The notes under the pieces: model-generated
The model's input: only the letters and a program-made list of their open reading frames with translations
What the model was told of the DNA's origin: nothing
Databases searched by the model: none
Program-made: the position numbers and the translations under genes
Origin: Winogradskyella helgolandensis
Lineage (GTDB): Bacteria > Bacteroidota > Bacteroidia > Flavobacteriales > Flavobacteriaceae
Direction: 5' to 3'
Length of the DNA stretch: 64,000 bases
Assembly (NCBI RefSeq): GCF_013404085.1
Contig: NZ_JABFHO010000002.1
Coordinates: forward strand, 1-64,000
Part shown: positions 1 through 64,000 of the stretch, piece by piece
How the letters are laid out: the number at the start of each line of letters is the position of its first letter
Numbering within the stretch: the first letter of the stretch is position 1

Positions 1-81
1 TTCGGAATTTTCTCTGGCAAGTTTTTGTTTACTAAATTAGTTGCTTAACCACGCAACTAACCATACACAACAACGTTAGGG
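1..81 (+). repeat. attC site 0, truncated by the window edge
   Basis: Only the right half is present: the right half of the central hairpin, the arm GCAACTAACCATACA and R' GTTAGGG at 75-81. It closes a cassette lying left of the window. Confidence 0.85.
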
Positions 82-91
82 TACATTTGAG

Positions 92-796
92 ATGAACGAC
101 ATAGATTTATTACATAATTGGTGCTTTGGGTGTGATAATCACAAAAAATCTCTGAAAGGTCCTATTTGTAAAATCACAGAAAAAAAACCAGATTTTGATA
201 ATTCATGCAATCTTTATGTTGGAAACAATGAAAAACTGAAAAAAAGTCAACAAAAACTGATTGAAATTAACCTTAAAGACGATAGGTACTTTGAGAAAAT
301 TAAACCAACTTTTTTAACGAAAGAACTAAATAACTTACCCAATGAACTAATCTTAAGAAATAAAAAATTCGATTTGAAGTTTGTTTATCTTTTGCTTTTG
401 GATTTCTTCGGAGCTTATTTTATTCATTATTTCACAAATGACACGCTAAACATCCTGAATTTAGAATTCTTAAAAATTTTCGGAATTCTTACAGTCTTTT
501 CAATTCCTATATTTGGATTTATGTTAGCGAAAATGGCAGACCAATCTGAACAAATAAGGCTCTCAAAAACTGGAATAAGAATTGAAAATAAAGCTTTAAT
601 AAGTTGGACTAATTGTTTCACTTACATTTTGACTAAATATGCAAGTACAGATGGAGAAGCATCTTGGATGCGAAATGAATTTTTAGTTATTAAGAAGCCG
701 TTTGAGAAAGAAATTATGGTCTCAATTGATAGTTTAGAAAAGAAACCATCTGAATTGAGTAATTTAATGGAGAATTATAAAAAAAACGTACCCTAA
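92..796 (+). CDS. Membrane protein with Cys-rich N-terminus (cassette 1)
   Basis: 234 aa, not recognised. The N-terminus carries Cys11, Cys14, Cys26 and Cys39 in a zinc-ribbon-like spacing. Two hydrophobic helices follow at about residues 97-115 and 127-147, then a soluble tail of about 85 residues that could be a PH-like domain (inference). The ATG lies 15 bases after the cassette border. The TAA stop is inside the R'' box of the following attC, so gene and site are fused without spare DNA. Confidence 0.75.
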   Translation: MNDIDLLHNWCFGCDNHKKSLKGPICKITEKKPDFDNSCNLYVGNNEKLKKSQQKLIEINLKDDRYFEKIKPTFLTKELNNLPNELILRNKKFDLKFVYLLLLDFFGAYFIHYFTNDTLNILNLEFLKIFGILTVFSIPIFGFMLAKMADQSEQIRLSKTGIRIENKALISWTNCFTYILTKYASTDGEASWMRNEFLVIKKPFEKEIMVSIDSLEKKPSELSNLMENYKKNVP

Positions 797-925
797 CACC
801 GTGTATAATTAATTGCTTGGTTCTAGCCTACTTGCGAAAATTCCTGCGGAATTTTCACGGGTTCGTGAAAGTTTACTAATTTAGTTGCTTAACCACGCAA
901 CTAACCATACACAATCACGTTGTGG
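791..925 (+). repeat. attC site 1
   Basis: R'' 791-797 is complementary to the cassette start at 75-81; R' 919-925. Main arm type: TGTATAATTAATTGC against GCAACTAACCATACA. Central hairpin GAAAATTCC-TGC-GGAATTTTC. Confidence 0.88.
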
Positions 926-938
926 TGCATTTAAGAAA

Positions 939-1442
939 ATGAATGAGATAATAGAAAAATCGTCGGAAAAAGTAAAAGATCAAATGGAATTTTGGTTTTT
1001 TGGGTTTTTCGGTAAAGAAAAATCTGATTTCAATGGAACCGAAATATTTACTCTGTTCGATTTAATTCCTGAATCAGAAAAAAGCGAGTTTATTAAAAAA
1101 ATGGAATTGAAAAAAAACGAAATTCCTGTTTTGATTTTAAAAATATCGGAATCTGAATTTATTATAAACTCAACTCACAAATTTGTTCTTTTGGATAGTT
1201 CTAAATCTGAATTCATTGAATATCCTGAATTTGAATGGCACAACGGATTTAAAGCCTTTGTGACTAACAGAGAAGATGGAATAAGTGTTAAGCAAAATGG
1301 ACATTTAGCTGATTTTAGAATTCGAAAGACAAACGGAGAGATAATAACCCGAAAAATACCGACAGGCGAACCTGGTTTTGCCTTTTGGAATGTTACTAAA
1401 AAATGTGAGTTAATTGGGAGAAAATATAAAATCACAGAATGA
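939..1442 (+). CDS. Hypothetical soluble protein (cassette 2, gene 1)
   Basis: 167 aa from the ATG at 939; no signal peptide or membrane segment, acidic and beta-rich in appearance, no motif I recognise. The frame stays open upstream into the attC, but a start there would encode attC-derived residues, so the first ATG after the cassette border is preferred. Its TGA overlaps the ATG of the next gene (ATGA), suggesting translational coupling. Confidence 0.65.
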   Translation: MNEIIEKSSEKVKDQMEFWFFGFFGKEKSDFNGTEIFTLFDLIPESEKSEFIKKMELKKNEIPVLILKISESEFIINSTHKFVLLDSSKSEFIEYPEFEWHNGFKAFVTNREDGISVKQNGHLADFRIRKTNGEIITRKIPTGEPGFAFWNVTKKCELIGRKYKITE

Positions 1443-1852
1443 AAACAGCATTTAATCTAAAATTAATATTAAGCTTAAACCTAATCAATTGTTCTGGTAA
1501 TAAAAATATCAAAAATGATAAAAGTAAAATAAAAATGGAACTGATGGTTTTATCAAACTATGGTGCTGATGAAAAAATAATTTCTAATAGCACAACTATT
1601 GAACAGATTAAGAGCACTATGAATGAACTGAATTGGAATAATTTTCATCAAGTTGTACTTTCGACTAATGACAGCAACTGGATTGAAGTTGGAGGAAACT
1701 TGAACGAAGATGGACTTTCTTCTATGTATGAGGAAAATGGAAAACAATTCATTATAAATGAACCACCATCGTCTAAAAAACATATGACAGAAATTCTCAT
1801 TTCTTACTTCAAAGGAGATGGGAAATTTAAAAGAGAAAATAAGTTTGAATAA
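1439..1852 (+). CDS. Putative small lipoprotein or immunity-like protein (cassette 2, gene 2)
   Basis: 137 aa. The N-terminus (KLILSLNLINC) looks like a short lipoprotein signal with Cys18 as the lipidated residue. The mature part contains a 'WIEVGG' beta segment that faintly recalls Imm1-type immunity proteins; this is only a resemblance. It overlaps the upstream gene by 4 bases, so the two are probably made together. Confidence 0.6.
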   Translation: MKTAFNLKLILSLNLINCSGNKNIKNDKSKIKMELMVLSNYGADEKIISNSTTIEQIKSTMNELNWNNFHQVVLSTNDSNWIEVGGNLNEDGLSSMYEENGKQFIINEPPSSKKHMTEILISYFKGDGKFKRENKFE

Positions 1853-1861
1853 AAAACGACA

Positions 1862-1996
1862 CCACAACAACGTGTATAATTAATTGCTTTGGTCGTTGCT
1901 TATTTGGAAAATTCCTTCGGAATTTTCTCGCGTTCGTTTTTGTTTACTAAATTAGTTACTGAAACACGCAACTAACCATACACAAAACCGTTAGCG
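1862..1996 (+). repeat. attC site 2
   Basis: R'' 1862-1868 mirrors the cassette 2 start (GTTGTGG). R' 1990-1996. Main arm type with the left spacer AACAACG instead of AACACCG; hairpin GGAAAATTCC-TTC-GGAATTTTC. Confidence 0.88.
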
Positions 1997-2032
1997 GTAA
2001 TGCGAAAAAAATCCTACTTCTGAATTAAAGAT

Positions 2033-3103
2033 ATGCCAAAAAACACAAATTCACAAAAAATAGGTTCAGCAGGACACAGCATTGCCGAAACTCAAATTAA
2101 GTTATCTGAAGTTTGGATTGCTCGCAACCTTACTGAAGACTTTGGAATTGATATAGAGTTAGAATTTTCACCAACTGACGATGAAGTTGAAGGTAAATTT
2201 ATAAAGGCTCAAATTAAGTCGCACAAGAAAATTGAAATTCATAGCGGAATTTTAACCGAATCTTTTTCTAAATCCTTTCTACGATATGTCTATGAATGTA
2301 GAATACCAATAATTTTAATTATTGTGGAAACAAGTACGTCAAATTCTTGGTATGTATGGATACAAAAATGGCTTATTGATAGTGGAAACAGTACTAATAT
2401 ATACGATGAAAGCCAAAATAAAAGTATGTCAGTACAAATAAATACTGAAAATGATTTTAAACGAGCATTAAAAAGAGATTTGATTTCAATTGCATCTTGG
2501 GAAAACAAAACACAATTATATATTGCCGTTAAGGACTTGGCAAGTTTATCATTAAGAATGTATGATGATAAACTTTCGGAGTTATTATTTGGGTATTTAG
2601 AAGAATTGAAATCAGCCAATCCAAATGACCCAGATTACATTGATTTACTCTTAAATAGAGTAATTGAATTGGGTACAGGAATTTGGGCTACAAATGAAGG
2701 CAATAAAGTTTCGCAAATGCTATTCTCATTTTTGAGAGAAAATGGAAATAAAATAAATGCTGACCACATTTCAAAACTTGTTATTAGAGGAAAAGATTGT
2801 TCAAGAACAGGAATAAATGCGCTAGGCTTGCTTTATGATAATTACCCAGAACATACTGCATCCTTAAAATTAATAAGCAGATTTAAGAATTTTGATGACC
2901 CAAGATTATTTTATTATTGTTCTATTAGAGAAAGATTTTTGGGTACAAAAAGTCCAAGTTGGCTAAATGAAAAGAATGATTTAAATTTAGGTAAAATTAA
3001 AACCGATTTTTCAGAAATTAATACCAGTATATTTGATAAATGGGCAAATCGTGGAGATAGTGTGATTTTCGATTATGTCTATTTTGACGGAGAAAAAAAA
3101 TAA
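2033..3103 (+). CDS. DUF4365 domain protein, copy 1 (cassette 3)
   Basis: 356 aa. The N-terminal 150 residues match my recollection of DUF4365, a PD-(D/E)XK-like fold often found in defence loci: 'DFGIDIELEF' near residue 36 followed by 'KAQIKS' near residue 59 gives the D...E...QxK arrangement. The remainder is helical and unrecognised. An identical protein is encoded at 12933-14003. Nuclease activity and a defence role are inferences. Confidence 0.8.
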   Translation: MPKNTNSQKIGSAGHSIAETQIKLSEVWIARNLTEDFGIDIELEFSPTDDEVEGKFIKAQIKSHKKIEIHSGILTESFSKSFLRYVYECRIPIILIIVETSTSNSWYVWIQKWLIDSGNSTNIYDESQNKSMSVQINTENDFKRALKRDLISIASWENKTQLYIAVKDLASLSLRMYDDKLSELLFGYLEELKSANPNDPDYIDLLLNRVIELGTGIWATNEGNKVSQMLFSFLRENGNKINADHISKLVIRGKDCSRTGINALGLLYDNYPEHTASLKLISRFKNFDDPRLFYYCSIRERFLGTKSPSWLNEKNDLNLGKIKTDFSEINTSIFDKWANRGDSVIFDYVYFDGEKK

Positions 3104-3118
3104 AATATAAAGCACTAC

Positions 3119-3253
3119 CGCTAACACCGTGTATAATTAATTGCTTGGTTCTTCACTACTTGCGAAAATTCCTGCGGAATTTTCTCTGGTCCGTAAAAGT
3201 TTGCTAAATTAGCTACCCAACCACGCAACTAACCATACACAAACACGTTGGCA
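3119..3253 (+). repeat. attC site 3
   Basis: R'' 3119-3125 mirrors the cassette 3 start GTTAGCGGTA over ten bases; R' 3247-3253. Main arm type; hairpin GAAAATTCC-TGC-GGAATTTTC. Same sequence as the site at 14019. Confidence 0.9.
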
Positions 3254-3309
3254 GTAATTAAAAACTCACTCAAAACCAAAACTGAATTAAGACTTATAAA
3301 AGTAAATTT

Positions 3310-3570
3310 ATGAATGAAAGAGTTTTAATTATTTTAAGAAAACTGATAAATGTATTGAGATATATTTTTACAGGATTTTGGGGATTTTTAACAATAATTG
3401 TTATCATATATTTAATTCATAGATATTCAAATCCTGGTTGGAAAAGTATTTCAAATCGAGACTTAAAAGATTATGGAAAAATTAGTTTAATCTTTTTTTC
3501 AATATTCGGAATCTTGACATTTTTAAAATATTCTATAACTAAAAAATTGAATAAAAATGAAGAAAAGTAA
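3310..3570 (+). CDS. Small two-helix membrane protein, copy 1 (cassette 4, gene 1)
   Basis: 86 aa with hydrophobic helices at about residues 14-34 and 58-73 separated by a short polar loop, and a Lys-rich C-terminus. No known family. The same protein is encoded at 18222-18482 in a second copy of the whole cassette. Confidence 0.65.
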   Translation: MNERVLIILRKLINVLRYIFTGFWGFLTIIVIIYLIHRYSNPGWKSISNRDLKDYGKISLIFFSIFGILTFLKYSITKKLNKNEEK

Positions 3571-3624
3571 AACTTTGAAAGTTTAAAAAATCCATTTGAA
3601 ATTTATAAGGTGAATTTAAAGTTT

Positions 3625-3687
3625 ATGAAAAAGAATAAAAAAGGAGGAAATACAATCAAAATAAAAGAATATTTATTAAAGAAATAA
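3625..3687 (+). CDS. Possible 20-aa basic peptide (cassette 4)
   Basis: Short ORF MKKNKKGGNTIKIKEYLLKK between the two larger genes. It holds eight lysines. Its own sequence contains the purine run AAAGGAGGA, so it may be only a ribosome-binding region. It is retained unchanged in the second cassette copy (18537-18599), which says little because the whole cassette is duplicated. Confidence 0.25.
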   Translation: MKKNKKGGNTIKIKEYLLKK

Positions 3688-3699
3688 ATTGAAACCATT

Positions 3700-4047
3700 G
3701 TGAGAGATTATAACTATTTAATGGAAAAATTTTCATCATTAATTTACGGATTAACTACAGGAAAAGGTAATATTAAAGAACGACTTATCGTAAATTCGGT
3801 TGAACTTCATATGACATTTGGACTTGAATTCCCTGAAGAATTTAAAGACCAAAAGAATGAAATTATAAGTCGTTTGACAAAATTCTCAGCATTAATGGAA
3901 GATAGTGAAATTATTATGAGTTCTTATAATCGAACGATTTCAAAATGTCGATATAATACTATTGTAGAATTAACAGAATTAATAGCTAATTTACATTTAG
4001 ATATGCAATTCTATTTAAGAACTCTGAAAACTTCCCGAAAAGAATAA
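3700..4047 (+). CDS. Helical protein, four-helix-bundle-like, copy 1 (cassette 4, gene 2)
   Basis: 115 aa from a GTG start; an ATG seven codons downstream (3721) is an equally possible start. The sequence is almost entirely amphipathic helix, which recalls four-helix-bundle proteins, but I see no diagnostic motif. It follows the small membrane protein in the same cassette, and both recur at 18222-18959. Confidence 0.6.
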   Translation: MRDYNYLMEKFSSLIYGLTTGKGNIKERLIVNSVELHMTFGLEFPEEFKDQKNEIISRLTKFSALMEDSEIIMSSYNRTISKCRYNTIVELTELIANLHLDMQFYLRTLKTSRKE

Positions 4048-4081
4048 CAAAAATAGATTAAACATCTGAAAAAATAACTAC

Positions 4082-4212
4082 TGCCAACACCGTATATAAT
4101 TTATTGCTAGTTCTAGCCTACTTACGAAAATCCTCGCGGATTTTCTATTCGGTTTTTATTTGCTAAATTACGTGCTAAACCACGCAACAAACCATATACA
4201 AACACGTTGGCG
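4082..4212 (+). repeat. attC site 4
   Basis: R'' 4082-4088 mirrors the cassette start GTTGGCAGTA; R' 4206-4212. Second arm type: TATATAATTTATTGC against GCAACAAACCATATA. Hairpin GAAAATCC-TCGC-GGATTTTC. Confidence 0.9.
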
Positions 4213-4249
4213 TGCATTTGAGAAAACTCGATAGAAATATTTGAATAAG

Positions 4250-4477
4250 ATGAAAATTGGAGATATTGTTGAATATCATAATGAATTTGGATTAATTATT
4301 GAAATTCCAAAAACGGACAACAACGGAAAGTATTTGTCTGGAGATTTACTCGTTCAATGGGATACTGAAAATGAAAACGATATTGAGAATTGCATTGGAA
4401 ATTTAGAAGGATTTCTAAAAATAGTAGATAAACACGAGTTCAAGTTTATAAAACTAAATGAGCAAATGAAAAAGTAA
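4250..4477 (+). CDS. Small hypothetical protein (cassette 5, gene 1)
   Basis: 75 aa from the ATG at 4250; a TTG three codons upstream is less likely. The start 'MKIGDIVEYHNEFGLIIEI' followed by a beta pattern suggests a small SH3-like barrel. Function unknown. The next gene starts seven bases downstream. Confidence 0.6.
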   Translation: MKIGDIVEYHNEFGLIIEIPKTDNNGKYLSGDLLVQWDTENENDIENCIGNLEGFLKIVDKHEFKFIKLNEQMKK

Positions 4478-4484
4478 AAATATT

Positions 4485-4712
4485 ATGAGTCGCTCAAAAA
4501 AGAAAACTAAAATACACGGAATTACAACTGCAACGTCTGAAAAGGAAAACAAGCAAGACGCAAACAGAAAATTTCGAAGAGTTATTAAGCAAAAAGTTAA
4601 ATCAGAAGAAACGGAATTACCAGAATTACGTGAAGTTTCGAATGTTTGGAGCTTTGACAAAGATGGAAAAAGATATAATCCTGAAATGACTGACAAAGAA
4701 TTACGAAAATAA
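4485..4712 (+). CDS. Small basic hypothetical protein (cassette 5, gene 2)
   Basis: 75 aa, rich in Lys and Arg, particularly in the first 40 residues (MSRSKKKTKIHGITT...), with no hydrophobic segment. The composition would suit a nucleic-acid-binding protein, but no motif supports this. It sits seven bases after the upstream gene and ends close to the attC. Confidence 0.6.
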   Translation: MSRSKKKTKIHGITTATSEKENKQDANRKFRRVIKQKVKSEETELPELREVSNVWSFDKDGKRYNPEMTDKELRK

Positions 4713-4721
4713 AAAACGACA

Positions 4722-4852
4722 CGCCAACACCGTATAAAAATAATTGCGGTTTAGTGCTTAATCAAAGGTCGTTGCGTGTTTGTAACGTCTATTTTCCTTC
4801 GGAAAATCCTCGCATACAAACCCGCAACTATTCTTATACATAAACGTTATGC
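4722..4852 (+). repeat. attC site 5
   Basis: R'' 4722-4728 mirrors the cassette start GTTGGCG; R' 4846-4852. Third arm type: TATAAAAATAATTGC against GCAACTATTCTTATA. Hairpin ATTTTCC-TTC-GGAAAAT. Confidence 0.87.
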
Positions 4853-4870
4853 CCAACTTAAAACAAAAGA

Positions 4871-6172
4871 ATGTCAGAAGATAAAGAAGAAATAAGAGAA
4901 GCAACTCAATCCGAATTATTCGAATACAATTTAGATAGATTTTTAGAAGAACTTTCTGCTCTTAACGATACTCTACCCATTCAGTTATTTTTACTTGATT
5001 TCAAGCATAAACAGTTAATTGAAAAACTTGAAAAAATATCAACTCAAGAAGAAGGAGAAAACGAAGAAGGAGAAAAATATACAAGCTATAAAGTTAGTTC
5101 GGACAATATTGAGGAATTCCCTAAAATACACAAACACCTTAATAGGTCTGAGATTGCAAAAAAAATTATACCGCGAAATTTTATAGTATCTATTATTAGT
5201 CAATATGATGCTTTTTTAGGTGACTTAATGAGAGCTTTGTATGAAATTAATCCAAATATCATAAGGTCTAGCGAGAAAGAAATTAATGCAGAAGATTTAT
5301 TTACTTATGAAACAATTGACGAATTAAAAAACCATATAATTGACAAAGAGGTTGATACTTTATTAAGGGAAGGTCATTATGAACAACTATTAATTTTAGA
5401 GAAAAAAATATCTATTGTTTCAGATAACAAATTCACCTTAACAACAAATCTTCCGGTACTCAGTAGTTTTATAGAATTAACCCAAAGACGAAATTTATTT
5501 GTTCATACAAATGGATCTTCAACAAAACAATATCTACAAATATCTAAGAAATGGAAGTTTAAAACTGAATGTGATTCTGTCAATCAAGAGTTAATTGCAA
5601 ATCCAGAATATTGTCAAAAAGCTTACAGCATTTTGTATGAAATGAGTGTGAAATTGACACACGTTTTATGGAGGAAATTTGTTCCACAAGAAAGAAAAGA
5701 TGCAGACGAACATTTAAACCAAATTATTTATGACTTACTAATAGACAATAAATATGAATTAGCTATTGAGTTTGCAAACTTTTTTACTGATGTTATTAAA
5801 AAGTTTTCGAGCGAACAGTTCAGAAAGTTTGTTGTTGTCAATAAGGCTATAGCATACAAAATGTTAAACAAAGAAAAAGAATGTAAGCAAGTTATTAAAA
5901 GTGAGGATTGGTCAATTGGAAATGAATTTAAATTGGCTAAGTTAATCTTGGAAGATAATTTTATCGAAGCTAAGGAACTAATGATGAAAATTGGTAACAA
6001 TGATGAAGTTGTAAATAAAAAAGCTTATGAAAACTGGCCTTTATTCGAAAAATTTAGATTAACAGAAGAATTTAAATCTGCATATTTAGATTTGTTTAAA
6101 GAAGAATTTACACTTGAAGAAATACAAGAAAAAAACAAAGAAGAAAAAGAATTAGAACCAGCGGAAAAATAA
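4871..6172 (+). CDS. HEPN-like protein (cassette 6)
   Basis: 433 aa, cytosolic and mainly helical. Around residues 205-213 the motif RRNLFVH fits the R-x4-H signature of HEPN ribonuclease domains, and the preceding 'IISQYDAFLGDLMRAL' segment fits the long first helix of such domains. The second half looks like helical repeats. HEPN proteins act in toxin-antitoxin and abortive-infection systems; that role here is inferred. The gene fills its cassette alone. Confidence 0.6.
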   Translation: MSEDKEEIREATQSELFEYNLDRFLEELSALNDTLPIQLFLLDFKHKQLIEKLEKISTQEEGENEEGEKYTSYKVSSDNIEEFPKIHKHLNRSEIAKKIIPRNFIVSIISQYDAFLGDLMRALYEINPNIIRSSEKEINAEDLFTYETIDELKNHIIDKEVDTLLREGHYEQLLILEKKISIVSDNKFTLTTNLPVLSSFIELTQRRNLFVHTNGSSTKQYLQISKKWKFKTECDSVNQELIANPEYCQKAYSILYEMSVKLTHVLWRKFVPQERKDADEHLNQIIYDLLIDNKYELAIEFANFFTDVIKKFSSEQFRKFVVVNKAIAYKMLNKEKECKQVIKSEDWSIGNEFKLAKLILEDNFIEAKELMMKIGNNDEVVNKKAYENWPLFEKFRLTEEFKSAYLDLFKEEFTLEEIQEKNKEEKELEPAEK

Positions 6173-6179
6173 AAGCAGG

Positions 6180-6312
6180 GCATAACACCGTATAAAAATA
6201 ATTGCGGTTTAGTGCTTAATCCAAAAGTCGTTGCGTGTTTGTAACGTCTGATTTTCCTTCGGAAAATCCTCGCATACAAACCCGCAACTATCCTTATACA
6301 TAAACGTTACCA
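6180..6312 (+). repeat. attC site 6
   Basis: R'' 6180-6186 (GGGCATAAC with flank) mirrors the cassette start GTTATGCCC; R' 6306-6312. Third arm type; hairpin GATTTTCC-TTC-GGAAAATC. Confidence 0.87.
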
Positions 6313-6324
6313 CACATTTGCGAA

Positions 6325-6966
6325 ATGACGACATTTATAGTTTTAATAACAATATTTTCAGGAATTAGTTTAGTGCTGATTTTGAAAAAATATGACTTTC
6401 CAAAACTGGAAAAAGTTATTAGAAAAATCTCATTTTACTCTTTAATCGGAATTTTAATCTGTATTGTACTTCTGGTTTTTGACTTCCGACCAAAAGGAAA
6501 ATACACAACCTCAATAATTGGACTGACATTCTTGCTGTCTACAATTCTACTTTTCGGATTGACTAAAAACAGTTTGACCAAAATATTGAGCAGAATTTTG
6601 ACAATACCAATTTTCATTTTCGGAATATTAAGTATGTTTTGGGAAATGGGATTTGTGTTTTTTTATTTAATCACTTTGCCATTTCAGCCACCTTTTTCAA
6701 AATCTGAAATTAATGCTAATCATAACGTAGAAGTACGAGTTGGCGGATTTTTCGCTTGTGGAGAAAGTTTAGTAATTACAAAATCCGAATTTGGAATTTT
6801 AGACAAACAGCATTATGTCGGAAATAACTTTTACATGACTGGAATCGATAAAATTGAAACTTTAGAATTTAAAGAAAATGATGTGGAATTTTTAATATAT
6901 CACGATGGAAAAACTGAATTTGAAAACCCATATAAATATCAACCTGAAATGAAAAACGTGTGGTAA
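6325..6966 (+). CDS. Polytopic membrane protein (cassette 7)
   Basis: 213 aa with about four hydrophobic helices in the first 125 residues and a soluble C-terminal domain of about 85 residues. Not recognised. The ATG lies 17 bases after the cassette border, following the leader CATTTGCGAA that many cassettes share. The stop TAA is part of the attC R'' box. Confidence 0.68.
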   Translation: MTTFIVLITIFSGISLVLILKKYDFPKLEKVIRKISFYSLIGILICIVLLVFDFRPKGKYTTSIIGLTFLLSTILLFGLTKNSLTKILSRILTIPIFIFGILSMFWEMGFVFFYLITLPFQPPFSKSEINANHNVEVRVGGFFACGESLVITKSEFGILDKQHYVGNNFYMTGIDKIETLEFKENDVEFLIYHDGKTEFENPYKYQPEMKNVW

Positions 6967-7093
6967 CACCGTGTATAATTAATTGCTTGTTTCTAGCCTA
7001 CTTACGAATATTCCTGCGGAATATTCTATTCGGTTTTTATTTGCTAAATTAGTTGCTCAAACACGCAACTAATCATACACAAACACGTTGTGG
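6961..7093 (+). repeat. attC site 7
   Basis: R'' 6961-6967 mirrors the start GTTACCACAC over ten bases; R' 7087-7093. Main type with right arm GCAACTAATCATACA, which restores pairing at one of the three usual mismatches; hairpin GAATATTCC-TGC-GGAATATTC. Confidence 0.88.
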
Positions 7094-7122
7094 TGCATTT
7101 GAAAAAAAATCGAGATTACTAA

Positions 7123-7659
7123 ATGTTTTTAGGCTTAAAACTACTTTTCCTACTTCTAATTTCGCCAATAATAATTGGTGTTTTTATTTATGGCTTAAAA
7201 AGAAAAACAGAATCTAGCGGAAAAATAATTCTAACTCTTTATGCAATTGGTTTTTGTTCAATCCTATTACTCTGGATTATTGGAACATTAAATCAGAAAA
7301 AAGTACTGGAAAAATCAGATTTTTATGGCGAATATATAATTGACCGAGATTATTTTTCTGGAAAACAAGCGGATTGGCAATACAACAACTTCCGATTTGA
7401 AATTAAAGAAAATGATTCGATTTACTTTTACGTTACGAACGGAAAATTAATTAAAGAAACCTATAAAGGAGCAATATCAACAGTAGCACCATACCAATCT
7501 GCAAGACTGAAAATAAAAATGGACTTACCAACTCATCACGTATTGAATAGTAATCCAACAATATATCGTGAATCTTGGGACTTTTTTATGGTATTTAATT
7601 CACAGAAATTTCATAATATGTATTTCCGAAAAGGAGAATGGAAAGAAATTGAATATTAA
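7123..7659 (+). CDS. Membrane protein with soluble C-terminal domain (cassette 8, gene 1)
   Basis: 178 aa. Two helices at about residues 4-24 and 36-57, then a beta-rich domain of about 115 residues probably exposed outside the membrane. No family recognised. The next gene begins two bases after its stop. Confidence 0.65.
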   Translation: MFLGLKLLFLLLISPIIIGVFIYGLKRKTESSGKIILTLYAIGFCSILLLWIIGTLNQKKVLEKSDFYGEYIIDRDYFSGKQADWQYNNFRFEIKENDSIYFYVTNGKLIKETYKGAISTVAPYQSARLKIKMDLPTHHVLNSNPTIYRESWDFFMVFNSQKFHNMYFRKGEWKEIEY

Positions 7660-7661
7660 TA

Positions 7662-8045
7662 ATGAAGAAAGAAAAGATTTTAAAAATAATATCTCTATCA
7701 TCATATTCGTTAATTATATTAATGGGACAAATGATAGGTATCCCTTTTATCTTTTGGCTTATATGGACAAGTTTTGAATTTGGAAATAATGACCAAATAT
7801 TTGCTATTTTAGGACTTATTGGTCTAATTCTGAACTTTACTAAATATTATAAGAGGACAATTATAAAAATAATGAGTTTTTCTTTAATGCTTATTCCAAT
7901 TATTAGAAGATTAACAGAAATACCGTTTGAAAAGTTTAAATATCTCGCTTTTCAAATACCTTTAATTATTTTTATTATTACCACTATAATCTTAATATTA
8001 ACATCAATCTGGACGAAAAAAAACGCACCACAACACCGTGTATAA
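7662..8045 (+). CDS. Four-helix membrane protein (cassette 8, gene 2)
   Basis: 127 aa with four hydrophobic helices. It is clearly paralogous to the protein at 31018-31398 (shared 'SLIxLMGQMIGxPFIFWLI', 'SFEFGN', 'DQIFAI'). The frame runs through the attC R'' box, so the last residues, PQHRV, are attC-encoded. Both paralogues are the second gene of their cassette. Confidence 0.65.
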   Translation: MKKEKILKIISLSSYSLIILMGQMIGIPFIFWLIWTSFEFGNNDQIFAILGLIGLILNFTKYYKRTIIKIMSFSLMLIPIIRRLTEIPFEKFKYLAFQIPLIIFIITTIILILTSIWTKKNAPQHRV

Positions 8046-8162
8046 TTAATTGCTTTGGCAAGTGATTATTTGGAAAATTCCTTCGGAATTTTCTCGCGTT
8101 CGTTTTTGTTTACTAAATTAGTTGCTTAAACACGCAACTAACCATACACAACAACGTTGGTT
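8028..8162 (+). repeat. attC site 8
   Basis: R'' 8028-8034 mirrors GTTGTGGTGC; R' 8156-8162. Main type; hairpin GGAAAATTCC-TTC-GGAATTTTC. The left 15 bases also code for the end of the upstream gene. Interior matches site 14. Confidence 0.88.
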
Positions 8163-8188
8163 GCAATTAAAATTGACCTTGAATCATA

Positions 8189-8965
8189 ATGAAATTAAGC
8201 TTCTTCCTCTGGACTCTGATTCTTTTGACTCTTTTGAGTCTTGGATTTGACCTATTCGGTTTCTATTTTATAATAGAATATAATGTCGAAGCCTTTGATT
8301 TTGGAATTATTGGTGGAGGTGTCAAGCTTTTATTTTGGTTAAGCTTTTTAGGTACAATCATATTCCTTATCATTAAAAGAAATCAGTTATCTAAAAGAAA
8401 CGTCTCTTCGACAATAATGCTGTTAATTATAATTCTATCACTTACACTAATTGATAAAACAGCAATGATAGAAAGTTTGTTCCAAAAAATATATTTTTCC
8501 GATAACGTTATGATGGAGGATTCAACAGATTTCACTCTAAATGATATCGCAGAAATTCAGGTTATCGACCTACTACACTTAGTACAAACCGATAACAGAA
8601 AAGTTTTTTCAGAATTAATAGCTTACTCTGGTAACGATAAAGAAAGAATATTTAAGGATCATTTGGACTTAAGTGTTATTGAAGAGCAGGAAACAAACAC
8701 GTTGTATTTTAATCAGTTTAGGAAAATAATTGATTATTGCTATAACCTCAAACCATCAACAGGCAATATTGACACAGAATATAACTTTGTAATGACTGAC
8801 AGTCGGACAATTCAAAAAAACAAACGACAAGTCGTTAGAGTAAAAATGAATTTCTGCTTACCTAACGAAGTAAAATGTATCGAAGACGTTTATTATTTTG
8901 ATTTTGTCAAATCAGATAAAACCTTATTACTGATTGACATTAACGACATGGAATTATATAAATAA
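8189..8965 (+). CDS. Membrane protein, three N-terminal helices (cassette 9)
   Basis: 258 aa. Hydrophobic helices at about residues 4-29, 46-63 and 74-90 precede a 165-residue soluble region. Not recognised. About 135 bases of non-coding DNA lie between its stop and the attC, containing a short GC-richer stretch (9025-9085) with no clear feature. Confidence 0.65.
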   Translation: MKLSFFLWTLILLTLLSLGFDLFGFYFIIEYNVEAFDFGIIGGGVKLLFWLSFLGTIIFLIIKRNQLSKRNVSSTIMLLIIILSLTLIDKTAMIESLFQKIYFSDNVMMEDSTDFTLNDIAEIQVIDLLHLVQTDNRKVFSELIAYSGNDKERIFKDHLDLSVIEEQETNTLYFNQFRKIIDYCYNLKPSTGNIDTEYNFVMTDSRTIQKNKRQVVRVKMNFCLPNEVKCIEDVYYFDFVKSDKTLLLIDINDMELYK

Positions 8966-9101
8966 GAAACTATAGTAATCTACTATTTAGGACTTATCTC
9001 AGATTTGCTAAATGAGTGCATTTCAAATGGTCGTAGTCAGTCATAAAAAGCAGTCGGACGGATTCTGACGGAAGAAAGACTAAATGGAATAAAAAAACTG
9101 C

Positions 9102-9236
9102 AACCAACACCGTGTATAATTAATTGCTTTTTAAGTGCTTACTTGCGAAAATTCCTGCGGAATTTTCACGGGTTCGTAAAAGTTTGCTAAATTAGTTGCT
9201 TTACCACGCAACTAACCATACACATCAACGTTAGCA
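9102..9236 (+). repeat. attC site 9
   Basis: R'' 9102-9108 mirrors GTTGGTTGCA over ten bases; R' 9230-9236. Main type; hairpin GAAAATTCC-TGC-GGAATTTTC. Confidence 0.88.
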
Positions 9237-9260
9237 CCAATATAAACCAACCATCAATTA

Positions 9261-10022
9261 ATGAACGAAAATTTAGAAAAAGAGTATATTTTATCGAGTA
9301 GAAAAAGACGAATAGCAGCATTTTTAATTGACCATTTTACATTTACTTTTCTGATAGTAGGAATTGTATTCTTGTCACTTGGAACAGATTTTATGGATGA
9401 AAATAATTTCAATAATCTGACAAGTAAAATGTTGCCGACAATGTTGATTGGATTTCTAATATACTTTGCAAAAGATTCTATAAAAGGAATTAGTCCTGGA
9501 AAGTGGGTTATGGGAATTATGGTTCGAAATGAAAATAATTCTAATGAAGTTCCTTCTTTTGGAAAATTGTTAATCCGAAATCTATTTTTAATAATTTGGC
9601 CAGTAGAATTTATAGTTCTTGCTTCAAGTCAAGAGAAAAAAAGACTTGGAGATAAAACTACAAAAGCAATTGTAGTTAAGAATCCAAACAAACCGGAAAA
9701 ACTTCCGAGAATTTTAGCGTTAATTGGAACTGGAATTGCCTTTTTCACATTTACATTCTTATTTGCTGGTTCTGCAATGAAAAATTCAGACGCTTATAAA
9801 GTTGCAGTCTCTAAAATTGAACAAAATGAGGAAATTATATTGGAAACTGGAGGAATAACAGGTTATGGAATGATGCCGACTGGAAATGTAAATATTTCAA
9901 ATGGAAACGGACAAGCACAGTTGGAAATAAAAGTTCTCGGATATAAAAGAGATTTGAATGTTAGTGTTTATCTGACAAAAGAACCAAATGGAGAATGGAA
10001 GTTAATAGAACTGAACAAATAA
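9261..10022 (+). CDS. RDD-family membrane protein with C-terminal Coa1-like domain (cassette 10)
   Basis: 253 aa. Residues 10-135 look like an RDD domain: 'RKRRIAAFLIDHF' at the first helix, 'GKWVMGIMVRN' and 'LIRNLFLIIW', with a third helix before 'RLGDKTTKAIVV'. A further helix near residue 155 leads into a short beta domain (residues about 172-253) resembling the Coa1-like family of membrane-anchored domains. RDD proteins are often transporters or membrane scaffolds; the substrate is unknown. Confidence 0.75.
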   Translation: MNENLEKEYILSSRKRRIAAFLIDHFTFTFLIVGIVFLSLGTDFMDENNFNNLTSKMLPTMLIGFLIYFAKDSIKGISPGKWVMGIMVRNENNSNEVPSFGKLLIRNLFLIIWPVEFIVLASSQEKKRLGDKTTKAIVVKNPNKPEKLPRILALIGTGIAFFTFTFLFAGSAMKNSDAYKVAVSKIEQNEEIILETGGITGYGMMPTGNVNISNGNGQAQLEIKVLGYKRDLNVSVYLTKEPNGEWKLIELNK

Positions 10023-10029
10023 ATACTGG

Positions 10030-10163
10030 TGCTAACACCGTATATAATTTATTGCTGGCTTTTTGCCTACTTGCGAAAGTCCTCGCGGACTTTCTTGATC
10101 GGTAATTATTTACTAAATTAGTTGCTTGAAACACGCAACAAACCATATACAACAACGTTGTAA
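10030..10163 (+). repeat. attC site 10
   Basis: R'' 10030-10036 mirrors GTTAGCACCA over ten bases; R' 10157-10163. Second arm type; hairpin GAAAGTCC-TCGC-GGACTTTC. Confidence 0.88.
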
Positions 10164-10168
10164 AACAT

Positions 10169-10636
10169 TTGAAGAAAATTTTGAAAATATCGTTCATAAT
10201 TCTAACAATAGGCTGGTTTGCTTTTATTGGGTTCGGATTTGTTGTTGCTAATTTCTTCGGAGAAACGCGTGAGGATTTAGCTTTTAACGAAACTAATTAC
10301 TCGTGCGAATTAAAAAATGGAAAATATAAAGTGGTTTATGACAAAGAATTTTCTCAATATCCAAAATGGGAATTTGAACTAAATGGAAAAAATGTAACTA
10401 AAATAAACTCTGATATAAAACGTAAATACGAATTAGAAAAAATTGGAGCAAATAGTTTTCGACTTAATTCATTGGAAAAGAAAACTGACTCGCTGACAGA
10501 AATTCAAAAAGCTTTGATTTCTCAAGGAAAATCTTATTACGAAATAACTGATTGCAAAAAAGACACTTTTGAATTTACTATGCGTGTGAATTTACACGTA
10601 ATTTCAAATTCTGGAAAGTTTATCAAAGTAGAATAA
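10169..10636 (+). CDS. Secreted or membrane-anchored small protein (cassette 11)
   Basis: 155 aa from a TTG start, the only in-frame start that keeps the N-terminal sequence MKKILKISFIILTIGWFAFI intact. The TTG is part of the shared leader CATTTGA. One N-terminal helix, then a beta-rich domain of about 120 residues. About 100 bases of non-coding DNA follow before the attC. Confidence 0.6.
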   Translation: MKKILKISFIILTIGWFAFIGFGFVVANFFGETREDLAFNETNYSCELKNGKYKVVYDKEFSQYPKWEFELNGKNVTKINSDIKRKYELEKIGANSFRLNSLEKKTDSLTEIQKALISQGKSYYEITDCKKDTFEFTMRVNLHVISNSGKFIKVE

Positions 10637-10743
10637 CGAAAAAACAGGATTTTAAATCTGTGAAAAAATTAAATCACAAACGTTGCGGAAATGGAATTAA
10701 AAAATTGAGTTTAAAAAAAAAATAAACTAAGAAAAAAAACGTT

Positions 10744-10878
10744 TTACAACACCGTGTATAATTAATTGCTAGGTTCTTGCCTACTTGCGAAAATTCCTGC
10801 GGAATTTTCACGGGTTCGTTAAAGTTTACTAACTTAGTTGCTTAACCACGCAACTAACCATACACAAAACCGTTGGCA
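10744..10878 (+). repeat. attC site 11
   Basis: R'' 10744-10750 mirrors GTTGTAAAA; R' 10872-10878. Main type; hairpin GAAAATTCC-TGC-GGAATTTTC. Confidence 0.88.
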
Positions 10879-10891
10879 ACAAGCTGAAAAA

Positions 10892-11581
10892 ATGACGATA
10901 AACATCAAAAAAACTCTTGAAATTGGAAAAGTCCGAGAACTTTTAAATGAAAACGAGACTTTATTGTTTGTTGTGACTGATGAGAAATTAACCAGAAGTT
11001 ATGTATTAGAATTACAAAAAGAATTGCCTAATTATGTCGTGACTCGAATGGAATGGCTGAATAAACTGAATATTGTTCCAAGTATATCAACAAAAGTAGT
11101 TTTAGAAAATATACTTGAATTTCATAATTGTATTGAATTGTTTGATAAAACAGCTCATTCTCTAATGAACCTATTGGCTGAAACGTTCGACATTAATCTG
11201 AATAACTCTAATGAGGTTTACGAATTAAAAACCAAAAGAAGCGAAAATCAAAGAGGAGAAATAAATAATGAATGGAAATATCATTTTCACGGAAAAAGTT
11301 GCTCATTTACAAACACAAATACGGAGCAGTTTTTAGATATTCAAATTAACAACGGAATTGAGTTTGGAGAATTGGACACTTATTATTTGATGAAATTTAT
11401 TCAAACAACGGAATCACTAAAAAAAGCAAGTCAAATTTTAGACAATAAGACTGAAAATATGAGAAAAGTAATTGAAACATTATGGAGTTTTGATTATCTA
11501 ATAGAGTTACCAAATGGAATAAATAATGAATTAATATTAAACCGGAACAAAAAGCCTGTTGCCAACACCGTGTATAATTAA
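10892..11581 (+). CDS. Hypothetical protein, DUF6896-like (cassette 12)
   Basis: 229 aa from the ATG at 10892. The central 'WKYHFHGKSCSFTN' and 'YYLMKFI' recall the DUF6896 family (from memory, not verified). It is a clear paralogue of the protein at 35717-36409, which sits beside a quite different attC. The frame runs through R'', so the C-terminal NTVYN is attC-encoded. The frame is also open upstream through the previous attC, but that start is rejected. Confidence 0.65.
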   Translation: MTINIKKTLEIGKVRELLNENETLLFVVTDEKLTRSYVLELQKELPNYVVTRMEWLNKLNIVPSISTKVVLENILEFHNCIELFDKTAHSLMNLLAETFDINLNNSNEVYELKTKRSENQRGEINNEWKYHFHGKSCSFTNTNTEQFLDIQINNGIEFGELDTYYLMKFIQTTESLKKASQILDNKTENMRKVIETLWSFDYLIELPNGINNELILNRNKKPVANTVYN

Positions 11582-11691
11582 TTGCTAGTTATAGCCTACT
11601 TACGAAAGTCCTCGCGGACTTTCTATCTGTGATTTATTTGCTAACTTTAGTGCTTAAACACGCAACGAAATCATACACAAACACGTTGGCA
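11560..11691 (+). repeat. attC site 12
   Basis: R'' 11560-11566 mirrors GTTGGCAACA in part; R' 11685-11691. Left arm TGTATAATTAATTGC; right arm GCAACGAAATCATACA has one extra base. Hairpin GAAAGTCC-TCGC-GGACTTTC. Close relative of site 17. Confidence 0.85.
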
Positions 11692-12024
11692 TTCATGGCT
11701 CACTCTGCTCTAAAAAAATTATAAAACTGCTCAAAAGAGGTTTAAAAACAATTCTTTAAAATCTTACTCAAGTGACTTTTGACAAATAAAAACGTAACTG
11801 TTACGTGCGACTGATTTCACTCTTGCGAACTAAAAAAAATAAAAAATTAAAACTGACTTCTGACAAGCAATTTGCAAAGTTTACGTGCAACTGACTTTAC
11901 TCTTGTTTTAAAAAAAATCTGACTTTTACCAAGCAATTCGAAACTGTTGCTTCGGACTGATCTTTGTTGCGAAAAATTTTGTGGTTTAAAAACTTAAATT
12001 TACGTGAGAAAATAAAACCACGCA
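11692..12024. other. ORF-less cassette body (cassette 13)
   Basis: About 330 bases between sites 12 and 13 with no credible ORF on either strand. It contains three degenerate direct repeats of about 65-75 bases (see next entry). Nothing else identifiable; a small RNA or regulatory cassette is possible. Confidence 0.6.
11773..11980 (+). repeat. Three degenerate tandem repeats in cassette 13
   Basis: Copies begin near 11773, 11853 and 11919. Each has the order 'CTGACTTnTgaCAAgcAA', a short AT stretch, 'ttacGTGCaACTGAcTt' and 'ctcTTG' followed by an A-rich tail. Similarity is partial, so age and function are unclear. Confidence 0.5.
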
Positions 12025-12157
12025 TGCCAACAATGTATAAAAATAATGCGTAGTTTAGTACCGATCAAGAGTAAATGCTTGTTTGCTTGCTTATGATTTT
12101 CCTGCGGAAAATCCTCGCAAACAAACACCGCACTATTCTTATACGTAACCGTTGCCA
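12025..12157 (+). repeat. attC site 13
   Basis: R'' 12025-12031 mirrors GTTGGCAT; R' 12151-12157. Third arm type with covaried inner end: TATAAAAATAATGCG against CGCACTATTCTTATA. Hairpin GATTTTCC-TGC-GGAAAATC. Confidence 0.85.
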
Positions 12158-12191
12158 GTAATAGCCACAGCATCGATAAAAAAATCTTACA

Positions 12192-12392
12192 ATGAAGAAT
12201 GATTTTATTATGGAACTTATATTATGTATTCCATTAATCCTTTTTGGAACTTGGTCTACAAGAAAAGCTGTTAATAAATATAAACTTAAATCCTATTATG
12301 ATTTCCAAATGTTAGGTGCTGGAATAAGTTCAATAATAATTGGGATTTATTTCTTATATAGTGTGTTAAGTGATATTATAACAGCATTCTAA
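12192..12392 (+). CDS. Small two-helix membrane protein (cassette 14)
   Basis: 66 aa with hydrophobic helices at about residues 5-20 and 40-62 and a basic loop between them. No recognised family. It occupies the first third of its cassette; the rest is non-coding. Confidence 0.55.
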   Translation: MKNDFIMELILCIPLILFGTWSTRKAVNKYKLKSYYDFQMLGAGISSIIIGIYFLYSVLSDIITAF

Positions 12393-12761
12393 AAAAGAAA
12401 AATATAGAAAATCAAGCGATTAAAATAAATCGGACTGAAAAGCACAACGCTGGAATTTTAAACTAAACGGAGAAATTAAACCGAACAGCCCGCAAAAAAA
12501 TTGCTATTTGAAAAACAAAAACGACTGAATAAAAAACGCTGGAATTAATTTCGGAGATTATTTTTTTGTTTTTAAGAGTAAAATTCAAAACGCAACTTCA
12601 GATTTATTTACAACGTCGGATTTCTAATCTGAACGAACAATTTAAACCGAACAATTCGAGTAAAATTGCGAACTAAAAAACAACAACGTTGGAATTAAAA
12701 CAAAACGTGCAAATTTGGAACTGAATAAAAAATAAAACGGACGAATAACAGAAACTACTAC
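12393..12761. other. Non-coding tail of cassette 14
   Basis: About 370 bases without an ORF I would support. The motif AACGCTGGAATT or AACGTTGGAATT recurs at 12446, 12535 and 12685, each followed by an A-rich tract, so the stretch looks like degenerate repeats. 'AACGCTGGAA' also appears in the non-coding part of cassette 24 near 21888. Confidence 0.5.
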
Positions 12762-12896
12762 TGGCAACACCGTGTATAATTAATTGCTTTGGCAAGTGAT
12801 TATTTGGAAAATTCCTTCGGAATTTTCTCGCGTTCGTTTTTGTTTACTAAATTAGTTGCTTAAACACGCAACTAACCATACACAATCACGTTAGCG
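12762..12896 (+). repeat. attC site 14
   Basis: R'' 12762-12768 mirrors GTTGCCAGTA over ten bases; R' 12890-12896. Main type; interior matches site 8; hairpin GGAAAATTCC-TTC-GGAATTTTC. Confidence 0.88.
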
Positions 12897-14147
12897 GTAA
12901 TGCGAAAAAAATCCTACTTCTGAATTAAAGATATGCCAAAAAACACAAATTCACAAAAAATAGGTTCAGCAGGACACAGCATTGCCGAAACTCAAATTAA
13001 GTTATCTGAAGTTTGGATTGCTCGCAACCTTACTGAAGACTTTGGAATTGATATAGAGTTAGAATTTTCACCAACTGACGATGAAGTTGAAGGTAAATTT
13101 ATAAAGGCTCAAATTAAGTCGCACAAGAAAATTGAAATTCATAGCGGAATTTTAACCGAATCTTTTTCTAAATCCTTTCTACGATATGTCTATGAATGTA
13201 GAATACCAATAATTTTAATTATTGTGGAAACAAGTACGTCAAATTCTTGGTATGTATGGATACAAAAATGGCTTATTGATAGTGGAAACAGTACTAATAT
13301 ATACGATGAAAGCCAAAATAAAAGTATGTCAGTACAAATAAATACTGAAAATGATTTTAAACGAGCATTAAAAAGAGATTTGATTTCAATTGCATCTTGG
13401 GAAAACAAAACACAATTATATATTGCCGTTAAGGACTTGGCAAGTTTATCATTAAGAATGTATGATGATAAACTTTCGGAGTTATTATTTGGGTATTTAG
13501 AAGAATTGAAATCAGCCAATCCAAATGACCCAGATTACATTGATTTACTCTTAAATAGAGTAATTGAATTGGGTACAGGAATTTGGGCTACAAATGAAGG
13601 CAATAAAGTTTCGCAAATGCTATTCTCATTTTTGAGAGAAAATGGAAATAAAATAAATGCTGACCACATTTCAAAACTTGTTATTAGAGGAAAAGATTGT
13701 TCAAGAACAGGAATAAATGCGCTAGGCTTGCTTTATGATAATTACCCAGAACATACTGCATCCTTAAAATTAATAAGCAGATTTAAGAATTTTGATGACC
13801 CAAGATTATTTTATTATTGTTCTATTAGAGAAAGATTTTTGGGTACAAAAAGTCCAAGTTGGCTAAATGAAAAGAATGATTTAAATTTAGGTAAAATTAA
13901 AACCGATTTTTCAGAAATTAATACCAGTATATTTGATAAATGGGCAAATCGTGGAGATAGTGTGATTTTCGATTATGTCTATTTTGACGGAGAAAAAAAA
14001 TAAAATATAAAGCACTACCGCTAACACCGTGTATAATTAATTGCTTGGTTCTTCACTACTTGCGAAAATTCCTGCGGAATTTTCTCTGGTCCGTAAAAGT
14101 TTGCTAAATTAGCTACCCAACCACGCAACTAACCATACACAAACACG
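12891..14147 (+). repeat. Second copy of the DUF4365 cassette
   Basis: Identical, in every stretch I compared, to 1991-3247 (offset 10900), including the attC. Similarity begins at CGTT of the upstream site and ends at GTTG of its own site; flanks differ outside. The borders coincide with the G/TT crossover points. Confidence 0.9.
12933..14003 (+). CDS. DUF4365 domain protein, copy 2 (cassette 15)
   Basis: 356 aa, identical to the protein encoded at 2033-3103. The DUF4365-type PD-(D/E)XK-like region is at residues 1-150 and the remainder is helical. Its neighbours differ from those of the first copy, so this cassette moved or was copied alone and recently. Defence role inferred from the family. 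Confidence 0.8.
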   Translation: MPKNTNSQKIGSAGHSIAETQIKLSEVWIARNLTEDFGIDIELEFSPTDDEVEGKFIKAQIKSHKKIEIHSGILTESFSKSFLRYVYECRIPIILIIVETSTSNSWYVWIQKWLIDSGNSTNIYDESQNKSMSVQINTENDFKRALKRDLISIASWENKTQLYIAVKDLASLSLRMYDDKLSELLFGYLEELKSANPNDPDYIDLLLNRVIELGTGIWATNEGNKVSQMLFSFLRENGNKINADHISKLVIRGKDCSRTGINALGLLYDNYPEHTASLKLISRFKNFDDPRLFYYCSIRERFLGTKSPSWLNEKNDLNLGKIKTDFSEINTSIFDKWANRGDSVIFDYVYFDGEKK

Positions 14148-14153
14148 TTGTGT
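14019..14153 (+). repeat. attC site 15
   Basis: R'' 14019-14025; R' 14147-14153. Identical to site 3 up to the core GTTG, after which the next cassette differs. Confidence 0.9.
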
Positions 14154-14165
14154 GTAATTAACGAA

Positions 14166-14549
14166 ATGAAGAAAGCTTACCTACATATATTAATTTTATT
14201 GTTTACTTGTATTTCTTGTAGCGACAGAAAATTAGGAAACGACTACTACTATCTTCCGAAGTATGAATCAATTGACGTTGGATATCCCGATAGCGAAGCT
14301 ATTGTTTATAAGTCCAATCAAGAGTATGTCTTTAATGACATTAAAATTCGAGGCGATGTTTTAGAGGTTGATTTTAATTCAAAGTACATTATCATCAAAA
14401 GAGACCCATTGATAAGTCGAGACGAAAATTCAGGTATTATTGAATATTACATTATTGAAAAGAAAAGCGACAAAATCTTTGGACCAATGACTGAAAACGA
14501 TTTTGATAAAAAAATTGTTGAATTAAATATAAATCTTGAATTTGAATAA
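14166..14549 (+). CDS. Small lipoprotein (cassette 16)
   Basis: 127 aa from the ATG at 14166. Lipoprotein signal 'AYLHILILLFTCISC' with Cys18 or so as the lipidated residue, followed by a beta-rich mature domain. An upstream in-frame TTG lies in the cassette border and is rejected. Function unknown. Confidence 0.68.
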   Translation: MKKAYLHILILLFTCISCSDRKLGNDYYYLPKYESIDVGYPDSEAIVYKSNQEYVFNDIKIRGDVLEVDFNSKYIIIKRDPLISRDENSGIIEYYIIEKKSDKIFGPMTENDFDKKIVELNINLEFE

Positions 14550-14557
14550 AAAACTAC

Positions 14558-14690
14558 ACACAACACCGTATAAAAAAAATTGCTAGTTTTAGCTAAACCA
14601 AAGTTAGTTGCTCGTTTGCTAGCTTCTGATTTTCCTTCGGAAAATCCTCGCAAACAAACACGCAACTTTCCTTATACATAAACGTTATGT
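14558..14690 (+). repeat. attC site 16
   Basis: R'' 14558-14564 mirrors GTTGTGTGTA; R' 14684-14690. Third arm type: TATAAAAAAAATTGC against GCAACTTTCCTTATA; hairpin GATTTTCC-TTC-GGAAAATC. Confidence 0.87.
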
Positions 14691-14716
14691 GCCATTTGAA
14701 AAAAAATCTGAACTAA

Positions 14717-16495
14717 ATGAAAATATTTGATATTACAATTAAAAACTTTAGAGGAATTGCTGAACTGCAAAGATTAAAAGTTGGAGAAATAAATTCATTT
14801 GTAGGAAAAAATGATTCTGGAAAATCAAATATTTTGAAAGCACTTAACACTTTCTTTAATGACAAATTTGACACAAATGATGTTTTTAAAGGAATTCCAG
14901 ATGGAGAAAAAACCGAGATAACTTTAAGGTTTACACCTAACGAAGTAATAAACTCACTAGCATTAGATTCAAATAGTAAAATTCAATTAAAGAAAACATT
15001 TGAATTTAATACTTCTGGAAAAGTAGTGAAATCATTAACTTATGTCTGTAATGATTTGAATAGTGCAGACTATTCGAATTGTTGGGGAATTAAAGAATCT
15101 GAAATAAATGCGTATTGTGCTTCTTTAGAGTTAGATTATTCTCGTTCTGGACGTGGAGTTACAAACTTATCCAAAATTGAGTTAATTAACGATAATACTG
15201 CTGATTTAGGAAGAGTAGAAAAAGAACACGATGCATCTGATTTTTTAAAAAACTTAAAGAAACAATACAGTTTCATTGAACTTCCTGTTTATTCTCTATT
15301 TGATGCAGAACAAGACCTTAACGTAAGTTCTACATCTTTTCAAAGTCAATTTAAACCAATCGCAACCGAATCTTTAAGAAACAATTCTGCTCTAACTGAC
15401 CAAATAGAAAATAATGTACAAACAGATTTAGAAACTGAATTTTCTGCAATTACAACTCTAATGCAAAAAAATGTTCCCGAACTTGAACGTATAAACACCT
15501 CACCTGTTTGCAATTGGGGAAACCTTGTGAAATTTGATTTGTCTTTAAAATTTAGTTCTGATAATTATGACATTCCAATATCTAATAAAGGTACAGGATT
15601 TAAAAGACTATTAATGGTTGCATATTTTGAGTACTTGGCTCAAAAAACAACAAAACAACATCAAATTTTTGGAATAGAAGAACCTGAAACTTTTTTGCAT
15701 CCTGAATTACAACAAGATTTGCTGACCTCAATAATTGAATTGGCAGATGATAGCCAGTTTTTTTTAACAACACATTCACCCGTATTTGCAGGCTCTACAA
15801 GAGATTCAAATATTGTAGTTGTAAAAAAAGAAAATGAATTATCTACATATTACAACTATGAAAATGAAGACGAAATATTAGATGTTGTAATTCAAGAATT
15901 AGGAATAAAGCCAAATTATAATTTACTGAATGATAATTATAGAAAAGCAGTTTTTGTAGAAGGTAGCGGAGACGTGAAATTCTGGAAAGTTGCGTTTGAA
16001 AAAATAAACGGAGAAATACCAAACGACATTTTATTTGTGCCTTGTGGTGGAGACCAAGTAGATTTTTTCGTGAATGCTCATCTATGCAGAAAAATCAATA
16101 GACGATTTATAGTTGTTCTAGATTCAGACAGAGGAGCAGTCGATTATGATGCAAAGTTGGCTAATAAGGCTCAACTCATAGAAAAAGTAGAGGAATTAGG
16201 TGGAGAAGTAATGATTTTGAGAAAAAGAGAAATTGAGAATTATTACTCAAGAGATGCAATACAAAGAGTTCTTGGAAATGATTATGTAATTCCCGAACAA
16301 TTCCAAATAACCGATTATTCAGATATTAAAGAAGAAATTAAAACACATATTCTAGAACCGTCATCAGTAAATTTTAAAGCAAAAAACAATTTTACTGTAT
16401 TTGAGGAAATGACACAAGCAGAATGGATTGCTTCCTCTGTAACTGTCGGAGAAACAAATGATATTCAGATAATTATAAATAAAATATTGGAATAA
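14717..16495 (+). CDS. OLD-family ATP-dependent endonuclease (cassette 17)
   Basis: 592 aa. N-terminal ABC/SMC-like ATPase: Walker A GKNDSGKS at residues 30-37, Walker B region 'GIEEPETFLHP' and the H-loop 'TTHSP' near residue 355. A C-terminal TOPRIM nuclease domain starts near residue 412 ('VFVEGSGD') with the acidic motif 'VLDSDRG' near 467. This is the domain order of OLD nucleases, some of which act in phage defence. It is the largest cassette in the array, with a single gene. Confidence 0.87.
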   Translation: MKIFDITIKNFRGIAELQRLKVGEINSFVGKNDSGKSNILKALNTFFNDKFDTNDVFKGIPDGEKTEITLRFTPNEVINSLALDSNSKIQLKKTFEFNTSGKVVKSLTYVCNDLNSADYSNCWGIKESEINAYCASLELDYSRSGRGVTNLSKIELINDNTADLGRVEKEHDASDFLKNLKKQYSFIELPVYSLFDAEQDLNVSSTSFQSQFKPIATESLRNNSALTDQIENNVQTDLETEFSAITTLMQKNVPELERINTSPVCNWGNLVKFDLSLKFSSDNYDIPISNKGTGFKRLLMVAYFEYLAQKTTKQHQIFGIEEPETFLHPELQQDLLTSIIELADDSQFFLTTHSPVFAGSTRDSNIVVVKKENELSTYYNYENEDEILDVVIQELGIKPNYNLLNDNYRKAVFVEGSGDVKFWKVAFEKINGEIPNDILFVPCGGDQVDFFVNAHLCRKINRRFIVVLDSDRGAVDYDAKLANKAQLIEKVEELGGEVMILRKREIENYYSRDAIQRVLGNDYVIPEQFQITDYSDIKEEIKTHILEPSSVNFKAKNNFTVFEEMTQAEWIASSVTVGETNDIQIIINKILE

Positions 16496-16502
16496 AAACG
16501 GC

Positions 16503-16634
16503 ACATAACACCGTGTATAATTCATTGCTAGTTATAGCTTGCTTACGAAAGTCCTCGCGGACTTTCTATCTGTGATTTATTTGCTAACTTTAGTGCTTAA
16601 ACACGCAACGAAATCATACACAAACACGTTAGCA
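16503..16634 (+). repeat. attC site 17
   Basis: R'' 16503-16509 mirrors GTTATGTGCC over ten bases; R' 16628-16634. Arms as in site 12, with one extra right-arm base; hairpin GAAAGTCC-TCGC-GGACTTTC. Confidence 0.85.
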
Positions 16635-16670
16635 CAAATACAAAACAAACTTCAAGCATTTTATTAAACT

Positions 16671-17450
16671 ATGTCTTTCGATGAAACATTATTGCAATTA
16701 CGATTAATCGCTCGAAAGAAAGGTAAATATGTAATGAACAAATTATTTGATGACTACTTGACTGGTCACATCGACAAAAAAAGAATAATTTCTTGTCTTT
16801 TATGTGGTTCTGAATCTAATATTACAAAGGAACACGTACTTCCGAAATGGGTGTTTGAAAATGACCCAACACGAACTTTCACAACTGATGTTAATCAGTT
16901 GTCACAGAAGTATATCGGAACAACATTGCCTATGTGTTCCACTTGTAATACAGATTTACTAAATACGTTAGAACTTTATATACAAAGAACAATTTCAGAA
17001 GTAGACCTAAAAACTAAATATTATAGTTCTGAAAACTGGGACAATATTATAAGGTGGCTCGAAACCATAGATTTTAAATTTCAGCTAATGGATTTAACAA
17101 CTAAATTTAGAGCTCATAAAGAAGCTGGATATGTTCCTTTTTTAGCGGACTTATCAATAGCAGAAATGAGAGATTTCTCAATTCGGACAATTCAATCAAA
17201 AGCAAGGTTATCCTTGAAGAGAATTTCAACAAAGGACAAAACTAAAAGAGCTAATTCTCTAATAGTTGGAACGACTAAGGTTAAAACATTTAATTATTTT
17301 CATAAATCAGGACAGTTCATTCATCTTGAAATACCGAAATATAATAAAGTGTTTTTCTATTTTTTCGAGAAAGTGTTTGAAGATGATGAACAGGCGAAAA
17401 AAGAAGCCATGGAAATAATCAAATCAGTTTATGATGAGGGGAAAGAATAA
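16671..17450 (+). CDS. HNH-type putative endonuclease (cassette 18)
   Basis: 259 aa. Residues about 43-85 contain CLLCG, then 'EHVLPKW' and CSTCN: two CxxC zinc knuckles around an E-H core, which fits an HNH (His-Me finger) nuclease. The remaining 170 residues are unrecognised. HNH proteins of this size occur in restriction and defence loci; the target is unknown. Confidence 0.68.
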   Translation: MSFDETLLQLRLIARKKGKYVMNKLFDDYLTGHIDKKRIISCLLCGSESNITKEHVLPKWVFENDPTRTFTTDVNQLSQKYIGTTLPMCSTCNTDLLNTLELYIQRTISEVDLKTKYYSSENWDNIIRWLETIDFKFQLMDLTTKFRAHKEAGYVPFLADLSIAEMRDFSIRTIQSKARLSLKRISTKDKTKRANSLIVGTTKVKTFNYFHKSGQFIHLEIPKYNKVFFYFFEKVFEDDEQAKKEAMEIIKSVYDEGKE

Positions 17451-17457
17451 GTACTTG

Positions 17458-17592
17458 TGCTAACACCGTGTATAATTAATTGCTGTTTTCTTCCCTACTT
17501 GCGAATATTCCTGCGGAATATTCACGGGTTCGTAAATGTTTGCTAACTTAGTCGCTTAACCACGCAACTAACCATACACAAACACGTTGTGC
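17458..17592 (+). repeat. attC site 18
   Basis: R'' 17458-17464 mirrors GTTAGCACAA over ten bases; R' 17586-17592. Main type; hairpin GAATATTCC-TGC-GGAATATTC. Confidence 0.88.
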
Positions 17593-17615
17593 AACATTTA
17601 ATAAAAACACCGAAA

Positions 17616-18017
17616 ATGAAAATAAAATATAATGAATTAGATAAATCACTTGAAATTAAAGATGAATTGAGAAATCATTATCTTTTAATAAAAATTGTAT
17701 TGATTTTAAATTTGATAAGTTCGGTTTTCCAACTAATAGATACAAATAAGACTGGAATCGGTTTCGTAGAAATTATATTCTTTATAGTTGGAATTAGCTC
17801 ATTGATTATTTTGTGCATTTTTATCTTTAAAAAAGATACTTCTGAGAAAATTCCAATTGAAAAAATTGTACGATTAAATGAAAAATCGATATTCGGAAAA
17901 AAACAATTCTCTTTGAAATTAAAAAACGGAAAGAAACGTGACTTAACAGAATTAAAATCTGAAACGGAATTTAATGAATTAAAAAAAATGTTTTCGGAAA
18001 TCGGAATTATAAACTGA
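17616..18017 (+). CDS. Two-helix membrane protein with cytosolic tail (cassette 19)
   Basis: 133 aa from the ATG at 17616. A basic N-terminus, two helices at about residues 26-44 and 55-75, and a Lys-rich C-terminal region with a beta pattern that could be a bacterial PH-like domain (inference). The GTG nine codons upstream lies in the cassette border and is rejected. Confidence 0.62.
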   Translation: MKIKYNELDKSLEIKDELRNHYLLIKIVLILNLISSVFQLIDTNKTGIGFVEIIFFIVGISSLIILCIFIFKKDTSEKIPIEKIVRLNEKSIFGKKQFSLKLKNGKKRDLTELKSETEFNELKKMFSEIGIIN

Positions 18018-18031
18018 AAGAAAAAAACGTT

Positions 18032-18165
18032 GCACAACACCGTGTATAATTAATTGCTTCATTGAGCTTACTTGCGAATATTCCTGCGGAATATTCACGG
18101 GTTCGTAAAAGTTTGCTAATTTAGTTGCTTAACCACGCAACTAACCATACACAATCACGTTGGCA
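18032..18165 (+). repeat. attC site 19
   Basis: R'' 18032-18038 mirrors GTTGTGCAAC over ten bases; R' 18159-18165. Main type; hairpin GAATATTCC-TGC-GGAATATTC. Confidence 0.88.
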
Positions 18166-18221
18166 GTAATTAAAAACTCACTCAAAACCAAAACTGAATT
18201 AAGACTTATAAAAGTAAATTT

Positions 18222-18482
18222 ATGAATGAAAGAGTTTTAATTATTTTAAGAAAACTGATAAATGTATTGAGATATATTTTTACAGGATTTTGGGGATTTT
18301 TAACAATAATTGTTATCATATATTTAATTCATAGATATTCAAATCCTGGTTGGAAAAGTATTTCAAATCGAGACTTAAAAGATTATGGAAAAATTAGTTT
18401 AATCTTTTTTTCAATATTCGGAATCTTGACATTTTTAAAATATTCTATAACTAAAAAATTGAATAAAAATGAAGAAAAGTAA
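18222..18482 (+). CDS. Small two-helix membrane protein, copy 2 (cassette 20, gene 1)
   Basis: 86 aa, identical to the protein at 3310-3570. Two hydrophobic helices and a basic tail. Duplicated together with its downstream partner gene. Confidence 0.65.
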   Translation: MNERVLIILRKLINVLRYIFTGFWGFLTIIVIIYLIHRYSNPGWKSISNRDLKDYGKISLIFFSIFGILTFLKYSITKKLNKNEEK

Positions 18483-18611
18483 AACTTTGAAAGTTTAAAA
18501 AATCCATTTGAAATTTATAAGGTGAATTTAAAGTTTATGAAAAAGAATAAAAAAGGAGGAAATACAATCAAAATAAAAGAATATTTATTAAAGAAATAAA
18601 TTGAAACCATT

Positions 18612-18959
18612 GTGAGAGATTATAACTATTTAATGGAAAAATTTTCATCATTAATTTACGGATTAACTACAGGAAAAGGTAATATTAAAGAACGACTTAT
18701 CGTAAATTCGGTTGAACTTCATATGACATTTGGACTTGAATTCCCTGAAGAATTTAAAGACCAAAAGAATGAAATTATAAGTCGTTTGACAAAATTCTCA
18801 GCATTAATGGAAGATAGTGAAATTATTATGAGTTCTTATAATCGAACGATTTCAAAATGTCGATATAATACTATTGTAGAATTAACAGAATTAATAGCTA
18901 ATTTACATTTAGATATGCAATTCTATTTAAGAACTCTGAAAACTTCCCGAAAAGAATAA
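18612..18959 (+). CDS. Helical protein, four-helix-bundle-like, copy 2 (cassette 20, gene 2)
   Basis: 115 aa from GTG (or 108 from the ATG at 18633), identical to the protein at 3700-4047. Entirely helical in appearance; function unknown. Confidence 0.6.
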   Translation: MRDYNYLMEKFSSLIYGLTTGKGNIKERLIVNSVELHMTFGLEFPEEFKDQKNEIISRLTKFSALMEDSEIIMSSYNRTISKCRYNTIVELTELIANLHLDMQFYLRTLKTSRKE

Positions 18960-18993
18960 CAAAAATAGATTAAACATCTGAAAAAATAACTAC

Positions 18994-19124
18994 TGCCAAC
19001 ACCGTATATAATTTATTGCTAGTTCTAGCCTACTTACGAAAATCCTCGCGGATTTTCTATTCGGTTTTTATTTGCTAAATTACGTGCTAAACCACGCAAC
19101 AAACCATATACAAACACGTTGTGT
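18994..19124 (+). repeat. attC site 20
   Basis: R'' 18994-19000; R' 19118-19124. Identical to site 4 up to the core; second arm type; hairpin GAAAATCC-TCGC-GGATTTTC. Confidence 0.9.
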
Positions 19125-19143
19125 GTAATGTAAAAACTGAACT

Positions 19144-19734
19144 CTGAAAAGAAAAATTCGAAATACAATTTATCTGATTTTAGGAGCTGTGATAATCTAT
19201 TCACTAATAGCTTTACCTATTTCAAATTCTATATCTGAAAAATATGGAATTGAACTAAATAATGACCGAATTGAACTCGGACTAAAACCAATAACCGATA
19301 ATTGGACTTTGGACAGTATAGTTTTACAAGTTCCAGTTCGTGGAATGAATTGTTTTCCATCCGAAATTCCTGACACTACTGATTATCGTTTTTTAGAGAA
19401 TAAGTGGTATTGCCAATATTGGACAAAAAAAGAATTTGACCAAACTAAACCTTATCATAAAAGCAAAAAAATTTACTTCACTAAAAGCTTTTGGATTTGG
19501 CAAAACGAAATTGATTTTGAATATGACACTTACATAAATCCGAATTCAAATTTGGCTGAATATGAAGAATTAGAAACGACTGTTCATTGGAAAAATAATG
19601 GAGAAATTTATGGTCATCTTGCACATATTAAAAATGGAGAAGATTTATTAATTGACTTTGATGTTAATCAATCTATGTACGGATTTGAAAAAGAGAAAGT
19701 AAACGAAATATTAGAAAAATGGGAACTGAAATAA
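19144..19734 (+). CDS. Membrane-anchored protein lacking a normal start codon (cassette 21)
   Basis: The frame is open from 19141. A GTG at 19189 would cut the hydrophobic N-terminal helix in half, while a CTG at 19144 gives a perfect signal anchor, LKRKIRNTIYLILGAVIIYS. No ATG, GTG or TTG lies in the right place, so either CTG is used or the ATG has been lost by mutation. The mature part of about 165 residues is soluble and unrecognised. Confidence 0.5.
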   Translation: MKRKIRNTIYLILGAVIIYSLIALPISNSISEKYGIELNNDRIELGLKPITDNWTLDSIVLQVPVRGMNCFPSEIPDTTDYRFLENKWYCQYWTKKEFDQTKPYHKSKKIYFTKSFWIWQNEIDFEYDTYINPNSNLAEYEELETTVHWKNNGEIYGHLAHIKNGEDLLIDFDVNQSMYGFEKEKVNEILEKWELK

Positions 19735-19741
19735 ACACTAC

Positions 19742-19876
19742 ACACAACACCGTGTATAATTAATTGCTTTGTTCTTCCCTACTTGCGAATATTCCTGCGG
19801 AATATTCACGGGTTCGTAAATGTTTGCTAACTTAGTCGCTTAACCACGCAACTAATCATACACAACAACGTTACCC
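19742..19876 (+). repeat. attC site 21
   Basis: R'' 19742-19748 mirrors GTTGTGTGTA; R' 19870-19876. Main type with right arm GCAACTAATCATACA (one mismatch repaired); hairpin GAATATTCC-TGC-GGAATATTC. Confidence 0.88.
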
Positions 19877-19884
19877 AACATTTA

Positions 19885-20178
19885 ATGAAACTAATAGAAT
19901 TCTTACAAAATACAGAGAAAATTGACGAAGAATCTGTTCTTTACGTAAAAAAAAATGATGGTCAGTTTCTTCCCGAATCAGAAATTACAATCCTGAATTT
20001 AACTGAAGAAGAGTTAGAATGGAAAACTTATGAAGTAACCGAAAAAAAATGTCCTGGTTTTGAATATTTTATGGAATCTTTCCTAAGTAAAGAATTTATG
20101 GAAGATATATCATCACAATATCCTACTATTGAAAAAAAATGTAACCGATTAATACATTACGTGGAATTTGATGCTTAA
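19885..20178 (+). CDS. Small acidic hypothetical protein (cassette 22, gene 1)
   Basis: 97 aa, acidic, no signal or membrane segment. The size and charge would suit an immunity or antitoxin protein, but no motif proves it. The ATG is 14 bases from the cassette border; the next gene follows after 10 bases. Confidence 0.6.
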   Translation: MKLIEFLQNTEKIDEESVLYVKKNDGQFLPESEITILNLTEEELEWKTYEVTEKKCPGFEYFMESFLSKEFMEDISSQYPTIEKKCNRLIHYVEFDA

Positions 20179-20188
20179 ACAATATTAA

Positions 20189-20725
20189 ATGTTCTGGAAA
20201 AGAAAGAAAAACAAAACAGAGGAATTTAAATGTTCTGAATGTGGAAAAGTCCATTCGGAATGGCCTACTCTGACTTTTAAATCACCTGCGAATTACGACT
20301 TTCTGTCTGATAAAGAAAAAACAGAACTTGGGAAATTAGAGTCGGATTTTTGCGAAATTCATTATGAAAACCAAATTGACCGTTTTATAAGAGTTACGCT
20401 TTCTCAAAAAGTAAAAGACGCTTGTGAAACTCTGGAATATGGACTTTGGGTTTCATTAAGCGAAAAAAGTTATTTAGACTATAAAGAAAATTACAATAAT
20501 CCGAATCACGAAACTGGATATTTTGGTTGGTTATGTAGCAACATTCCTGAATATGGAGATACATCTTCAATTCCTTGTGATGTAATGACAAAAAGTGGAA
20601 ATGACAGACCTGAAATTTTTCCTCACGAAGATTTTGACCATCCATTTGTTCGAGATTATTACGATGGAATTTTAAAACCAGAAGCGGAAAATAGAATAAA
20701 CGAAATGATAAAAAACGTTGGGTAA
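20189..20725 (+). CDS. DUF2199 domain protein (cassette 22, gene 2)
   Basis: 178 aa. The N-terminal 'CSECGKVHSEWP' zinc knuckle, the 'LEYGLWVSLSEKSY' strand pair and 'GYFGWLCSNIPEYGD' match the DUF2199 pattern I know. Function of the family is unknown. The stop TAA lies in the attC R'' box. Confidence 0.78.
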   Translation: MFWKRKKNKTEEFKCSECGKVHSEWPTLTFKSPANYDFLSDKEKTELGKLESDFCEIHYENQIDRFIRVTLSQKVKDACETLEYGLWVSLSEKSYLDYKENYNNPNHETGYFGWLCSNIPEYGDTSSIPCDVMTKSGNDRPEIFPHEDFDHPFVRDYYDGILKPEAENRINEMIKNVG

Positions 20726-20854
20726 CACCGTGTATAATTAATTGCTTGGTTCTTCCCTACTTGCGAAAATTCCTGCGGAATTTTCACGGGTTCGTAAATG
20801 TTTATTAACTTAGTTGCTTAACCACGCAACTAACCATACACAACAACGTTGTGC
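20720..20854 (+). repeat. attC site 22
   Basis: R'' 20720-20726 mirrors GTTACCCAAC over ten bases; R' 20848-20854. Main type; hairpin GAAAATTCC-TGC-GGAATTTTC. Confidence 0.88.
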
Positions 20855-20871
20855 AACATTTAAAATAAACT

Positions 20872-21456
20872 ATGAGCAAATTTTTAACTTTCATACTTTT
20901 AGCTGTTTTAGTTCATTCTTTAGATGCTCAAGAATTGAAATTTGACTCTACTATGACTACTGAAATTGAATTGATAAAAAAAATTAAACCAAAAAACGAC
21001 TATAAAAACTGGCAAATAGTTACATCATATGATAGCATTATTTATATTACAGGAAAAAGATTTACTATTCCAAAAGATTCTAAAAGTGGATATTTAACTC
21101 TGACAACAAAACAGAGTCATACATTTTCCTCTTCGTCGAGTTGCTATATTATTGTCCAAGAAAACGAAAAGTTTAAAGAAATACGTAATGAAAAAAGTTT
21201 GATTGAATTTATAGGGGAAATTGATAATATTCACGAAGCAATTTTAATTCTTTACCTCAATGGATTTTATTATGATTATAGTCATCCAAGTTCTTATAGC
21301 AAATTGAACAATGGTTATAAATTCAAAACAACTAAGTTTCATTACTGCCCAAATAAAAGCGAAGAAAAAGTAATTACAACTGACAAAAACGGAATAACTG
21401 AAATTAAAAGTAATGGATTTTATAAAGTAACTGATGATTGTTACACGATTGAATAA
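20872..21456 (+). CDS. Secreted protein with signal peptide (cassette 23)
   Basis: 194 aa. Signal peptide MSKFLTFILLAVLVHSLDAQ with probable cleavage after DAQ or nearby; the mature protein is beta-rich with Cys in 'SSCYIIV' and 'FHYCPNK'. Not recognised; probably periplasmic or exported. Confidence 0.65.
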   Translation: MSKFLTFILLAVLVHSLDAQELKFDSTMTTEIELIKKIKPKNDYKNWQIVTSYDSIIYITGKRFTIPKDSKSGYLTLTTKQSHTFSSSSSCYIIVQENEKFKEIRNEKSLIEFIGEIDNIHEAILILYLNGFYYDYSHPSSYSKLNNGYKFKTTKFHYCPNKSEEKVITTDKNGITEIKSNGFYKVTDDCYTIE

Positions 21457-21463
21457 AAACGTT

Positions 21464-21594
21464 GCACAACACCGTATATAATTTATTGCTAGTTCTAGCC
21501 TACTTACGAAAATCCTCGCGGATTTTCTATTCGGTTTTTATTTGCTAAATTACGTGCTAAACCACGCAACAAACCATATACAAAAACGTTGGCA
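21464..21594 (+). repeat. attC site 23
   Basis: R'' 21464-21470 mirrors GTTGTGCAAC; R' 21588-21594. Second arm type; the interior is the same as sites 4 and 20 although the cassette gene is unrelated. Confidence 0.88.
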
Positions 21595-21647
21595 TTCATT
21601 GCGGAACGCACTCTGAAACAAAAAAAAGAGCTTTATTAATTATAAAT

Positions 21648-21767
21648 ATGTTTGATTATATATTAAAACCTATACTAAAATTTTTAACGAAACCTCTCAT
21701 ATCTCTATTAATGAATTTAGCTGAATTGATGAATGAATTCTATGAAAGCTTTAAAAATAAAAAGTAA
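21648..21767 (+). CDS. Possible 39-aa amphipathic peptide (cassette 24)
   Basis: Short ORF beginning MFDYILKPILKFLTKPLIS, an amphipathic hydrophobic helix with a charged tail ending KNKK. It is the only reading frame in an otherwise gene-free cassette. The composition would fit a small membrane-active toxin, but no family or partner supports that. Confidence 0.35.
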   Translation: MFDYILKPILKFLTKPLISLLMNLAELMNEFYESFKNKK

Positions 21768-21952
21768 CTCGAATTCGGAATTGAACAAGTAAAAACCGAA
21801 CTGAATGCGGAATTTAGCAAGTTGAGGAATTGCTTACTCAGTCGGAATTGAAAAAGTTTACGAAATAAAACGCTGACCGAATTAACTCAAACGCTGGAAA
21901 ATCGGAAAACGGAATTAAGCTGAATAATTTGAACTCTGAAAAAACAACGAAA
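21768..21952. other. Non-coding tail of cassette 24
   Basis: About 185 bases with repeated 'ACTnGGAATTGAA'-like and 'AACGCTGGAAA' pieces similar to those in cassette 14; no supported gene. Confidence 0.45.
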
Positions 21953-22087
21953 TGCCAACACCGTGTATAATTAATTGCTGTTTTCTTCACTACTTGCGAA
22001 TATTCCTGCGGAATATTCACGGGTTCGTAAAAGTTTACTAATTTAGTTGCTAAACCACGCAACTAACCATACACAAACACGTTGTGT
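21953..22087 (+). repeat. attC site 24
   Basis: R'' 21953-21959 mirrors GTTGGCATT; R' 22081-22087. Main type; hairpin GAATATTCC-TGC-GGAATATTC. Confidence 0.88.
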
Positions 22088-22116
22088 GTAATACCCAACC
22101 AAACTCAAAAATTGAA

Positions 22117-22557
22117 ATGAAAAGACATTATTGGATTTTATTAATTTTAGTTCTTGGATTTACATCTTGCCATTTTATGGGACCAATAGATGTAAATATT
22201 GAGAGAAAAAATGTTGAAGTAAATTCAAATGATATTATAGGAACTTGGAAAATGGACAAATTTTCATACGAGTACCTTTCTGAAATTAAAACTGATAGTA
22301 TTGTTTTGACATTTAAGCCTGATAATCTTTTCGAAATGAATAATTCTCAAAATCTATTTGACCGAGAAATTAATAACGGAACTTCATCTGGAACGTGGGA
22401 AATTATTGAGCAATATGATACGAAAAAAATTAAACTGAATTTTAACGATATAAAAACCTCAAAGAATTTAGAAATTTATAAGTTAAAGGAGAATTATCAA
22501 TTATGGTATTTTATGTCGGATCCTGATACTGGAGAAAGAATTAGATTTCTGAAATAA
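22117..22557 (+). CDS. Lipocalin-like lipoprotein (cassette 25)
   Basis: 146 aa from the ATG at 22117. Lipobox 'GFTSC' places the lipidated Cys at about residue 18. 'IIGTWKMDKFSY' near residue 43 is typical of small lipocalin-like or DUF-type barrels in Bacteroidota lipoproteins. The upstream frame opening in the cassette border is rejected. Confidence 0.68.
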   Translation: MKRHYWILLILVLGFTSCHFMGPIDVNIERKNVEVNSNDIIGTWKMDKFSYEYLSEIKTDSIVLTFKPDNLFEMNNSQNLFDREINNGTSSGTWEIIEQYDTKKIKLNFNDIKTSKNLEIYKLKENYQLWYFMSDPDTGERIRFLK

Positions 22558-22565
22558 AGTACTAC

Positions 22566-22700
22566 ACACAACACCGTGTATAATTAATTGCTGTATTCTT
22601 CTCTACTTGCGAATATTCCTGCGGAATATTCACGGGTTCGTAAATGTTTATTAACTTAGTTGCTGAACCACGCAACTAACCATACACAATCACGTTAGCC
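22566..22700 (+). repeat. attC site 25
   Basis: R'' 22566-22572 mirrors GTTGTGTGTA; R' 22694-22700. Main type; hairpin GAATATTCC-TGC-GGAATATTC. Confidence 0.88.
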
Positions 22701-22717
22701 ACAATTAAAAAAACGAA

Positions 22718-23305
22718 ATGAGAATATTAATATCAACGTTATTTATTTTGACTTTTACTTTTTGCTCTTATGCTCAAGTGGACTATTTAGGTGAAGGAAA
22801 TTCCTATCTGAATAACGGAGAATTTGAAAAAGCAAAAGAAACATTCGAAGCAGGAATTAAAGCAGAACCTGACAACTTAATTTATCAATGTCAACTCGGA
22901 CTAACTCTAATTCAACAAAAAGAATTTAAAACTGCCGAACAAACACTTGAAAAAGTTCTAAAAGTTGATTCAACCAATGTTGCGGCAATCTGGTATAGTG
23001 GAATTGGTAATTTCAAAGGAGGACAAGAAAGAAATGCAATCGAAAGATTTGAAAAAGCTTTGACTTTACTTGATGAAAATAGCGGACAATATTTTTCAGC
23101 GAATTGGTTTATTGGCAAAAGTTATTCTGTTCTATTAAGTACAGAAGGATTAACATATAATGAAACCAACAGAATGTTCGAGTGTTATGAAGAATATTTG
23201 CGACTACAAACGAACGCAGACGATGCGGAAAAAATAAGGGAATATGTCAAAAGAAAAAAGAAAAGACGCCCTTCTGATAATGTGAAATTATGGGTGGATA
23301 TGTAA
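22718..23305 (+). CDS. Secreted TPR-repeat protein (cassette 26)
   Basis: 195 aa. Signal peptide ending near 'CSYAQ' (residue 19), then tandem tetratricopeptide repeats at about residues 24-125 ('GNSYLNNGEFEKAKETFEAG', 'LGLTLIQQKEFKTAEQTLEK', 'GGQERNAIERFEKAL'). TPRs mediate protein contacts; here in the periplasm. Partner unknown. Confidence 0.78.
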   Translation: MRILISTLFILTFTFCSYAQVDYLGEGNSYLNNGEFEKAKETFEAGIKAEPDNLIYQCQLGLTLIQQKEFKTAEQTLEKVLKVDSTNVAAIWYSGIGNFKGGQERNAIERFEKALTLLDENSGQYFSANWFIGKSYSVLLSTEGLTYNETNRMFECYEEYLRLQTNADDAEKIREYVKRKKKRRPSDNVKLWVDM

Positions 23306-23312
23306 AAACTGT

Positions 23313-23447
23313 GGCTAACACCGTGTATAATTAATTGCTAGGTTCTAGCCTACTTGCGAATATTCCTGCGGAATTTTCTCGGGTTCGTAAAAGTTTGCTA
23401 ACTTAGTTGCTAAACCACGCAACTAACCATACACAAAACCGTTGCCA
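23313..23447 (+). repeat. attC site 26
   Basis: R'' 23313-23319 mirrors GTTAGCCACA over ten bases; R' 23441-23447. Main type; hairpin GAATATTCC/GGAATTTTC with one mismatch. Confidence 0.87.
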
Positions 23448-23459
23448 CCAATTAGAGAA

Positions 23460-24113
23460 ATGACCAAAGAAAAAATCTACGAAAAAGCAAATAGCGTTGT
23501 CGGAATTGAAGGAATGACAGGAAACGAACGCCTTTATGTAAGTGGATTAATGGACGAATTTGACAAAGCCAAAAAATCGGACAAATACAAAGCTCGAACA
23601 ATACTTCAAGCATTAAAATTTGACGAACTTTCAATTGGCAGAATAGTTGGATTCTCAATGGATTCTCTAAAATATCCAAATGCTTGGGATTTTCCGAATG
23701 AAAACTCAAACGGACAAGAAAACGAAAATAAAGCTTCATTGGAATATTCCAATCTTAACGAAGTTGGAATGGGTGCACCAATGAGTGGAAAATGTAAAGT
23801 CAAGCTTAATGACAATAAAGAAATTCTGATTCCCGAAAATTGTGGTGGACCAGCAATTTGGACTCGAAATGGACAAAAAGTTGCAATACCGATTTGGGAC
23901 AGGTCATTTTTTGGTGGAACATTCCAAAGAATCGGAATTGTGGATTTGGAAAAACAAACGCTGACTAAATACAAAAAGAAATTTCGAGTTTTGGATTTAA
24001 GGTCCTTTAGCGGAAATAATATTGTTGGATTTGATAGTCCAATACATAGAATTAAAAAACTTGAATTTGATTATATTAACGAACCGATTGAAAAAATTAT
24101 CGGAATAAAATAA
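23460..24113 (+). CDS. Hypothetical soluble protein (cassette 27)
   Basis: 217 aa from the ATG at 23460; the TTG six codons upstream lies in the cassette border. N-terminal third helical, then a Gly-rich beta domain from about residue 105 ('GMGAPMSGKCKV', 'ENCGGPAIWTRNG'). No recognised family, no signal peptide. Confidence 0.62.
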   Translation: MTKEKIYEKANSVVGIEGMTGNERLYVSGLMDEFDKAKKSDKYKARTILQALKFDELSIGRIVGFSMDSLKYPNAWDFPNENSNGQENENKASLEYSNLNEVGMGAPMSGKCKVKLNDNKEILIPENCGGPAIWTRNGQKVAIPIWDRSFFGGTFQRIGIVDLEKQTLTKYKKKFRVLDLRSFSGNNIVGFDSPIHRIKKLEFDYINEPIEKIIGIK

Positions 24114-24117
24114 CTGG

Positions 24118-24251
24118 TGGCAACACCGTGTATAATTAATTGCTTTTTTAGGCTTACTCACGAAAATTCCTGCGGAATTTTCTCTGGTCCGTAAAAGTTT
24201 GCTAAATTAGTTGCTCAACCACGCAACTAACCATACACAAAACCGTTGCCA
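24118..24251 (+). repeat. attC site 27
   Basis: R'' 24118-24124 mirrors GTTGCCACCA; R' 24245-24251. Main type; hairpin GAAAATTCC-TGC-GGAATTTTC; interior the same as site 32. Confidence 0.88.
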
Positions 24252-24289
24252 GCAATATGAAAATAGCATCCAAACAACGAACGAAATAA

Positions 24290-25753
24290 ATGAAAATACC
24301 ATTTTTTGCACTATTAACCATCTTGACATTCTCATTGAATGCACAAAACCTATTCCCTGTTAAATTAGACAACTGTAAGACTGAAAAATTTTGTCTTGAT
24401 TGTGGAGATACCAAAGCTGGGTATGATGAAGTAGAGTTCCTAAAACTTCAAGACAAATTAAACAAAGATTTAAATTTACAAGGAATTAAAGGTTCTGTGA
24501 AATTTCAAGTTCTCGTAAACTCTAAAGGAAAAGCTTGTGTTTTAAGTCATACAGACCAATCAAAAAGTGCTATATCGCAAAAAATAGTTAAAGAACTCAA
24601 TAAATTCAAAAAATGGACTTCTGCAATAACGAAAGGTAAAAAAGAAGAAAAATCCTCTATCAACCTAATTTTCACAGTAAATGACAATAAAATTTCAGGT
24701 AAAATTGAACGTGTTGATAAGGAAGCGTTCAAAAAATCATTTGACAAACCAAATAGTCCAGAAATCTATAATGAAAATTACGAATACAAAAATGAAAATT
24801 TAGAAAATTATAAAATGACAGTTTGGAATTCTAAAAACTCAAATTTAACAAACAATTGGAATGACCATATTTCAATTGACAAAAATGGTTTAATTTGGCT
24901 AACTGTCAGCCAAGGTTTAGTAACTTTTGACGGAATAAAATTTAAAAATACTGAACAAAATATTTCTGATAAAGGAAAATACTTTGCTTATTACGAATTG
25001 GCTACAGATAACAATAATGTTAAATGGATTTATGCAAAAAATAACATTTATAGTTTTGACAACGATAAATGGGTAAAATATGATTCAACAGAAATTGGAA
25101 TAAATTCAGCATACGATATAGTTAACAACACAAAAACTGGAGAACTTTTTTTCTGCTCAAAAAATGGAATAACAATACTCAAAGATGGTAAGTGGACTAA
25201 AATTGATAAAAACTTATTTAAAGATTTACCAGGCGATAGAGTTTCGTTTGCTAAAAGAGATTCTAAAAATAGACTTTGGATTGGCACGTATGACGGAACA
25301 GCAATGATTGATGAAAACAATCAGGTTACTAATTTTGAAAAGTCCTCTACAGTTCTGAAAGGAAAGTGCATTACATCAATGGACGAAGACGAAAACGGAA
25401 ACCTATATTTTACACTTTACGAATTTGACAGAAAAAATAAAAAGCAAGTTAATAATGACGAAGGAATTGCAATACGTGATTCAAATGGAAATTTCAAACA
25501 ATTTACAACTGAAAATTCTGGAATGCCTTTTAACCATACGAATTGTATTCTTTACGACAAAAATGAAAAGATACTTTGGATTTCAACTGACAGAGCTGGA
25601 TTAGTGAGATATGACTTAAAAGGAGGTTGGGAGAATTACCATAATGAAAATTCAGACATTCCTACTTCTTACATTTCGACAATGACTTTTGATAATAGTG
25701 GGAATTTATATTTAGCAACTAGACAAGGACTAGTGAAAATTGAAAGAAAATAA
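24290..25753 (+). CDS. Secreted beta-propeller protein with TonB-C-like N-domain (cassette 28)
   Basis: 487 aa. Signal peptide ending near 'SLNAQ' (residue 19). Residues about 55-130 ('GIKGSVKFQVLVNSKGK') resemble the C-terminal domain of TonB-type energy transducers. From about residue 195 there are repeated two-component-regulator propeller blades ('DKNGLIWLTVSQGLVTFDG', 'SKNRLWIGTYDGTAMID', 'SGNLYLATRQGLVKI'). No kinase or response domain follows, so it is a free-standing propeller. Confidence 0.78.
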   Translation: MKIPFFALLTILTFSLNAQNLFPVKLDNCKTEKFCLDCGDTKAGYDEVEFLKLQDKLNKDLNLQGIKGSVKFQVLVNSKGKACVLSHTDQSKSAISQKIVKELNKFKKWTSAITKGKKEEKSSINLIFTVNDNKISGKIERVDKEAFKKSFDKPNSPEIYNENYEYKNENLENYKMTVWNSKNSNLTNNWNDHISIDKNGLIWLTVSQGLVTFDGIKFKNTEQNISDKGKYFAYYELATDNNNVKWIYAKNNIYSFDNDKWVKYDSTEIGINSAYDIVNNTKTGELFFCSKNGITILKDGKWTKIDKNLFKDLPGDRVSFAKRDSKNRLWIGTYDGTAMIDENNQVTNFEKSSTVLKGKCITSMDEDENGNLYFTLYEFDRKNKKQVNNDEGIAIRDSNGNFKQFTTENSGMPFNHTNCILYDKNEKILWISTDRAGLVRYDLKGGWENYHNENSDIPTSYISTMTFDNSGNLYLATRQGLVKIERK

Positions 25754-25761
25754 AATACTGC

Positions 25762-25895
25762 TGGCAACACCGTATATAATTTATTGCTGGCTTCTCGCCT
25801 ACTTACGAAAGTCCTCGCGGACTTTCTTTGTCCGTAATTATTTACTAAATTAGTTGCTTAAACCACGCAACAAACCATATACAAACACGTTACCT
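25762..25895 (+). repeat. attC site 28
   Basis: R'' 25762-25768 mirrors GTTGCCAGCA over ten bases; R' 25889-25895. Second arm type; hairpin GAAAGTCC-TCGC-GGACTTTC. Confidence 0.88.
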
Positions 25896-25901
25896 ACAAT
25901 T

Positions 25902-26588
25902 ATGAAAAACATTCCGTTACTGATTTTAACATTGATTTTAATTGCAAGTTGCGATTCAAAACAAACTTCATCGGAATTGGAAAAATTAACAAAAAAGCTA
26001 ACCGAAAAAGAAAATCGGATTTCGGAATTACAAAGTCAAATTGAGAATTTAGAAAAAGTTAATAAGCCGACTGAAAACAAACAAACTTCGGATTATTATC
26101 GCTTCGTGGAAACTTCTAACTCTGAAATAAATGTTTCGGAAAAATTAAAAAGCGGAGAACGGAAATCAATTGACAAAAAGGATTTTAAAGACACTTTAGA
26201 TATATCAGACAATTTTTTCGTTTATAAACACACATCTGAAATCACTCAAACGTCTGAATCGGAATTTGAATCAATCTTGCGTGATTTTGACCAAGTCAAA
26301 TCGGAATATGGAAATGACTTTTTTGTGCGAGTAATGACATTTTATAATGGACAAAGTTTGCCTCTGGAAACCGAAAATTCTAAAACAGATATTCATATTT
26401 TAATCCAACCGACTGAATTGGGTTATGAAAATAAAACGTTCGTGATTTCGGACTTTTATGAAGTTGACATAAAAATGCTCGAAAAGAAAGAGAATAGTGT
26501 CGAACTGACTTTTGAACACGGAAAATTTCCAAGAAAAAGTGAATTAATAATAATAAAACCTGAATTAGTAAAATTTGGAAATAAATAA
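25902..26588 (+). CDS. Lipoprotein with coiled coil (cassette 29)
   Basis: 228 aa from the ATG at 25902. Signal 'PLLILTLILIASC' gives lipidated Cys17. A coiled coil follows at about residues 22-56 (heptads with Leu and Ile), then a beta-rich domain. The frame is open upstream through the attC, which would add attC-encoded residues; rejected. Confidence 0.7.
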   Translation: MKNIPLLILTLILIASCDSKQTSSELEKLTKKLTEKENRISELQSQIENLEKVNKPTENKQTSDYYRFVETSNSEINVSEKLKSGERKSIDKKDFKDTLDISDNFFVYKHTSEITQTSESEFESILRDFDQVKSEYGNDFFVRVMTFYNGQSLPLETENSKTDIHILIQPTELGYENKTFVISDFYEVDIKMLEKKENSVELTFEHGKFPRKSELIIIKPELVKFGNK

Positions 26589-26592
26589 CTGT

Positions 26593-26727
26593 AGGTAACA
26601 CCGTGTATAATTAATTGCTAGGTTCTTCTCTACTTGCGAATATTCCTGCGGAATATTCACGGGTCCGTAAAAGTTTGCTAAATTAGCTACCAAACCACGC
26701 AACTAACCATACACAAGACCGTTGGGC
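26593..26727 (+). repeat. attC site 29
   Basis: R'' 26593-26599 mirrors GTTACCTACA over ten bases; R' 26721-26727. Main type; hairpin GAATATTCC-TGC-GGAATATTC. Confidence 0.88.
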
Positions 26728-26759
26728 ACAATTAAAGAACACTCAAGAACATTAGAAAT

Positions 26760-27740
26760 ATGGATAAAAGATATCAAGTCTTTATAAGTTCAACTTATAC
26801 CGATTTAAAAGATGAACGTTCAAAAGTAATTCAAACAGTAATGGAAATGGACTGTATTCCTGCTGGTATGGAAATTTTCCCTGCATTAGATGAAGAACAG
26901 TTTAACTTTATAAAGAGGGTAATTGATGATTGTGATTATTATATTCTAATCATTGGTGGCAGATATGGTTCGCTTTCAGACGATGGTTTGAGTTATACTG
27001 AAAAAGAATTTGATTATGCACTAGAAAAAAACATTAAAATTATTGCACTATTACATCAAAATCCAGAACAAATACCTGTAGAGAAATCTGATATTAAACC
27101 TGAATTAAGACAAAAACTCGAAGACTTTAGAGAAAAAGCTTCCACAGGTAGGCTTGTGAAATTTTGGAATAAAGCAGAAGACTTACCTGGTTTAGTTGCT
27201 TTAAGCTTATCAAAAACAATTAAAACATATCCTGCGATTGGCTGGGTAAGGTCTAACACAGTTGGAAACAACGAAATCTTATCTGAGATTAATGAATTGA
27301 GAAAAGAAAATAATAAACTAAAAGAGGATATCGAACAAGCGGAAAAAACTGACAACAACCATATTTCTATTTCAGAAGAAGAATTAGCAGGCTTAGAAGA
27401 TACGTTTTCATTTAAAGCAGGTTCAGGTTCTGCAAGTCAAGAATTTAAAATGACTTGGGGCGAAATTTTTTATATCATTTCACCTTATCTAATGGAACAT
27501 CCTATTGATTCAAATGTAAAAAAATATCTTGCAATAAGAATTTTAGAAAAATTTGAAAAATCAACTGTTTATGCCACAATAAAAGAAGATGATTATAACA
27601 CTATGAAAGTTCATTTGAGCTCATTAAATCTTATTAATGTAAAATATAGCAAAAAAATTAGTGGTGGAAATGGATTATTTTGGAATCTAACTGAAAAAGG
27701 GCTAAAAACAATGAAAGAATTGAGAAGTGTAAAAAAATAA
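26760..27740 (+). CDS. DUF4062 domain protein (cassette 30)
   Basis: 326 aa. Residues 1-100 match DUF4062: '[16 protein letters not shown]' at the first strand, '[10 protein letters not shown]' and '[25 protein letters not shown]'. This TIR/STIR-like Rossmann domain is frequent in bacterial immune proteins. A coiled coil near residue 180 and a C-terminal winged-helix-like region (residues about 245-326) follow. Sensor or effector role in defence is an inference. Confidence 0.8.
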
Positions 27741-27744
27741 CTAT

Positions 27745-27879
27745 GCCCAACACCGTGTATAATTAATTGCTTCATTCTAGCCTACTTGCGAAAATTCCTG
27801 CGGAATTTTCACGGGTTCGTAAAAGTTTGCTAACTTAGTTGCTAAACCACGCAACTAACCATACACAAACACGTTACCT
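27745..27879 (+). repeat. attC site 30
   Basis: R'' 27745-27751 mirrors GTTGGGCACA with one mismatch in ten; R' 27873-27879. Main type; hairpin GAAAATTCC-TGC-GGAATTTTC. Confidence 0.87.
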
Positions 27880-27958
27880 GTAAGCTAAAACGAACATTTT
27901 GCTAACTTCAAAATTTAGGAATTAAAATTATGAATATTTACAAAAATCAGAATACAAA

Positions 27959-28264
27959 ATGCTAATTGGATATTTTGACTATTTAATTATTGGAGTTTTA
28001 ATTTACCTAAACATCAAATATTGGAAAACGAATTTTAAGATAAATAAAGGTTGTCTTTTAGGAGGACTTTTATTTGGTTTTTTCCTTCCATTTATTTCTA
28101 TGATAATTGAACTTCAAATTGTCGGAGAATGGATGGACAGTTTTGAAGTTGTTTATACTTTTTTAAGGTTTCCAACCTATTGGATAATCGGAATTATTCA
28201 AATGGTTATTATTGGAATCAAATTGAGCTTTAATAACGAAAATGAGCAAAAAGGAATAATATGA
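27959..28264 (+). CDS. Three-helix membrane protein (cassette 31, gene 1)
   Basis: 101 aa with three hydrophobic helices. An 11-codon ORF (27930-27965) overlaps its start, so re-initiation is possible. Its last codon overlaps the ATG of the next gene. Not recognised. Confidence 0.6.
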   Translation: MLIGYFDYLIIGVLIYLNIKYWKTNFKINKGCLLGGLLFGFFLPFISMIIELQIVGEWMDSFEVVYTFLRFPTYWIIGIIQMVIIGIKLSFNNENEQKGII

Positions 28265-28659
28265 AAATTTACAAACCTGTTTTTTCAATAATTATTATTT
28301 TCATTCAATTGATTTTATCATTAAAAGATTATTATGGACTTCAAGAATGGAGAAAAGCTAATCCTGAACTTGATGGACTCATAAATTTAGTTATTCATTA
28401 TGACACACTTTTTCTGTTTGTTTTATCAATCGGAATCTTTGAAATGCTGACAAAACCGAGTTTAAATAAAAGACTCATTCGAATTTTTTTAGTAATTATC
28501 ATTTTTGGTTATCATTTTTCTGGACTTATTCCAATCAAGGATTTTAAATATGGAATTTATAATACTGCTTGGTTTTTAGGATTTTCAGCATTCGTTTTAA
28601 TTTTAGCAAAAATATCAAAATATATAATTGAAAAAATAACAAGTAGAAAGTTGAAATAA
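28261..28659 (+). CDS. Four-helix membrane protein (cassette 31, gene 2)
   Basis: 132 aa with about four hydrophobic helices, overlapping the upstream membrane gene by 4 bases (ATGA). The two are probably translated together and may form a complex. No family recognised. Confidence 0.62.
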   Translation: MKIYKPVFSIIIIFIQLILSLKDYYGLQEWRKANPELDGLINLVIHYDTLFLFVLSIGIFEMLTKPSLNKRLIRIFLVIIIFGYHFSGLIPIKDFKYGIYNTAWFLGFSAFVLILAKISKYIIEKITSRKLK

Positions 28660-28665
28660 GCCTAC

Positions 28666-28799
28666 AGGTAACACCGTATATAATTTATTGCTGGCTTATT
28701 GCCTACTTGTGAAAGTCCTCGCGGACTTTCTTGGTCGGTAATTATTTACTAAATTAGTTGCTTGAAACACGCAACAAACCATATACAACAACGTTGTAA
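28666..28799 (+). repeat. attC site 31
   Basis: R'' 28666-28672 mirrors GTTACCTGTA; R' 28793-28799. Second arm type; hairpin GAAAGTCC-TCGC-GGACTTTC. Confidence 0.88.
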
Positions 28800-28811
28800 G
28801 CAATTTGAGAA

Positions 28812-29360
28812 ATGAACATAATTAACCACACAGAACATATAACAGAAATTGAAAATTTTTGGACACCAAAGAAGTGTGATAAATTCATTTCAAAAAGCGA
28901 AAGTATTGGATATGAACCAGCAATGGTTCAGACCGAAAGCGGACAAAAAGTAGTTGAAAGCGTAAGGAACAATCAACGAATACTATTTACTGACTTTGAA
29001 CTTGCGGAAAATATCTGGAATGACATAAAAGAGTTCGTGAATCCAAAACTGGGGAAAAGTACTGCAATTGGACTAAATGAAATGTTCCGATTTTATAAAT
29101 ACGAACCTAATCAGGAATTTAAAAAGCATCGTGACCAAAGTTACATACGGAATGAATTTGAATCGAGTTACTACACGTTTATGATTTATCTGAATGACAA
29201 TTTTGTTGGCGGAGAAACGACTTTTGGGAATTTAAAAATACAACCGAAAAAAGGGAGTTGTCTCGTTTTCTTTCACGATTTAGAACACGAAGGAACTAAA
29301 CTGACTTTGGGAGAAAAATATATTTTACGAACTGACATAATGTACCGATTTGAAGAATAA
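28812..29360 (+). CDS. 2-oxoglutarate/Fe(II)-dependent oxygenase, prolyl-hydroxylase-like (cassette 32)
   Basis: 182 aa, a complete double-stranded beta-helix domain. The iron ligands appear as H-x-D in 'KKHRDQSY' (about residue 100) and the distal His in 'DLEHEGTKL' (about residue 158), with the 2-oxoglutarate-binding Arg in 'YILRTDIMYRF'. Resembles P4Hc/2OG-FeII_Oxy proteins that hydroxylate protein side chains. Substrate unknown. Confidence 0.82.
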   Translation: MNIINHTEHITEIENFWTPKKCDKFISKSESIGYEPAMVQTESGQKVVESVRNNQRILFTDFELAENIWNDIKEFVNPKLGKSTAIGLNEMFRFYKYEPNQEFKKHRDQSYIRNEFESSYYTFMIYLNDNFVGGETTFGNLKIQPKKGSCLVFFHDLEHEGTKLTLGEKYILRTDIMYRFEE

Positions 29361-29367
29361 AAACTGC

Positions 29368-29501
29368 TTACAACACCGTGTATAATTAATTGCTTTTTTA
29401 GGCTTACTCACGAAAATTCCTGCGGAATTTTCTCTGGTCCGTAAAAGTTTGCTAAATTAGTTGCTCAACCACGCAACTAACCATACACAAAACCGTTACC
29501 A
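29368..29501 (+). repeat. attC site 32
   Basis: R'' 29368-29374 mirrors GTTGTAAGCA; R' 29495-29501. Main type; interior the same as site 27. Confidence 0.88.
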
Positions 29502-29521
29502 ATAATTTGAGCTACGAACAT

Positions 29522-29552
29522 AAAAAAAGGTTACCTATTTAAGATAACCTTT
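29522..29552 (-). terminator. Rho-independent terminator of hicAB
   Basis: On the - strand AAAGGTTA and TAACCTTT form an 8-bp stem followed by a run of T. It lies 25 bases after the hicB stop codon. Confidence 0.7.
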
Positions 29553-29576
29553 ACAAAAATGAATGATATATAAAGT

Positions 29577-29987
29577 TTACAACCTAATTGATTGTAGTTC
29601 TTGACCTAATGAATGTAATTCTTTTTCAATCTTTTTTGCTCTTTCTTCTGAAATATAAATATCCTTTTTTGTAGAATATTGTCTTAGCAAACTTGGACTG
29701 ATTCCAATTCTATTAGCAAATGCAGATTTATTAATAACTTTAAGTTTATTGAATAATTCTGACAATTCAAGTTGATATTCTAAATTGATACCTTCAGACA
29801 TCAATTTCAAGATTTTTTTATCATCAATATCTTGAGCTGTTTCAAGATATAATTCTAATGCCTCTTGTAAATTTTCTTTCAATGTGATTAAATCTTTACC
29901 ATCAGCAGTTACTACACCTGGAATATTTTGAGTTGTACCCCAATAAATCCCATCAGTAGTTCTTTCTACTTTGACCTTGATTCCCAT
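29577..29987 (-). CDS. hicB: HicB antitoxin with C-terminal HTH (cassette 33)
   Basis: 136 aa from the ATG at 29987. N-terminal degenerate RNase-H-like HicB fold ('GIYWGTTQNIPGVVTADGKDL', 'LKENLQEALELYLE'), then a helix-turn-helix near residues 88-130 that would bind the operon operator. Neutralises HicA. The frame is open 20 codons further upstream, but that part is encoded by an attC-like remnant, so the internal ATG is preferred. Opposite in direction to the array, with its own control, as is usual for toxin-antitoxin cassettes. Confidence 0.85.
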   Translation of the reverse strand: MGIKVKVERTTDGIYWGTTQNIPGVVTADGKDLITLKENLQEALELYLETAQDIDDKKILKLMSEGINLEYQLELSELFNKLKVINKSAFANRIGISPSLLRQYSTKKDIYISEERAKKIEKELHSLGQELQSIRL

Positions 29988-30008
29988 TTCTTCTTTTTTA
30001 ATTACTGT

Positions 30009-30070
30009 CAACGTGTTTGTGTACGGTTTGTGTGTATAAGAACACACATTTTGATTTTCTTTTGGAAAAC
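30009..30070 (-). repeat. Inverted attC-like remnant between hicA and hicB
   Basis: On the - strand 30023-30009 reads TACACAAACACGTTG, identical to the right end of many attC sites here, and is followed by ACAGTAATTAAAA, which resembles a cassette start (compare 3250-3262). Further up, GATTTTC and GGAAAACC (30053-30071) resemble a weak central hairpin. No left arm was found. It suggests hicB once began a cassette in the opposite orientation. Confidence 0.6.
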
Positions 30071-30117
30071 CTGAAATTATGAATATTTAAAATTCTTTGA
30101 TACAAGTAGGGCTTACT

Positions 30118-30300
30118 TTACTTCAGCCCTGCTTGTTTTAAAATTGAACTTATTGTTCCTTTCGGAATATCCTTTTTAGGATGAGGAACAACTACTATTC
30201 CATTTTTTGTTAGATGTGTAAAAACGTGGTGAGAACCTCTTGTTCTATTCAATTCCCAACCATCTTTTTTTAGCATCTTTATCAAAGATTTACTATCCAT
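30118..30300 (-). CDS. hicA: HicA toxin, mRNA interferase (cassette 33)
   Basis: 60 aa, a complete double-stranded RNA-binding-like HicA fold. 'GWELNRTRGSHHVFTH' carries the conserved catalytic His, followed by 'VVVPHPKKDIPKGTISSILKQAGL', the family hallmark. Cleaves mRNA when not bound by HicB. First gene of the pair; hicB starts 130 bases downstream, an unusually long gap caused by the attC-like remnant. Confidence 0.92.
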   Translation of the reverse strand: MDSKSLIKMLKKDGWELNRTRGSHHVFTHLTKNGIVVVPHPKKDIPKGTISSILKQAGLK

Positions 30301-30328
30301 ACTTCATATATCAATCATTTTTTGTTAA

Positions 30329-30381
30329 TGCAAATATATAACATTTTTGCAATATATAACGTTTTTGCAATATATTTTTTT
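30329..30381 (-). promoter_or_regulatory. hicA: Candidate hicAB operator and promoter
   Basis: Three direct repeats of about 18 bases, TGCAATATATAACRTTTT with small changes, starting at 30329, 30348 and 30366, just upstream of hicA. On the - strand TATATTTG fits the Bacteroidota -7 consensus TAnnTTTG. Likely bound by the HicB HTH. Confidence 0.5.
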
Positions 30382-30430
30382 TAAATAAAACGAATTCACT
30401 TATATTTTCTAAATTAAAATAAAAAACTAT

Positions 30431-30563
30431 TGGTAACACCGTATATAATTTATTGCTGGCTTCTAGCTTACTTACGAAAGTCCTCTCGGACTTTCTTTGT
30501 CGGTAATTATTTACTAAATTAGTTGCTTGAAACACGCAACAAACCATATACAACAACGTTGTG
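30431..30563 (+). repeat. attC site 33
   Basis: R'' 30431-30437 mirrors GTTACCAATA; R' 30557-30563. Second arm type; hairpin GAAAGTCC-TCTC-GGACTTTC. Confidence 0.88.
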
Positions 30564-30591
30564 TACAATTTAAGAAACAGCCGAAAATACA

Positions 30592-31008
30592 TTGAATAAT
30601 TTGAAAAAAATATTAGGAATAGCATTTTTACTGATTTTACAATCTTGCTATTTCGGAGCTGGATTAGTAGAAAAAGAAATTACGGACGACTATTGGTTAT
30701 TCGCAAATAATACACTTGACGAAATGAGTATTTGGTTTAACGCTGAAAAATATTCTAATCGACTAATTGTTCCTGAAACAGTTTTTGCATTAGGAGAAAA
30801 TGGAGATTTTATTATTGCAAAAAGTCACCCGAAAAATCTTGAAAGCGGAATTGATAAAAGCGTGACCTATTATTATATTATAGAAGTGGACAAAAAAAGT
30901 CCTGAACAAAGTCCGAATTTGACTTTGGAACAATTTGAGAATAAAAGAAAAGAGCTGAATATTCCGAATGATTTGGACTTTGACATTGTTTACGAAGAAT
31001 TACAATAA
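30592..31008 (+). CDS. Lipoprotein (cassette 34, gene 1)
   Basis: 138 aa from TTG at 30592; a second TTG at 30601 gives MKKILGIAFLLILQSC, which looks more like a natural lipoprotein signal. There is no ATG. Lipobox 'LILQSC' then a beta-rich mature domain. The next gene starts nine bases after the stop. Confidence 0.62.
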   Translation: MNNLKKILGIAFLLILQSCYFGAGLVEKEITDDYWLFANNTLDEMSIWFNAEKYSNRLIVPETVFALGENGDFIIAKSHPKNLESGIDKSVTYYYIIEVDKKSPEQSPNLTLEQFENKRKELNIPNDLDFDIVYEELQ

Positions 31009-31017
31009 AAACACTAA

Positions 31018-31398
31018 ATGGGGAAAACTCTGAAAATAATTTCTCTGACATCATATTCTCTCATATTTCTTATGGGACAAATGATTGGACTTCCATTTAT
31101 TTTTTGGCTGATATTTACAAGTTTTGAGTTTGGGAATAGTGACCAAATATTTGCCATTTTTGGACTAATAGGAGTAATTCTGAATTTTACCAAACATAGT
31201 AAGTCCAGACTTGTAAAAATATTAAGTTTTGTTCTTATGCTTACACCAATCGCAAGACGAATTACTGAAATACCAATCGAGAAATTTAATTATTTAGCTT
31301 TTCAAATTCCCCTTTTGATTTTTGTAATTACTTATCTGATTTACATATTAAAACAGAATGAAAATAAAAAAACTGTACACAACACCGTGTATAATTAA
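31018..31398 (+). CDS. Four-helix membrane protein (cassette 34, gene 2)
   Basis: 126 aa, paralogue of the protein at 7662-8045 with strong similarity along its length. Four hydrophobic helices. The frame crosses R'' of the attC, so the C-terminal residues HNTVYN are site-encoded. The first genes of the two cassettes are not obviously related. Confidence 0.65.
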   Translation: MGKTLKIISLTSYSLIFLMGQMIGLPFIFWLIFTSFEFGNSDQIFAIFGLIGVILNFTKHSKSRLVKILSFVLMLTPIARRITEIPIEKFNYLAFQIPLLIFVITYLIYILKQNENKKTVHNTVYN

Positions 31399-31510
31399 TT
31401 GCTTCATTGAGCTTACTTGCGAATATTCCTGCGGAATATTCACAGGTTCGTAAAAGTTTGCTAAATTAGTTGCTTAACCACGCAACTAACCATACACAAA
31501 CACGTTAGCC
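31377..31510 (+). repeat. attC site 34
   Basis: R'' 31377-31383 mirrors GTTGTGTACA; R' 31504-31510. Main type; hairpin GAATATTCC-TGC-GGAATATTC. Its left end codes for the end of the upstream gene. Confidence 0.88.
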
Positions 31511-31515
31511 ACAAT

Positions 31516-32100
31516 ATGACGAAAACCCAAATCAGAGATATAATTACAAAGATTCATTTCTACCTTTTGGGTTTTGCTTTACTGAATTTCACTCTGAAAA
31601 GCACGATTGAAATAAGTCTGAATTATAGACTTGCTTATTTTATAACCTTATTAGTTTATGCAAGTGGAATTATTCTCTTTTTCTGGAATTTCAAGCCATT
31701 TAAGAAAGTTGGGTTTTACTTTAGTTTTTATGTAATTACGCCTATTCTGATTTTTTTATTCTGGTTGTTTGGTGGAATATTTTTCGGAATTATAGCCTCA
31801 ATAGTTCTTTATCCCATTCAACCGAATGATATCGAAATTGAGAAAAATGATTTTGTGATTTATCAAGAAAATCAAGGTTTTTTGGGAATGTGTTGTCCTT
31901 ATGAGATTACGGAAAAGCAATTTTTAATACTTGAAAGGAAAATTAAAGAAATAGATTTAAACAATGAAATCGAATTTAATGATAATTCAATATATACAAT
32001 AAACGGAAAAACGGAATTGAGAATTAAATTTGAAGGATATCAATTTTTAGAAAGAAATTTGCCTGAAAGAGATACAATAATTTTAATCAAAAAAGAATAA
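31516..32100 (+). CDS. Polytopic membrane protein (cassette 35)
   Basis: 194 aa. Four hydrophobic helices in the first 105 residues, then a soluble C-terminal domain. Overall plan like the protein at 6325-6966 (helices, then a domain with 'ITEKQFLILERKI' versus 'ITKSEFGILDKQ'), so the two may be distant relatives. The ATG is only 11 bases from the cassette border. Confidence 0.66.
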   Translation: MTKTQIRDIITKIHFYLLGFALLNFTLKSTIEISLNYRLAYFITLLVYASGIILFFWNFKPFKKVGFYFSFYVITPILIFLFWLFGGIFFGIIASIVLYPIQPNDIEIEKNDFVIYQENQGFLGMCCPYEITEKQFLILERKIKEIDLNNEIEFNDNSIYTINGKTELRIKFEGYQFLERNLPERDTIILIKKE

Positions 32101-32107
32101 ATACTGT

Positions 32108-32242
32108 GGCTAACACCGTGTATAATTAATTGCTTTGGCAAGTACTTATTTGGAAAATTCCTTCGGAATTTTTTCGGGTTCGTATTTGTTTACTAAATTA
32201 GTTGCTTAACCACGCAACTAACCATACACAACAACGTTGTGC
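32108..32242 (+). repeat. attC site 35
   Basis: R'' 32108-32114 mirrors GTTAGCCACA; R' 32236-32242. Main type; hairpin AAAATTCC-TTC-GGAATTTT. Confidence 0.88.
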
Positions 32243-32266
32243 TTCATTATCAGAAACCGCTAACCA

Positions 32267-33049
32267 ATGATAAAATTCTTTAGAAAAATTAGACAAAAAC
32301 TATTAACTGAAAATAAACTCAGTAATTATTTTATTTATGCTATTGGAGAAGTTATTCTTGTTGTAATTGGTATTCTTATTGCCTTGCAATTAAATAATCT
32401 TAATGATATAAAAAAAGACAAAGGTGATGAAAAGAAATACCTTGCTAGAATACAATTAGATATTAAACAGGACTTAGCAGAATTAGAAAGGCTTTTTCAA
32501 GGGGATACTATTCAATTAGATGCTTATACTTTTTTGGGACGTTATTTGCAGTCAGATTCAATAGCCACAGACCCTATTGTATTAGTCACAAAGTCAGGTA
32601 ATGCTTTTGGAATCCATTGGTTTGAAGGTAAAAATATAGTTTTTGATGACATGAAATCGTCTGGCAAAACAGGACTCATTACTTCAGATTCTTTAAGAAA
32701 TAGTATTCAATATTACTACAGATTATTTGATGAAGTCATAAAAGAAGAGAGTGTACACAATAATTCAATCTTAAAATATAATGATAATATTTATCCTTTT
32801 TTCGAAACAGGTTCTGGATCAGACATTGGGATGCCGGAAAGGTGGAAAGAAAACTCGAATGAAAAATCATTTTATAAATTTTATAATTCCGTGATAAACC
32901 TAGATGAAGACCAAAAAAAAATAATTTCCGATAATTTTGGCTTGACGAAAGCTAACATTTTACTAAATCATAGAGTTCGACTGTTACTACATAAAGAGGG
33001 ACTAAAGACAATTACGGCTATTGATGCTTATTTAAAACAAGAAAAATAA
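32267..33049 (+). CDS. DUF6090 family membrane protein (cassette 36)
   Basis: 260 aa. 'MIKFFRKIRQKLL..NKLSNYFIYAIGEVILVVIGILIALQLNN' at the N-terminus is the hallmark of DUF6090, a single-helix membrane family that I know almost only from Flavobacteriia and relatives. The rest is helical and extracytoplasmic or cytosolic (unclear). Useful as a taxonomic marker. Confidence 0.85.
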   Translation: MIKFFRKIRQKLLTENKLSNYFIYAIGEVILVVIGILIALQLNNLNDIKKDKGDEKKYLARIQLDIKQDLAELERLFQGDTIQLDAYTFLGRYLQSDSIATDPIVLVTKSGNAFGIHWFEGKNIVFDDMKSSGKTGLITSDSLRNSIQYYYRLFDEVIKEESVHNNSILKYNDNIYPFFETGSGSDIGMPERWKENSNEKSFYKFYNSVINLDEDQKKIISDNFGLTKANILLNHRVRLLLHKEGLKTITAIDAYLKQEK

Positions 33050-33054
33050 CGAAA

Positions 33055-33185
33055 GCACAACACCGTATATAATTTATTGCTAGTTCTAGCCTACTTACGA
33101 AAATCCTCGCGGATTTTCTATTCGGTTTTTATTTGCTAAATTAGGTGTTTAAACACGCAACAAACCATATACAAAACCGTTGTGC
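33055..33185 (+). repeat. attC site 36
   Basis: R'' 33055-33061 mirrors GTTGTGCTT; R' 33179-33185. Second arm type; hairpin GAAAATCC-TCGC-GGATTTTC. Confidence 0.87.
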
Positions 33186-33203
33186 AACATTTGAACAAAG
33201 CCT

Positions 33204-33911
33204 ATGAAAAATAAATTTATTCGAATTTTAATTATCATAAACGGAATTTTAATACCGATATTCATTCTTTACATTTTCGGATTATTAGTGATTGAAAAGT
33301 ATGAGCAACGTCAAAATCAAATAATTGACGATTCGTTCTTTGAGTCAGAAAAACCAAGTGAAATACCTTTCGAAATTAAATATTCCTCACCAATCAAATT
33401 ACCCAATTCTGATTTTTATTACATCGCAATTGAAAAGGAATTTGAAGACGATTATGGATATCTTGATATAAACATCGAAGATTCAGAAAATATGGTAAGA
33501 ATGAATACTATGAATATTATCTTTTTGGATGAAAATTTCCAGAACTCGGGAAAACTCTTGCCCGAAAATGCATCTATAAAAAGTATGTTCATTCCTAACC
33601 GAAAAACTGAAGATTCTAAAATACTAAAAGGAATAACTCATATATCTTATTTCATAGCTAATTCGGATACAAATGACGACGGAATAATTGACCGATTCGA
33701 CCAACATTATGTTTATTTATCGGACTTAAATGGACAGAACCTTAATAAGGTCATAGATAAAAAAGTAAAAAATTATCAATGGATAAATAACAACAAAGAA
33801 TTGCTTTTGACTATTGATAATCCAGAGGAACCGAATAAACTTGAATACGGAATTTACAATATAGATTCTAAAGAAATTAGAGAAACAAAAAACTTCAACC
33901 CAACGGAATAA
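33204..33911 (+). CDS. Membrane-anchored protein with Ca-binding-like loop (cassette 37)
   Basis: 235 aa. One N-terminal helix (residues 7-28), then a beta-rich exported domain. 'DTNDDGIIDRFD' near residue 156 fits an EF-hand or dockerin-type calcium loop, and the following strand pattern suggests WD40/PD40-type blades. Function unknown. Confidence 0.65.
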   Translation: MKNKFIRILIIINGILIPIFILYIFGLLVIEKYEQRQNQIIDDSFFESEKPSEIPFEIKYSSPIKLPNSDFYYIAIEKEFEDDYGYLDINIEDSENMVRMNTMNIIFLDENFQNSGKLLPENASIKSMFIPNRKTEDSKILKGITHISYFIANSDTNDDGIIDRFDQHYVYLSDLNGQNLNKVIDKKVKNYQWINNNKELLLTIDNPEEPNKLEYGIYNIDSKEIRETKNFNPTE

Positions 33912-33919
33912 AAAACGTT

Positions 33920-34054
33920 GCACAACAACGTGTATAATTAATTGCTTTGGTCGTTGCCTATTTGGAAAATTCCTTCGGAATTTTCTCGCGTTCGTTTTTG
34001 TTTACTAAATTAGTTGCTGAAACACGCAACTAACCATACACAAAACCGTTGGCA
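33920..34054 (+). repeat. attC site 37
   Basis: R'' 33920-33926 mirrors GTTGTGCAAC; R' 34048-34054. Main type with AACAACG spacer like site 2; hairpin GGAAAATTCC-TTC-GGAATTTTC. Confidence 0.88.
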
Positions 34055-34111
34055 GTAATATAAAAAACACTGCAAACCAGCTAACTATGTTCCTAATACT
34101 AATTAATTCTG

Positions 34112-34119
34112 TATTTTTG
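34112..34119 (+). promoter_or_regulatory. Candidate cassette-borne promoter (-7 element)
   Basis: TATTTTTG fits the Bacteroidota -7 consensus TAnnTTTG 25 bases before the ATG at 34144. No clear -33 TTTG was found at the right distance. Confidence 0.35.
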
Positions 34120-34143
34120 AAAATGAAATAATATCAATGCTTA

Positions 34144-35559
34144 ATGAATATAAATTTACTTGAAATAACAACAGATGAGCTTTTAGAAAAGTTTGGAGCA
34201 GGGAAGCATAAACCAGGTTCTGGGAGTGCGGCAGCTTTACAAGGAATGATTTCCTCAAAACTTTTAACCACAGTTATTAGTCTTACTAATGTTCCGAAAC
34301 GTCAAGAGAGGTATAAAAAAGTTCTTCCAACTCTATTGGAAATGGATGCTAAAATCCAAAAGAATATATTTCCTGAGTTAACGCGATTATTTCAAGAAGA
34401 TGCAATTCAATTCGATAAGGCAATTATTGCAAGAACTGAAAGAGATGAAGAAGAAGATATAATTAAGAGTAATACTTTAGGAATAAAAGCATTAGCTGAA
34501 CTTAAATTATCAATTGAAATTCCTATTGAGATTACAAAACTTTGTATTGAACTTGCGGAAATATCTGACTATGTCTTCGATAATGCTTTTCAAGGAGCTA
34601 GAGGAGATTCACAAGTAGCTCTTAGTGGAGCTGTTGCAGGTATTGCTGGATGTTTATCTATAATACAATTAAACCTATTATCGTTTGGTAGCGATGAATA
34701 TCCTTGGACATCTAAGATTCTTATTGAGACTAAAGATTTAAAATCAAAATTCAATAAATTAAATGAGATTGCTAGTTCTAAAATAGAGTTGCTAGAAGAT
34801 GAAGTATTTGCTATATCTAATCTTTATAGAGAGGTTGACCAATTATTAAACAATCTGAAATCAAGAACAAAATTAACCGATGAAGATATTGAAAGTGCCG
34901 CATCAAAACTACAAAATCTATTATGGACGCATAAAGGTGTTATTTGGTCAAACAATATCCCAAATCACCCTGTAAAAGTTCTTAAGCCAAATTTAGCGTT
35001 AAAAAAAGCCTTAGCTTATAATTATGTTTCTGTTGAAAAATTAGAGATTATTGACGACGACAATGGGAGTTTTGAAACAGCTGGTGTTATCAATCAAAAC
35101 GAAAAATTTGTACTAATATCAAATAATTTTGACAAGAATACACAAAATTTTACTGCAGCTCACGAGCTAGGGCACGCTCTTCTTCACAAACAAACAGTCC
35201 TACACAGAGACAGACCAATAAATGGAATATCGAAAAACGTTAAGCGCAATTTTACTGAACGGCAAGCAGATAAATTCGCAACTTATTTTTTAATGCCATC
35301 AAAACTAGTGAAAAAGGAATTTTATGAAATGTTCTCAACTGAAAAATTTATTATCGATGAACAATCATCCTTTAATCTTATAAAGGACTCACCGAGTAAA
35401 TTGAGAACTGAATGTAGAAATTTACGTGGTCTAGCAATAAAACTAGCATCATCTGAACGTTTTGACAACCAAAGTTTTATTTCAATTGCAAAATTGTTTA
35501 ATGTTTCGACAATGGCAATGGCAATTAGACTTGAAGAGCTTAATTTAATTGAATTTTAA
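34144..35559 (+). CDS. Cyclodeaminase-like domain fused to ImmA/IrrE metallopeptidase (cassette 38)
   Basis: 471 aa. Residues 1-200 resemble the formiminotransferase-cyclodeaminase (FTCD_C) fold: 'PGSGSAAALQGM' near residue 25 and the 'GARGDSQVALSGAVAGIAGC' helix near 150-175. Residues about 290-471 are an ImmA/IrrE (M78) peptidase with the zinc motif HELGH near 341 and the downstream 'ERQADKFATYFLMP'. ImmA-type peptidases cleave repressors or antitoxins. I know no such fusion; no repressor gene is adjacent. Confidence 0.75.
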   Translation: MNINLLEITTDELLEKFGAGKHKPGSGSAAALQGMISSKLLTTVISLTNVPKRQERYKKVLPTLLEMDAKIQKNIFPELTRLFQEDAIQFDKAIIARTERDEEEDIIKSNTLGIKALAELKLSIEIPIEITKLCIELAEISDYVFDNAFQGARGDSQVALSGAVAGIAGCLSIIQLNLLSFGSDEYPWTSKILIETKDLKSKFNKLNEIASSKIELLEDEVFAISNLYREVDQLLNNLKSRTKLTDEDIESAASKLQNLLWTHKGVIWSNNIPNHPVKVLKPNLALKKALAYNYVSVEKLEIIDDDNGSFETAGVINQNEKFVLISNNFDKNTQNFTAAHELGHALLHKQTVLHRDRPINGISKNVKRNFTERQADKFATYFLMPSKLVKKEFYEMFSTEKFIIDEQSSFNLIKDSPSKLRTECRNLRGLAIKLASSERFDNQSFISIAKLFNVSTMAMAIRLEELNLIEF

Positions 35560-35568
35560 AAATACTAC

Positions 35569-35702
35569 TGCCAACACCGTATATAATTTATTGCTGGCTT
35601 CTCGCCTACTTACGAAAGTCCTCGCGGACTTTCTTGGTCGGTAATTATTTACTAAATTAGTTGCTTAAAACACGCAACAAACCATATACAACAACGTTAT
35701 CT
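35569..35702 (+). repeat. attC site 38
   Basis: R'' 35569-35575 mirrors GTTGGCAGTA; R' 35696-35702. Second arm type; hairpin GAAAGTCC-TCGC-GGACTTTC. Confidence 0.88.
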
Positions 35703-35716
35703 ACAAGCGCAAAAAA

Positions 35717-36409
35717 ATGACTATAGACATTAAAGAACCTCTGGAAACCAAAAAAGTGAAGAGTCTTTTAGATGAAAATGAGACTTTATTATTTGCCTTA
35801 ACTGAACAGGAATTTAGTAGAGATTATGTTGTTAATCTTCAAAAAGAATTACCTGATTATCTTGTCAGTGAAATTAAGTGGATGAATAAACTTTATATAG
35901 TTCCCAGCATTTCTTCTAAAATAGTAATGGAAAATTTAAATGGGTTTTATAAGTGCATTGAACTATTTGACAAGACAGCTCATTACCTTATGAACCTTAT
36001 GGCTGATACTTTTAACATTAATCTAAACAATTCAAGTGAATTACACGATTTAAAGAGAAATAGAAGTGATAAACAAAGAGGAAATATAAATGATGAGTGG
36101 AAATATCATTTTCACGGAAAAGGATGCTCATTTACTAATTCAATTACTGATCAATTCTTAGATGTGCAAATTATCAATGGTCTTGAATATGGAGAATTAG
36201 ACACATATTATTTAATGAAGTTTATTCAAACAACAGAATCTTTAAAAGAAATGAGTACTGTTTTAAACAATGAATCAAATAATATGAAAAAGGTGATTGA
36301 AATATTAAGGCTGAATGATTATTTAGTGGAATTACCAGAAGCACTTGATGATGGTCTAATAATAAATCGGAATAAAAAACCGGTAGATAACACGGTGTAT
36401 AAAACATAG
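35717..36409 (+). CDS. Hypothetical protein, DUF6896-like (cassette 39)
   Basis: 230 aa. Paralogue of the cassette 12 protein: 'WKYHFHGKGCSFTN', 'YGELDTYYLMKFIQTTESLK' and the N-terminal 'LLDENETLLFA' are shared. The C-terminal DNTVYKT is encoded by the attC R'' region, as in the paralogue, although the two attC sites belong to different types. Confidence 0.65.
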   Translation: MTIDIKEPLETKKVKSLLDENETLLFALTEQEFSRDYVVNLQKELPDYLVSEIKWMNKLYIVPSISSKIVMENLNGFYKCIELFDKTAHYLMNLMADTFNINLNNSSELHDLKRNRSDKQRGNINDEWKYHFHGKGCSFTNSITDQFLDVQIINGLEYGELDTYYLMKFIQTTESLKEMSTVLNNESNNMKKVIEILRLNDYLVELPEALDDGLIINRNKKPVDNTVYKT

Positions 36410-36581
36410 CTAGTAAGTCCTAAACCGGAAGGTTAGTGTATATTTATAATGTCCGCCAAATTTTTAAATTTGGCTTTTAGAATAGAAAAATTAAAAACAA
36501 AACATAAAAATTCGGCTCTGTATTAATCCGAAAAGTAAGCGTCTTTTTATACGCTACGTTTCATACACAAGTCCGTTGTAC
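36385..36581 (+). repeat. attC site 39, long type
   Basis: R'' 36385-36391 mirrors GTTATCTAC; R' 36575-36581; 197 bp. Arms TGTATAAAACATAGC against GCTACGTTTCATACA keep the fixed A.C positions but differ in sequence. Central hairpin GCCAAATTT-TT-AAATTTGGC. Confidence 0.82.
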
Positions 36582-36599
36582 ACAATTTGAGAAAACAAT

Positions 36600-36932
36600 T
36601 TGAACAGAGAATTTATAAATATAGAAATACTAGCAGAATTGCATTTATACTCAACCGAAAATGGCGGAAAAGAGCATGGAGTCGGAACAGGTTATAGACC
36701 GAATCACGTAATAGAATATTTACCTAATTCAAATGACATTGATACATTTTATATTGGACAAATTGACTTTGAAAAAGACCGAATAAATCCTGGAGAAACC
36801 GAAGTCGTAAAAGTGACATTCATTAGACACCAAAAATTAGAAGAAATACTTACCAAGGGAAGAATTTGGTGGATTCACAACGGACCTAGGAAAGTTGGTG
36901 AAGCAAAAGTTCTTGAAATAATAATCCCATAA
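36600..36932 (+). CDS. Stand-alone EF-Tu C-terminal-like barrel protein (cassette 40, gene 1)
   Basis: 110 aa from a TTG start (no ATG). 'ENGGKEHGVGTGYRPNHVI', 'INPGETEVVKVTF' and 'GPRKVGEAKVLEII' follow the strand pattern of domain 3 of elongation factor Tu. There is no GTPase domain. Such free-standing domains may bind nucleotides, tRNA or EF-Ts partners; this is inference. Gene 2 of the cassette follows after 21 bases. Confidence 0.68.
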   Translation: MNREFINIEILAELHLYSTENGGKEHGVGTGYRPNHVIEYLPNSNDIDTFYIGQIDFEKDRINPGETEVVKVTFIRHQKLEEILTKGRIWWIHNGPRKVGEAKVLEIIIP

Positions 36933-36953
36933 AACTCTTGAATTAAAACCCAC

Positions 36954-37367
36954 ATGGAAGTATTATTAGAATCCAAGTATGATTATGAAATGAATAAATG
37001 TATTCTAGTGCAAGGAGATATACATTCAGTTTGGGCATATGTAATTGATATAACTGACAATAGAGATGAAATAGAATTTGACGGATTTATATGTTCTCGT
37101 GGAACTTTAATTGATGATAGTAATGAAATTGAGGCTTATATAAATCACGATCAAGGTTATGCACCACCATTATTAAGTGAATATAAAAATGAGTATTCTA
37201 TTATAAATGACCTTGTTGAAAGCGATATAAAAATTGACTGGAAAGACAACATTGTCCGAATTTTTATGAAAGGAACTGAATATTTAAAAATGGATTTGGA
37301 AACTAAAATGTCCTATTCTAGAGGAATTTCGAAAAGCGGAGCATATGGAATTCCATTAAAAGAATAA
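36954..37367 (+). CDS. Hypothetical soluble protein (cassette 40, gene 2)
   Basis: 137 aa, acidic, no signal peptide. Beta-rich with 'IEAYINHDQGYAPPLLSEY' in the middle. Not recognised. Shares its cassette with the EF-Tu-like barrel protein. Confidence 0.6.
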   Translation: MEVLLESKYDYEMNKCILVQGDIHSVWAYVIDITDNRDEIEFDGFICSRGTLIDDSNEIEAYINHDQGYAPPLLSEYKNEYSIINDLVESDIKIDWKDNIVRIFMKGTEYLKMDLETKMSYSRGISKSGAYGIPLKE

Positions 37368-37378
37368 ATAAAAACTGT

Positions 37379-37511
37379 GTACAACACCGTGTATAATTAA
37401 TTGCTTGGTCACTGCCGACTTACGAACATTCCTTCGGAACGTTCTATCTGTGATTTATTTGCTAAATTAGATGTTTAACCACGCAACTAACCATACACGA
37501 ACACGTTGTAC
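37379..37511 (+). repeat. attC site 40
   Basis: R'' 37379-37385 mirrors GTTGTACACA over ten bases; R' 37505-37511. Main type; hairpin GAACATTCC-TTC-GGAACGTTC with one A.C pair. Confidence 0.87.
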
Positions 37512-37524
37512 CTAATTTGAGAAA

Positions 37525-37986
37525 ATGAGAATATTAACAATTATTGCAATTTTTATTGGGTTTTTCAATTCCGCAAATTCTCAACAATATGAATTGAATG
37601 AATTAAAGAATTTGTCCGTAAATGATACTCTCTGGATTGATTACAAAACTGGAGGTTGTTTTTCTGGAAATTGGAATAAAGTAATTATTACTAAAAAAGA
37701 GCAATATTACGAATACATTCGGATTGAAAATATGACTAAAATCCTTGTGGAATATAAACAAGTTCTCTCTTCACCAAAGCAGATTGACAATTGGTTTCGT
37801 AAAAATTTTCAGCAGATTATAAAGCCAGAAAACATATCTAAGGCTAAAGAAAAAAATCACGAACTGAATATCAGTACCTTAATAAAAACAATTGAATATT
37901 ATAGAAAATGTAATTCGGATTTTGAAGGCGAATATTCTACTATTAAAATCAATTTGAATTCAATCGAAAAAAAAATACAATTATAA
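37525..37986 (+). CDS. Secreted protein with signal peptide (cassette 41)
   Basis: 153 aa. Signal peptide 'RILTIIAIFIGFFNSANSQ' (cleavage near residue 20). Mature part alternates strands then helices with two Cys ('GGCFSG' and 'YYRKCNSD') that may pair outside the cytosol. Not recognised. Confidence 0.62.
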   Translation: MRILTIIAIFIGFFNSANSQQYELNELKNLSVNDTLWIDYKTGGCFSGNWNKVIITKKEQYYEYIRIENMTKILVEYKQVLSSPKQIDNWFRKNFQQIIKPENISKAKEKNHELNISTLIKTIEYYRKCNSDFEGEYSTIKINLNSIEKKIQL

Positions 37987-38020
37987 GTGCCACATTCATT
38001 TGGAATTATAAAAAAACTAG

Positions 38021-38154
38021 GTACAACACCGTGTATAATTAATTGCTTCATTGAGCCTACTTGCGAATATTCCTTCGGAATATTCACTGGTTCGTAAAAG
38101 TTTGCTAAATTAGTTGCTTAACCACGCAACTAATCATACACAAACACGTTGTAA
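38021..38154 (+). repeat. attC site 41
   Basis: R'' 38021-38027 mirrors GTTGTACCTA; R' 38148-38154. Main type with right arm GCAACTAATCATACA; hairpin GAATATTCC-TTC-GGAATATTC. Confidence 0.88.
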
Positions 38155-38165
38155 CCAATTTGGGA

Positions 38166-38525
38166 ATGAAATACCTAATTATAATATTAACAATTCTATT
38201 AACTCTGACTTCTTGCAATCAGGAAAAAGAAAAAGAAAGAGAAACAATTCTATTAGCTGACCGAGAAGCACCTTTGGGCTGGGTTTATTTAAGAATTTAT
38301 AAGGACAAAACGTTTGAATTTGAATCTCGTGGACTTGAACGTGTTGGAGATATTTACGCTGGAAATGTGGAATTAAAAAATGACACAATTTATTTCAAAT
38401 ATTTAGACTCAATTCCTAAAGCTGGAAACAAAGCAATCTTAACTGAAAAGTTTGTTTCATATTTCAATGGAGATTATCCTGAACGATTAGAAATAAAGAA
38501 AAGCATTATAAAAACAAAAAACTAG
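38166..38525 (+). CDS. Small lipoprotein (cassette 42, gene 1)
   Basis: 119 aa from the ATG at 38166. Lipobox 'LTLTSC' with lipidated Cys near residue 18; mature part a short beta sheet ('VYLRIYKDKTFEFESRG', 'NDTIYFKYLDS'), of a kind common in Bacteroidota lipoproteins. Followed by another lipoprotein gene. Confidence 0.66.
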   Translation: MKYLIIILTILLTLTSCNQEKEKERETILLADREAPLGWVYLRIYKDKTFEFESRGLERVGDIYAGNVELKNDTIYFKYLDSIPKAGNKAILTEKFVSYFNGDYPERLEIKKSIIKTKN

Positions 38526-38555
38526 AAAGCTAAAAACCAGTAATCTCATTAACGG

Positions 38556-39590
38556 ATGATTAAATCACATTATAAGGTACTTTTAATACTTTTTTGTTTA
38601 GTCTACGCTTGTAAAAATAAAGGTTCTGGCGTTTTTAGTAGTAGTATTTCTGAATTAATATCTATAGAAAATTCATTTCAATTCTACGAAAATTACGATG
38701 GTTATATCATAAAAGAAAATTCCATTACTAAAGAAAAAATTTGGGAACATAAAAAACTTTACAATCTGTCGATTAAAGTTCTAGATTCAGGAAATAGTAT
38801 ATATTATACAACACCAAATACAGTAGTTTCCATTGACAAAATAAATGGAGAAGTCAATTTTATAATAAAAGAAAATTTCACAGGTAGAACCTATGATTTG
38901 CTTTCACACAATAACGAAATAATAGCATCTTCTTTGTATGGTTCTTATTCTTTTTCTAAATCTACAGGGCAAATATTATGGTCTTTATTACCTTCCTCAT
39001 CAACAATTTTAGGTAATCCAAAAATTTTAATAAATAATGATACGCTTTTTGTTGCAGGGAATTTCAAACCAGATATTAAAACCACTTTATTTTCTTTCAA
39101 CTTAAATAACAAATCAAGAATAAGTGAAATAGATTTACCGAAAACTGTGGTAACAAATTTAGTGCTTGTTCAAAATAATTTAATCTTTGGAGCTGGTCAA
39201 TCAATTATGGAACGAGAAATTTTCTCTATAAGTAAAGATGATTTGAAACTAAATTGGCAATTGGAACAAAACATTGACCACTCTTCCAGAATTGTTCCTA
39301 ATAAAGAGAATATTGTTTTCTTTAATTTCAAGAACCAAGTTTTCGAATTGGATACTAAAAGTTTAGTAATAAAAGAAAGATATACATTACCAGATAATTA
39401 TTTTGAGTTACTTTTCATTAATGACGATAAACTAATTGCATCCAATAACTCATCTTTAGTAATTTATTCCTTACCAAATGATAAAAAAAAGTACTTTAGG
39501 AATATTAAAACTGCTGGACCTTGGGTAATAAACAATGAGATTTATTATGCAAACAAGACATCAATAAAAAAATTGGCTGAATTAAAATAA
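38556..39590 (+). CDS. PQQ-type beta-propeller lipoprotein (cassette 42, gene 2)
   Basis: 344 aa. Signal 'LLILFCLVYAC' with lipidated Cys19. The mature protein consists of repeated four-strand blades with phrases such as 'VVSIDKINGEVNF' and 'SYSFSKSTGQILWSL', typical of PQQ-like/BamB-like propellers. No catalytic residues for PQQ enzymes seen, so it is probably a binding protein on the membrane. Confidence 0.72.
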   Translation: MIKSHYKVLLILFCLVYACKNKGSGVFSSSISELISIENSFQFYENYDGYIIKENSITKEKIWEHKKLYNLSIKVLDSGNSIYYTTPNTVVSIDKINGEVNFIIKENFTGRTYDLLSHNNEIIASSLYGSYSFSKSTGQILWSLLPSSSTILGNPKILINNDTLFVAGNFKPDIKTTLFSFNLNNKSRISEIDLPKTVVTNLVLVQNNLIFGAGQSIMEREIFSISKDDLKLNWQLEQNIDHSSRIVPNKENIVFFNFKNQVFELDTKSLVIKERYTLPDNYFELLFINDDKLIASNNSSLVIYSLPNDKKKYFRNIKTAGPWVINNEIYYANKTSIKKLAELK

Positions 39591-39599
39591 AAAAACTGG

Positions 39600-39732
39600 T
39601 TACAACACCGTGTATAATTAATTGCTAGGTCACTGCCGACTTACGAACATTCCTGCGGAATATTCTATCTGTGATTTATTTGCTAAATTAGTTGCTTAAC
39701 CACGCAACTAACCATACACAAACACGTTGTAC
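39600..39732 (+). repeat. attC site 42
   Basis: R'' 39600-39606 mirrors GTTGTAACCA over ten bases; R' 39726-39732. Main type; hairpin GAACATTCC/GGAATATTC with one mismatch. Confidence 0.87.
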
Positions 39733-39848
39733 ACAAGTTGACCAAATCAAGAAAAACAGTACTTCACTCAATGAAATAGCTCATTTACTAAATCTGACTT
39801 TTATTCTTTCGGAATTAAATTTAGTTTCGTTAAAACCAAATACGGAAT

Positions 39849-40382
39849 ATGAAATCTTCTGAAAAAAAACTGATTGCTTTATTTGTTTTAATACTTGCTC
39901 TTTCTTGTTCTAGCAATAAAAGTATTATAAAGTCTGAACAGAATGAAATTGTTGGGATTTATCGTGACCGATTTACTGACAGAATCGAATTAAAAGCTGA
40001 TTCAACCTTTATACATAAGTACAGTTTTGACCTTTCATCAAGTTGGACAATAGGAAAATGGAGATTTAGAAATGACACAATATACCTGAACCCTAAACTT
40101 ATAATGGACACTTTGCAAATTAGAAATTCTGCTAATAAAATAATCAAAGACTCATTAGTTTTATCATCTGACCAAAAATCAAACCGGATTGAATTTAATG
40201 AACATATACTTTCGCAAATAACAAGTGGCGGACAAAATAGAACAAAACCACCGAAAAAATTATTCTGGAAAAAAGAAAAACTTTATCGCGTAAAAAGTAA
40301 CGGAAATCTAGACTTAAGAAGACTAAAACAGTTTTGGACTAGAAAAAAATATAAAACCTACTTCAGAAAAGTAACTGAATAA
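39849..40382 (+). CDS. Lipoprotein, lipocalin-like (cassette 43)
   Basis: 177 aa. Signal 'KKLIALFVLILALSC' with lipidated Cys near residue 20, then 'IVGIYRDRFTDRIELKADSTFIHKY' and 'WTIGKWRFRNDTIYLNP', the strand pattern of small lipocalin-like lipoproteins. The C-terminus is strongly basic. A 115-base non-coding leader precedes it. Confidence 0.65.
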   Translation: MKSSEKKLIALFVLILALSCSSNKSIIKSEQNEIVGIYRDRFTDRIELKADSTFIHKYSFDLSSSWTIGKWRFRNDTIYLNPKLIMDTLQIRNSANKIIKDSLVLSSDQKSNRIEFNEHILSQITSGGQNRTKPPKKLFWKKEKLYRVKSNGNLDLRRLKQFWTRKKYKTYFRKVTE

Positions 40383-40390
40383 AAACCTGT

Positions 40391-40525
40391 GTACAACACC
40401 GTGTATAATTAATTGCTTTGTTCTTCCCTACTTGCGAATATTCCTGCGGAATATTCACGGGTTCGTAAAAGTTCACTAATTTAGTTGCTTAACCACGCAA
40501 CTAACCATACACAAAAACGTTGTGT
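40391..40525 (+). repeat. attC site 43
   Basis: R'' 40391-40397 mirrors GTTGTACACA; R' 40519-40525. Main type; hairpin GAATATTCC-TGC-GGAATATTC. Confidence 0.88.
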
Positions 40526-40550
40526 GTAAGCTAAAAATCAGAACTAACGA

Positions 40551-41069
40551 ATGAAAAAAATCTTGAAATTTAAACATTGGCAACTATTTATTCTGATAGT
40601 TCTGACTGCTGCTTGGTCATCACCAAGTCCTTTGCAGGAAATTATCAGATTTATAGGTCTAATTACTTTTCTTATTTGGACTTATGCTATTGGAATTTAT
40701 GGACAAGAAAAATTGGAATATCTAAAACTTCCGACTTTGGACACGAAACTATTTAAAATTAACATAATTTTATTTCCGATTTTATTAATCGTCTCATTTT
40801 TACTTTCGCCTGAACAAACTGTTGAAAATACTCAACCGGAATTTAATACTCAAACGATTTTACTAATGCCGATTACACTCTATATGTTTTTTGCATTCTT
40901 TCAAACAATAGTTTTTTCTTGCAAAACACTTGCAATAATTGAACTGAAAAGAGCAGTGAAGTTTTCTGACTATTTAGTGAATTTAATATTAACTTTATTT
41001 TTAATAATTGGAGTTTGGATTTTACAACCGAAAATAACAAAACTGATAGCTGAAACTGAAAATAATTGA
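40551..41069 (+). CDS. Polytopic membrane protein (cassette 44)
   Basis: 172 aa with about five hydrophobic segments and short loops. Sequence such as 'LIWTYAIGIYGQEKLEYLKLP' is not from a family I can name. Probably an inner-membrane protein. Confidence 0.64.
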   Translation: MKKILKFKHWQLFILIVLTAAWSSPSPLQEIIRFIGLITFLIWTYAIGIYGQEKLEYLKLPTLDTKLFKINIILFPILLIVSFLLSPEQTVENTQPEFNTQTILLMPITLYMFFAFFQTIVFSCKTLAIIELKRAVKFSDYLVNLILTLFLIIGVWILQPKITKLIAETENN

Positions 41070-41090
41070 GTGGAATAAAAAAAAGCCTAC

Positions 41091-41225
41091 ACACAACACC
41101 GTGTATAATTAATTGCTGGGTTCTTCCCTACTTGCGAAAATTCCTGCGGAATTTTCACGGGTTCGTAAAAGTTTGCTAACTTAGTCGCTAAACCACGCAA
41201 CTAACCATACACAATCACGTTGCCC
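41091..41225 (+). repeat. attC site 44
   Basis: R'' 41091-41097 mirrors GTTGTGTGTA; R' 41219-41225. Main type; hairpin GAAAATTCC-TGC-GGAATTTTC. Confidence 0.88.
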
Positions 41226-41230
41226 ACAAT

Positions 41231-41611
41231 ATGAAAAAAACCATTTTCACATTAATAATTCTACTCTTAACATTGAGCAGTTGCGCACAAGAAAATAATT
41301 GTGCCGAATTTAAAACTGGCGAATTTCGCTATGCTAAAGAAGGAATGCCTGAGAAAATTGTGCGGACTGAAAATATGCAAATCGAGACAAATCCAAATGA
41401 CAAAATTGTAGTGAAAACCGCAATTGAATGGACTTCGGATTGTGAATATACAATGACTTACAAAGAGATTTTAAATCATCCAAAAGACGTGAGTAGCGTA
41501 ATTGGAAAGAAAATTTATTGCGAAATTGTGGAAACGAATGGAAATCGAGTAAAAGTTCACGCAAAGAGCGATACAATGGATGAAGTTTTGGAATTTATAA
41601 AAACAGATTAA
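41231..41611 (+). CDS. Small lipoprotein (cassette 45, gene 1)
   Basis: 126 aa. Lipobox 'LTLSSC' with lipidated Cys near residue 18, followed by 'CAEFKTGEFRYA' and 'WTSDCEYTMTYKEI'; two Cys in the mature part may pair. This looks like a family of small Bacteroidota lipoproteins whose role is unknown. The next gene begins seven bases after its stop. Confidence 0.66.
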   Translation: MKKTIFTLIILLLTLSSCAQENNCAEFKTGEFRYAKEGMPEKIVRTENMQIETNPNDKIVVKTAIEWTSDCEYTMTYKEILNHPKDVSSVIGKKIYCEIVETNGNRVKVHAKSDTMDEVLEFIKTD

Positions 41612-41617
41612 GAAAAC

Positions 41618-41989
41618 GTGAAAAGGATTTTATATTTAATATTATGCTTAACTTTAAGTTCGTGCTTTATGTTTAAAGATGACGGAATTGAAGTAAAAAT
41701 AAAAAACAACACAAACGAACCGATAACGAATGTTGAATTCACAACGACTGAAAGAATTGAAATAATAAAAATTGACCGAATAGAACCAAATAAAAGTGCG
41801 ACTGAATTTTTATCAATGAAGAAGAATAAGGCTGATGGAGCATATTCACTTACTTTTAATCGTGCGAATGGAAAAAAGGAAATTAGTGGTGGCGGATATT
41901 ATACAAATGGAGGTTCACTTGACCATTGGGTAGATTTTGAGATTGAGAATGATACAATAATTGTGAAATTTGACGCACCAATATACTGA
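41618..41989 (+). CDS. Small lipoprotein (cassette 45, gene 2)
   Basis: 123 aa from a GTG start; the sequence MKRILYLILCLTLSSC is a complete lipoprotein signal, which supports that start. Mature domain: an immunoglobulin-like beta sandwich pattern ('VKIKNNTNEPITNVEFTT'). Pairs with the lipoprotein just upstream. Confidence 0.66.
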   Translation: MKRILYLILCLTLSSCFMFKDDGIEVKIKNNTNEPITNVEFTTTERIEIIKIDRIEPNKSATEFLSMKKNKADGAYSLTFNRANGKKEISGGGYYTNGGSLDHWVDFEIENDTIIVKFDAPIY

Positions 41990-42000
41990 AAAAATACTGT

Positions 42001-42196
42001 GGGCAACAACGTATATAGCTCATAGCTAATAAGTTGCTTAATCGAAATTAAGGCGTATTTGGAAAGTCGCCAAATTTTTAAATTTGACGATTTCCAATAA
42101 AAAAGATAAATAGTAAAATTTAAAAATCTGGCTTGTGCTCAACCGAATAGTTATCACTATTTTACACGCTACGAGCCATATACACGACCGTTGCCA
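42001..42196 (+). repeat. attC site 45, long type
   Basis: R'' 42001-42007 mirrors GTTGCCCACA over ten bases; R' 42190-42196; 196 bp. Arms TATATAGCTCATAGC against GCTACGAGCCATATA pair except for two A.C positions. Extended central hairpin around AAATTT-TT-AAATTT. Confidence 0.84.
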
Positions 42197-42237
42197 GTAA
42201 TTTGACCAAACCGAAAACATTGATATTTATTGATTAA

Positions 42238-43008
42238 ATGAAAAACCACTTTTTAGTTTATTTTATTGCCATTTCCACTCTTTTCTCTTGTAATAATCAA
42301 CAAGAAGAATTGAATGAAATGAACTCATTTTTAAAAACGAATTATGAATTCAGCAATAGAATTTTAGACTCGAACAGAGCAGATTATTATACCTTAATTC
42401 AAGAAAAACCTTCGCTAAAGATTGAGGAACTAAATCAGTTGGATTCACAACTTGATAAATTGATTTTCAAAATAGACAATGCGATTTTAAATAAAGAATT
42501 TGATTTGGAAAAGACAATCGCAGAATCAAACCACATCTTGCGTGAACTTAAAAAAATCGTAAAACATATAGAAGATTATTCATTTCAAGAATTTGAACAA
42601 CCAAAAACAAATTCAAATGAGTTGGTTCTAAATTATTTAAAGAACAGACTTGTAATTGCAACGATTAATGCTTTTGAATATGCAAATGGTTTTACTTCTA
42701 CAGAACCTAAATTTGAAAGAGCAGTTGATAGCATTATTACAAGTAAAACTGAAAACGGAATTAAACTTACTTTGACCTCGAAGTTTGGACAATCAATAAC
42801 TGAAAATAGACACGTTGTAATAAACAGTATTAAGTTCAATGGACAGGAAAAAAAGGTTTATTTCAAATTAAAAGACAACTATTCTTTTGCTGATATTGAA
42901 TTTGATTCATTACAAAGTGGAACATATAAAATAGATGGTCTTTTAAAATTCTACGGAAGATATGGAGAAGTAGAATCTTGGTTTGAAAGAGAATTTATAG
43001 TGGAATAA
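42238..43008 (+). CDS. Lipoprotein with helical and beta domains (cassette 46)
   Basis: 256 aa. Signal 'FLVYFIAISTLFSC' with lipidated Cys18. Residues about 25-125 are helical ('QLDKLIFKIDNAIL', 'ILRELKKIVKHIED'), then a beta domain to the C-terminus ending 'EVESWFEREFIVE'. The layout faintly recalls GldM-like proteins, but it is too short and I do not make that call. Confidence 0.64.
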   Translation: MKNHFLVYFIAISTLFSCNNQQEELNEMNSFLKTNYEFSNRILDSNRADYYTLIQEKPSLKIEELNQLDSQLDKLIFKIDNAILNKEFDLEKTIAESNHILRELKKIVKHIEDYSFQEFEQPKTNSNELVLNYLKNRLVIATINAFEYANGFTSTEPKFERAVDSIITSKTENGIKLTLTSKFGQSITENRHVVINSIKFNGQEKKVYFKLKDNYSFADIEFDSLQSGTYKIDGLLKFYGRYGEVESWFEREFIVE

Positions 43009-43015
43009 AAACTAC

Positions 43016-43150
43016 TGGCAACACCGTGTATAATTAATTGCTATGTCCTAGCCTACTTGCGAAAATTCCTGCGGAATTTTCACGGGTACGTAAATGTTTA
43101 CTAACTTAGTTGCTTAACCACGCAACTAACCATACACAAACACGTTAGCC
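43016..43150 (+). repeat. attC site 46
   Basis: R'' 43016-43022 mirrors GTTGCCAGTA; R' 43144-43150. Main type; hairpin GAAAATTCC-TGC-GGAATTTTC. Last complete site of the array. Confidence 0.88.
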
Positions 43151-43531
43151 GCAATTCATTCGTGCATTTTCTCCTAGTTTATTTTTTGGAGATTTTTTTT
43201 TTGATTTTTAAGACAGATAAATCAGAAAAACTGAACATATAAAAATAAATGTTTACATCAGGCTGAATATCAAAATCTTAAATGCAAAAAAATCGAGCGA
43301 GTATCACATATAGTTCTTTACGTTAGATTTTTTGCTGGGAAATTCCTGACCTTTTACTATCTTTAGTCTATCAACCATGAAAAATAGAACTGTTATTCGC
43401 TACATAACAATAACTTAACTGCTGTGCGCAAGCCCAAAAACACATCAATAAATATTCAAATACGGACATAAAATAATTCAATTAAAAATAAATACTAATT
43501 TTAACTCTAACGGAAAACCCTCTAATTTGAA
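43151..43531. other. Non-coding first half of the chimeric last cassette
   Basis: About 380 bases without a supported ORF. GCTGTGCGCAAGC at 43421 resembles a cassette start (GTTGTGCGC expected from the following R'') with one changed base, so a degraded junction may lie here. A T-rich tract at 43184-43204 and nothing else of note. Confidence 0.4.
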
Positions 43532-43975
43532 ATGGAAAATTCCAAGTCGAAAATAATTAAAGAAATTGCACAAGAATTAGATTGCGGAAATAATTGTTAC
43601 TACAACTCTAAAACTGACGAAATAATAGCTATTCCTAATTTTTCAAACTTCCCGGATGAAGATGAATTTCGAGAATGTTTTAAAGCGGACTTAAAAGCAG
43701 TTCAGAAAAACAAAACGCATTTAATAAAAATTGAGGTTTTAGAAAGTTTTGAGTCTTTTAAAATAATGGAACAATTTATAGAGCAAATTGATGACGTTGT
43801 ATTTAAAACGAAATTGAAAACGATTTTAGAAAATAAAAATCCATTTAAGAACTTTAAAAATTCAATTGATACCTCGGGTTTTAGGCAAGATTGGTTCGAT
43901 TTTAAAAAATTAGAATTGGAAAAAATAGTAGAAACGCAATTAAATAGAAAAAATCCAGCGCACAACATCGTATAA
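43532..43975 (+). CDS. UPF0158 family protein (cassette 47)
   Basis: 147 aa. 'CYYNSKTDEIIAIPNF' near the N-terminus and 'NPFKNFKNSIDTSGFRQDWFDFK' near residue 105 match the pattern of UPF0158, a small acidic family of unknown function. The C-terminal residues HNIV are encoded by the left end of a broken attC. Cytosolic. Confidence 0.75.
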   Translation: MENSKSKIIKEIAQELDCGNNCYYNSKTDEIIAIPNFSNFPDEDEFRECFKADLKAVQKNKTHLIKIEVLESFESFKIMEQFIEQIDDVVFKTKLKTILENKNPFKNFKNSIDTSGFRQDWFDFKKLELEKIVETQLNRKNPAHNIV

Positions 43976-43985
43976 AAAAATTGCT
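43960..43985 (+). repeat. attC site 47, right part missing
   Basis: R'' GCACAAC at 43960-43966 and a left arm of the third type (TATAAAAAAATTGC) are present, but no matching right arm or hairpin follows. R'' does not match this cassette's start (GTTAGCC), so the cassette is a fusion of two. Confidence 0.7.
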
Positions 43986-44192
43986 GTTTTATGTTTTATA
44001 AATGTTAGATATTGAAACACCTAACTAAGCACGGAAAAACACGATAGCAGTAGTGCAGTTAGTATTTTTACATATTTTTTTAATTCTATCTTCAATAAGA
44101 TAAAAATTTTAATATTACGCCATGTTCCAGTAATTTATAGCATTTATTCTTTATAATAATCTTCATATACAAAGTGCTTTTTTTGTTATTAT

Positions 44193-44218
44193 GCGTCAAA
44201 CAAACGTTTGTTTAACGC
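44193..44218. repeat. 26-bp near-perfect palindrome
   Basis: GCGTCAAACAAAC joined directly to GTTTGTTTAACGC, with one mismatched pair and no loop. It lies 19 bases past the stop of the - strand gene at 44237. The lack of a loop suits a protein-binding site better than a terminator. Confidence 0.55.
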
Positions 44219-44236
44219 TAAATCACATCATATACT

Positions 44237-44941
44237 CTATTTTGAGTTTTTAATTTTCGCTAAATTCACATTGAAAACTGTTTCTAAAAGATATTGATCT
44301 ACTTCGGCTTCCTTAATGACTAATAATCTTGATTTCTTTTTTTTGGTTTTAAGAATATCTGCTTTACCTTTTCGAACAATAGATGGTTTAAGTTCTGATA
44401 TTTCTTCTTTATTATCATCTTTATTGATATCATAAAGACTATTCTTAAATACACGTTCAACCTCAAACCATGATTTCCCATCACCAAAATGACTTTTTAA
44501 CTCTGCTTGATGATTTAATAATACTTGATTCTGGAGTTTTAGATAAACTTGTACTTCAGCATTATAATTAATCACATGAATTTTAGCTTCTCTTTCAACA
44601 ATTTCCGTCGTATTTATCCAAGTACTCAACTCTTTAAAATAATCATCTATTAAGTAATTAAAAGCAGACTTATCTAATTTAGTTCTTAGATCTAATAGTT
44701 CAAAAATATTAGATTTAAGAAGTTTCTCTTTATTCAAAATTTGAAGAAGTTCTGTGTTATTAAAGAAAGGTTTTGTCTCACCAGCTGCATTAGTTATAAA
44801 TAATGTATTAAGCAAACCTAAGGCTTCTAATTCACCAAAATCCTTATTCATAACTTCTTCTAAAATATTTCTTGGGAGAAAGAAAATTATTGGTTCCCTA
44901 ATCGTCAAAATGAGTTTCTGCATATCTTTATGTAGCGCCAT
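44237..44941 (-). CDS. Hypothetical accessory protein downstream of the recombinase
   Basis: 234 aa, mainly helical and charged, with a Lys-rich stretch near residue 195 ('KADILKTKKKKSRLLV'). No family recognised. It begins two bases after the recombinase stop codon, so it is in the same transcript and may assist recombination or replication of the element. Confidence 0.62.
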   Translation of the reverse strand: MALHKDMQKLILTIREPIIFFLPRNILEEVMNKDFGELEALGLLNTLFITNAAGETKPFFNNTELLQILNKEKLLKSNIFELLDLRTKLDKSAFNYLIDDYFKELSTWINTTEIVEREAKIHVINYNAEVQVYLKLQNQVLLNHQAELKSHFGDGKSWFEVERVFKNSLYDINKDDNKEEISELKPSIVRKGKADILKTKKKKSRLLVIKEAEVDQYLLETVFNVNLAKIKNSK

Positions 44942-44943
44942 AT

Positions 44944-46341
44944 TTATAATAAATTAGAATAATCCTCAGGCAATTGCGCATCGATATCTCTTAGATACTT
45001 TTCTAACGCAGTCATGGTTGTATGTCCTGTTATCTCCATAAGCTCGCTCTTTGCATTATATGGTGATGAATTCTTCACCATGCCTCTGTATAGTTTAGTG
45101 ATAAATGTATGCCTAAAACTATACAGTCCATAATTTTCATTATATCCAAAATGGTCTTTAACAATCGTTTTAAAACGATTACTAAAGTAATTCCTTCGAT
45201 TAATCAGTTCTGTATCCCAATGACCACATAATTTATCTGGTGTAAACAGTAATAATTCACCATCCATTTTTGATAAATCTGGTAATTCTTTAAATAGTTT
45301 ATCAGGAATAATTTTTGTCTTTAAAATCTTGTTTTTGGCTTGAACTTGAAGTTTTTTTTCTTCTAAATTTATATCCTTTACTCTTAATCGACATACCTCT
45401 ATTGGTCTCAAAAGATTATAAGAAACAAATTTTATATAAAGTAGCAATAATTGATCATTAACCTCTAAATATTCAAATATTGCTTCCTGTTCTTTAATAG
45501 AATAGGTTTTATTTCGTTTCGGTTGCGTTTTAATAGATTTAATTTGAGAGATAAAATTCTTCTCAATGATTTCATTATCCTCAAGAATTTGAAATATGCT
45601 ACTAAAAACTGTTCTATAATTATTACGATTTCTTGCTGATGTTTTTAATTGTATATAATTTAAAAATTCAACAACCATTTTCTTACTTATTTGGTTGCAA
45701 TAAATTATATCTTTATTGTTAGCCTTCAACCATTTCTTTAATTGGTTGATTCTACTTTTATAATCATTTAAAGTGGTTTTACTAACAATATTTATCTTCA
45801 ACAGTAGAGCTCTATCAAGGGCTTCATCTATTGTATGTCCTTTAGCTGTTGCCAATTCGTCTACTACAGTTTTCTTTTTTAAACCTTCAACCAAAACCGT
45901 TTTTGGTTGAGAATTTGGTTGGTAAATATCAACCGCATCAAATTTCGGTTGCTGAGAATCTAAAACTGTTTGATTCATATTCTGTTTTGGTTGCAGAATG
46001 GTTGCTTTTTGAGAAATCACCTTAAGTTTCTCACTATGAAACTTTGTATTATCTTCAAATGGATTATATCCCTCTTTTAAAAGTTTGAGCAATCTCCTTT
46101 TGTAAAGGTTCAAAACGGAATAACGTGACTCTTTAGTTTTAAAGCGGTGAGCTTTTCCGTAAATATTTTTCATTCTCTTGAGCTTACCCGTTCGAGGATT
46201 GCGATAAGAGAAGTAAATGTACCAACGCTTACTCAGGTCACCTTTAGCATCAAAGATTTTTGGTGTAGAAAATTTTGTTTTGTGTTCCAAATCGTGTTCA
46301 TTTTGACAGTCTAAGGTAACCAATTCATAAATACTTTGCAT
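44944..46341 (-). CDS. Arm-type tyrosine recombinase (integrase)
   Basis: 465 aa. N-terminal part ('WYIYFSYRNPRTGKLKRMKNIYG') is typical of integrases of Bacteroidota genomic islands; a core-binding SAM-like domain spans about residues 175-270; the catalytic domain has Arg in 'LLRPIEVCRLR', the box 'LYSFRHTF' (His-1 replaced by Tyr) and the nucleophile Tyr449 in 'ALEKYLRD'. It is not an integron IntI: too long and next to a tRNA junction. The ATG follows directly on the terminator at 46342-46371, leaving no room for a promoter. Confidence 0.85.
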   Translation of the reverse strand: MQSIYELVTLDCQNEHDLEHKTKFSTPKIFDAKGDLSKRWYIYFSYRNPRTGKLKRMKNIYGKAHRFKTKESRYSVLNLYKRRLLKLLKEGYNPFEDNTKFHSEKLKVISQKATILQPKQNMNQTVLDSQQPKFDAVDIYQPNSQPKTVLVEGLKKKTVVDELATAKGHTIDEALDRALLLKINIVSKTTLNDYKSRINQLKKWLKANNKDIIYCNQISKKMVVEFLNYIQLKTSARNRNNYRTVFSSIFQILEDNEIIEKNFISQIKSIKTQPKRNKTYSIKEQEAIFEYLEVNDQLLLLYIKFVSYNLLRPIEVCRLRVKDINLEEKKLQVQAKNKILKTKIIPDKLFKELPDLSKMDGELLLFTPDKLCGHWDTELINRRNYFSNRFKTIVKDHFGYNENYGLYSFRHTFITKLYRGMVKNSSPYNAKSELMEITGHTTMTALEKYLRDIDAQLPEDYSNLL

Positions 46342-46371
46342 AAAAAAACGGTTTAGAGTGAACTAAACCGT
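46342..46371 (-). terminator. Rho-independent terminator of the tRNA-Met transcript
   Basis: On the - strand ACGGTTTAG, loop of six, CTAAACCGT, then seven T. It lies between the tRNA 3' half and the recombinase start codon. Confidence 0.75.
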
Positions 46372-46396
46372 TGATTTTAGAGTGATTTACACTTAG

Positions 46397-46438
46397 TAGC
46401 GGGAACTGGACTCGAACCAGTGACCTTCGGGTTATGAG
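46397..46438 (-). pseudogene. 3' half of tRNA-Met(CAT), integration junction
   Basis: The - strand reads CTCATAA (anticodon loop, CAT) followed by a CCCGA stem strand, variable loop, the T arm GGTTCGAGTCC and the acceptor strand CCCGCT plus A. The 5' half is absent: the bases before the loop cannot pair with CCCGA. This is what a tRNA-targeting element leaves at one end. Confidence 0.8.
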
Positions 46439-46582
46439 TTTGATATTTTTACCAAAAAGCAACCTTTTTTAACCTTTCCGCTATAAAATCGTGTACTGTA
46501 TTGTGTACTCTGATTAATAGTTAATTTTCAAATATAACAACTAATTCATAATAACATTCCTTTGAAAAATTTTTTCTTCACT

Positions 46583-46807
46583 TTAAATCTCAAACAGATA
46601 TAAACCGCCTTCTAAATGATTAATGTCAACCTCACTTGGTATATCCTCATAAGACATTATTAATTGAAATAGATTATTATAAATTTTTAAAGAGCCTTCA
46701 TAGTTTATTGCAACAATATTTATTCTTCCATTACTTGGGTTTGGATAAAGTCTAAATACTTTTAAATTATCATTATTAGATAATGTTTCAAAAAAGAACT
46801 CTTCAGT
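46583..46807 (-). pseudogene. Remnant of a T9SS type A sorting domain
   Basis: The - strand frame encodes '...KVFRLYPNPSNGRINIVAI...' and ends '...LEGGLYLFEI' before TAA. 'YPNPSNG' is the hallmark of the type IX secretion C-terminal signal of Bacteroidota. Only about 74 codons remain, with a TGA just upstream, so the cargo part of the protein is gone. The flanking 46441-46582 and 46808-47072 hold nothing I can support. Confidence 0.75.
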
Positions 46808-47072
46808 TCATACAGAGCTACAATTATTATAAATGTCTTTAAATTAAAAATGTATATAATTGGTAGAATTGTTCGTTAAGCCAGATATGTTTACGTCTTC
46901 TTAAAACATATAATTTACCTCAAAATTTTAGTTGTCAACAAAATTTAGATCGACTAAAAATAATATTATATATAAATCTCACCAACAGAATTTAACTCAC
47001 TCGTTTTATTAGCAATACATCTTACACGTGTTAATAAGACAATTTATTTTGATGTTATTTCCACCAAAATTA

Positions 47073-47972
47073 TTAAAACGGTAAATCATTATCTATAAAA
47101 GTTTGTGTTGGTGGTTGCATAATATATTTTTGAACATTTGGCAACTTATACTTTAACTCATCATCAGTCAATTTCATAATGAAAGACCTTGCTCTGTCTC
47201 TGACTAAGTTGTTATTTTTATCATATTTATCCAACGTTTTATATCTTGACTCTAAAACTTTTTGGAAAACAGTTTCTGAAATTAAATTTCCATTACACTT
47301 AAAACAAATTCCATTATCATAATACCAATATTGAGGGATATACCCCATACCACCACATCTATTGCAGATTGGATTTGCACTCGACACTTCATTTTTATTA
47401 TACTCATCTCCATAGACTGGTATAGTTTTATTTAAATGTCTTTTTGAATGACATTCAGCGCACAAGGTTACAAGTGCTTCATCATTGAGATTCCATGGAA
47501 GTTTATCTTTAACGTAATAGTTGTGATGCACATGATTATAACTACCTCGACACCCACAATCTCTACATTTATAACAGTCTCTTAATAATATTCTAAGTCT
47601 TTTATATCGCCATTCAAAAGACAAAAGCAAATCACCATAATTGATATTATTTGGTTCTTTTTTAATTAATAAATCTGATACTGATAAACTTCTTTCCAGA
47701 TAATTTAAGGTTTCTCCCTTCCAATTATCAAACTTATACTTATCATTATTGCTTTTATAATTTTGAATATTTAAACTGTTTTTTGAAGCTCTTAAAACAA
47801 CAGAATTGTGTGTTTTTTCATTCCTTTGGGATTCATTATGAACTCTTTCATAATATCTATTATCTATCGATGTTTTTTTTTCTCTTCCTAAACCTCGAGA
47901 TTCATTTGAATTTAACTTCATTACCAATGCAACAATACCTGCAAACACTAATAATCCTAAAATCACAATCAT
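47073..47972 (-). CDS. Membrane-anchored HNH endonuclease-like protein
   Basis: 299 aa. One N-terminal helix (residues 1-18), a polar linker, then an HNH domain at about residues 138-185: CRDCG, 'NHVHHNYY' and 'LVTLCAECHSKRH'. A second zinc ribbon follows ('CNRCGGMGYIP' and 'CFKCNG'). HNH plus DnaJ-like ribbon suggests nucleic-acid cleavage. It is transcribed in the same direction as the large defence operon but separated from it by about 210 bases. Confidence 0.72.
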   Translation of the reverse strand: MIVILGLLVFAGIVALVMKLNSNESRGLGREKKTSIDNRYYERVHNESQRNEKTHNSVVLRASKNSLNIQNYKSNNDKYKFDNWKGETLNYLERSLSVSDLLIKKEPNNINYGDLLLSFEWRYKRLRILLRDCYKCRDCGCRGSYNHVHHNYYVKDKLPWNLNDEALVTLCAECHSKRHLNKTIPVYGDEYNKNEVSSANPICNRCGGMGYIPQYWYYDNGICFKCNGNLISETVFQKVLESRYKTLDKYDKNNNLVRDRARSFIMKLTDDELKYKLPNVQKYIMQPPTQTFIDNDLPF

Positions 47973-48028
47973 AATGTACTATTTAAATAAATTTTAAACA
48001 AAATATAGTATTCATGTAAAACAATACA

Positions 48029-48127
48029 CTAAGTCATTTTAAAAACTAACTGAAGAAATGAAATCATTGCAAGAATAATTAATATCACAATTACGTGATT
48101 AGCATAATTCTTAGGCTCTTCTTCCAT
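48029..48127 (-). CDS. Possible 32-aa single-helix membrane protein
   Basis: MEEEPKNYANHVIVILIILA then MISFLQLVFKMT: an acidic N-terminus and one hydrophobic helix of about 18 residues. Good coding shape for such a short frame, located between the HNH genes. Small membrane peptides are common effectors in defence islands, but no partner is proven. Confidence 0.4.
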   Translation of the reverse strand: MEEEPKNYANHVIVILIILAMISFLQLVFKMT

Positions 48128-48183
48128 CTTTTAAATTTAAGAAAAATCAAACAATCCAATTAGTATAAATTTTACACCAAAAT

Positions 48184-49164
48184 TTAACTTATTATACCTA
48201 GTTCCTTCAAAATATCTCGCTTCATTTTACTTAGAGGTCTTTTAATAAAGTTTTTTTCTTCAACATGAGTGCCGAATGCAAGTCTATATAATTCTTCCAT
48301 TGAGACATTATTATCGACTGTTGATAGTAAACCTTTAAGTTTTAGCAAGTAATCGACAGAGTAGAGTTTTCTGAGGCGCACCAAGTCATGAATTTCATCA
48401 GTATGAGTTTCATAAATCTCTTCTAGTTTAAATGCGATTATTGTATTATGCTCTTTAGAAGGAAAAGGCCTCTTAATATGGAAACAGTATTTGTTTATAC
48501 TCTCTATCCAATAACTAAAACTAATATCTGTATTCTCTGGTAAATATGGATGAAGATAATCCCTTGTATTCATTATCGTGGTTGTCTTTGTACTACTATT
48601 GCATATATGGCAACTTGGTATGAGATTATAAAATGATAATGCTAATAATGGATAAGTTTCCTTTGGAAACCAATGATCAAATTCTGGTCTGGTTACTTTT
48701 TTAGGTTTTATTACTGTCTTAGTATAAACCCTATTGCAATAAACGCATGTATTAACATTTAAATTTTCAGCCAAATCATATGTTGAATACAAGGTTTTTT
48801 TATTAGCGAATGCACCAGTATACTTAAAAATAGAGTTTATTTCATTTACTACAGTAATATACTTTGCGAGCAACCGTTTTTCAGGATTTAACCTGTTTCT
48901 AGCCCATTTTTTTTTAATTCTTAAATAATCCTCCCATTCAGCAATATTTAAAGTGCTAATAGTCCTTAACCAATCCTGATGATGTCCATCTAATCTATCT
49001 GGCAAATCGGTTAAAATTCTTCTAATTCTAAATTCATTTAAAAAGTCTTTCAACTCACCATTAGGCAAGTCATCAACCCTTTCTAATACAATTGGCAATA
49101 TCTTATCAGCATGGCTATTCTTTGCTGAAACTATTTTAGGATTATATGGATCTAGAAATATCAT
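48184..49164 (-). CDS. HNH endonuclease, Septu PtuB-like
   Basis: 326 aa. The HNH core near residues 137-200 has CVYCN, 'PEFDHWFPKETYPLLALSFYNLIPSCHICN', a spacing I associate with HNH nucleases partnered with AAA ATPases (PtuB-type). It overlaps the upstream ATPase gene by 4 bases. Together they form a Septu-like pair that would cleave nucleic acid when the ATPase releases it; the assignment is by domain pair only. Last gene of the long operon. Confidence 0.78.
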   Translation of the reverse strand: MIFLDPYNPKIVSAKNSHADKILPIVLERVDDLPNGELKDFLNEFRIRRILTDLPDRLDGHHQDWLRTISTLNIAEWEDYLRIKKKWARNRLNPEKRLLAKYITVVNEINSIFKYTGAFANKKTLYSTYDLAENLNVNTCVYCNRVYTKTVIKPKKVTRPEFDHWFPKETYPLLALSFYNLIPSCHICNSSTKTTTIMNTRDYLHPYLPENTDISFSYWIESINKYCFHIKRPFPSKEHNTIIAFKLEEIYETHTDEIHDLVRLRKLYSVDYLLKLKGLLSTVDNNVSMEELYRLAFGTHVEEKNFIKRPLSKMKRDILKELGIIS

Positions 49165-51092
49165 TTTTTATGATTTCTTCTCAAGATATCTCTTAAATAA
49201 TTTGTTTGTTTTTCGATCATATCATTTATAAATACTTCATCCACTTCAATATCACTTAGCATTTCAACCAATTTATTTCTTAACACAGGCTCTTCGATTA
49301 ATTTAATAATTTTTTTTACATCTGTAAATTCGTCTATATTATAATCACCATTCTTGTCTCTGTTACTATTAATCCATTTTATCACCCATTTAATTTTAGA
49401 ATTTGCAAAATCGCCAATGAGAAGATTGTCAAGGAAAAAAGAGTGTCCTAATAGATCATTAACGTTTGCAGCAAATGTAGCACTTGGCCTTAATTGGTTA
49501 TCTAGTCCTAATATTCTATTATTTACTTCTGAATGCAAGTAAATCACATTGGTATTAGGAATATCACTTAATGAAAGAGGATCATGTGTCGTAAATACTA
49601 TTTGCACTTTAGCACCTAATTCCTTAAAGAAATCTATAGAAAACTCAATAACTGTATTAACAAACGACCTCTTCCATGACGGATGGTACCCTAAATCAGC
49701 CTCATCTAAAAATAACAAATAATAATCTTCTTTTTTTATGGTTTGAATATCTAGTATATGCCTTGAAAAAAAATCGTAGAGTCTACTATACAAGTTCAAC
49801 ATAGCTGTTTCCCCTGAGCTTAATCTGCGTTCTGCAAACTCTGGACTAACAAAATGCTGTAATTCACTTACGGAATCAAAAATATTTTTATCACCATTTT
49901 CAGTTGCCAAATAATATTTTGGCAAAGCAGCTAATAGACTCTCGTTTAAGTCTAATAATTCATTCAAGTTGCTTTCCTCAAATAAAATGAAATTTTTACC
50001 CCAATTTAAATGTAGTATTACATCTTCGCCATATTCTAAATTGTCAATATAATTGTTTAAATAGTATAAAATAGCTAAAACCTCTTTATCTGGCAGAGGA
50101 TGCTTTCCTCCTTTTGAATAATGGTAATTTCTTAACCAATACTCAAACTTTACAGTTGCTGACAAATTAGAGTTGATAATTTCTTTTGCCTCTTCCCGAT
50201 TATCAAAATGTCCTTCTTGTAAATAGAAATTACTTTTCTCCATCAGTCTTATCAACAAACAAAAAAGATCCATCAAAATTATATTCTTGAATAAATTTTT
50301 ATGAAGTTCATAGCGTTCAACATCTGTAGCAACGGATCTATTGATTGAATCATATTCAGACTGAATCTGACTAAACAAACGAAATAAAAAGTCTCTAAAA
50401 TCATCAGGTGTCTCGTCAAAGTCTATACCTCTTTCTGAAGTCTTTATTTTATGTCTAATAAATACAACCTTATATAAATTGTCATTTAATAATCCATATT
50501 GAGCAATTACTTTCTTTGCAAATTTAGATTTCTGAAACTTTATAAATCTTTTATAATCTGCACGCTTTAATCTTTCAGAGATTACAACTTTAGTATTAGC
50601 ATCATAAGTTGAGTCTATGTTTACTAAATCTTCACGCAGGTAACGATCTGCACTAATATCTATTCCCGAAGCTCTTATTTTATGATCTAAGTATGGTGAA
50701 TAATATATAGTCCCTATTTCTTTTTTAAGAGGTTTAGGTGTAAAACCGATGTGAGAAATAGGAATTGTCCATCTATAATTATTGATATATACATTTCTAT
50801 CTCTATCCTCCCAAATTGTAAAACCTGTGGTATAATTTCCATTTAATAGATCAATTACTTTATATATTAATGAAGTTTTTCCACTTCCATTATTGCCAAC
50901 AATAGCAGAAATATTAGTTACTGTATTACTTAAATCAAACAGATTATCTACAAAGATTTCATTCTTTGCTGCATTAATTCTACATCTACCATTTCCAACT
51001 TTAATATCATAATAATTAAAACCCCCTAAATTAATAGTTAAATCACCATTATCTGAATCCTGATCTTCAATAAAAACTGCTGCTAATCTCAT
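49161..51092 (-). CDS. ABC/SMC-like ATPase, Septu PtuA-like
   Basis: 643 aa. Walker A GNNGSGKTS near residues 66-74, the ABC signature 'RRLSSGET' near 428, Walker B 'YYLLFLDEADLGYHP' near 465 and the H-loop 'FTTHDP' near 505; a long insertion between the motifs. Such ATPases pair with HNH nucleases in Septu. No TOPRIM domain, unlike the OLD protein at 14717. Separated from the upstream small gene by 52 bases, the widest gap in the operon, so the pair could be a separate module. Confidence 0.8.
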   Translation of the reverse strand: MRLAAVFIEDQDSDNGDLTINLGGFNYYDIKVGNGRCRINAAKNEIFVDNLFDLSNTVTNISAIVGNNGSGKTSLIYKVIDLLNGNYTTGFTIWEDRDRNVYINNYRWTIPISHIGFTPKPLKKEIGTIYYSPYLDHKIRASGIDISADRYLREDLVNIDSTYDANTKVVISERLKRADYKRFIKFQKSKFAKKVIAQYGLLNDNLYKVVFIRHKIKTSERGIDFDETPDDFRDFLFRLFSQIQSEYDSINRSVATDVERYELHKNLFKNIILMDLFCLLIRLMEKSNFYLQEGHFDNREEAKEIINSNLSATVKFEYWLRNYHYSKGGKHPLPDKEVLAILYYLNNYIDNLEYGEDVILHLNWGKNFILFEESNLNELLDLNESLLAALPKYYLATENGDKNIFDSVSELQHFVSPEFAERRLSSGETAMLNLYSRLYDFFSRHILDIQTIKKEDYYLLFLDEADLGYHPSWKRSFVNTVIEFSIDFFKELGAKVQIVFTTHDPLSLSDIPNTNVIYLHSEVNNRILGLDNQLRPSATFAANVNDLLGHSFFLDNLLIGDFANSKIKWVIKWINSNRDKNGDYNIDEFTDVKKIIKLIEEPVLRNKLVEMLSDIEVDEVFINDMIEKQTNYLRDILRRNHKK

Positions 51093-51144
51093 ACTATTAT
51101 TAAAATCTTAAAATATTATTAAACACGCAATCTAATGGCATCTT

Positions 51145-51399
51145 CTATAATTTATATATCATTTTATCTTTAGCATATAAGTATGTTCTACCTGTTGGCT
51201 TTTTACATACTTTCACATTTTCTGTTCTAAACTTTGTACCGATTGGATGTGCTTTGCGTTCTTTACTACTGCACTCGATTACAATATTAGTAGGTAATCC
51301 TTGATTTGATAATGGTCTTACTCTAATACGACCTGTTTCTGGGTCTAAAAAACTTTCGCATTTAATGTTATCGTGGTAATTACCTAAAATTAAATCCAT
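51145..51399 (-). CDS. Small hypothetical protein of the defence operon
   Basis: 84 aa, basic, beta-rich ('GRIRVRPLSNQGLPTNIVIECS', 'HPIGTKFRTENVKVC'). Overlaps the end of the vWA gene by 10 bases. It has three Cys but no zinc spacing. Not recognised; a DNA-binding or adaptor role would fit its charge but is a guess. Confidence 0.65.
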   Translation of the reverse strand: MDLILGNYHDNIKCESFLDPETGRIRVRPLSNQGLPTNIVIECSSKERKAHPIGTKFRTENVKVCKKPTGRTYLYAKDKMIYKL

Positions 51400-52787
51400 G
51401 CTATCTTTGAATTATTAATTGTAAACACAACTCTATTAGCTTTATAAGCTTTGTTTTGTTTGGCACATGGAATTAGTTGACGAGATTCCATATCTTTCAG
51501 TAAATCCATAAAACGCCCATATTGCGGAATAGAATCTACATTTTTCACATAACACAACCTATATTTTCCTTTGTTCTCTAAATAGAAATCCCACTCATTT
51601 TTGGTCAATTGAAATTCATTTAAATCAGAAGCTGATCCTTTGCACTCATAATAAAATGTGTCTTTATCATTTTCCACTAAAAAATCATAAGGCTTACCTT
51701 GCTCTCCATTTTCGTTTAACCAAGTCACTTTAATAGAATCACGCTTAAAAAGCTCTTGCAATTTTTCATATAAATACTCTTCAGCTGAACGACCAATGCG
51801 TTCATTATGTATTTTGTTTTCTACTACTACAACATCATCCTCAATTTGATCATTAGAGTGTAAAAGGCTCAAAATATTGTTTAATTGACTAGATATATAT
51901 TCTAAAGATGTTGTGTTTTTATGCACTTGCTTTTCTAAAACAGTTGAGTCAGTTTCTGCGGCTGCTGCTTTTTCTTCTGCTAGTACCTTTTTGTCTTCAA
52001 CAATTTTTTCTCTCCCTTCTATTTTAGGTTTTTCAATTATGCTGATTGCTGCAATAGATTGGGTTTCTTTTATATTATCATCTAAAGCCTTAGCTACTAT
52101 TGTGGTATTTAATTTAGACAACAGCACATTTAATGCATCCTTATCATAATTTAAAGCCTTTAAATTGGTATAAATACCACCTGTTTTTTCTGCTAAATTT
52201 TTAGATTTCTTTAAAGCCACATCGTCTTGAGCTATACCGATAAAATGAATTGTACAGTCCTTCTTTTTCTCTTTTATTAGGCTTAAAATTTCTTCGTCAA
52301 AATTTTCTTTATCATTAGCATCACCATCACTTAAAATCAAAATATTCAGTTTATTAACTGGTTTATGTATAGTTACAGATAAAGCCCACCATAGTGGTGT
52401 ACCTCCAATTTCAGGGTTTTTAATTGAATTAACTGCAGTAATAATTGATTCTTTATTGTAACCATCTTTGTAAACTGGGTGTAACTTGTGTGGCATAGGA
52501 TAATACCATACATATTCTTTAACACCTTCTTTATTTACTTCCCATTTATAACTTTTTTTTCTATTTCCCTTTGCGTCGAAATTATAGCTATTTCGGAATG
52601 AAGAAATTTCTAATATTTCAACAAAAGACAAATTATTGAGAAGCGATTCAATTAATATTTTTTTTACTAAATCTGTACGTGTGCTTTTTTGATCTGGCAA
52701 TAAATATTCATCTTCATGTTCTTTGCTTCCTTTCATAAAACCCATACTACCAGAAGCATCAATAAGTATTTCAAAATGTGTTTCCAT
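51390..52787 (-). CDS. vWA domain fused to DUF3883-like nuclease domain
   Basis: 465 aa. Residues 5-215 form a von Willebrand A domain with an intact MIDAS: D10, S12 and S14 in 'IDASGSM', the Thr region near 133 ('GGTPLWWAL') and 'LSDGDAND' near 152. A coiled linker follows. Residues about 330-440 ('RSAEEYLYEKL', 'GKPYDFLVENDKDTFYYECKG', 'LTKNEWDFY') match DUF3883 (NO VEIN C-terminal-like) with a D...ExK nuclease motif. It would bind a partner through the metal site and cut DNA; the role is inferred. Confidence 0.78.
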   Translation of the reverse strand: METHFEILIDASGSMGFMKGSKEHEDEYLLPDQKSTRTDLVKKILIESLLNNLSFVEILEISSFRNSYNFDAKGNRKKSYKWEVNKEGVKEYVWYYPMPHKLHPVYKDGYNKESIITAVNSIKNPEIGGTPLWWALSVTIHKPVNKLNILILSDGDANDKENFDEEILSLIKEKKKDCTIHFIGIAQDDVALKKSKNLAEKTGGIYTNLKALNYDKDALNVLLSKLNTTIVAKALDDNIKETQSIAAISIIEKPKIEGREKIVEDKKVLAEEKAAAAETDSTVLEKQVHKNTTSLEYISSQLNNILSLLHSNDQIEDDVVVVENKIHNERIGRSAEEYLYEKLQELFKRDSIKVTWLNENGEQGKPYDFLVENDKDTFYYECKGSASDLNEFQLTKNEWDFYLENKGKYRLCYVKNVDSIPQYGRFMDLLKDMESRQLIPCAKQNKAYKANRVVFTINNSKIAWI

Positions 52788-52797
52788 AGTTTTGGTA

Positions 52798-53487
52798 TTA
52801 ATTACGCTTAGACTTGTCTCTTATCACTTGTTGTAATTCCAAACAAAACGATCTAAAATTTGGAATTAAATCCTTTAAAAACTCATGATTCAAAAGAAAT
52901 TCATTGTCCTCTGCCAAACTTAAGTTCTTATTATTATCAATGTATCGCGTTACATATTTATTACCTTCTTCAAGGTATCCGAAATTATGAGTAATATTAT
53001 TTCTTATAGATTGCAAACACATTAAGTCGCTCCACTGCTTTTCTAAAATTTCATTTGATTCTAGATTTGCTTCATTAGTTAAATAATATTTAATGCTTAA
53101 TAGTAAACTTGGTTTTACTTTTTTAAATGGTTTGTTTAATTCAAATAAGGTATTTACTCTATCACATAGATTTTTTAGTGTTTTTTCAAACATGCTCATA
53201 ATTAATACCAAAGTTGAGTGCCTATTCATATTAGGAAAAACATTAGTCATAATTTCTTCTGCATTAAACGTATCACCATCAATTAGTCTAAAATGAGTAG
53301 AAATACTCGCACCGTGTTCATATTCTTCTATTTCTACCTGTTTATATTTGTGATATTCAGTAATAGCAAAGCTATTTGATATTTCACACTGCTCTATAAA
53401 AGCTTCTATTAAATCAATACCAGCCGCAACATTTTGATCATACCAATTATAAGTGCCACCAACTATAAATTCTCTTTCCTCCGACAT
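52798..53487 (-). CDS. HEPN-like protein of the defence operon
   Basis: 229 aa, helical. 'LQSIRNNITHNFG' near residue 165 gives the R-x4-H motif of HEPN RNases, preceded by long helices ('STLVLIMSMFEKTLKNLCDRV'). HEPN domains degrade RNA in many phage-defence systems. Lies 10 bases upstream of the vWA gene and 12 downstream of the 497-aa gene, so expected to act in the same complex or pathway. Confidence 0.62.
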   Translation of the reverse strand: MSEEREFIVGGTYNWYDQNVAAGIDLIEAFIEQCEISNSFAITEYHKYKQVEIEEYEHGASISTHFRLIDGDTFNAEEIMTNVFPNMNRHSTLVLIMSMFEKTLKNLCDRVNTLFELNKPFKKVKPSLLLSIKYYLTNEANLESNEILEKQWSDLMCLQSIRNNITHNFGYLEEGNKYVTRYIDNNKNLSLAEDNEFLLNHEFLKDLIPNFRSFCLELQQVIRDKSKRN

Positions 53488-53499
53488 ACTAATTCACTA

Positions 53500-54993
53500 T
53501 TAAAAAAGATTATACTCAACATTGTCACTATAATCATTAATTATTGCAAACTCTTTTTTGTAAGTAGAATTATCAAAAGACTTACCCGTAGCATTAAATG
53601 ACTTAAAAATAAGTCTAGTAAGTTTAGTTTCTAATTCTATAGGTAACATTAAGTATTCTAAAGTGTCATATTCATCACTCATTGTTTTATACCCTTGAAG
53701 CCCAACATTACCATTATTACTTTTTAATTGATCTGTAAGAAATGCCTTGAAGTATTTAGAACCATTACTATGGTAAATAATACCAATTATAGCTTTCTCC
53801 TCAGTTAATAAAATTCGATTTATAGTATTACCTCCATAAATGCCATTTTGGTAAAGTTTACGTTTCTTTTTAAATAATTCTGAAACCTTTATTCTATTGA
53901 TATAGCCTGATTCATTATAACAAATAAGTAAGTAACCGTTTTTACAACTTTTACCGATTCCCATTTGATAATCAAAACCTTTAACAGCATTGCCTGTTAA
54001 ATTATATTCTCCATTAGTTCTTAAATTAAAATATTTTAAAGCTTTTTCTTTTGTCTGTTTTTTATTTTCAGCCCTACCCTTAATTCGGTTTTTAGGCTCT
54101 TTTTGTGGATCTTTTGGAATACTCTCTTCGCCTGCAAAGAAACCTTCTTGTTTCTTTTTTATTTCTTCTATACGTTTTCTTGATACTTTTTTACCTAATT
54201 GAACTTTTCTTGCTCTTTGAAAAACAGTGTCTTTATATGCTTCCAATTTTTCAAACACTTCATCCTTTTCTAAATAACTCAATACTGTTAAACCGCCTAT
54301 TTGGTTTAAAGTTTTTATCATTTGCTGTGCAATTGCTTCTGAACCAATTCTTCTACCATCTAGTTCTGCATCTTTATATTTATGGTAAAAATCTAAAGCC
54401 GCTTGTAGTACTTTTCTATCTCTGATCAACTGATATGACCCAATGTTTTTATCCCTTAAGTTTCTTTCTGAAAGAAAAATTTTGCTGTAGTAATATTTAT
54501 CAGCAAGGGTTTCATCTACTGTTAATTGAATTGCCCACCATAAACCTGCAATTGGCGACTTCATTAAGCTATTCTGAGATGGCTCAAGGGACAAGAAAAA
54601 CCTTTCTATATCATTTTTCAAACCCTGATCATCTTCAGTCTCATCATCATCCAATTTCTGAATCCAACGCTCTTTTATGTAGCTAAAAAAAGAATCGAGA
54701 TTAAGGTATAACCAATACAAATTATTAGATGCTTGGTTTGAATTTATGGGAAGTGCTTCATATAAAATTTTTGCTAACGAAAATTCATCTTTAGGATTGT
54801 TTTTATATGACCTATAAAATTGATCTACTGCTTCCTCATTTAAAACAGGATAACTAGAATCATCCTCTAAGTCTACTAAACGAAAATCGAAGGTCTCGTT
54901 TTTATATTTAGCTAAAAAGTCATCTAGCGCTTCGTAGTTCTTAAATTCATCTCTTAATAATGAAAGACTTTCTGTTGTAAATATCTTACTCAT
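53500..54993 (-). CDS. Unknown core protein of the defence operon (497 aa)
   Basis: 497 aa, soluble and mostly helical in the first 260 residues, then a basic linker (about 265-315) and a beta-rich C-terminal half. I do not recognise it with confidence; the DUF6339 family is worth testing. It overlaps the upstream 256-aa gene by 8 bases, so the two are translationally linked. The order ATPase, 256-aa, 497-aa looks like a fixed core. Confidence 0.65.
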   Translation of the reverse strand: MSKIFTTESLSLLRDEFKNYEALDDFLAKYKNETFDFRLVDLEDDSSYPVLNEEAVDQFYRSYKNNPKDEFSLAKILYEALPINSNQASNNLYWLYLNLDSFFSYIKERWIQKLDDDETEDDQGLKNDIERFFLSLEPSQNSLMKSPIAGLWWAIQLTVDETLADKYYYSKIFLSERNLRDKNIGSYQLIRDRKVLQAALDFYHKYKDAELDGRRIGSEAIAQQMIKTLNQIGGLTVLSYLEKDEVFEKLEAYKDTVFQRARKVQLGKKVSRKRIEEIKKKQEGFFAGEESIPKDPQKEPKNRIKGRAENKKQTKEKALKYFNLRTNGEYNLTGNAVKGFDYQMGIGKSCKNGYLLICYNESGYINRIKVSELFKKKRKLYQNGIYGGNTINRILLTEEKAIIGIIYHSNGSKYFKAFLTDQLKSNNGNVGLQGYKTMSDEYDTLEYLMLPIELETKLTRLIFKSFNATGKSFDNSTYKKEFAIINDYSDNVEYNLF

Positions 54994-55756
54994 CTTGGTT
55001 TTGTTTTTCTTCAGCTATTAAATAATCTATTAACTTAATACTTGGCTTTTCTAACAAATCTTGTACAAATCGTAAATGATCCGTTTCCTGAGGGTAATCC
55101 TCATCACTACCTGAGAATTTTCTCCATCGATTCAACAACTCCTTGTACCATATTAAATTATCTCTTTTTGAGTTTCCCTTTAACTCCTTGCAAGCTTCTA
55201 GCAAAGCAATTTGTGCAAATTGAGAGGTAAGCACCTTTTTAATTAATAATGAGTTTTGTTTCTTTAACAAAAACTCATATTGCTTCTTCGGAATTTTTAT
55301 TTTTATTGTGTGATCTGAAGTTGATATAAATAATTCATTACTCTCTGAAGTTTCAAATGAAATCAATCCTGTACTCCTATTATCAATGTCTTTTTTAAAA
55401 GAGCCAAAATGTGCAATTGGCATCCCTTTTTGCAAAATTTGTGAATCCCATTCAAATTCTTTGTTAGAAACTAATAACACATCAACTGTAAAATTTAAGC
55501 TTACTTTATCTCTTGGGATAGTAATAATGAGTTTTAAATCGTCACTTGTTGCAAATACTTTTCTATACATTGTTGCTGAACAGTTGATTTCAGCAATAAT
55601 ATCAATATTATCATTTACATCAGTAAATTTATCATCCATAATATAGTAATCTGGCAAATTCACTTCGTACTTAAAGTAATCTATCTCATGAGGTAAATCC
55701 ACAAGGTTAATCGTAGTTACATCTACATCATATGGGAAATTTGTAGTTTGCTTCAT
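54986..55756 (-). CDS. Unknown core protein of the defence operon (256 aa)
   Basis: 256 aa, beta-rich in the first 170 residues with no Cys cluster, then helical. No recognisable motif. Sits 4 bases after the GHKL ATPase gene and overlaps the 497-aa gene by 8 bases. Probably part of a complex with both (inference from gene order). Confidence 0.62.
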   Translation of the reverse strand: MKQTTNFPYDVDVTTINLVDLPHEIDYFKYEVNLPDYYIMDDKFTDVNDNIDIIAEINCSATMYRKVFATSDDLKLIITIPRDKVSLNFTVDVLLVSNKEFEWDSQILQKGMPIAHFGSFKKDIDNRSTGLISFETSESNELFISTSDHTIKIKIPKKQYEFLLKKQNSLLIKKVLTSQFAQIALLEACKELKGNSKRDNLIWYKELLNRWRKFSGSDEDYPQETDHLRFVQDLLEKPSIKLIDYLIAEEKQNQDE

Positions 55757-55760
55757 AAGC

Positions 55761-57464
55761 TTATTTGTTTAAAGTTGTAATTGAAGGAGCGACTAAGTAA
55801 GGGCAATCTAACTCAATAGTATTCACAATGTTTTCTCCTTTCTTTACATCTAATTCTAAAGTATTACCTTCAATACTACCATTGGAAGCATTGATAATAT
55901 TAATAACATCCTTACTTGAATCAGTTCCAATACTAATTTTAAATCTTTGATTATTTGCTGCTTTTTTTGAATTGAATTTAAGCCGATAAACATATTTACC
56001 ATTACTATAAATTGCCTTAAAAGAATGCTTTCCAATTAAACGATCTTTTGTATCTTCTGAAGGTTCTGGCTTTATTCTATCACCATCCTTCTTTTGCTTA
56101 CTAACTATATTTCCTCCAGAAAAACTAAAAAGATTATCTAGCGCATCGATATTAAAAGAGCTTTGATTCCCTAAACCAGAATACAGTATATATTTTTCTC
56201 TAATGAACTCTTTAATCTCACCTAAAGTTATTTTTGCTTGTTCTGTAACGCTGTGATTTAAGTTAGGGTTCCATGTATCGTGTGCATCATTTTCTATGTT
56301 TTTTAAAAATGCATTTCCCTCTGTATTATCACATAAAAAAATACCTGCAAAACCAGCATCTAGATCATTTTCTTTAAAAATCAACATTTTTGTTTGCCTA
56401 AATCTTGCAACTGCTCCTAAATTGTACGCTTCATTTTTATGTAACCACAATTTACAATTACCAATATTTGCAATGTGTTTTGTATAAGTTGTTCCATTTT
56501 TATAAACTTCAAAAAATGATCTTGGGTTTTGTTTATTACCTGATTTATAATCTCTATAATCTCGAAAATAAAAATTAATATAACCTTCAATCCTCTCTGC
56601 ATTTATAGTTTCATCCTCTACTCTTACAATTAATTGTTCTTCTGCAATAGCAAACCAATAATTTCGTAAAACCTCACGAATTACTTCTCCTCTAAAATCT
56701 GCAATATCCCAAAACCCTATGACAAAAACTGAAGTTCCTTTTTTATCGCGTTGAAATAGTGATGGAATTTCTGAGTTTTGTTTTACAGAAAGATCTCCAT
56801 AAAACCCTTTGTAATTATATTGCGTGCCAACATCAAAAGGACTAACGTGATTTGAAAGTTTTGCTGCACCACGATATCTGTTGCCTTCTTCATTTTTTGT
56901 AGAAACCAACATAGTGCGTAAATAAGAACTTGCATAATAAGCTGCTTTACCTACGCCTTTACTACCTTGAGAACCTGATGTAGCTTTTGTAGATTTAAAT
57001 ATACCTTGTGTTAAACTTTGAAAGGGTTTTGACCCCATACCTGTTGTATTGTAATCGGAAATTTCTAAATAGGAATATGAATCTTTAGAAAAAGCTTCTA
57101 TATGACGCTGTATTTCCTCATTTTCTGCTTCGTCATTCTCAAAATTTACACAAGCTTTTATATGATCTTCTATTGCACTAAAATTTGGCAACCCAGACTT
57201 TTTAATAGAACCAGTTTTAATAACGACTTCCACTTGAGTTTGTTCATTGTCTATATCTAAAGCATCACAAGAATTTTGAATAGCTTCTCTTACGATAGAT
57301 TTAGCTGGATTTATACCAAATTTCTCAATGTCATTGTCTTTAAAACCAACAATATCATTAAGTTCTGTATGTTCTGCAAATTGCCATTTTATACTCATAT
57401 CTGTCTTCTTCTTATTAGAGATTTCACCAACTATAAATTCTATATAGCTAGACTTATTAAACAT
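55761..57464 (-). CDS. GHKL (HSP90/MutL-like) ATPase
   Basis: 567 aa. The Bergerat ATP-binding fold is visible: N-box 'SIVREAIQNSCDAL' near residues 55-68, the D-x-G region 'LEISDYNTTGMGS' near 135-147 and the glycine-rich lid 'GSQGSKGVGKAAYYAS' near 165-180. The C-terminal 150 residues are a beta sandwich. ATPases of this type drive several defence systems in partnership with helicases or nucleases. It starts 40 bases after the PutAbiC gene. Confidence 0.8.
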   Translation of the reverse strand: MFNKSSYIEFIVGEISNKKKTDMSIKWQFAEHTELNDIVGFKDNDIEKFGINPAKSIVREAIQNSCDALDIDNEQTQVEVVIKTGSIKKSGLPNFSAIEDHIKACVNFENDEAENEEIQRHIEAFSKDSYSYLEISDYNTTGMGSKPFQSLTQGIFKSTKATSGSQGSKGVGKAAYYASSYLRTMLVSTKNEEGNRYRGAAKLSNHVSPFDVGTQYNYKGFYGDLSVKQNSEIPSLFQRDKKGTSVFVIGFWDIADFRGEVIREVLRNYWFAIAEEQLIVRVEDETINAERIEGYINFYFRDYRDYKSGNKQNPRSFFEVYKNGTTYTKHIANIGNCKLWLHKNEAYNLGAVARFRQTKMLIFKENDLDAGFAGIFLCDNTEGNAFLKNIENDAHDTWNPNLNHSVTEQAKITLGEIKEFIREKYILYSGLGNQSSFNIDALDNLFSFSGGNIVSKQKKDGDRIKPEPSEDTKDRLIGKHSFKAIYSNGKYVYRLKFNSKKAANNQRFKISIGTDSSKDVINIINASNGSIEGNTLELDVKKGENIVNTIELDCPYLVAPSITTLNK

Positions 57465-57504
57465 CTATTTTGTCTCAAAAACTTCTAATACTTTATCTCT
57501 TTTA

Positions 57505-58659
57505 TCAATCGTAATCTCCCCACTCAAAAAGAGTGTCTTTTCTGCTTACCTCATTTCCTTTTATATAAGCTTCAAAGTGTTTTCTTGGACTTTCAGGGAT
57601 AGTAATTCTATCCACTGGAATATTATGAATCATTCTATAAGTAGTAAGATAATTAGTGTTACGTGGTTTTATACTATTCCAATCTTTACCAAAACCAATT
57701 CTATAATTTAGATACAGTAGATGTTGTTCTGAATTAGAAAGCTGCGCTCTTAAAATTTTTAAGTAATTTCTAGCTACATAATAATCTTTTGTACCGTATC
57801 CCCCTGCATATTTAGTTGTAACCATTTTAACTATGGCATACAGATTTCTATAATAATGAGATAGCCTTGATTCATGTCCTTCAAAAGGATAAAAACTAAA
57901 TTGATGTGAACTTTGCCTATTTGTTACTCCTAATTTGTGCCTCTCATAAAACTTCCCTTGAATTTTAATTAATTTTAAAGTTACATTAGTATCTAACATC
58001 TGAAAACAAACTCGCAAAGAAGCTTGTTCAGAGCCTAATCCAAAAAAGAAGATTCTATAGGCATAATTTAATAGATACTCATAAATATTTGGATAATTAG
58101 AAATATCCTTTCCTAAATATTTATTTGATTCTTCTATTACAACTTGAATTATTGATTCTAATTCCCTAACCATTCCATGAAACAACTTTCTACCTTCCAC
58201 GGATCTAAAAACCTCAGAAGAGATTAATTTTTTATCAGGTATAATTTTTTTATCGATTCCTATTGCAAATTCTTGCGAGGTAACGTGATCAAAAAATGTT
58301 ACTTTCATTTCATTGATATTATCTTTATGAAGATCTAACATTTTATAAAACTGAGATTCAAATTGTTGAATTTTAAATTGTTCTTGAACTTGAAGGTTTG
58401 CTAGATATTGAATATAGAATGCTAAAAAAGTTAATAGTGCTGCAACTACTCCTATGATTGGATTTAAAAATCCGCCTACTAAATCTCCGATAGGTCCTAA
58501 ATTTTTGAAATCATAATTATTAGTAAGAAAAGCAGGAAGTAATAAGAATAAGCCTCCGAATACTGCTAAAGCTATAAATAAAAAACTTAATTTAGTGTAG
58601 TACTTTACTAAATAAGAATCAATTTGTTCTTTAACGATTTTATTTTCAGATATTCTCAT
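57505..58659 (-). CDS. PutAbiC-type membrane protein (abortive infection)
   Basis: 384 aa. Two N-terminal helices at about residues 25-50 and 66-90 followed by a coiled coil and 'FESQFYKMLDLHKDNINEMK', then a helical cytosolic domain ('YRNLYAIVKMV', 'LYLNYRIGFGKDW'). This matches the putative phage abortive infection family (PF16872). AbiC-like proteins stop phage growth by an unknown route. Two bases separate it from the GIY-YIG gene. Confidence 0.8.
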   Translation of the reverse strand: MRISENKIVKEQIDSYLVKYYTKLSFLFIALAVFGGLFLLLPAFLTNNYDFKNLGPIGDLVGGFLNPIIGVVAALLTFLAFYIQYLANLQVQEQFKIQQFESQFYKMLDLHKDNINEMKVTFFDHVTSQEFAIGIDKKIIPDKKLISSEVFRSVEGRKLFHGMVRELESIIQVVIEESNKYLGKDISNYPNIYEYLLNYAYRIFFFGLGSEQASLRVCFQMLDTNVTLKLIKIQGKFYERHKLGVTNRQSSHQFSFYPFEGHESRLSHYYRNLYAIVKMVTTKYAGGYGTKDYYVARNYLKILRAQLSNSEQHLLYLNYRIGFGKDWNSIKPRNTNYLTTYRMIHNIPVDRITIPESPRKHFEAYIKGNEVSRKDTLFEWGDYD

Positions 58660-58661
58660 AT

Positions 58662-59873
58662 TTACTTTTTAATCAATATCATATTAATACTATCATATCT
58701 ATAGCCCACAATCTCGCCTGACAATACCAATTGAATAACTTTATCAATTATAGGCAAAGGCACAACAAACCATTCTCTTGGTGTTATTCTTCTTCCTTTA
58801 TCGTCATATATATCAATGTTTAAACATACTTCTGCGAAAAAGCGATGTATTAAGTGTTCAAACTTTTGAGTATTCATATTATAACATTTATAACCATCTA
58901 CAATAACAACGTCAGACATTAAATATGTAGGTTCTTTGGAAGCATTTTTAATACGCTCTTGAACAGGTACTGTTGAAAACCCAATTTTATATAAATTCTC
59001 AATAGAAGATATTTTTGGATTAATAGATTTTGATTTTAGAATATAAATCCATCCAGATTCTGAATCTTCTTCATTTACAGAATTTACATTATTAAACAAC
59101 TTTTTATCGATTTCAGTTTCAGTATGAGATACAATTCTACCATCATTATCCTTGTGTAAAAGCGCTTTGTCTAACGAACGATACTTCATGTTACTAAACG
59201 TACCATTTTCAAAAACAATACGAGTACGACCATCTTTACGTAACCTGTTACCTGATGGTAATGTTACATTCTCTGTTTCAATATTTGCTTCTTCCAAAAA
59301 GAGCAACATACCATTTAAAATATAATAAGAACCTGCCTCTAAATTAGAGCCAGCTTTTGCGTAAGATGATAAGCTACGTTTACCATCTTTCAATTCTTTA
59401 TGTACTTTTTTAAATTGTGTTTCATAAGGTACAAAATCTTCATTTTTCATTGCTTTTCGTTGAGCAACAAAATCAGAATCTGCTCTTTCTGAAGAATGCT
59501 TTACATGTTTCAATTTAAAAATAGATTGAGTCTCATCTGTATCTAATATCCCTAAATCATCATCATTTAATATATCTGTTACTGACTTTACTTCTTCTTT
59601 AGTATTTAATAGATTATGTGAATCATAAGGCTTTAATATCTGCACTTTTTTAACATCTTTTCTTAATGCTTTTAATCTTGATAGTAGTTTAAACTCAGTA
59701 ACATTAGTTGCTTCTGGTTCACGATTATTTTTTTCAAAAAAGATATTAATATCTTGGAACGATTCAATCAAGCGTTCATCTTCCGTTTTTACATTAGAGT
59801 TTTTAGGTTTAGAATCTAAAATACCAAACTCATCATCATTAAATATATCTTTTAATGTTTTCTTTTTACTCAT
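58662..59873 (-). CDS. GIY-YIG nuclease-like protein (T5orf172/MUG113 type)
   Basis: 403 aa. The C-terminal domain begins near residue 272 with 'GWIYILKS' and 'LYKIGFS', followed by 'FEHLIHRFF' and 'PREWFVV', the GIY-YIG pattern of T5orf172-like nucleases. The N-terminal part has a duplicated motif, 'LKDIFNDDEFGILD' at residues 7-20 and 'VTDILNDDDLGILD' about 75 residues later. It overlaps the helicase gene by 8 bases, which suggests a joint complex. Confidence 0.78.
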   Translation of the reverse strand: MSKKKTLKDIFNDDEFGILDSKPKNSNVKTEDERLIESFQDINIFFEKNNREPEATNVTEFKLLSRLKALRKDVKKVQILKPYDSHNLLNTKEEVKSVTDILNDDDLGILDTDETQSIFKLKHVKHSSERADSDFVAQRKAMKNEDFVPYETQFKKVHKELKDGKRSLSSYAKAGSNLEAGSYYILNGMLLFLEEANIETENVTLPSGNRLRKDGRTRIVFENGTFSNMKYRSLDKALLHKDNDGRIVSHTETEIDKKLFNNVNSVNEEDSESGWIYILKSKSINPKISSIENLYKIGFSTVPVQERIKNASKEPTYLMSDVVIVDGYKCYNMNTQKFEHLIHRFFAEVCLNIDIYDDKGRRITPREWFVVPLPIIDKVIQLVLSGEIVGYRYDSINMILIKK

Positions 59874-61806
59874 TTGCTTGGGCTTTACGCTTTTGCTCTT
59901 TTAAAAATATAATTGCTTCTGCTAAACGTCTTTCTTGTGGGTCGAAAGATTGAATACTTGGTTGTTCTCCTGTTTTTGCTATCCAGTTTTTTATTTTAGG
60001 CCACAATATAATTGCTTCCTCATCAGTCATTGTTATTCTTGTAGCATCAATAGTTTCTTGGATTGCTTTAAATACTGATGCTGTTACCGATTTAGATAAT
60101 ATTTCAAATGCCTTTTGAAATGGATTGATTGTATCTATTAAATCTATATTTATATCATCAATATTTACAAAACTATCTGCCATACGAATAAAGCGTTTAT
60201 CTCCTACTTCTTCAATAGTACCGTTTTTTATTACAGAATCTACCACAATATGTTGACGTACAGCTTCTACTTCTTCATCAGATAAGTCTGGATAGGTTTC
60301 TTTAATAATTTTTGGTATTAATACTTTATTAATGACTTCTGGGTCTACATTACCAGGCATTGCCTTTAGCATTGTATCATCTTGCATTATTTTTGCTTTT
60401 AAGTCATTAATATCACTTTCAATAATATCTTTTGCTCTTTGTGAACTTGGTAACTTAAAGCCATTTATTTTTATAGTATTTTCATCATCCTCTGAATCAT
60501 CCTCTTCTTCTTCGTCTGGAAATTTTGGTTTAAATTTAAAATTAGGTGCTAACACTTGCTCCATTAACAATGACGCAGTAATAGCTTTTAGCATATTATT
60601 TACTGATAATTTTACTAAATCATCTTCTGCATCCGGTTGTGCTATTAAATTGGTAAACTGAGAATGTGATTTGTTTTCACTATCTCTTGTTGCTCTACCT
60701 ATAATTTGAATAATTTCTGTTAATGAACCTCTATAACCAACAGTTAAAGCGTGTTCGCAATATGGCCAATCAAACCCTTCTTTTGCCATACCTAATGCTA
60801 TGATAATATCTATATCATCTACACTTGTTACATTACGCAAATACTCTTGTATTTTATCTCTATCCTTTTGGTTATCGTGGACTAAATCTGCAATCTTTAG
60901 CGTTTTACCTGTAGCCTTACTTATTACATATAAAACACCTGTATCTGGGTCTTGATAATCCAACTCACCTAAACCGTCAACAATTCTATTCACTTCTTCG
61001 TATTTATCTTTTTCAGATTCCCCTGAATTTACACTTGGTATATGAATTATTGTCTTTTTGTTTTCATCTAATACTTCGTGAATAGCTGATGTATATCTAC
61101 CTTGATAAAAATGATAGCCAATACCTAAAGACTTTAAATAATTATAACCATTTAATTGTTGGTAATAATCGTACTTAACTTTTGTGAATTTAGCTTCATC
61201 TTCTGGTAATAAAATGGGTACAGAATCTCCTCTAAAGAAAGAACCTGTCATTGCTACTACGTGAGCAGTAGATTTATCCATTATACTACTTAGTACAATA
61301 CCTAACTTGTTATCCCCATCTACCGATACGTGATGAAATTCATCTATTGCTAATAAACAATCATTGAGTTGTTTTTCGTCTATGGCATCAAATGCAAAAC
61401 GTAAAGTAGCATGTGTACAGATTAGTATTTTTTCATCACTTTCTAAAAAGTTTAAAAATGCTGTTACTTTACTTTTTTCTAAACCAGGTGTACATAAATT
61501 ATATCTTGGATTAGGTTCCCAATCCGCAAAATAACCATATTTCTTTAATTCTGTTTTAGCAAACGAACTACCAATAGACCTTTCGGGAACTGCTACAATT
61601 ACTTTTTTAATATCTTGATTTATTAATTTATCTAAACCTATAAACATTAAGGCACGAGATTTACCAGAAGCTGGCGGTGCTTTAATTAATAAATATTGAG
61701 CAGTACGAGCCTCAAATGCTTTCTGTTGCATTTCTCTCATACCATATTCATTGGTACTTTTACTTTTACCTGTTTGTTGGTATTTTACGTGTACTATATC
61801 TGGCAT
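59866..61806 (-). CDS. SF2 DEAD/DEAH-type helicase
   Basis: 646 aa. Walker A 'APPASGKS' at residues 43-50, Walker B box 'LLAIDEFHH' near 151 (a DEFH variant), motif III 'AMTGSFF' near 187, motif VI 'IIQIIGRATRD' near 365. After the helicase core there is an acidic tract near residue 435 (DEEEEDDSEDDE) and a helical C-terminus. Similar helicases move on DNA in restriction and DISARM-like systems. Two bases from the 117-aa gene. Confidence 0.82.
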   Translation of the reverse strand: MPDIVHVKYQQTGKSKSTNEYGMREMQQKAFEARTAQYLLIKAPPASGKSRALMFIGLDKLINQDIKKVIVAVPERSIGSSFAKTELKKYGYFADWEPNPRYNLCTPGLEKSKVTAFLNFLESDEKILICTHATLRFAFDAIDEKQLNDCLLAIDEFHHVSVDGDNKLGIVLSSIMDKSTAHVVAMTGSFFRGDSVPILLPEDEAKFTKVKYDYYQQLNGYNYLKSLGIGYHFYQGRYTSAIHEVLDENKKTIIHIPSVNSGESEKDKYEEVNRIVDGLGELDYQDPDTGVLYVISKATGKTLKIADLVHDNQKDRDKIQEYLRNVTSVDDIDIIIALGMAKEGFDWPYCEHALTVGYRGSLTEIIQIIGRATRDSENKSHSQFTNLIAQPDAEDDLVKLSVNNMLKAITASLLMEQVLAPNFKFKPKFPDEEEEDDSEDDENTIKINGFKLPSSQRAKDIIESDINDLKAKIMQDDTMLKAMPGNVDPEVINKVLIPKIIKETYPDLSDEEVEAVRQHIVVDSVIKNGTIEEVGDKRFIRMADSFVNIDDINIDLIDTINPFQKAFEILSKSVTASVFKAIQETIDATRITMTDEEAIILWPKIKNWIAKTGEQPSIQSFDPQERRLAEAIIFLKEQKRKAQANE

Positions 61807-61808
61807 AA

Positions 61809-62162
61809 TTAATCTTTAAATTCTTTTACTTCCTCTAATTCTATAATACAAGTGTCTATTTCTCCATCTTCAATCCACTTCCCTATCAATATACTTTTTG
61901 TCTTATTACTATAAAAGTTCAAATCAATTTTGCCTGCAAAGCCATCATCACCCATTAATTTTGAAGACCCAGAGAATGCGAATCCATCTTTAGATTTTAA
62001 ATTAATCTGAACACTTGTATCATTATCAAGAAGTGTATAACTCATTTTAAAAATATTGTCACTTAATATAGCACGAGTTATCTCGTTAACTTCATGAGTT
62101 TCGATAATTATATCCTTGTAGTCGCCTTCATATCTATATATTAATCCGATAAACCTTCTCAT
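61809..62162 (-). CDS. Small hypothetical protein between methylase and helicase
   Basis: 117 aa, a compact beta protein with alternating strands ('FIGLIYRYEGDYKDIIIETHEV', 'SVQINLKSKDGFAFSGSSKL', 'KSILIGKWIEDGE'), lipocalin-like in pattern but without a signal peptide. Not recognised. Position between methylase (12 bases) and helicase (2 bases) suggests a linking or specificity role. Confidence 0.65.
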   Translation of the reverse strand: MRRFIGLIYRYEGDYKDIIIETHEVNEITRAILSDNIFKMSYTLLDNDTSVQINLKSKDGFAFSGSSKLMGDDGFAGKIDLNFYSNKTKSILIGKWIEDGEIDTCIIELEEVKEFKD

Positions 62163-62174
62163 TTAACTTTCTTT

Positions 62175-63998
62175 TTACGTATTATTTTTACGTGTTCTTT
62201 TTGGTTTTTCTAACAAGGTATTTTTATTTATCATCTTCTCATATTCTTTAAAAAGATATTCTAAACGTTCTGTATCACTCTCAAATGGTTTTAAACGATA
62301 ACAACGTTCTATTGCTAAATCTAATTGATGATGCGCTTCCCTTAAACCTTTAGGCATTTTATCAGGGTCGTATAATTGCGCCAAGGTTTTACCTGAATGT
62401 TTTTCTCGTTCTTCTAATACTTCAAAAACGTGTAGATTGATTTGCTCTTTTTGCTTTTGATTGATTTCTGGGAAAGGAAATGTATTATAGCATAAAGTAA
62501 CAGAATATTGCATATCATTTTTTAATCTTCCTGCCACAGCTTTTACCCAAACAATATGCATTCTTGAAGAAATTAATCCAAACAACCAAAATTCAGCATC
62601 ATAGATTACTCTCGTAGCATTAGAAACAATTGTTTCTGAATTTAAAAACCCAATTGGAATATAATTCCTTCTTTCTGAACCTGTTTTTGGTATTACAATT
62701 GAATCTGTTTCTTGATGCCTGTTTTCATCAAATTCGTGAGGCGTCTCAGCTTTTCTATTAGTTGCAAGCTTCTTACTTTTTAACCTAAAAATTTTACATT
62801 TTTCAAATCTTTCGCTTATTTCAGGTATCGAATATGCCAACTCCTTATTCTCTTCATTAATCCATAAGCAATACCTTTTCTGACCTTTCATAAATTCATT
62901 AGCACCCAGAAAACTCCTAAAAAGTTCACTAATTTCAGGATGTTTTTCAATTAATCTATCTTTTTCATTTTCGCTAAATATTAAATTTCCATCATCTGTT
63001 GGCGCACAACCTTGCATCATTAGTGGTAGCTTCGAAAGTGTTTTTTTTTGAGGCTGGACAAAAACATTTCTTCCAGGTGCTAGGTATGCATTAATACTAT
63101 CTGACAAAATATAGTTGTTATCTAAATATATTTTCTTTAATTGTTTTGTGCATCTTGTAACTCCAATTACTATTACAGAAACACCCGCATTACCTTTTGC
63201 ATTATTTGTCCATTTAAAAGATTGATGGGCAAATGAAATCTCAAGATTTTTATTAAATATTGATGGCCACAAAATAGATACTTGTTCTCCTTGTGAGATA
63301 GAATTTGTTGAAACAAATGCAAACAGGTTCTTGGTGTTTTGAATATAATCAGCAGCTTTGAAAAACCAACAAGCTATATAATCAAGTTTTTTGTAATTTT
63401 TTATTGAAGAAAAGACAATTTTCATATCTTCTTTTTGGTGTTCATCTTGACGGCTATAACCGAGGTAAGGTGGATTCCCAAAAATATAAATTTCATCATC
63501 TTCACTTTTAGGACAGGTATCCTCCCAATTTAAGCGCGTAGCATTCCCTTGTGTGATATTACCTGCTTCTTTAAGCGGTAAAATATCTTCCGCTTTACCA
63601 TAATCGTGAAGTTCACTAACAAACTCTTTATTCATTTGGTGTTCTGCTAACCATAAAGATAAAATTGCCATTTCGTGTGCAAAATCGTCTAATTCTATAC
63701 CATAAAATTGAGAGAGTTTAATTTTAGTATATACATCAGGAAAACCTAAATTAAGCTGATGATTAACTTCATAGATTCTTGCTAAAATCTTTATTTCTAA
63801 TCGCCTTAATTGTTTATAAGCAATAATTAAAAAATTACCACTACCACAAGCAGGATCAAACACTTTAATTTTTGCAATTCTGTTAATGAGTTTATTTAGT
63901 TTTTTTACATCATTAAAATGCTTTTCAAATTCTTCGTTTAATTCATTTAAAAATAAAGGTTCTATTACCTTCATAATATTAGGCACAGAAGTATAATG
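62175..63998 (-). CDS. MmeI-like adenine DNA methyltransferase, 5' end beyond the window
   Basis: At least 603 aa are visible. The first codons in the window read H-Y-T-S before 'VPNIMKVIEPLFLNEL', which matches the 'GiHYTS..nImkvi.plfl' stretch of MmeI-type and related enzymes, so the N-terminal part lies outside; a GTG at 63986 is not a real start. Motif I 'FDPACGSGNFLI' and motif IV 'GNPPYLGYSR' (NPPY, N6-adenine type) are intact. A target-recognition region and helical tail follow. Whether an endonuclease domain precedes cannot be seen. Confidence 0.85.
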   Translation of the reverse strand, partial: HYTSVPNIMKVIEPLFLNELNEEFEKHFNDVKKLNKLINRIAKIKVFDPACGSGNFLIIAYKQLRRLEIKILARIYEVNHQLNLGFPDVYTKIKLSQFYGIELDDFAHEMAILSLWLAEHQMNKEFVSELHDYGKAEDILPLKEAGNITQGNATRLNWEDTCPKSEDDEIYIFGNPPYLGYSRQDEHQKEDMKIVFSSIKNYKKLDYIACWFFKAADYIQNTKNLFAFVSTNSISQGEQVSILWPSIFNKNLEISFAHQSFKWTNNAKGNAGVSVIVIGVTRCTKQLKKIYLDNNYILSDSINAYLAPGRNVFVQPQKKTLSKLPLMMQGCAPTDDGNLIFSENEKDRLIEKHPEISELFRSFLGANEFMKGQKRYCLWINEENKELAYSIPEISERFEKCKIFRLKSKKLATNRKAETPHEFDENRHQETDSIVIPKTGSERRNYIPIGFLNSETIVSNATRVIYDAEFWLFGLISSRMHIVWVKAVAGRLKNDMQYSVTLCYNTFPFPEINQKQKEQINLHVFEVLEEREKHSGKTLAQLYDPDKMPKGLREAHHQLDLAIERCYRLKPFESDTERLEYLFKEYEKMINKNTLLEKPKRTRKNNT

Positions 63999-64000
63999 CA

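Follow-up and report, generated by a model that had tools for sequence, protein, structure and literature searches.

An integron-like cassette array headed by a gene for an N-terminally extended Xer/XerA-type recombinase in Winogradskyella helgolandensis

The window, a 64,000-nucleotide stretch of Winogradskyella helgolandensis DNA, holds from position 1 to 43,990 the right-hand part of a large cassette array on the plus strand, comprising 46 complete attC-like sites, one cut site and one half-site. The cut site (1-77, with the GTT of its R' at 75-77) is truncated by the contig start. The complete sites extend on a single strand from the AAC at 795 to the GTT at 43,144 and, taken from the AAC of R'' to the GTT of R', lie in numerical order at 795-921, 1866-1992, 3123-3249, 4086-4208, 4726-4848, 6184-6308, 6965-7089, 8032-8158, 9106-9232, 10034-10159 (site 10), 10748-10874, 11564-11687, 12029-12153, 12766-12892, 14023-14149, 14562-14686, 16507-16630, 17462-17588, 18036-18161, 18998-19120 (site 20), 19746-19872, 20724-20850, 21468-21590, 21957-22083, 22570-22696, 23317-23443, 24122-24247, 25766-25891, 26597-26723, 27749-27875 (site 30), 28670-28795, 29372-29497, 30435-30560, 31381-31506, 32112-32238, 33059-33181, 33924-34050, 35573-35698, 36389-36577 (site 39, of a long type), 37383-37507, 38025-38150, 39604-39728, 40395-40521, 41095-41221, 42005-42192 (site 45, also long) and 43020-43146 (site 46, the final complete one). 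Their number and uniform direction, already proposed in a sequence-only reading, were borne out by our site catalogue and by the covariance model R1, whose training sites came partly from the window itself; rows 2528, 13428, 34683 and 36558 of the site search were false and were excluded by eye before counting. At E ≤ 1, R1 produced 82 matches: 46 plus one in the window, 32 at the end of contig C1 and three in L020. All those in the window and C1 are on the bottom strand; the three in L020 are weak (E 0.16-0.41) and on the opposite strand. A search of the window against Rfam at gathering scores gave no match. The longest ATG-initiated ORF is on the array strand in 69 of 77 cassettes and on the opposite strand in two, and six cassettes contain no ORF of 60 aa.

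The array end previously placed near 43,990 fits a degenerate half-site recognized by eye (AACATCGTATAAAAAAATTGC, plus strand, 43,964-43,984), which consists of R''/L'' only and whose R'' does not pair, again by eye, with the start of the last cassette at 43,144. The array does not begin at position 1, as had been supposed: it counts 79 sites, of which window positions 1-43,146 hold the right-hand part and contig C1 the left, and its head is at C1:4,328,332, 39 bp past a tyrosine recombinase gene. The assembly splits it, C1 ending inside an insertion-sequence-like transposase and C2 starting inside an attC-like site; a tandem repeat common to the end of C2 and the start of C1, together with orientation, points to the order C1 then C2.

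The gene at the array head (C1:4,327,165-4,328,292, plus strand) encodes a 375-aa N-terminally extended tyrosine recombinase of the Xer/XerA type. An integrase had been predicted to the left of the window, reading away from the array; a recombinase is indeed found there, but its gene reads towards the array. Nor is it the anticipated IntI with an extra helix, as it scores 193 bits on TIGR02249 (cut-off 265; true IntI controls, 497), with the match split around profile positions 181-242, and a search of the genome returned no protein above this cut-off. At IntI1 residues 197-247, 42 alignment columns are occupied in 60% or more of 13 IntI, compared with less than 15% of 23 group 1 and of 20 group 2 proteins; the array recombinase lacks this insertion of about 42 residues, which is the additional domain particular to IntI (I2 / patch III region). 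Its best NCBIfam match is NF040815 (XerA-like; 239.5 bits, cut-off 220), and the six catalytic columns R-K-H-R-H-Y, which are the same as in XerC/XerD and archaeal XerA, are invariant across both groups (23 proteins of group 1 and 20 of group 2). Unlike those enzymes, it carries about 105 additional residues before the core-binding domain and is linked to a cassette array. The predicted structure of the N-terminal domain has a mean pLDDT of 85; by sequence, no relative was detected in the PDB (best E 1.1), and Pfam yielded weak matches only, the best being to DUF7397, seen in 6 of 21 members (E 0.0086). This domain may resemble the HARP domain of SMARCAL1. In the phylogenetic tree, the array recombinases branch apart from 12 Bacteroidota XerC/D proteins (support 100/99), and the 14 IntI rows group in a single clade (100/100) that leaves groups 1 and 2 outside; for placement of IntI inside versus beside the extended set, the AU p was 0.47. 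The NCBI label borne by many such proteins, 'site-specific tyrosine recombinase/integron integrase', is generic. A 465-aa tyrosine recombinase near the right end of the array (44,944-46,341) was rejected as the array enzyme, given its low XerA/IntI scores and the lack of an attI-pattern match there.

Directly behind the recombinase stop codon, a palindromic attI-like site, TATANNNGGATATA-N7/8-TATATCCAATT with GTT immediately after it, heads the array. As judged from the sequence, this is the arrangement of integrons, in which attI adjoins the recombinase gene at the start of the first cassette. Of 34 named loci, 32 show a comparable stretch, recognized by eye, directly 3' of the gene; that of L104 has N, and that of L111 T, in GTT. 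Seven attI-like sites head cassettes in this genome, which has one such recombinase; six of the seven have no recombinase gene in the preceding 1.5 kb. In G025, one attI-like site (L204) lacks a cassette partner.

The sites span 123-189 bp, and their ends are specific to the cassette. On average, 9.75 of the first 10 bases of a cassette are complementary to the 5' box of its own site (77 cassettes, 31 on C1 and 46 in the window), against a permutation mean of 5.70 and a maximum of 6.32 in 2000; 10/10 pairs form in 60 of the 77, 9/10 in 16 and 7/10 in one, which was mis-assigned. The computed bottom-strand fold is more stable than the top-strand fold in 75 of 76 sites, and in the L-box cells of this genome A.C mismatches on the top strand (G.T wobbles on the bottom) amount to 22.0%, versus 0.5% for G.T on top. 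Among 74 sites, 95.1% of cells are paired versus 30-53% when slid, and covariation is 0.447 versus 0.123, both under a structure model itself drawn from such sites. The computation thus predicts that the bottom strand folds into a hairpin in which an unpaired spacer separates R box and L box, as in integrons. The AAC/GTT core, which belonged to the search pattern, is present in 77/77 sites. Still, the attC boxes R'' RYYYAAC / R' GTTRRRY are not those used here: GTTRRRY fits 3 of 77 starts in this genome and 7 of 250 with relatives included. A contiguous 16-bp stem (at least 14 pairs) without a bulge is formed by 67 of 70 distinct sites of this genome and 106 of 180 elsewhere; in the 77 other sites, one extra base helps on the L'-R' arm in 35 and on the R''-L'' arm, where attC has its extrahelical bases, in two. 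One extra stem base was seen in some related sites (35 of 250).

Within the array, cassettes have been copied as units. The cassette at 1990-3246 (plus strand) is equal in length to that at 12,890-14,146, and the one at 3247-4205 (plus strand) to that at 18,159-19,117, each pair being identical in the 100 bases at the start and the 200 at the end that were compared, and differing in neighbours on both sides. In three duplicated cassettes, the match ends 1-4 bases from CGTT, and the sequence adjoining on the left is again a site, similar though not identical. A comparison of cassette content between relatives, suggested earlier, was made for two close species: flank, gene and attI are 94.7% identical up to the first GTT, after which the first cassettes are unlike, and one cassette (96.8% identical) is at position 2 in one species and position 3 in the other. 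This comparative evidence indicates that cassettes are gained, lost and moved as units, as in integrons.

Such arrays had been thought rare in Bacteroidota; attC-like sites of this kind occur in 175 of 199 sampled genomes of Flavobacteriaceae, and 124 of the 199 have both sites and a recombinase homologue. Where a family genome has a homologue (E ≤ 1e-45), sites are present in 124 of 125 cases, versus 51 of the 74 genomes without one (p = 1.9e-10); the latter 51 possibly represent orphan arrays, assembly gaps or the work of another enzyme. In a first set of 18 loci, the cassette chain downstream of the recombinase exceeds the longest shuffle in 17 (3 too short); it does so in 18 of the 28 named loci (6 too short) and, for group 2, in 12 of 19 (1 too short). 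In the 18-locus set shuffles were the only control; opposite-strand chain length is no valid control, because the pairing is symmetric. The chains not above shuffles (1/18, namely G029, L077; 10/28; 7/19) include many with little downstream sequence, and of the 17 positive loci in the 18-locus set, 7 have a chain that does not start at the attI-like site. JZB09 (L113) has one or two weak sites only.

Could an ordinary integron account for the array, a canonical IntI with its additional domain working it from elsewhere in the genome and the adjacent recombinase being a passenger? The sites do resemble attC in their general R''-L''-L'-R' layout and GTT/AAC core, and other classes of GTDB Bacteroidota often carry true IntI (105 of 395 genomes). 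Against this, the absence of matches above the TIGR02249 cut-off concerns a genome that is 99.97% complete, and among the genomes above the cut-off in that survey only G134 belongs to the same class and none to the same order or family. Furthermore, R1 found no site at E ≤ 0.01 in 17 true-IntI loci (most with short flanks only) and, with the threshold at E ≤ 1, none in the region of a class 1 integron, and GTTRRRY starts are scarce. This explanation is refuted for the present assembly unless intI resides in an unassembled gap, and we regard it as extremely improbable.

XerC- and XerD-like genes are also present in the genome, and the chromosomal pair might act on the sites, much as in the pdif modules of Acinetobacter, with the extended recombinase being incidental. 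We consider this very unlikely: the sites are long folded units with cassette-specific pairing, the attI-like stretch follows the extended gene in nearly all named loci, and presence of that gene predicts sites. Finally, the array could be a fossil or passively kept (CALIN), left by an earlier repeat spread, with homologous recombination between near-identical sites as its only present source of change, as the orphan arrays without a recombinase gene in the preceding 1.5 kb and the decayed half-site at the right end might suggest. Yet the recombinase is intact with all six catalytic columns kept, content differs at attI between close species, and duplicated cassettes end at CGTT rather than anywhere in the ~125-bp repeat, so that this possibility, too, appears unlikely.

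Thus, at the level of sequence, the unit boundaries, own-cassette pairing, bottom-strand folding, attI-like array head, recombinase-site association and cassette turnover are established, and the earlier view of a large array of integron type holds for unit logic, orientation and hairpin sites. The best reading is that the system would be integron-like in its working, yet fall outside the IntI integrons; it is very probably a system for cassette capture in which an N-terminally extended Xer/XerA-type recombinase, not IntI, acts on folded sites mostly without extrahelical bases. A circular cassette with one attC-like site would expose on its bottom strand a hairpin in which about 10 bp, ending AAC/GTT, form between its own R'' and R' boxes; an unpaired spacer (3 and 6 nt) follows, and then the L box and stem. 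The recombinase would join this folded site at GTT to the attI-like palindrome behind its own stop codon; since the palindrome is just there, new cassettes would therefore enter first, in the same reading direction as the recombinase gene. We infer the catalysis by the array-adjacent recombinase and the exact crossover strand; second-strand exchange would be avoided in some manner not requiring the IntI helix, and one enzyme would presumably act in trans on the genome's other attI-headed arrays.

With IntI integrons (class 1 integrons, the Vibrio superintegron) the system shares an attI adjoining the recombinase gene, a one-way array, attC-like R''-L''-L'-R' sites with AAC/GTT core, bottom-strand fold and unpaired central spacer, and cassette unit logic with content turnover. 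It differs from them in the recombinase, which has no IntI insertion and is extended by an N-terminal domain, and whose gene reads into the array, in the longer R box (about 10 bp, mostly not GTTRRRY), in a stem mostly without extrahelical bases, and in up to seven attI-like sites per genome. Treponema integrons, as described in PMC3607928, come with intI; the recombinase here is of the Xer/XerA type. CTX phage, integrated as a folded single strand through XerCD according to parts of PMC7790495 and PMC4792948, likewise relies on a Xer-type enzyme without the IntI helix; such phages have no cassette array, dedicated recombinase or attI. No description of such a system was found in the literature searched, which extended to neither preprints nor most subscription journals and included portions of PMC9024848, PMC8138268, PMC8618304, PMC9668308, PMC2426708, PMC2727003, PMC7790495, PMC4792948, PMC3607928, PMC10963911, PMC8352920 and PMC8565304.

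In parts of PMC4792948 and PMC7790495, acquisition of the I2 helix, which reads extrahelical bases, is held to have given integrases single-strand recombination, and the origin of the integrase/site pair is called a chicken-egg paradox. We are evenly divided over a broader proposal, namely that integrons of a second kind, either ancestral or separate in origin, exist in many Flavobacteriaceae genera and some Cytophagales, with Xer/XerA-type recombinases, a structure-reading N-terminal domain replacing the IntI helix, folded single-strand cassette recombination on sites mostly without extrahelical bases, and one enzyme for several attI-headed arrays per cell. If true, the IntI helix would be dispensable for hairpin cassettes, and such systems would be candidates for the missing intermediate in the origin of integrons; folded attC-like sites without I2, and mostly without extrahelical bases, would make the integrase/site question directly testable. 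It would also mean a big cassette pool in a large bacterial family, which published attC and IntI models may miss. A Persicobacter plasmid carries a recombinase homologue together with 117 sites.

The window opens contig C2 (242,261 bp) of a genome that consists of two contigs and is 99.97% complete, and its positions 1-43,146 hold 46 complete attC-like sites (hairpins of the order R''-L''-L'-R', running from AAC to GTT) plus one that is cut. A script counted 31 further sites in the last 28 kb of the other contig, C1; false rows of the script-based counts were discarded by eye, and in the first C1 site R'' was placed manually. A covariance model, trained in part on sites of the window, added one on C1, bringing the bottom-strand sites to 79 (78 complete), and detected zero sites in the remainder of C2 or the first 20 kb of C1. 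Since C1 ends within what we take, from its likeness, to be an IS3-family transposase and C2 begins inside an attC-like site, the array is split by the assembly. A tandem repeat common to the C2 end and the C1 start places C2 behind C1 on a circular chromosome, and the intervening gap is unsequenced.

The unit of this array is that of an integron, namely a stretch between two GTT points with its own site. We compared bases 1-10 of each cassette (GTTRNNNNNN) with the reverse complement of the ten bases ending in AAC at the 5' edge of its own site: among 77 cassette starts, 60 matched at 10/10, 16 at 9/10 and one at 7/10, the last being a mis-assigned cassette in an interrupted 3-kb stretch with an overlooked site. 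The mean own-site pairing of 9.75 compares with a mean of 5.70 and a maximum of 6.32 in 2000 permutations. Three cassettes are duplicated and identical across the compared bases (first 100 and last 200); identity ends 1-4 bases from CGTT on both sides, the outer sequence on the left being another site, similar yet different. The gene body of cassette 1 (C1:4,328,332-4,329,362) was found at 86-92% identity in five loci (L107, L065, L076, L089 and L068, Gelidibacter and Xanthomarina being among them), with matches that start at the first GTT or at most 33 bases inside and end about 25 bases short of R''. Past R'', the attC body differs among the loci, which suggests that site type and cassette gene may be exchangeable.

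Rebuilt as in a free circle, 75 of 76 sites (one of the 77 was omitted) are more stable as bottom than as top strand (mean -27.5 vs -23.1 kcal/mol, DNA parameters). Across 74 sites from this and other genomes, a structure with a 3-bp core and a 16-bp stem is 95.1% paired, versus 30-53% for slid versions, over which it has an advantage, having been drawn from such sites; changes on both sides affect 15 of its 19 pairs, and the covariation score is 0.447 as compared to 0.123 ± 0.010 in shuffles. Mismatches in the L box are mostly A.C on the top strand, i.e. G.T wobbles on the bottom: top-strand A.C reaches 22.0% vs 0.5% G.T in this genome (70 distinct sites) and 13.6% vs 1.0% in others (180 sites, with 15.6% other mismatches), and one bottom-strand G.T wobble is retained in 73/74 sites. 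Stability, covariation and wobble bias together indicate that the sites function as folded bottom strands, as in integrons (PMC2727003). Unlike in classical attC, the 16-bp stem has no bulged base in 67/70 distinct sites of this genome and 106/180 of the others, and GTTRRRY fits only 7/250 starts.

The recombinase gene reads into the array and encodes a 375-aa tyrosine recombinase; cassette 1 begins 39 bases past its stop codon. With the XerA-like family NF040815 the protein passes the cut-off of 220 bits (239.5); with the IntI family TIGR02249 it stays below that of 265 bits (193), and this second match is split around the IntI insertion. We assembled two sets of N-terminally extended Xer/XerA-type recombinases, groups 1 and 2 (23 and 20 aligned proteins); on TIGR02249, scores of 191 and 207 were obtained for two group 2 proteins, and of 497 for two true IntI as controls. 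In an alignment with 13 IntI, 42 columns at IntI1 residues 197-247 are occupied in fewer than 15% of groups 1 and 2, and the six catalytic columns are invariant in all 43 proteins. An N-terminal extension of about 105 residues precedes the core-binding domain; it contains a domain with the predicted fold bb-a-bb-a-b (mean pLDDT 85), and a sequence search of the PDB returned no relative of this domain. In trees, IntI (14 rows) and XerC/D (12) each form one clade, groups 1 and 2 being placed with IntI and apart from XerC/D; the AU p for IntI branching inside versus beside them is 0.47. In L019 (near 10,740-10,770) and several relatives, a motif that combines TTCG and CGAATA elements is seen by eye some 30-60 bp ahead of the recombinase start codon; it is possibly an operator and differs from GGA-N5-TCC, the LexA motif reported for Flavobacteriaceae. 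Right of the array, a 465-aa phage-type tyrosine recombinase (window 44,944-46,341) reads towards it.

3' of the recombinase stop lies a palindrome, TGGATATA...TATATCCAATT, followed by GTT. A palindromic stretch with GTT about 50-70 bases or less from the stop was recognized by eye in 32 of 34 named loci; the GTT of the attI-like stretch contains an N in L104 and a T in L111. This genome has seven copies of the pattern GATATA-N5-11-TATATCYARTTGTTR and none of its reversed control; of 60 genomes searched, 13 contain the pattern, and all 13 belong to the own genus. All seven copies are followed by a cassette, and only one has a recombinase gene within the preceding 1.5 kb. The others lie at C1:2,778,757, 4,156,614, 4,284,435, 383,097, 1,018,520 and 2,249,268; further arrays or cassettes are located at C1:4,156,641-about 4,174,300, 4,284,461-about 4,295,600 and about 2,759,000-2,787,400, and at 383,097, 1,018,520 and 2,249,268. 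Elsewhere, a partnered cassette comes next after six of seven further attI-like stretches and none after one (G025, locus L204). Among 16 orphan attI-like sites across the 60 genomes, four retain, by eye, the last codons of the recombinase. The simplest reading would be that one enzyme serves several attI platforms.

The sequence-only reading had taken window positions 1-43,990 for a large integron-type array, an idea against which repeats conserved in place and order would speak. A comparison of W. psychrotolerans and W. pacifica, with one genome per species, goes against such conservation: up to the first GTT the two match at 94.7% identity over flank, recombinase and attI, and past it the first cassettes differ. 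A 501-bp unit (96.8% identical) occupies position 2 in one species and 3 in the other, and W. psychrotolerans has a second related copy. In a scan of 51 window ORFs, 35 Pfam families were matched, nearly all of the 25 listed in single proteins; one ATPase is similar to phage-defence proteins such as AriA, OLD and GajA. Genes at 48,184-63,986 of the window resemble the candidate defence systems PDC-M62A/B and PDC-M33A/C and a type IIG restriction-methylase.

As far as sequence could test it here, the system works like an integron, yet departs from three features taken to define IntI integrons, the additional domain, GTTRRRY and extrahelical bases; we therefore name it an integron-like system. 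Integron-like cassette capture by an N-terminally extended Xer/XerA-type recombinase, and not by IntI, is very probably the correct explanation. Chains exceeding the longest in shuffles follow 17/18 loci of the first set (starting at the attI-like site in 10 of these 17), 18/28 named loci and 12/19 group 2 loci, after exclusion of 3, 6 and 1 short-sequence loci, respectively; the loci without such a chain (1/18, 10/28 and 7/19), many of them with little downstream sequence, count slightly against cassette capture by the extended recombinase and slightly for a fossil or passively kept array, which we regard as improbable.

True IntI exceeded the cut-off in 105 of 395 genomes drawn from the GTDB phylum Bacteroidota; one of the 105 belongs to the same class as the window's genome, none to its order or family. 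In that one class relative (G134, L155), the own-cassette chain is at most 1 in the 20 kb around the IntI gene (10-bp rule only). For Bacteroidetes proper, the IntegronFinder 2.0 paper reports a single complete integron, that of Salinibacter ruber (PMC9024848). Within the window's family (199 genomes of 198 genera), a recombinase homologue was found at E ≤ 1e-45 in 125 genomes, some matches covering the core only, and sites at E ≤ 1e-4 in 175, up to 16 candidates having been scored in each genome. Sites are present in 124/125 genomes with a homologue versus 51/74 without (p = 1.9e-10; cross-tabulated by eye from two lists). A site match is present in each of the 60 own-genus genomes of a further set, and in 72/99 across that whole set. 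Among 39 genomes from other families of the order, at least five sites occur in 4/7 with a homologue (E ≤ 1e-60; including G084, without the N-terminal part) versus 0/32 others (p = 4e-4). Group 2 recombinases show about 33-40% identity over the full length and their arrays are headed by a different attI sequence, exceptions including G029 (array absent) and G072 (two cassettes, within the shuffle range). In Persicobacter psychrovividus (Cytophagales), pPP2, a plasmid sequenced as a complete circle, carries 117 attC-like model matches over about 100 kb (NZ_AP025294.1, 303,372-403,535; loci L212 and L217), and a 379-aa N-extended recombinase directly upstream reads into this array. Eight model matches lie along the genome of Polaribacter phage P12002L (KR136259.1), on both strands, and this phage possibly carries attC-like sites.
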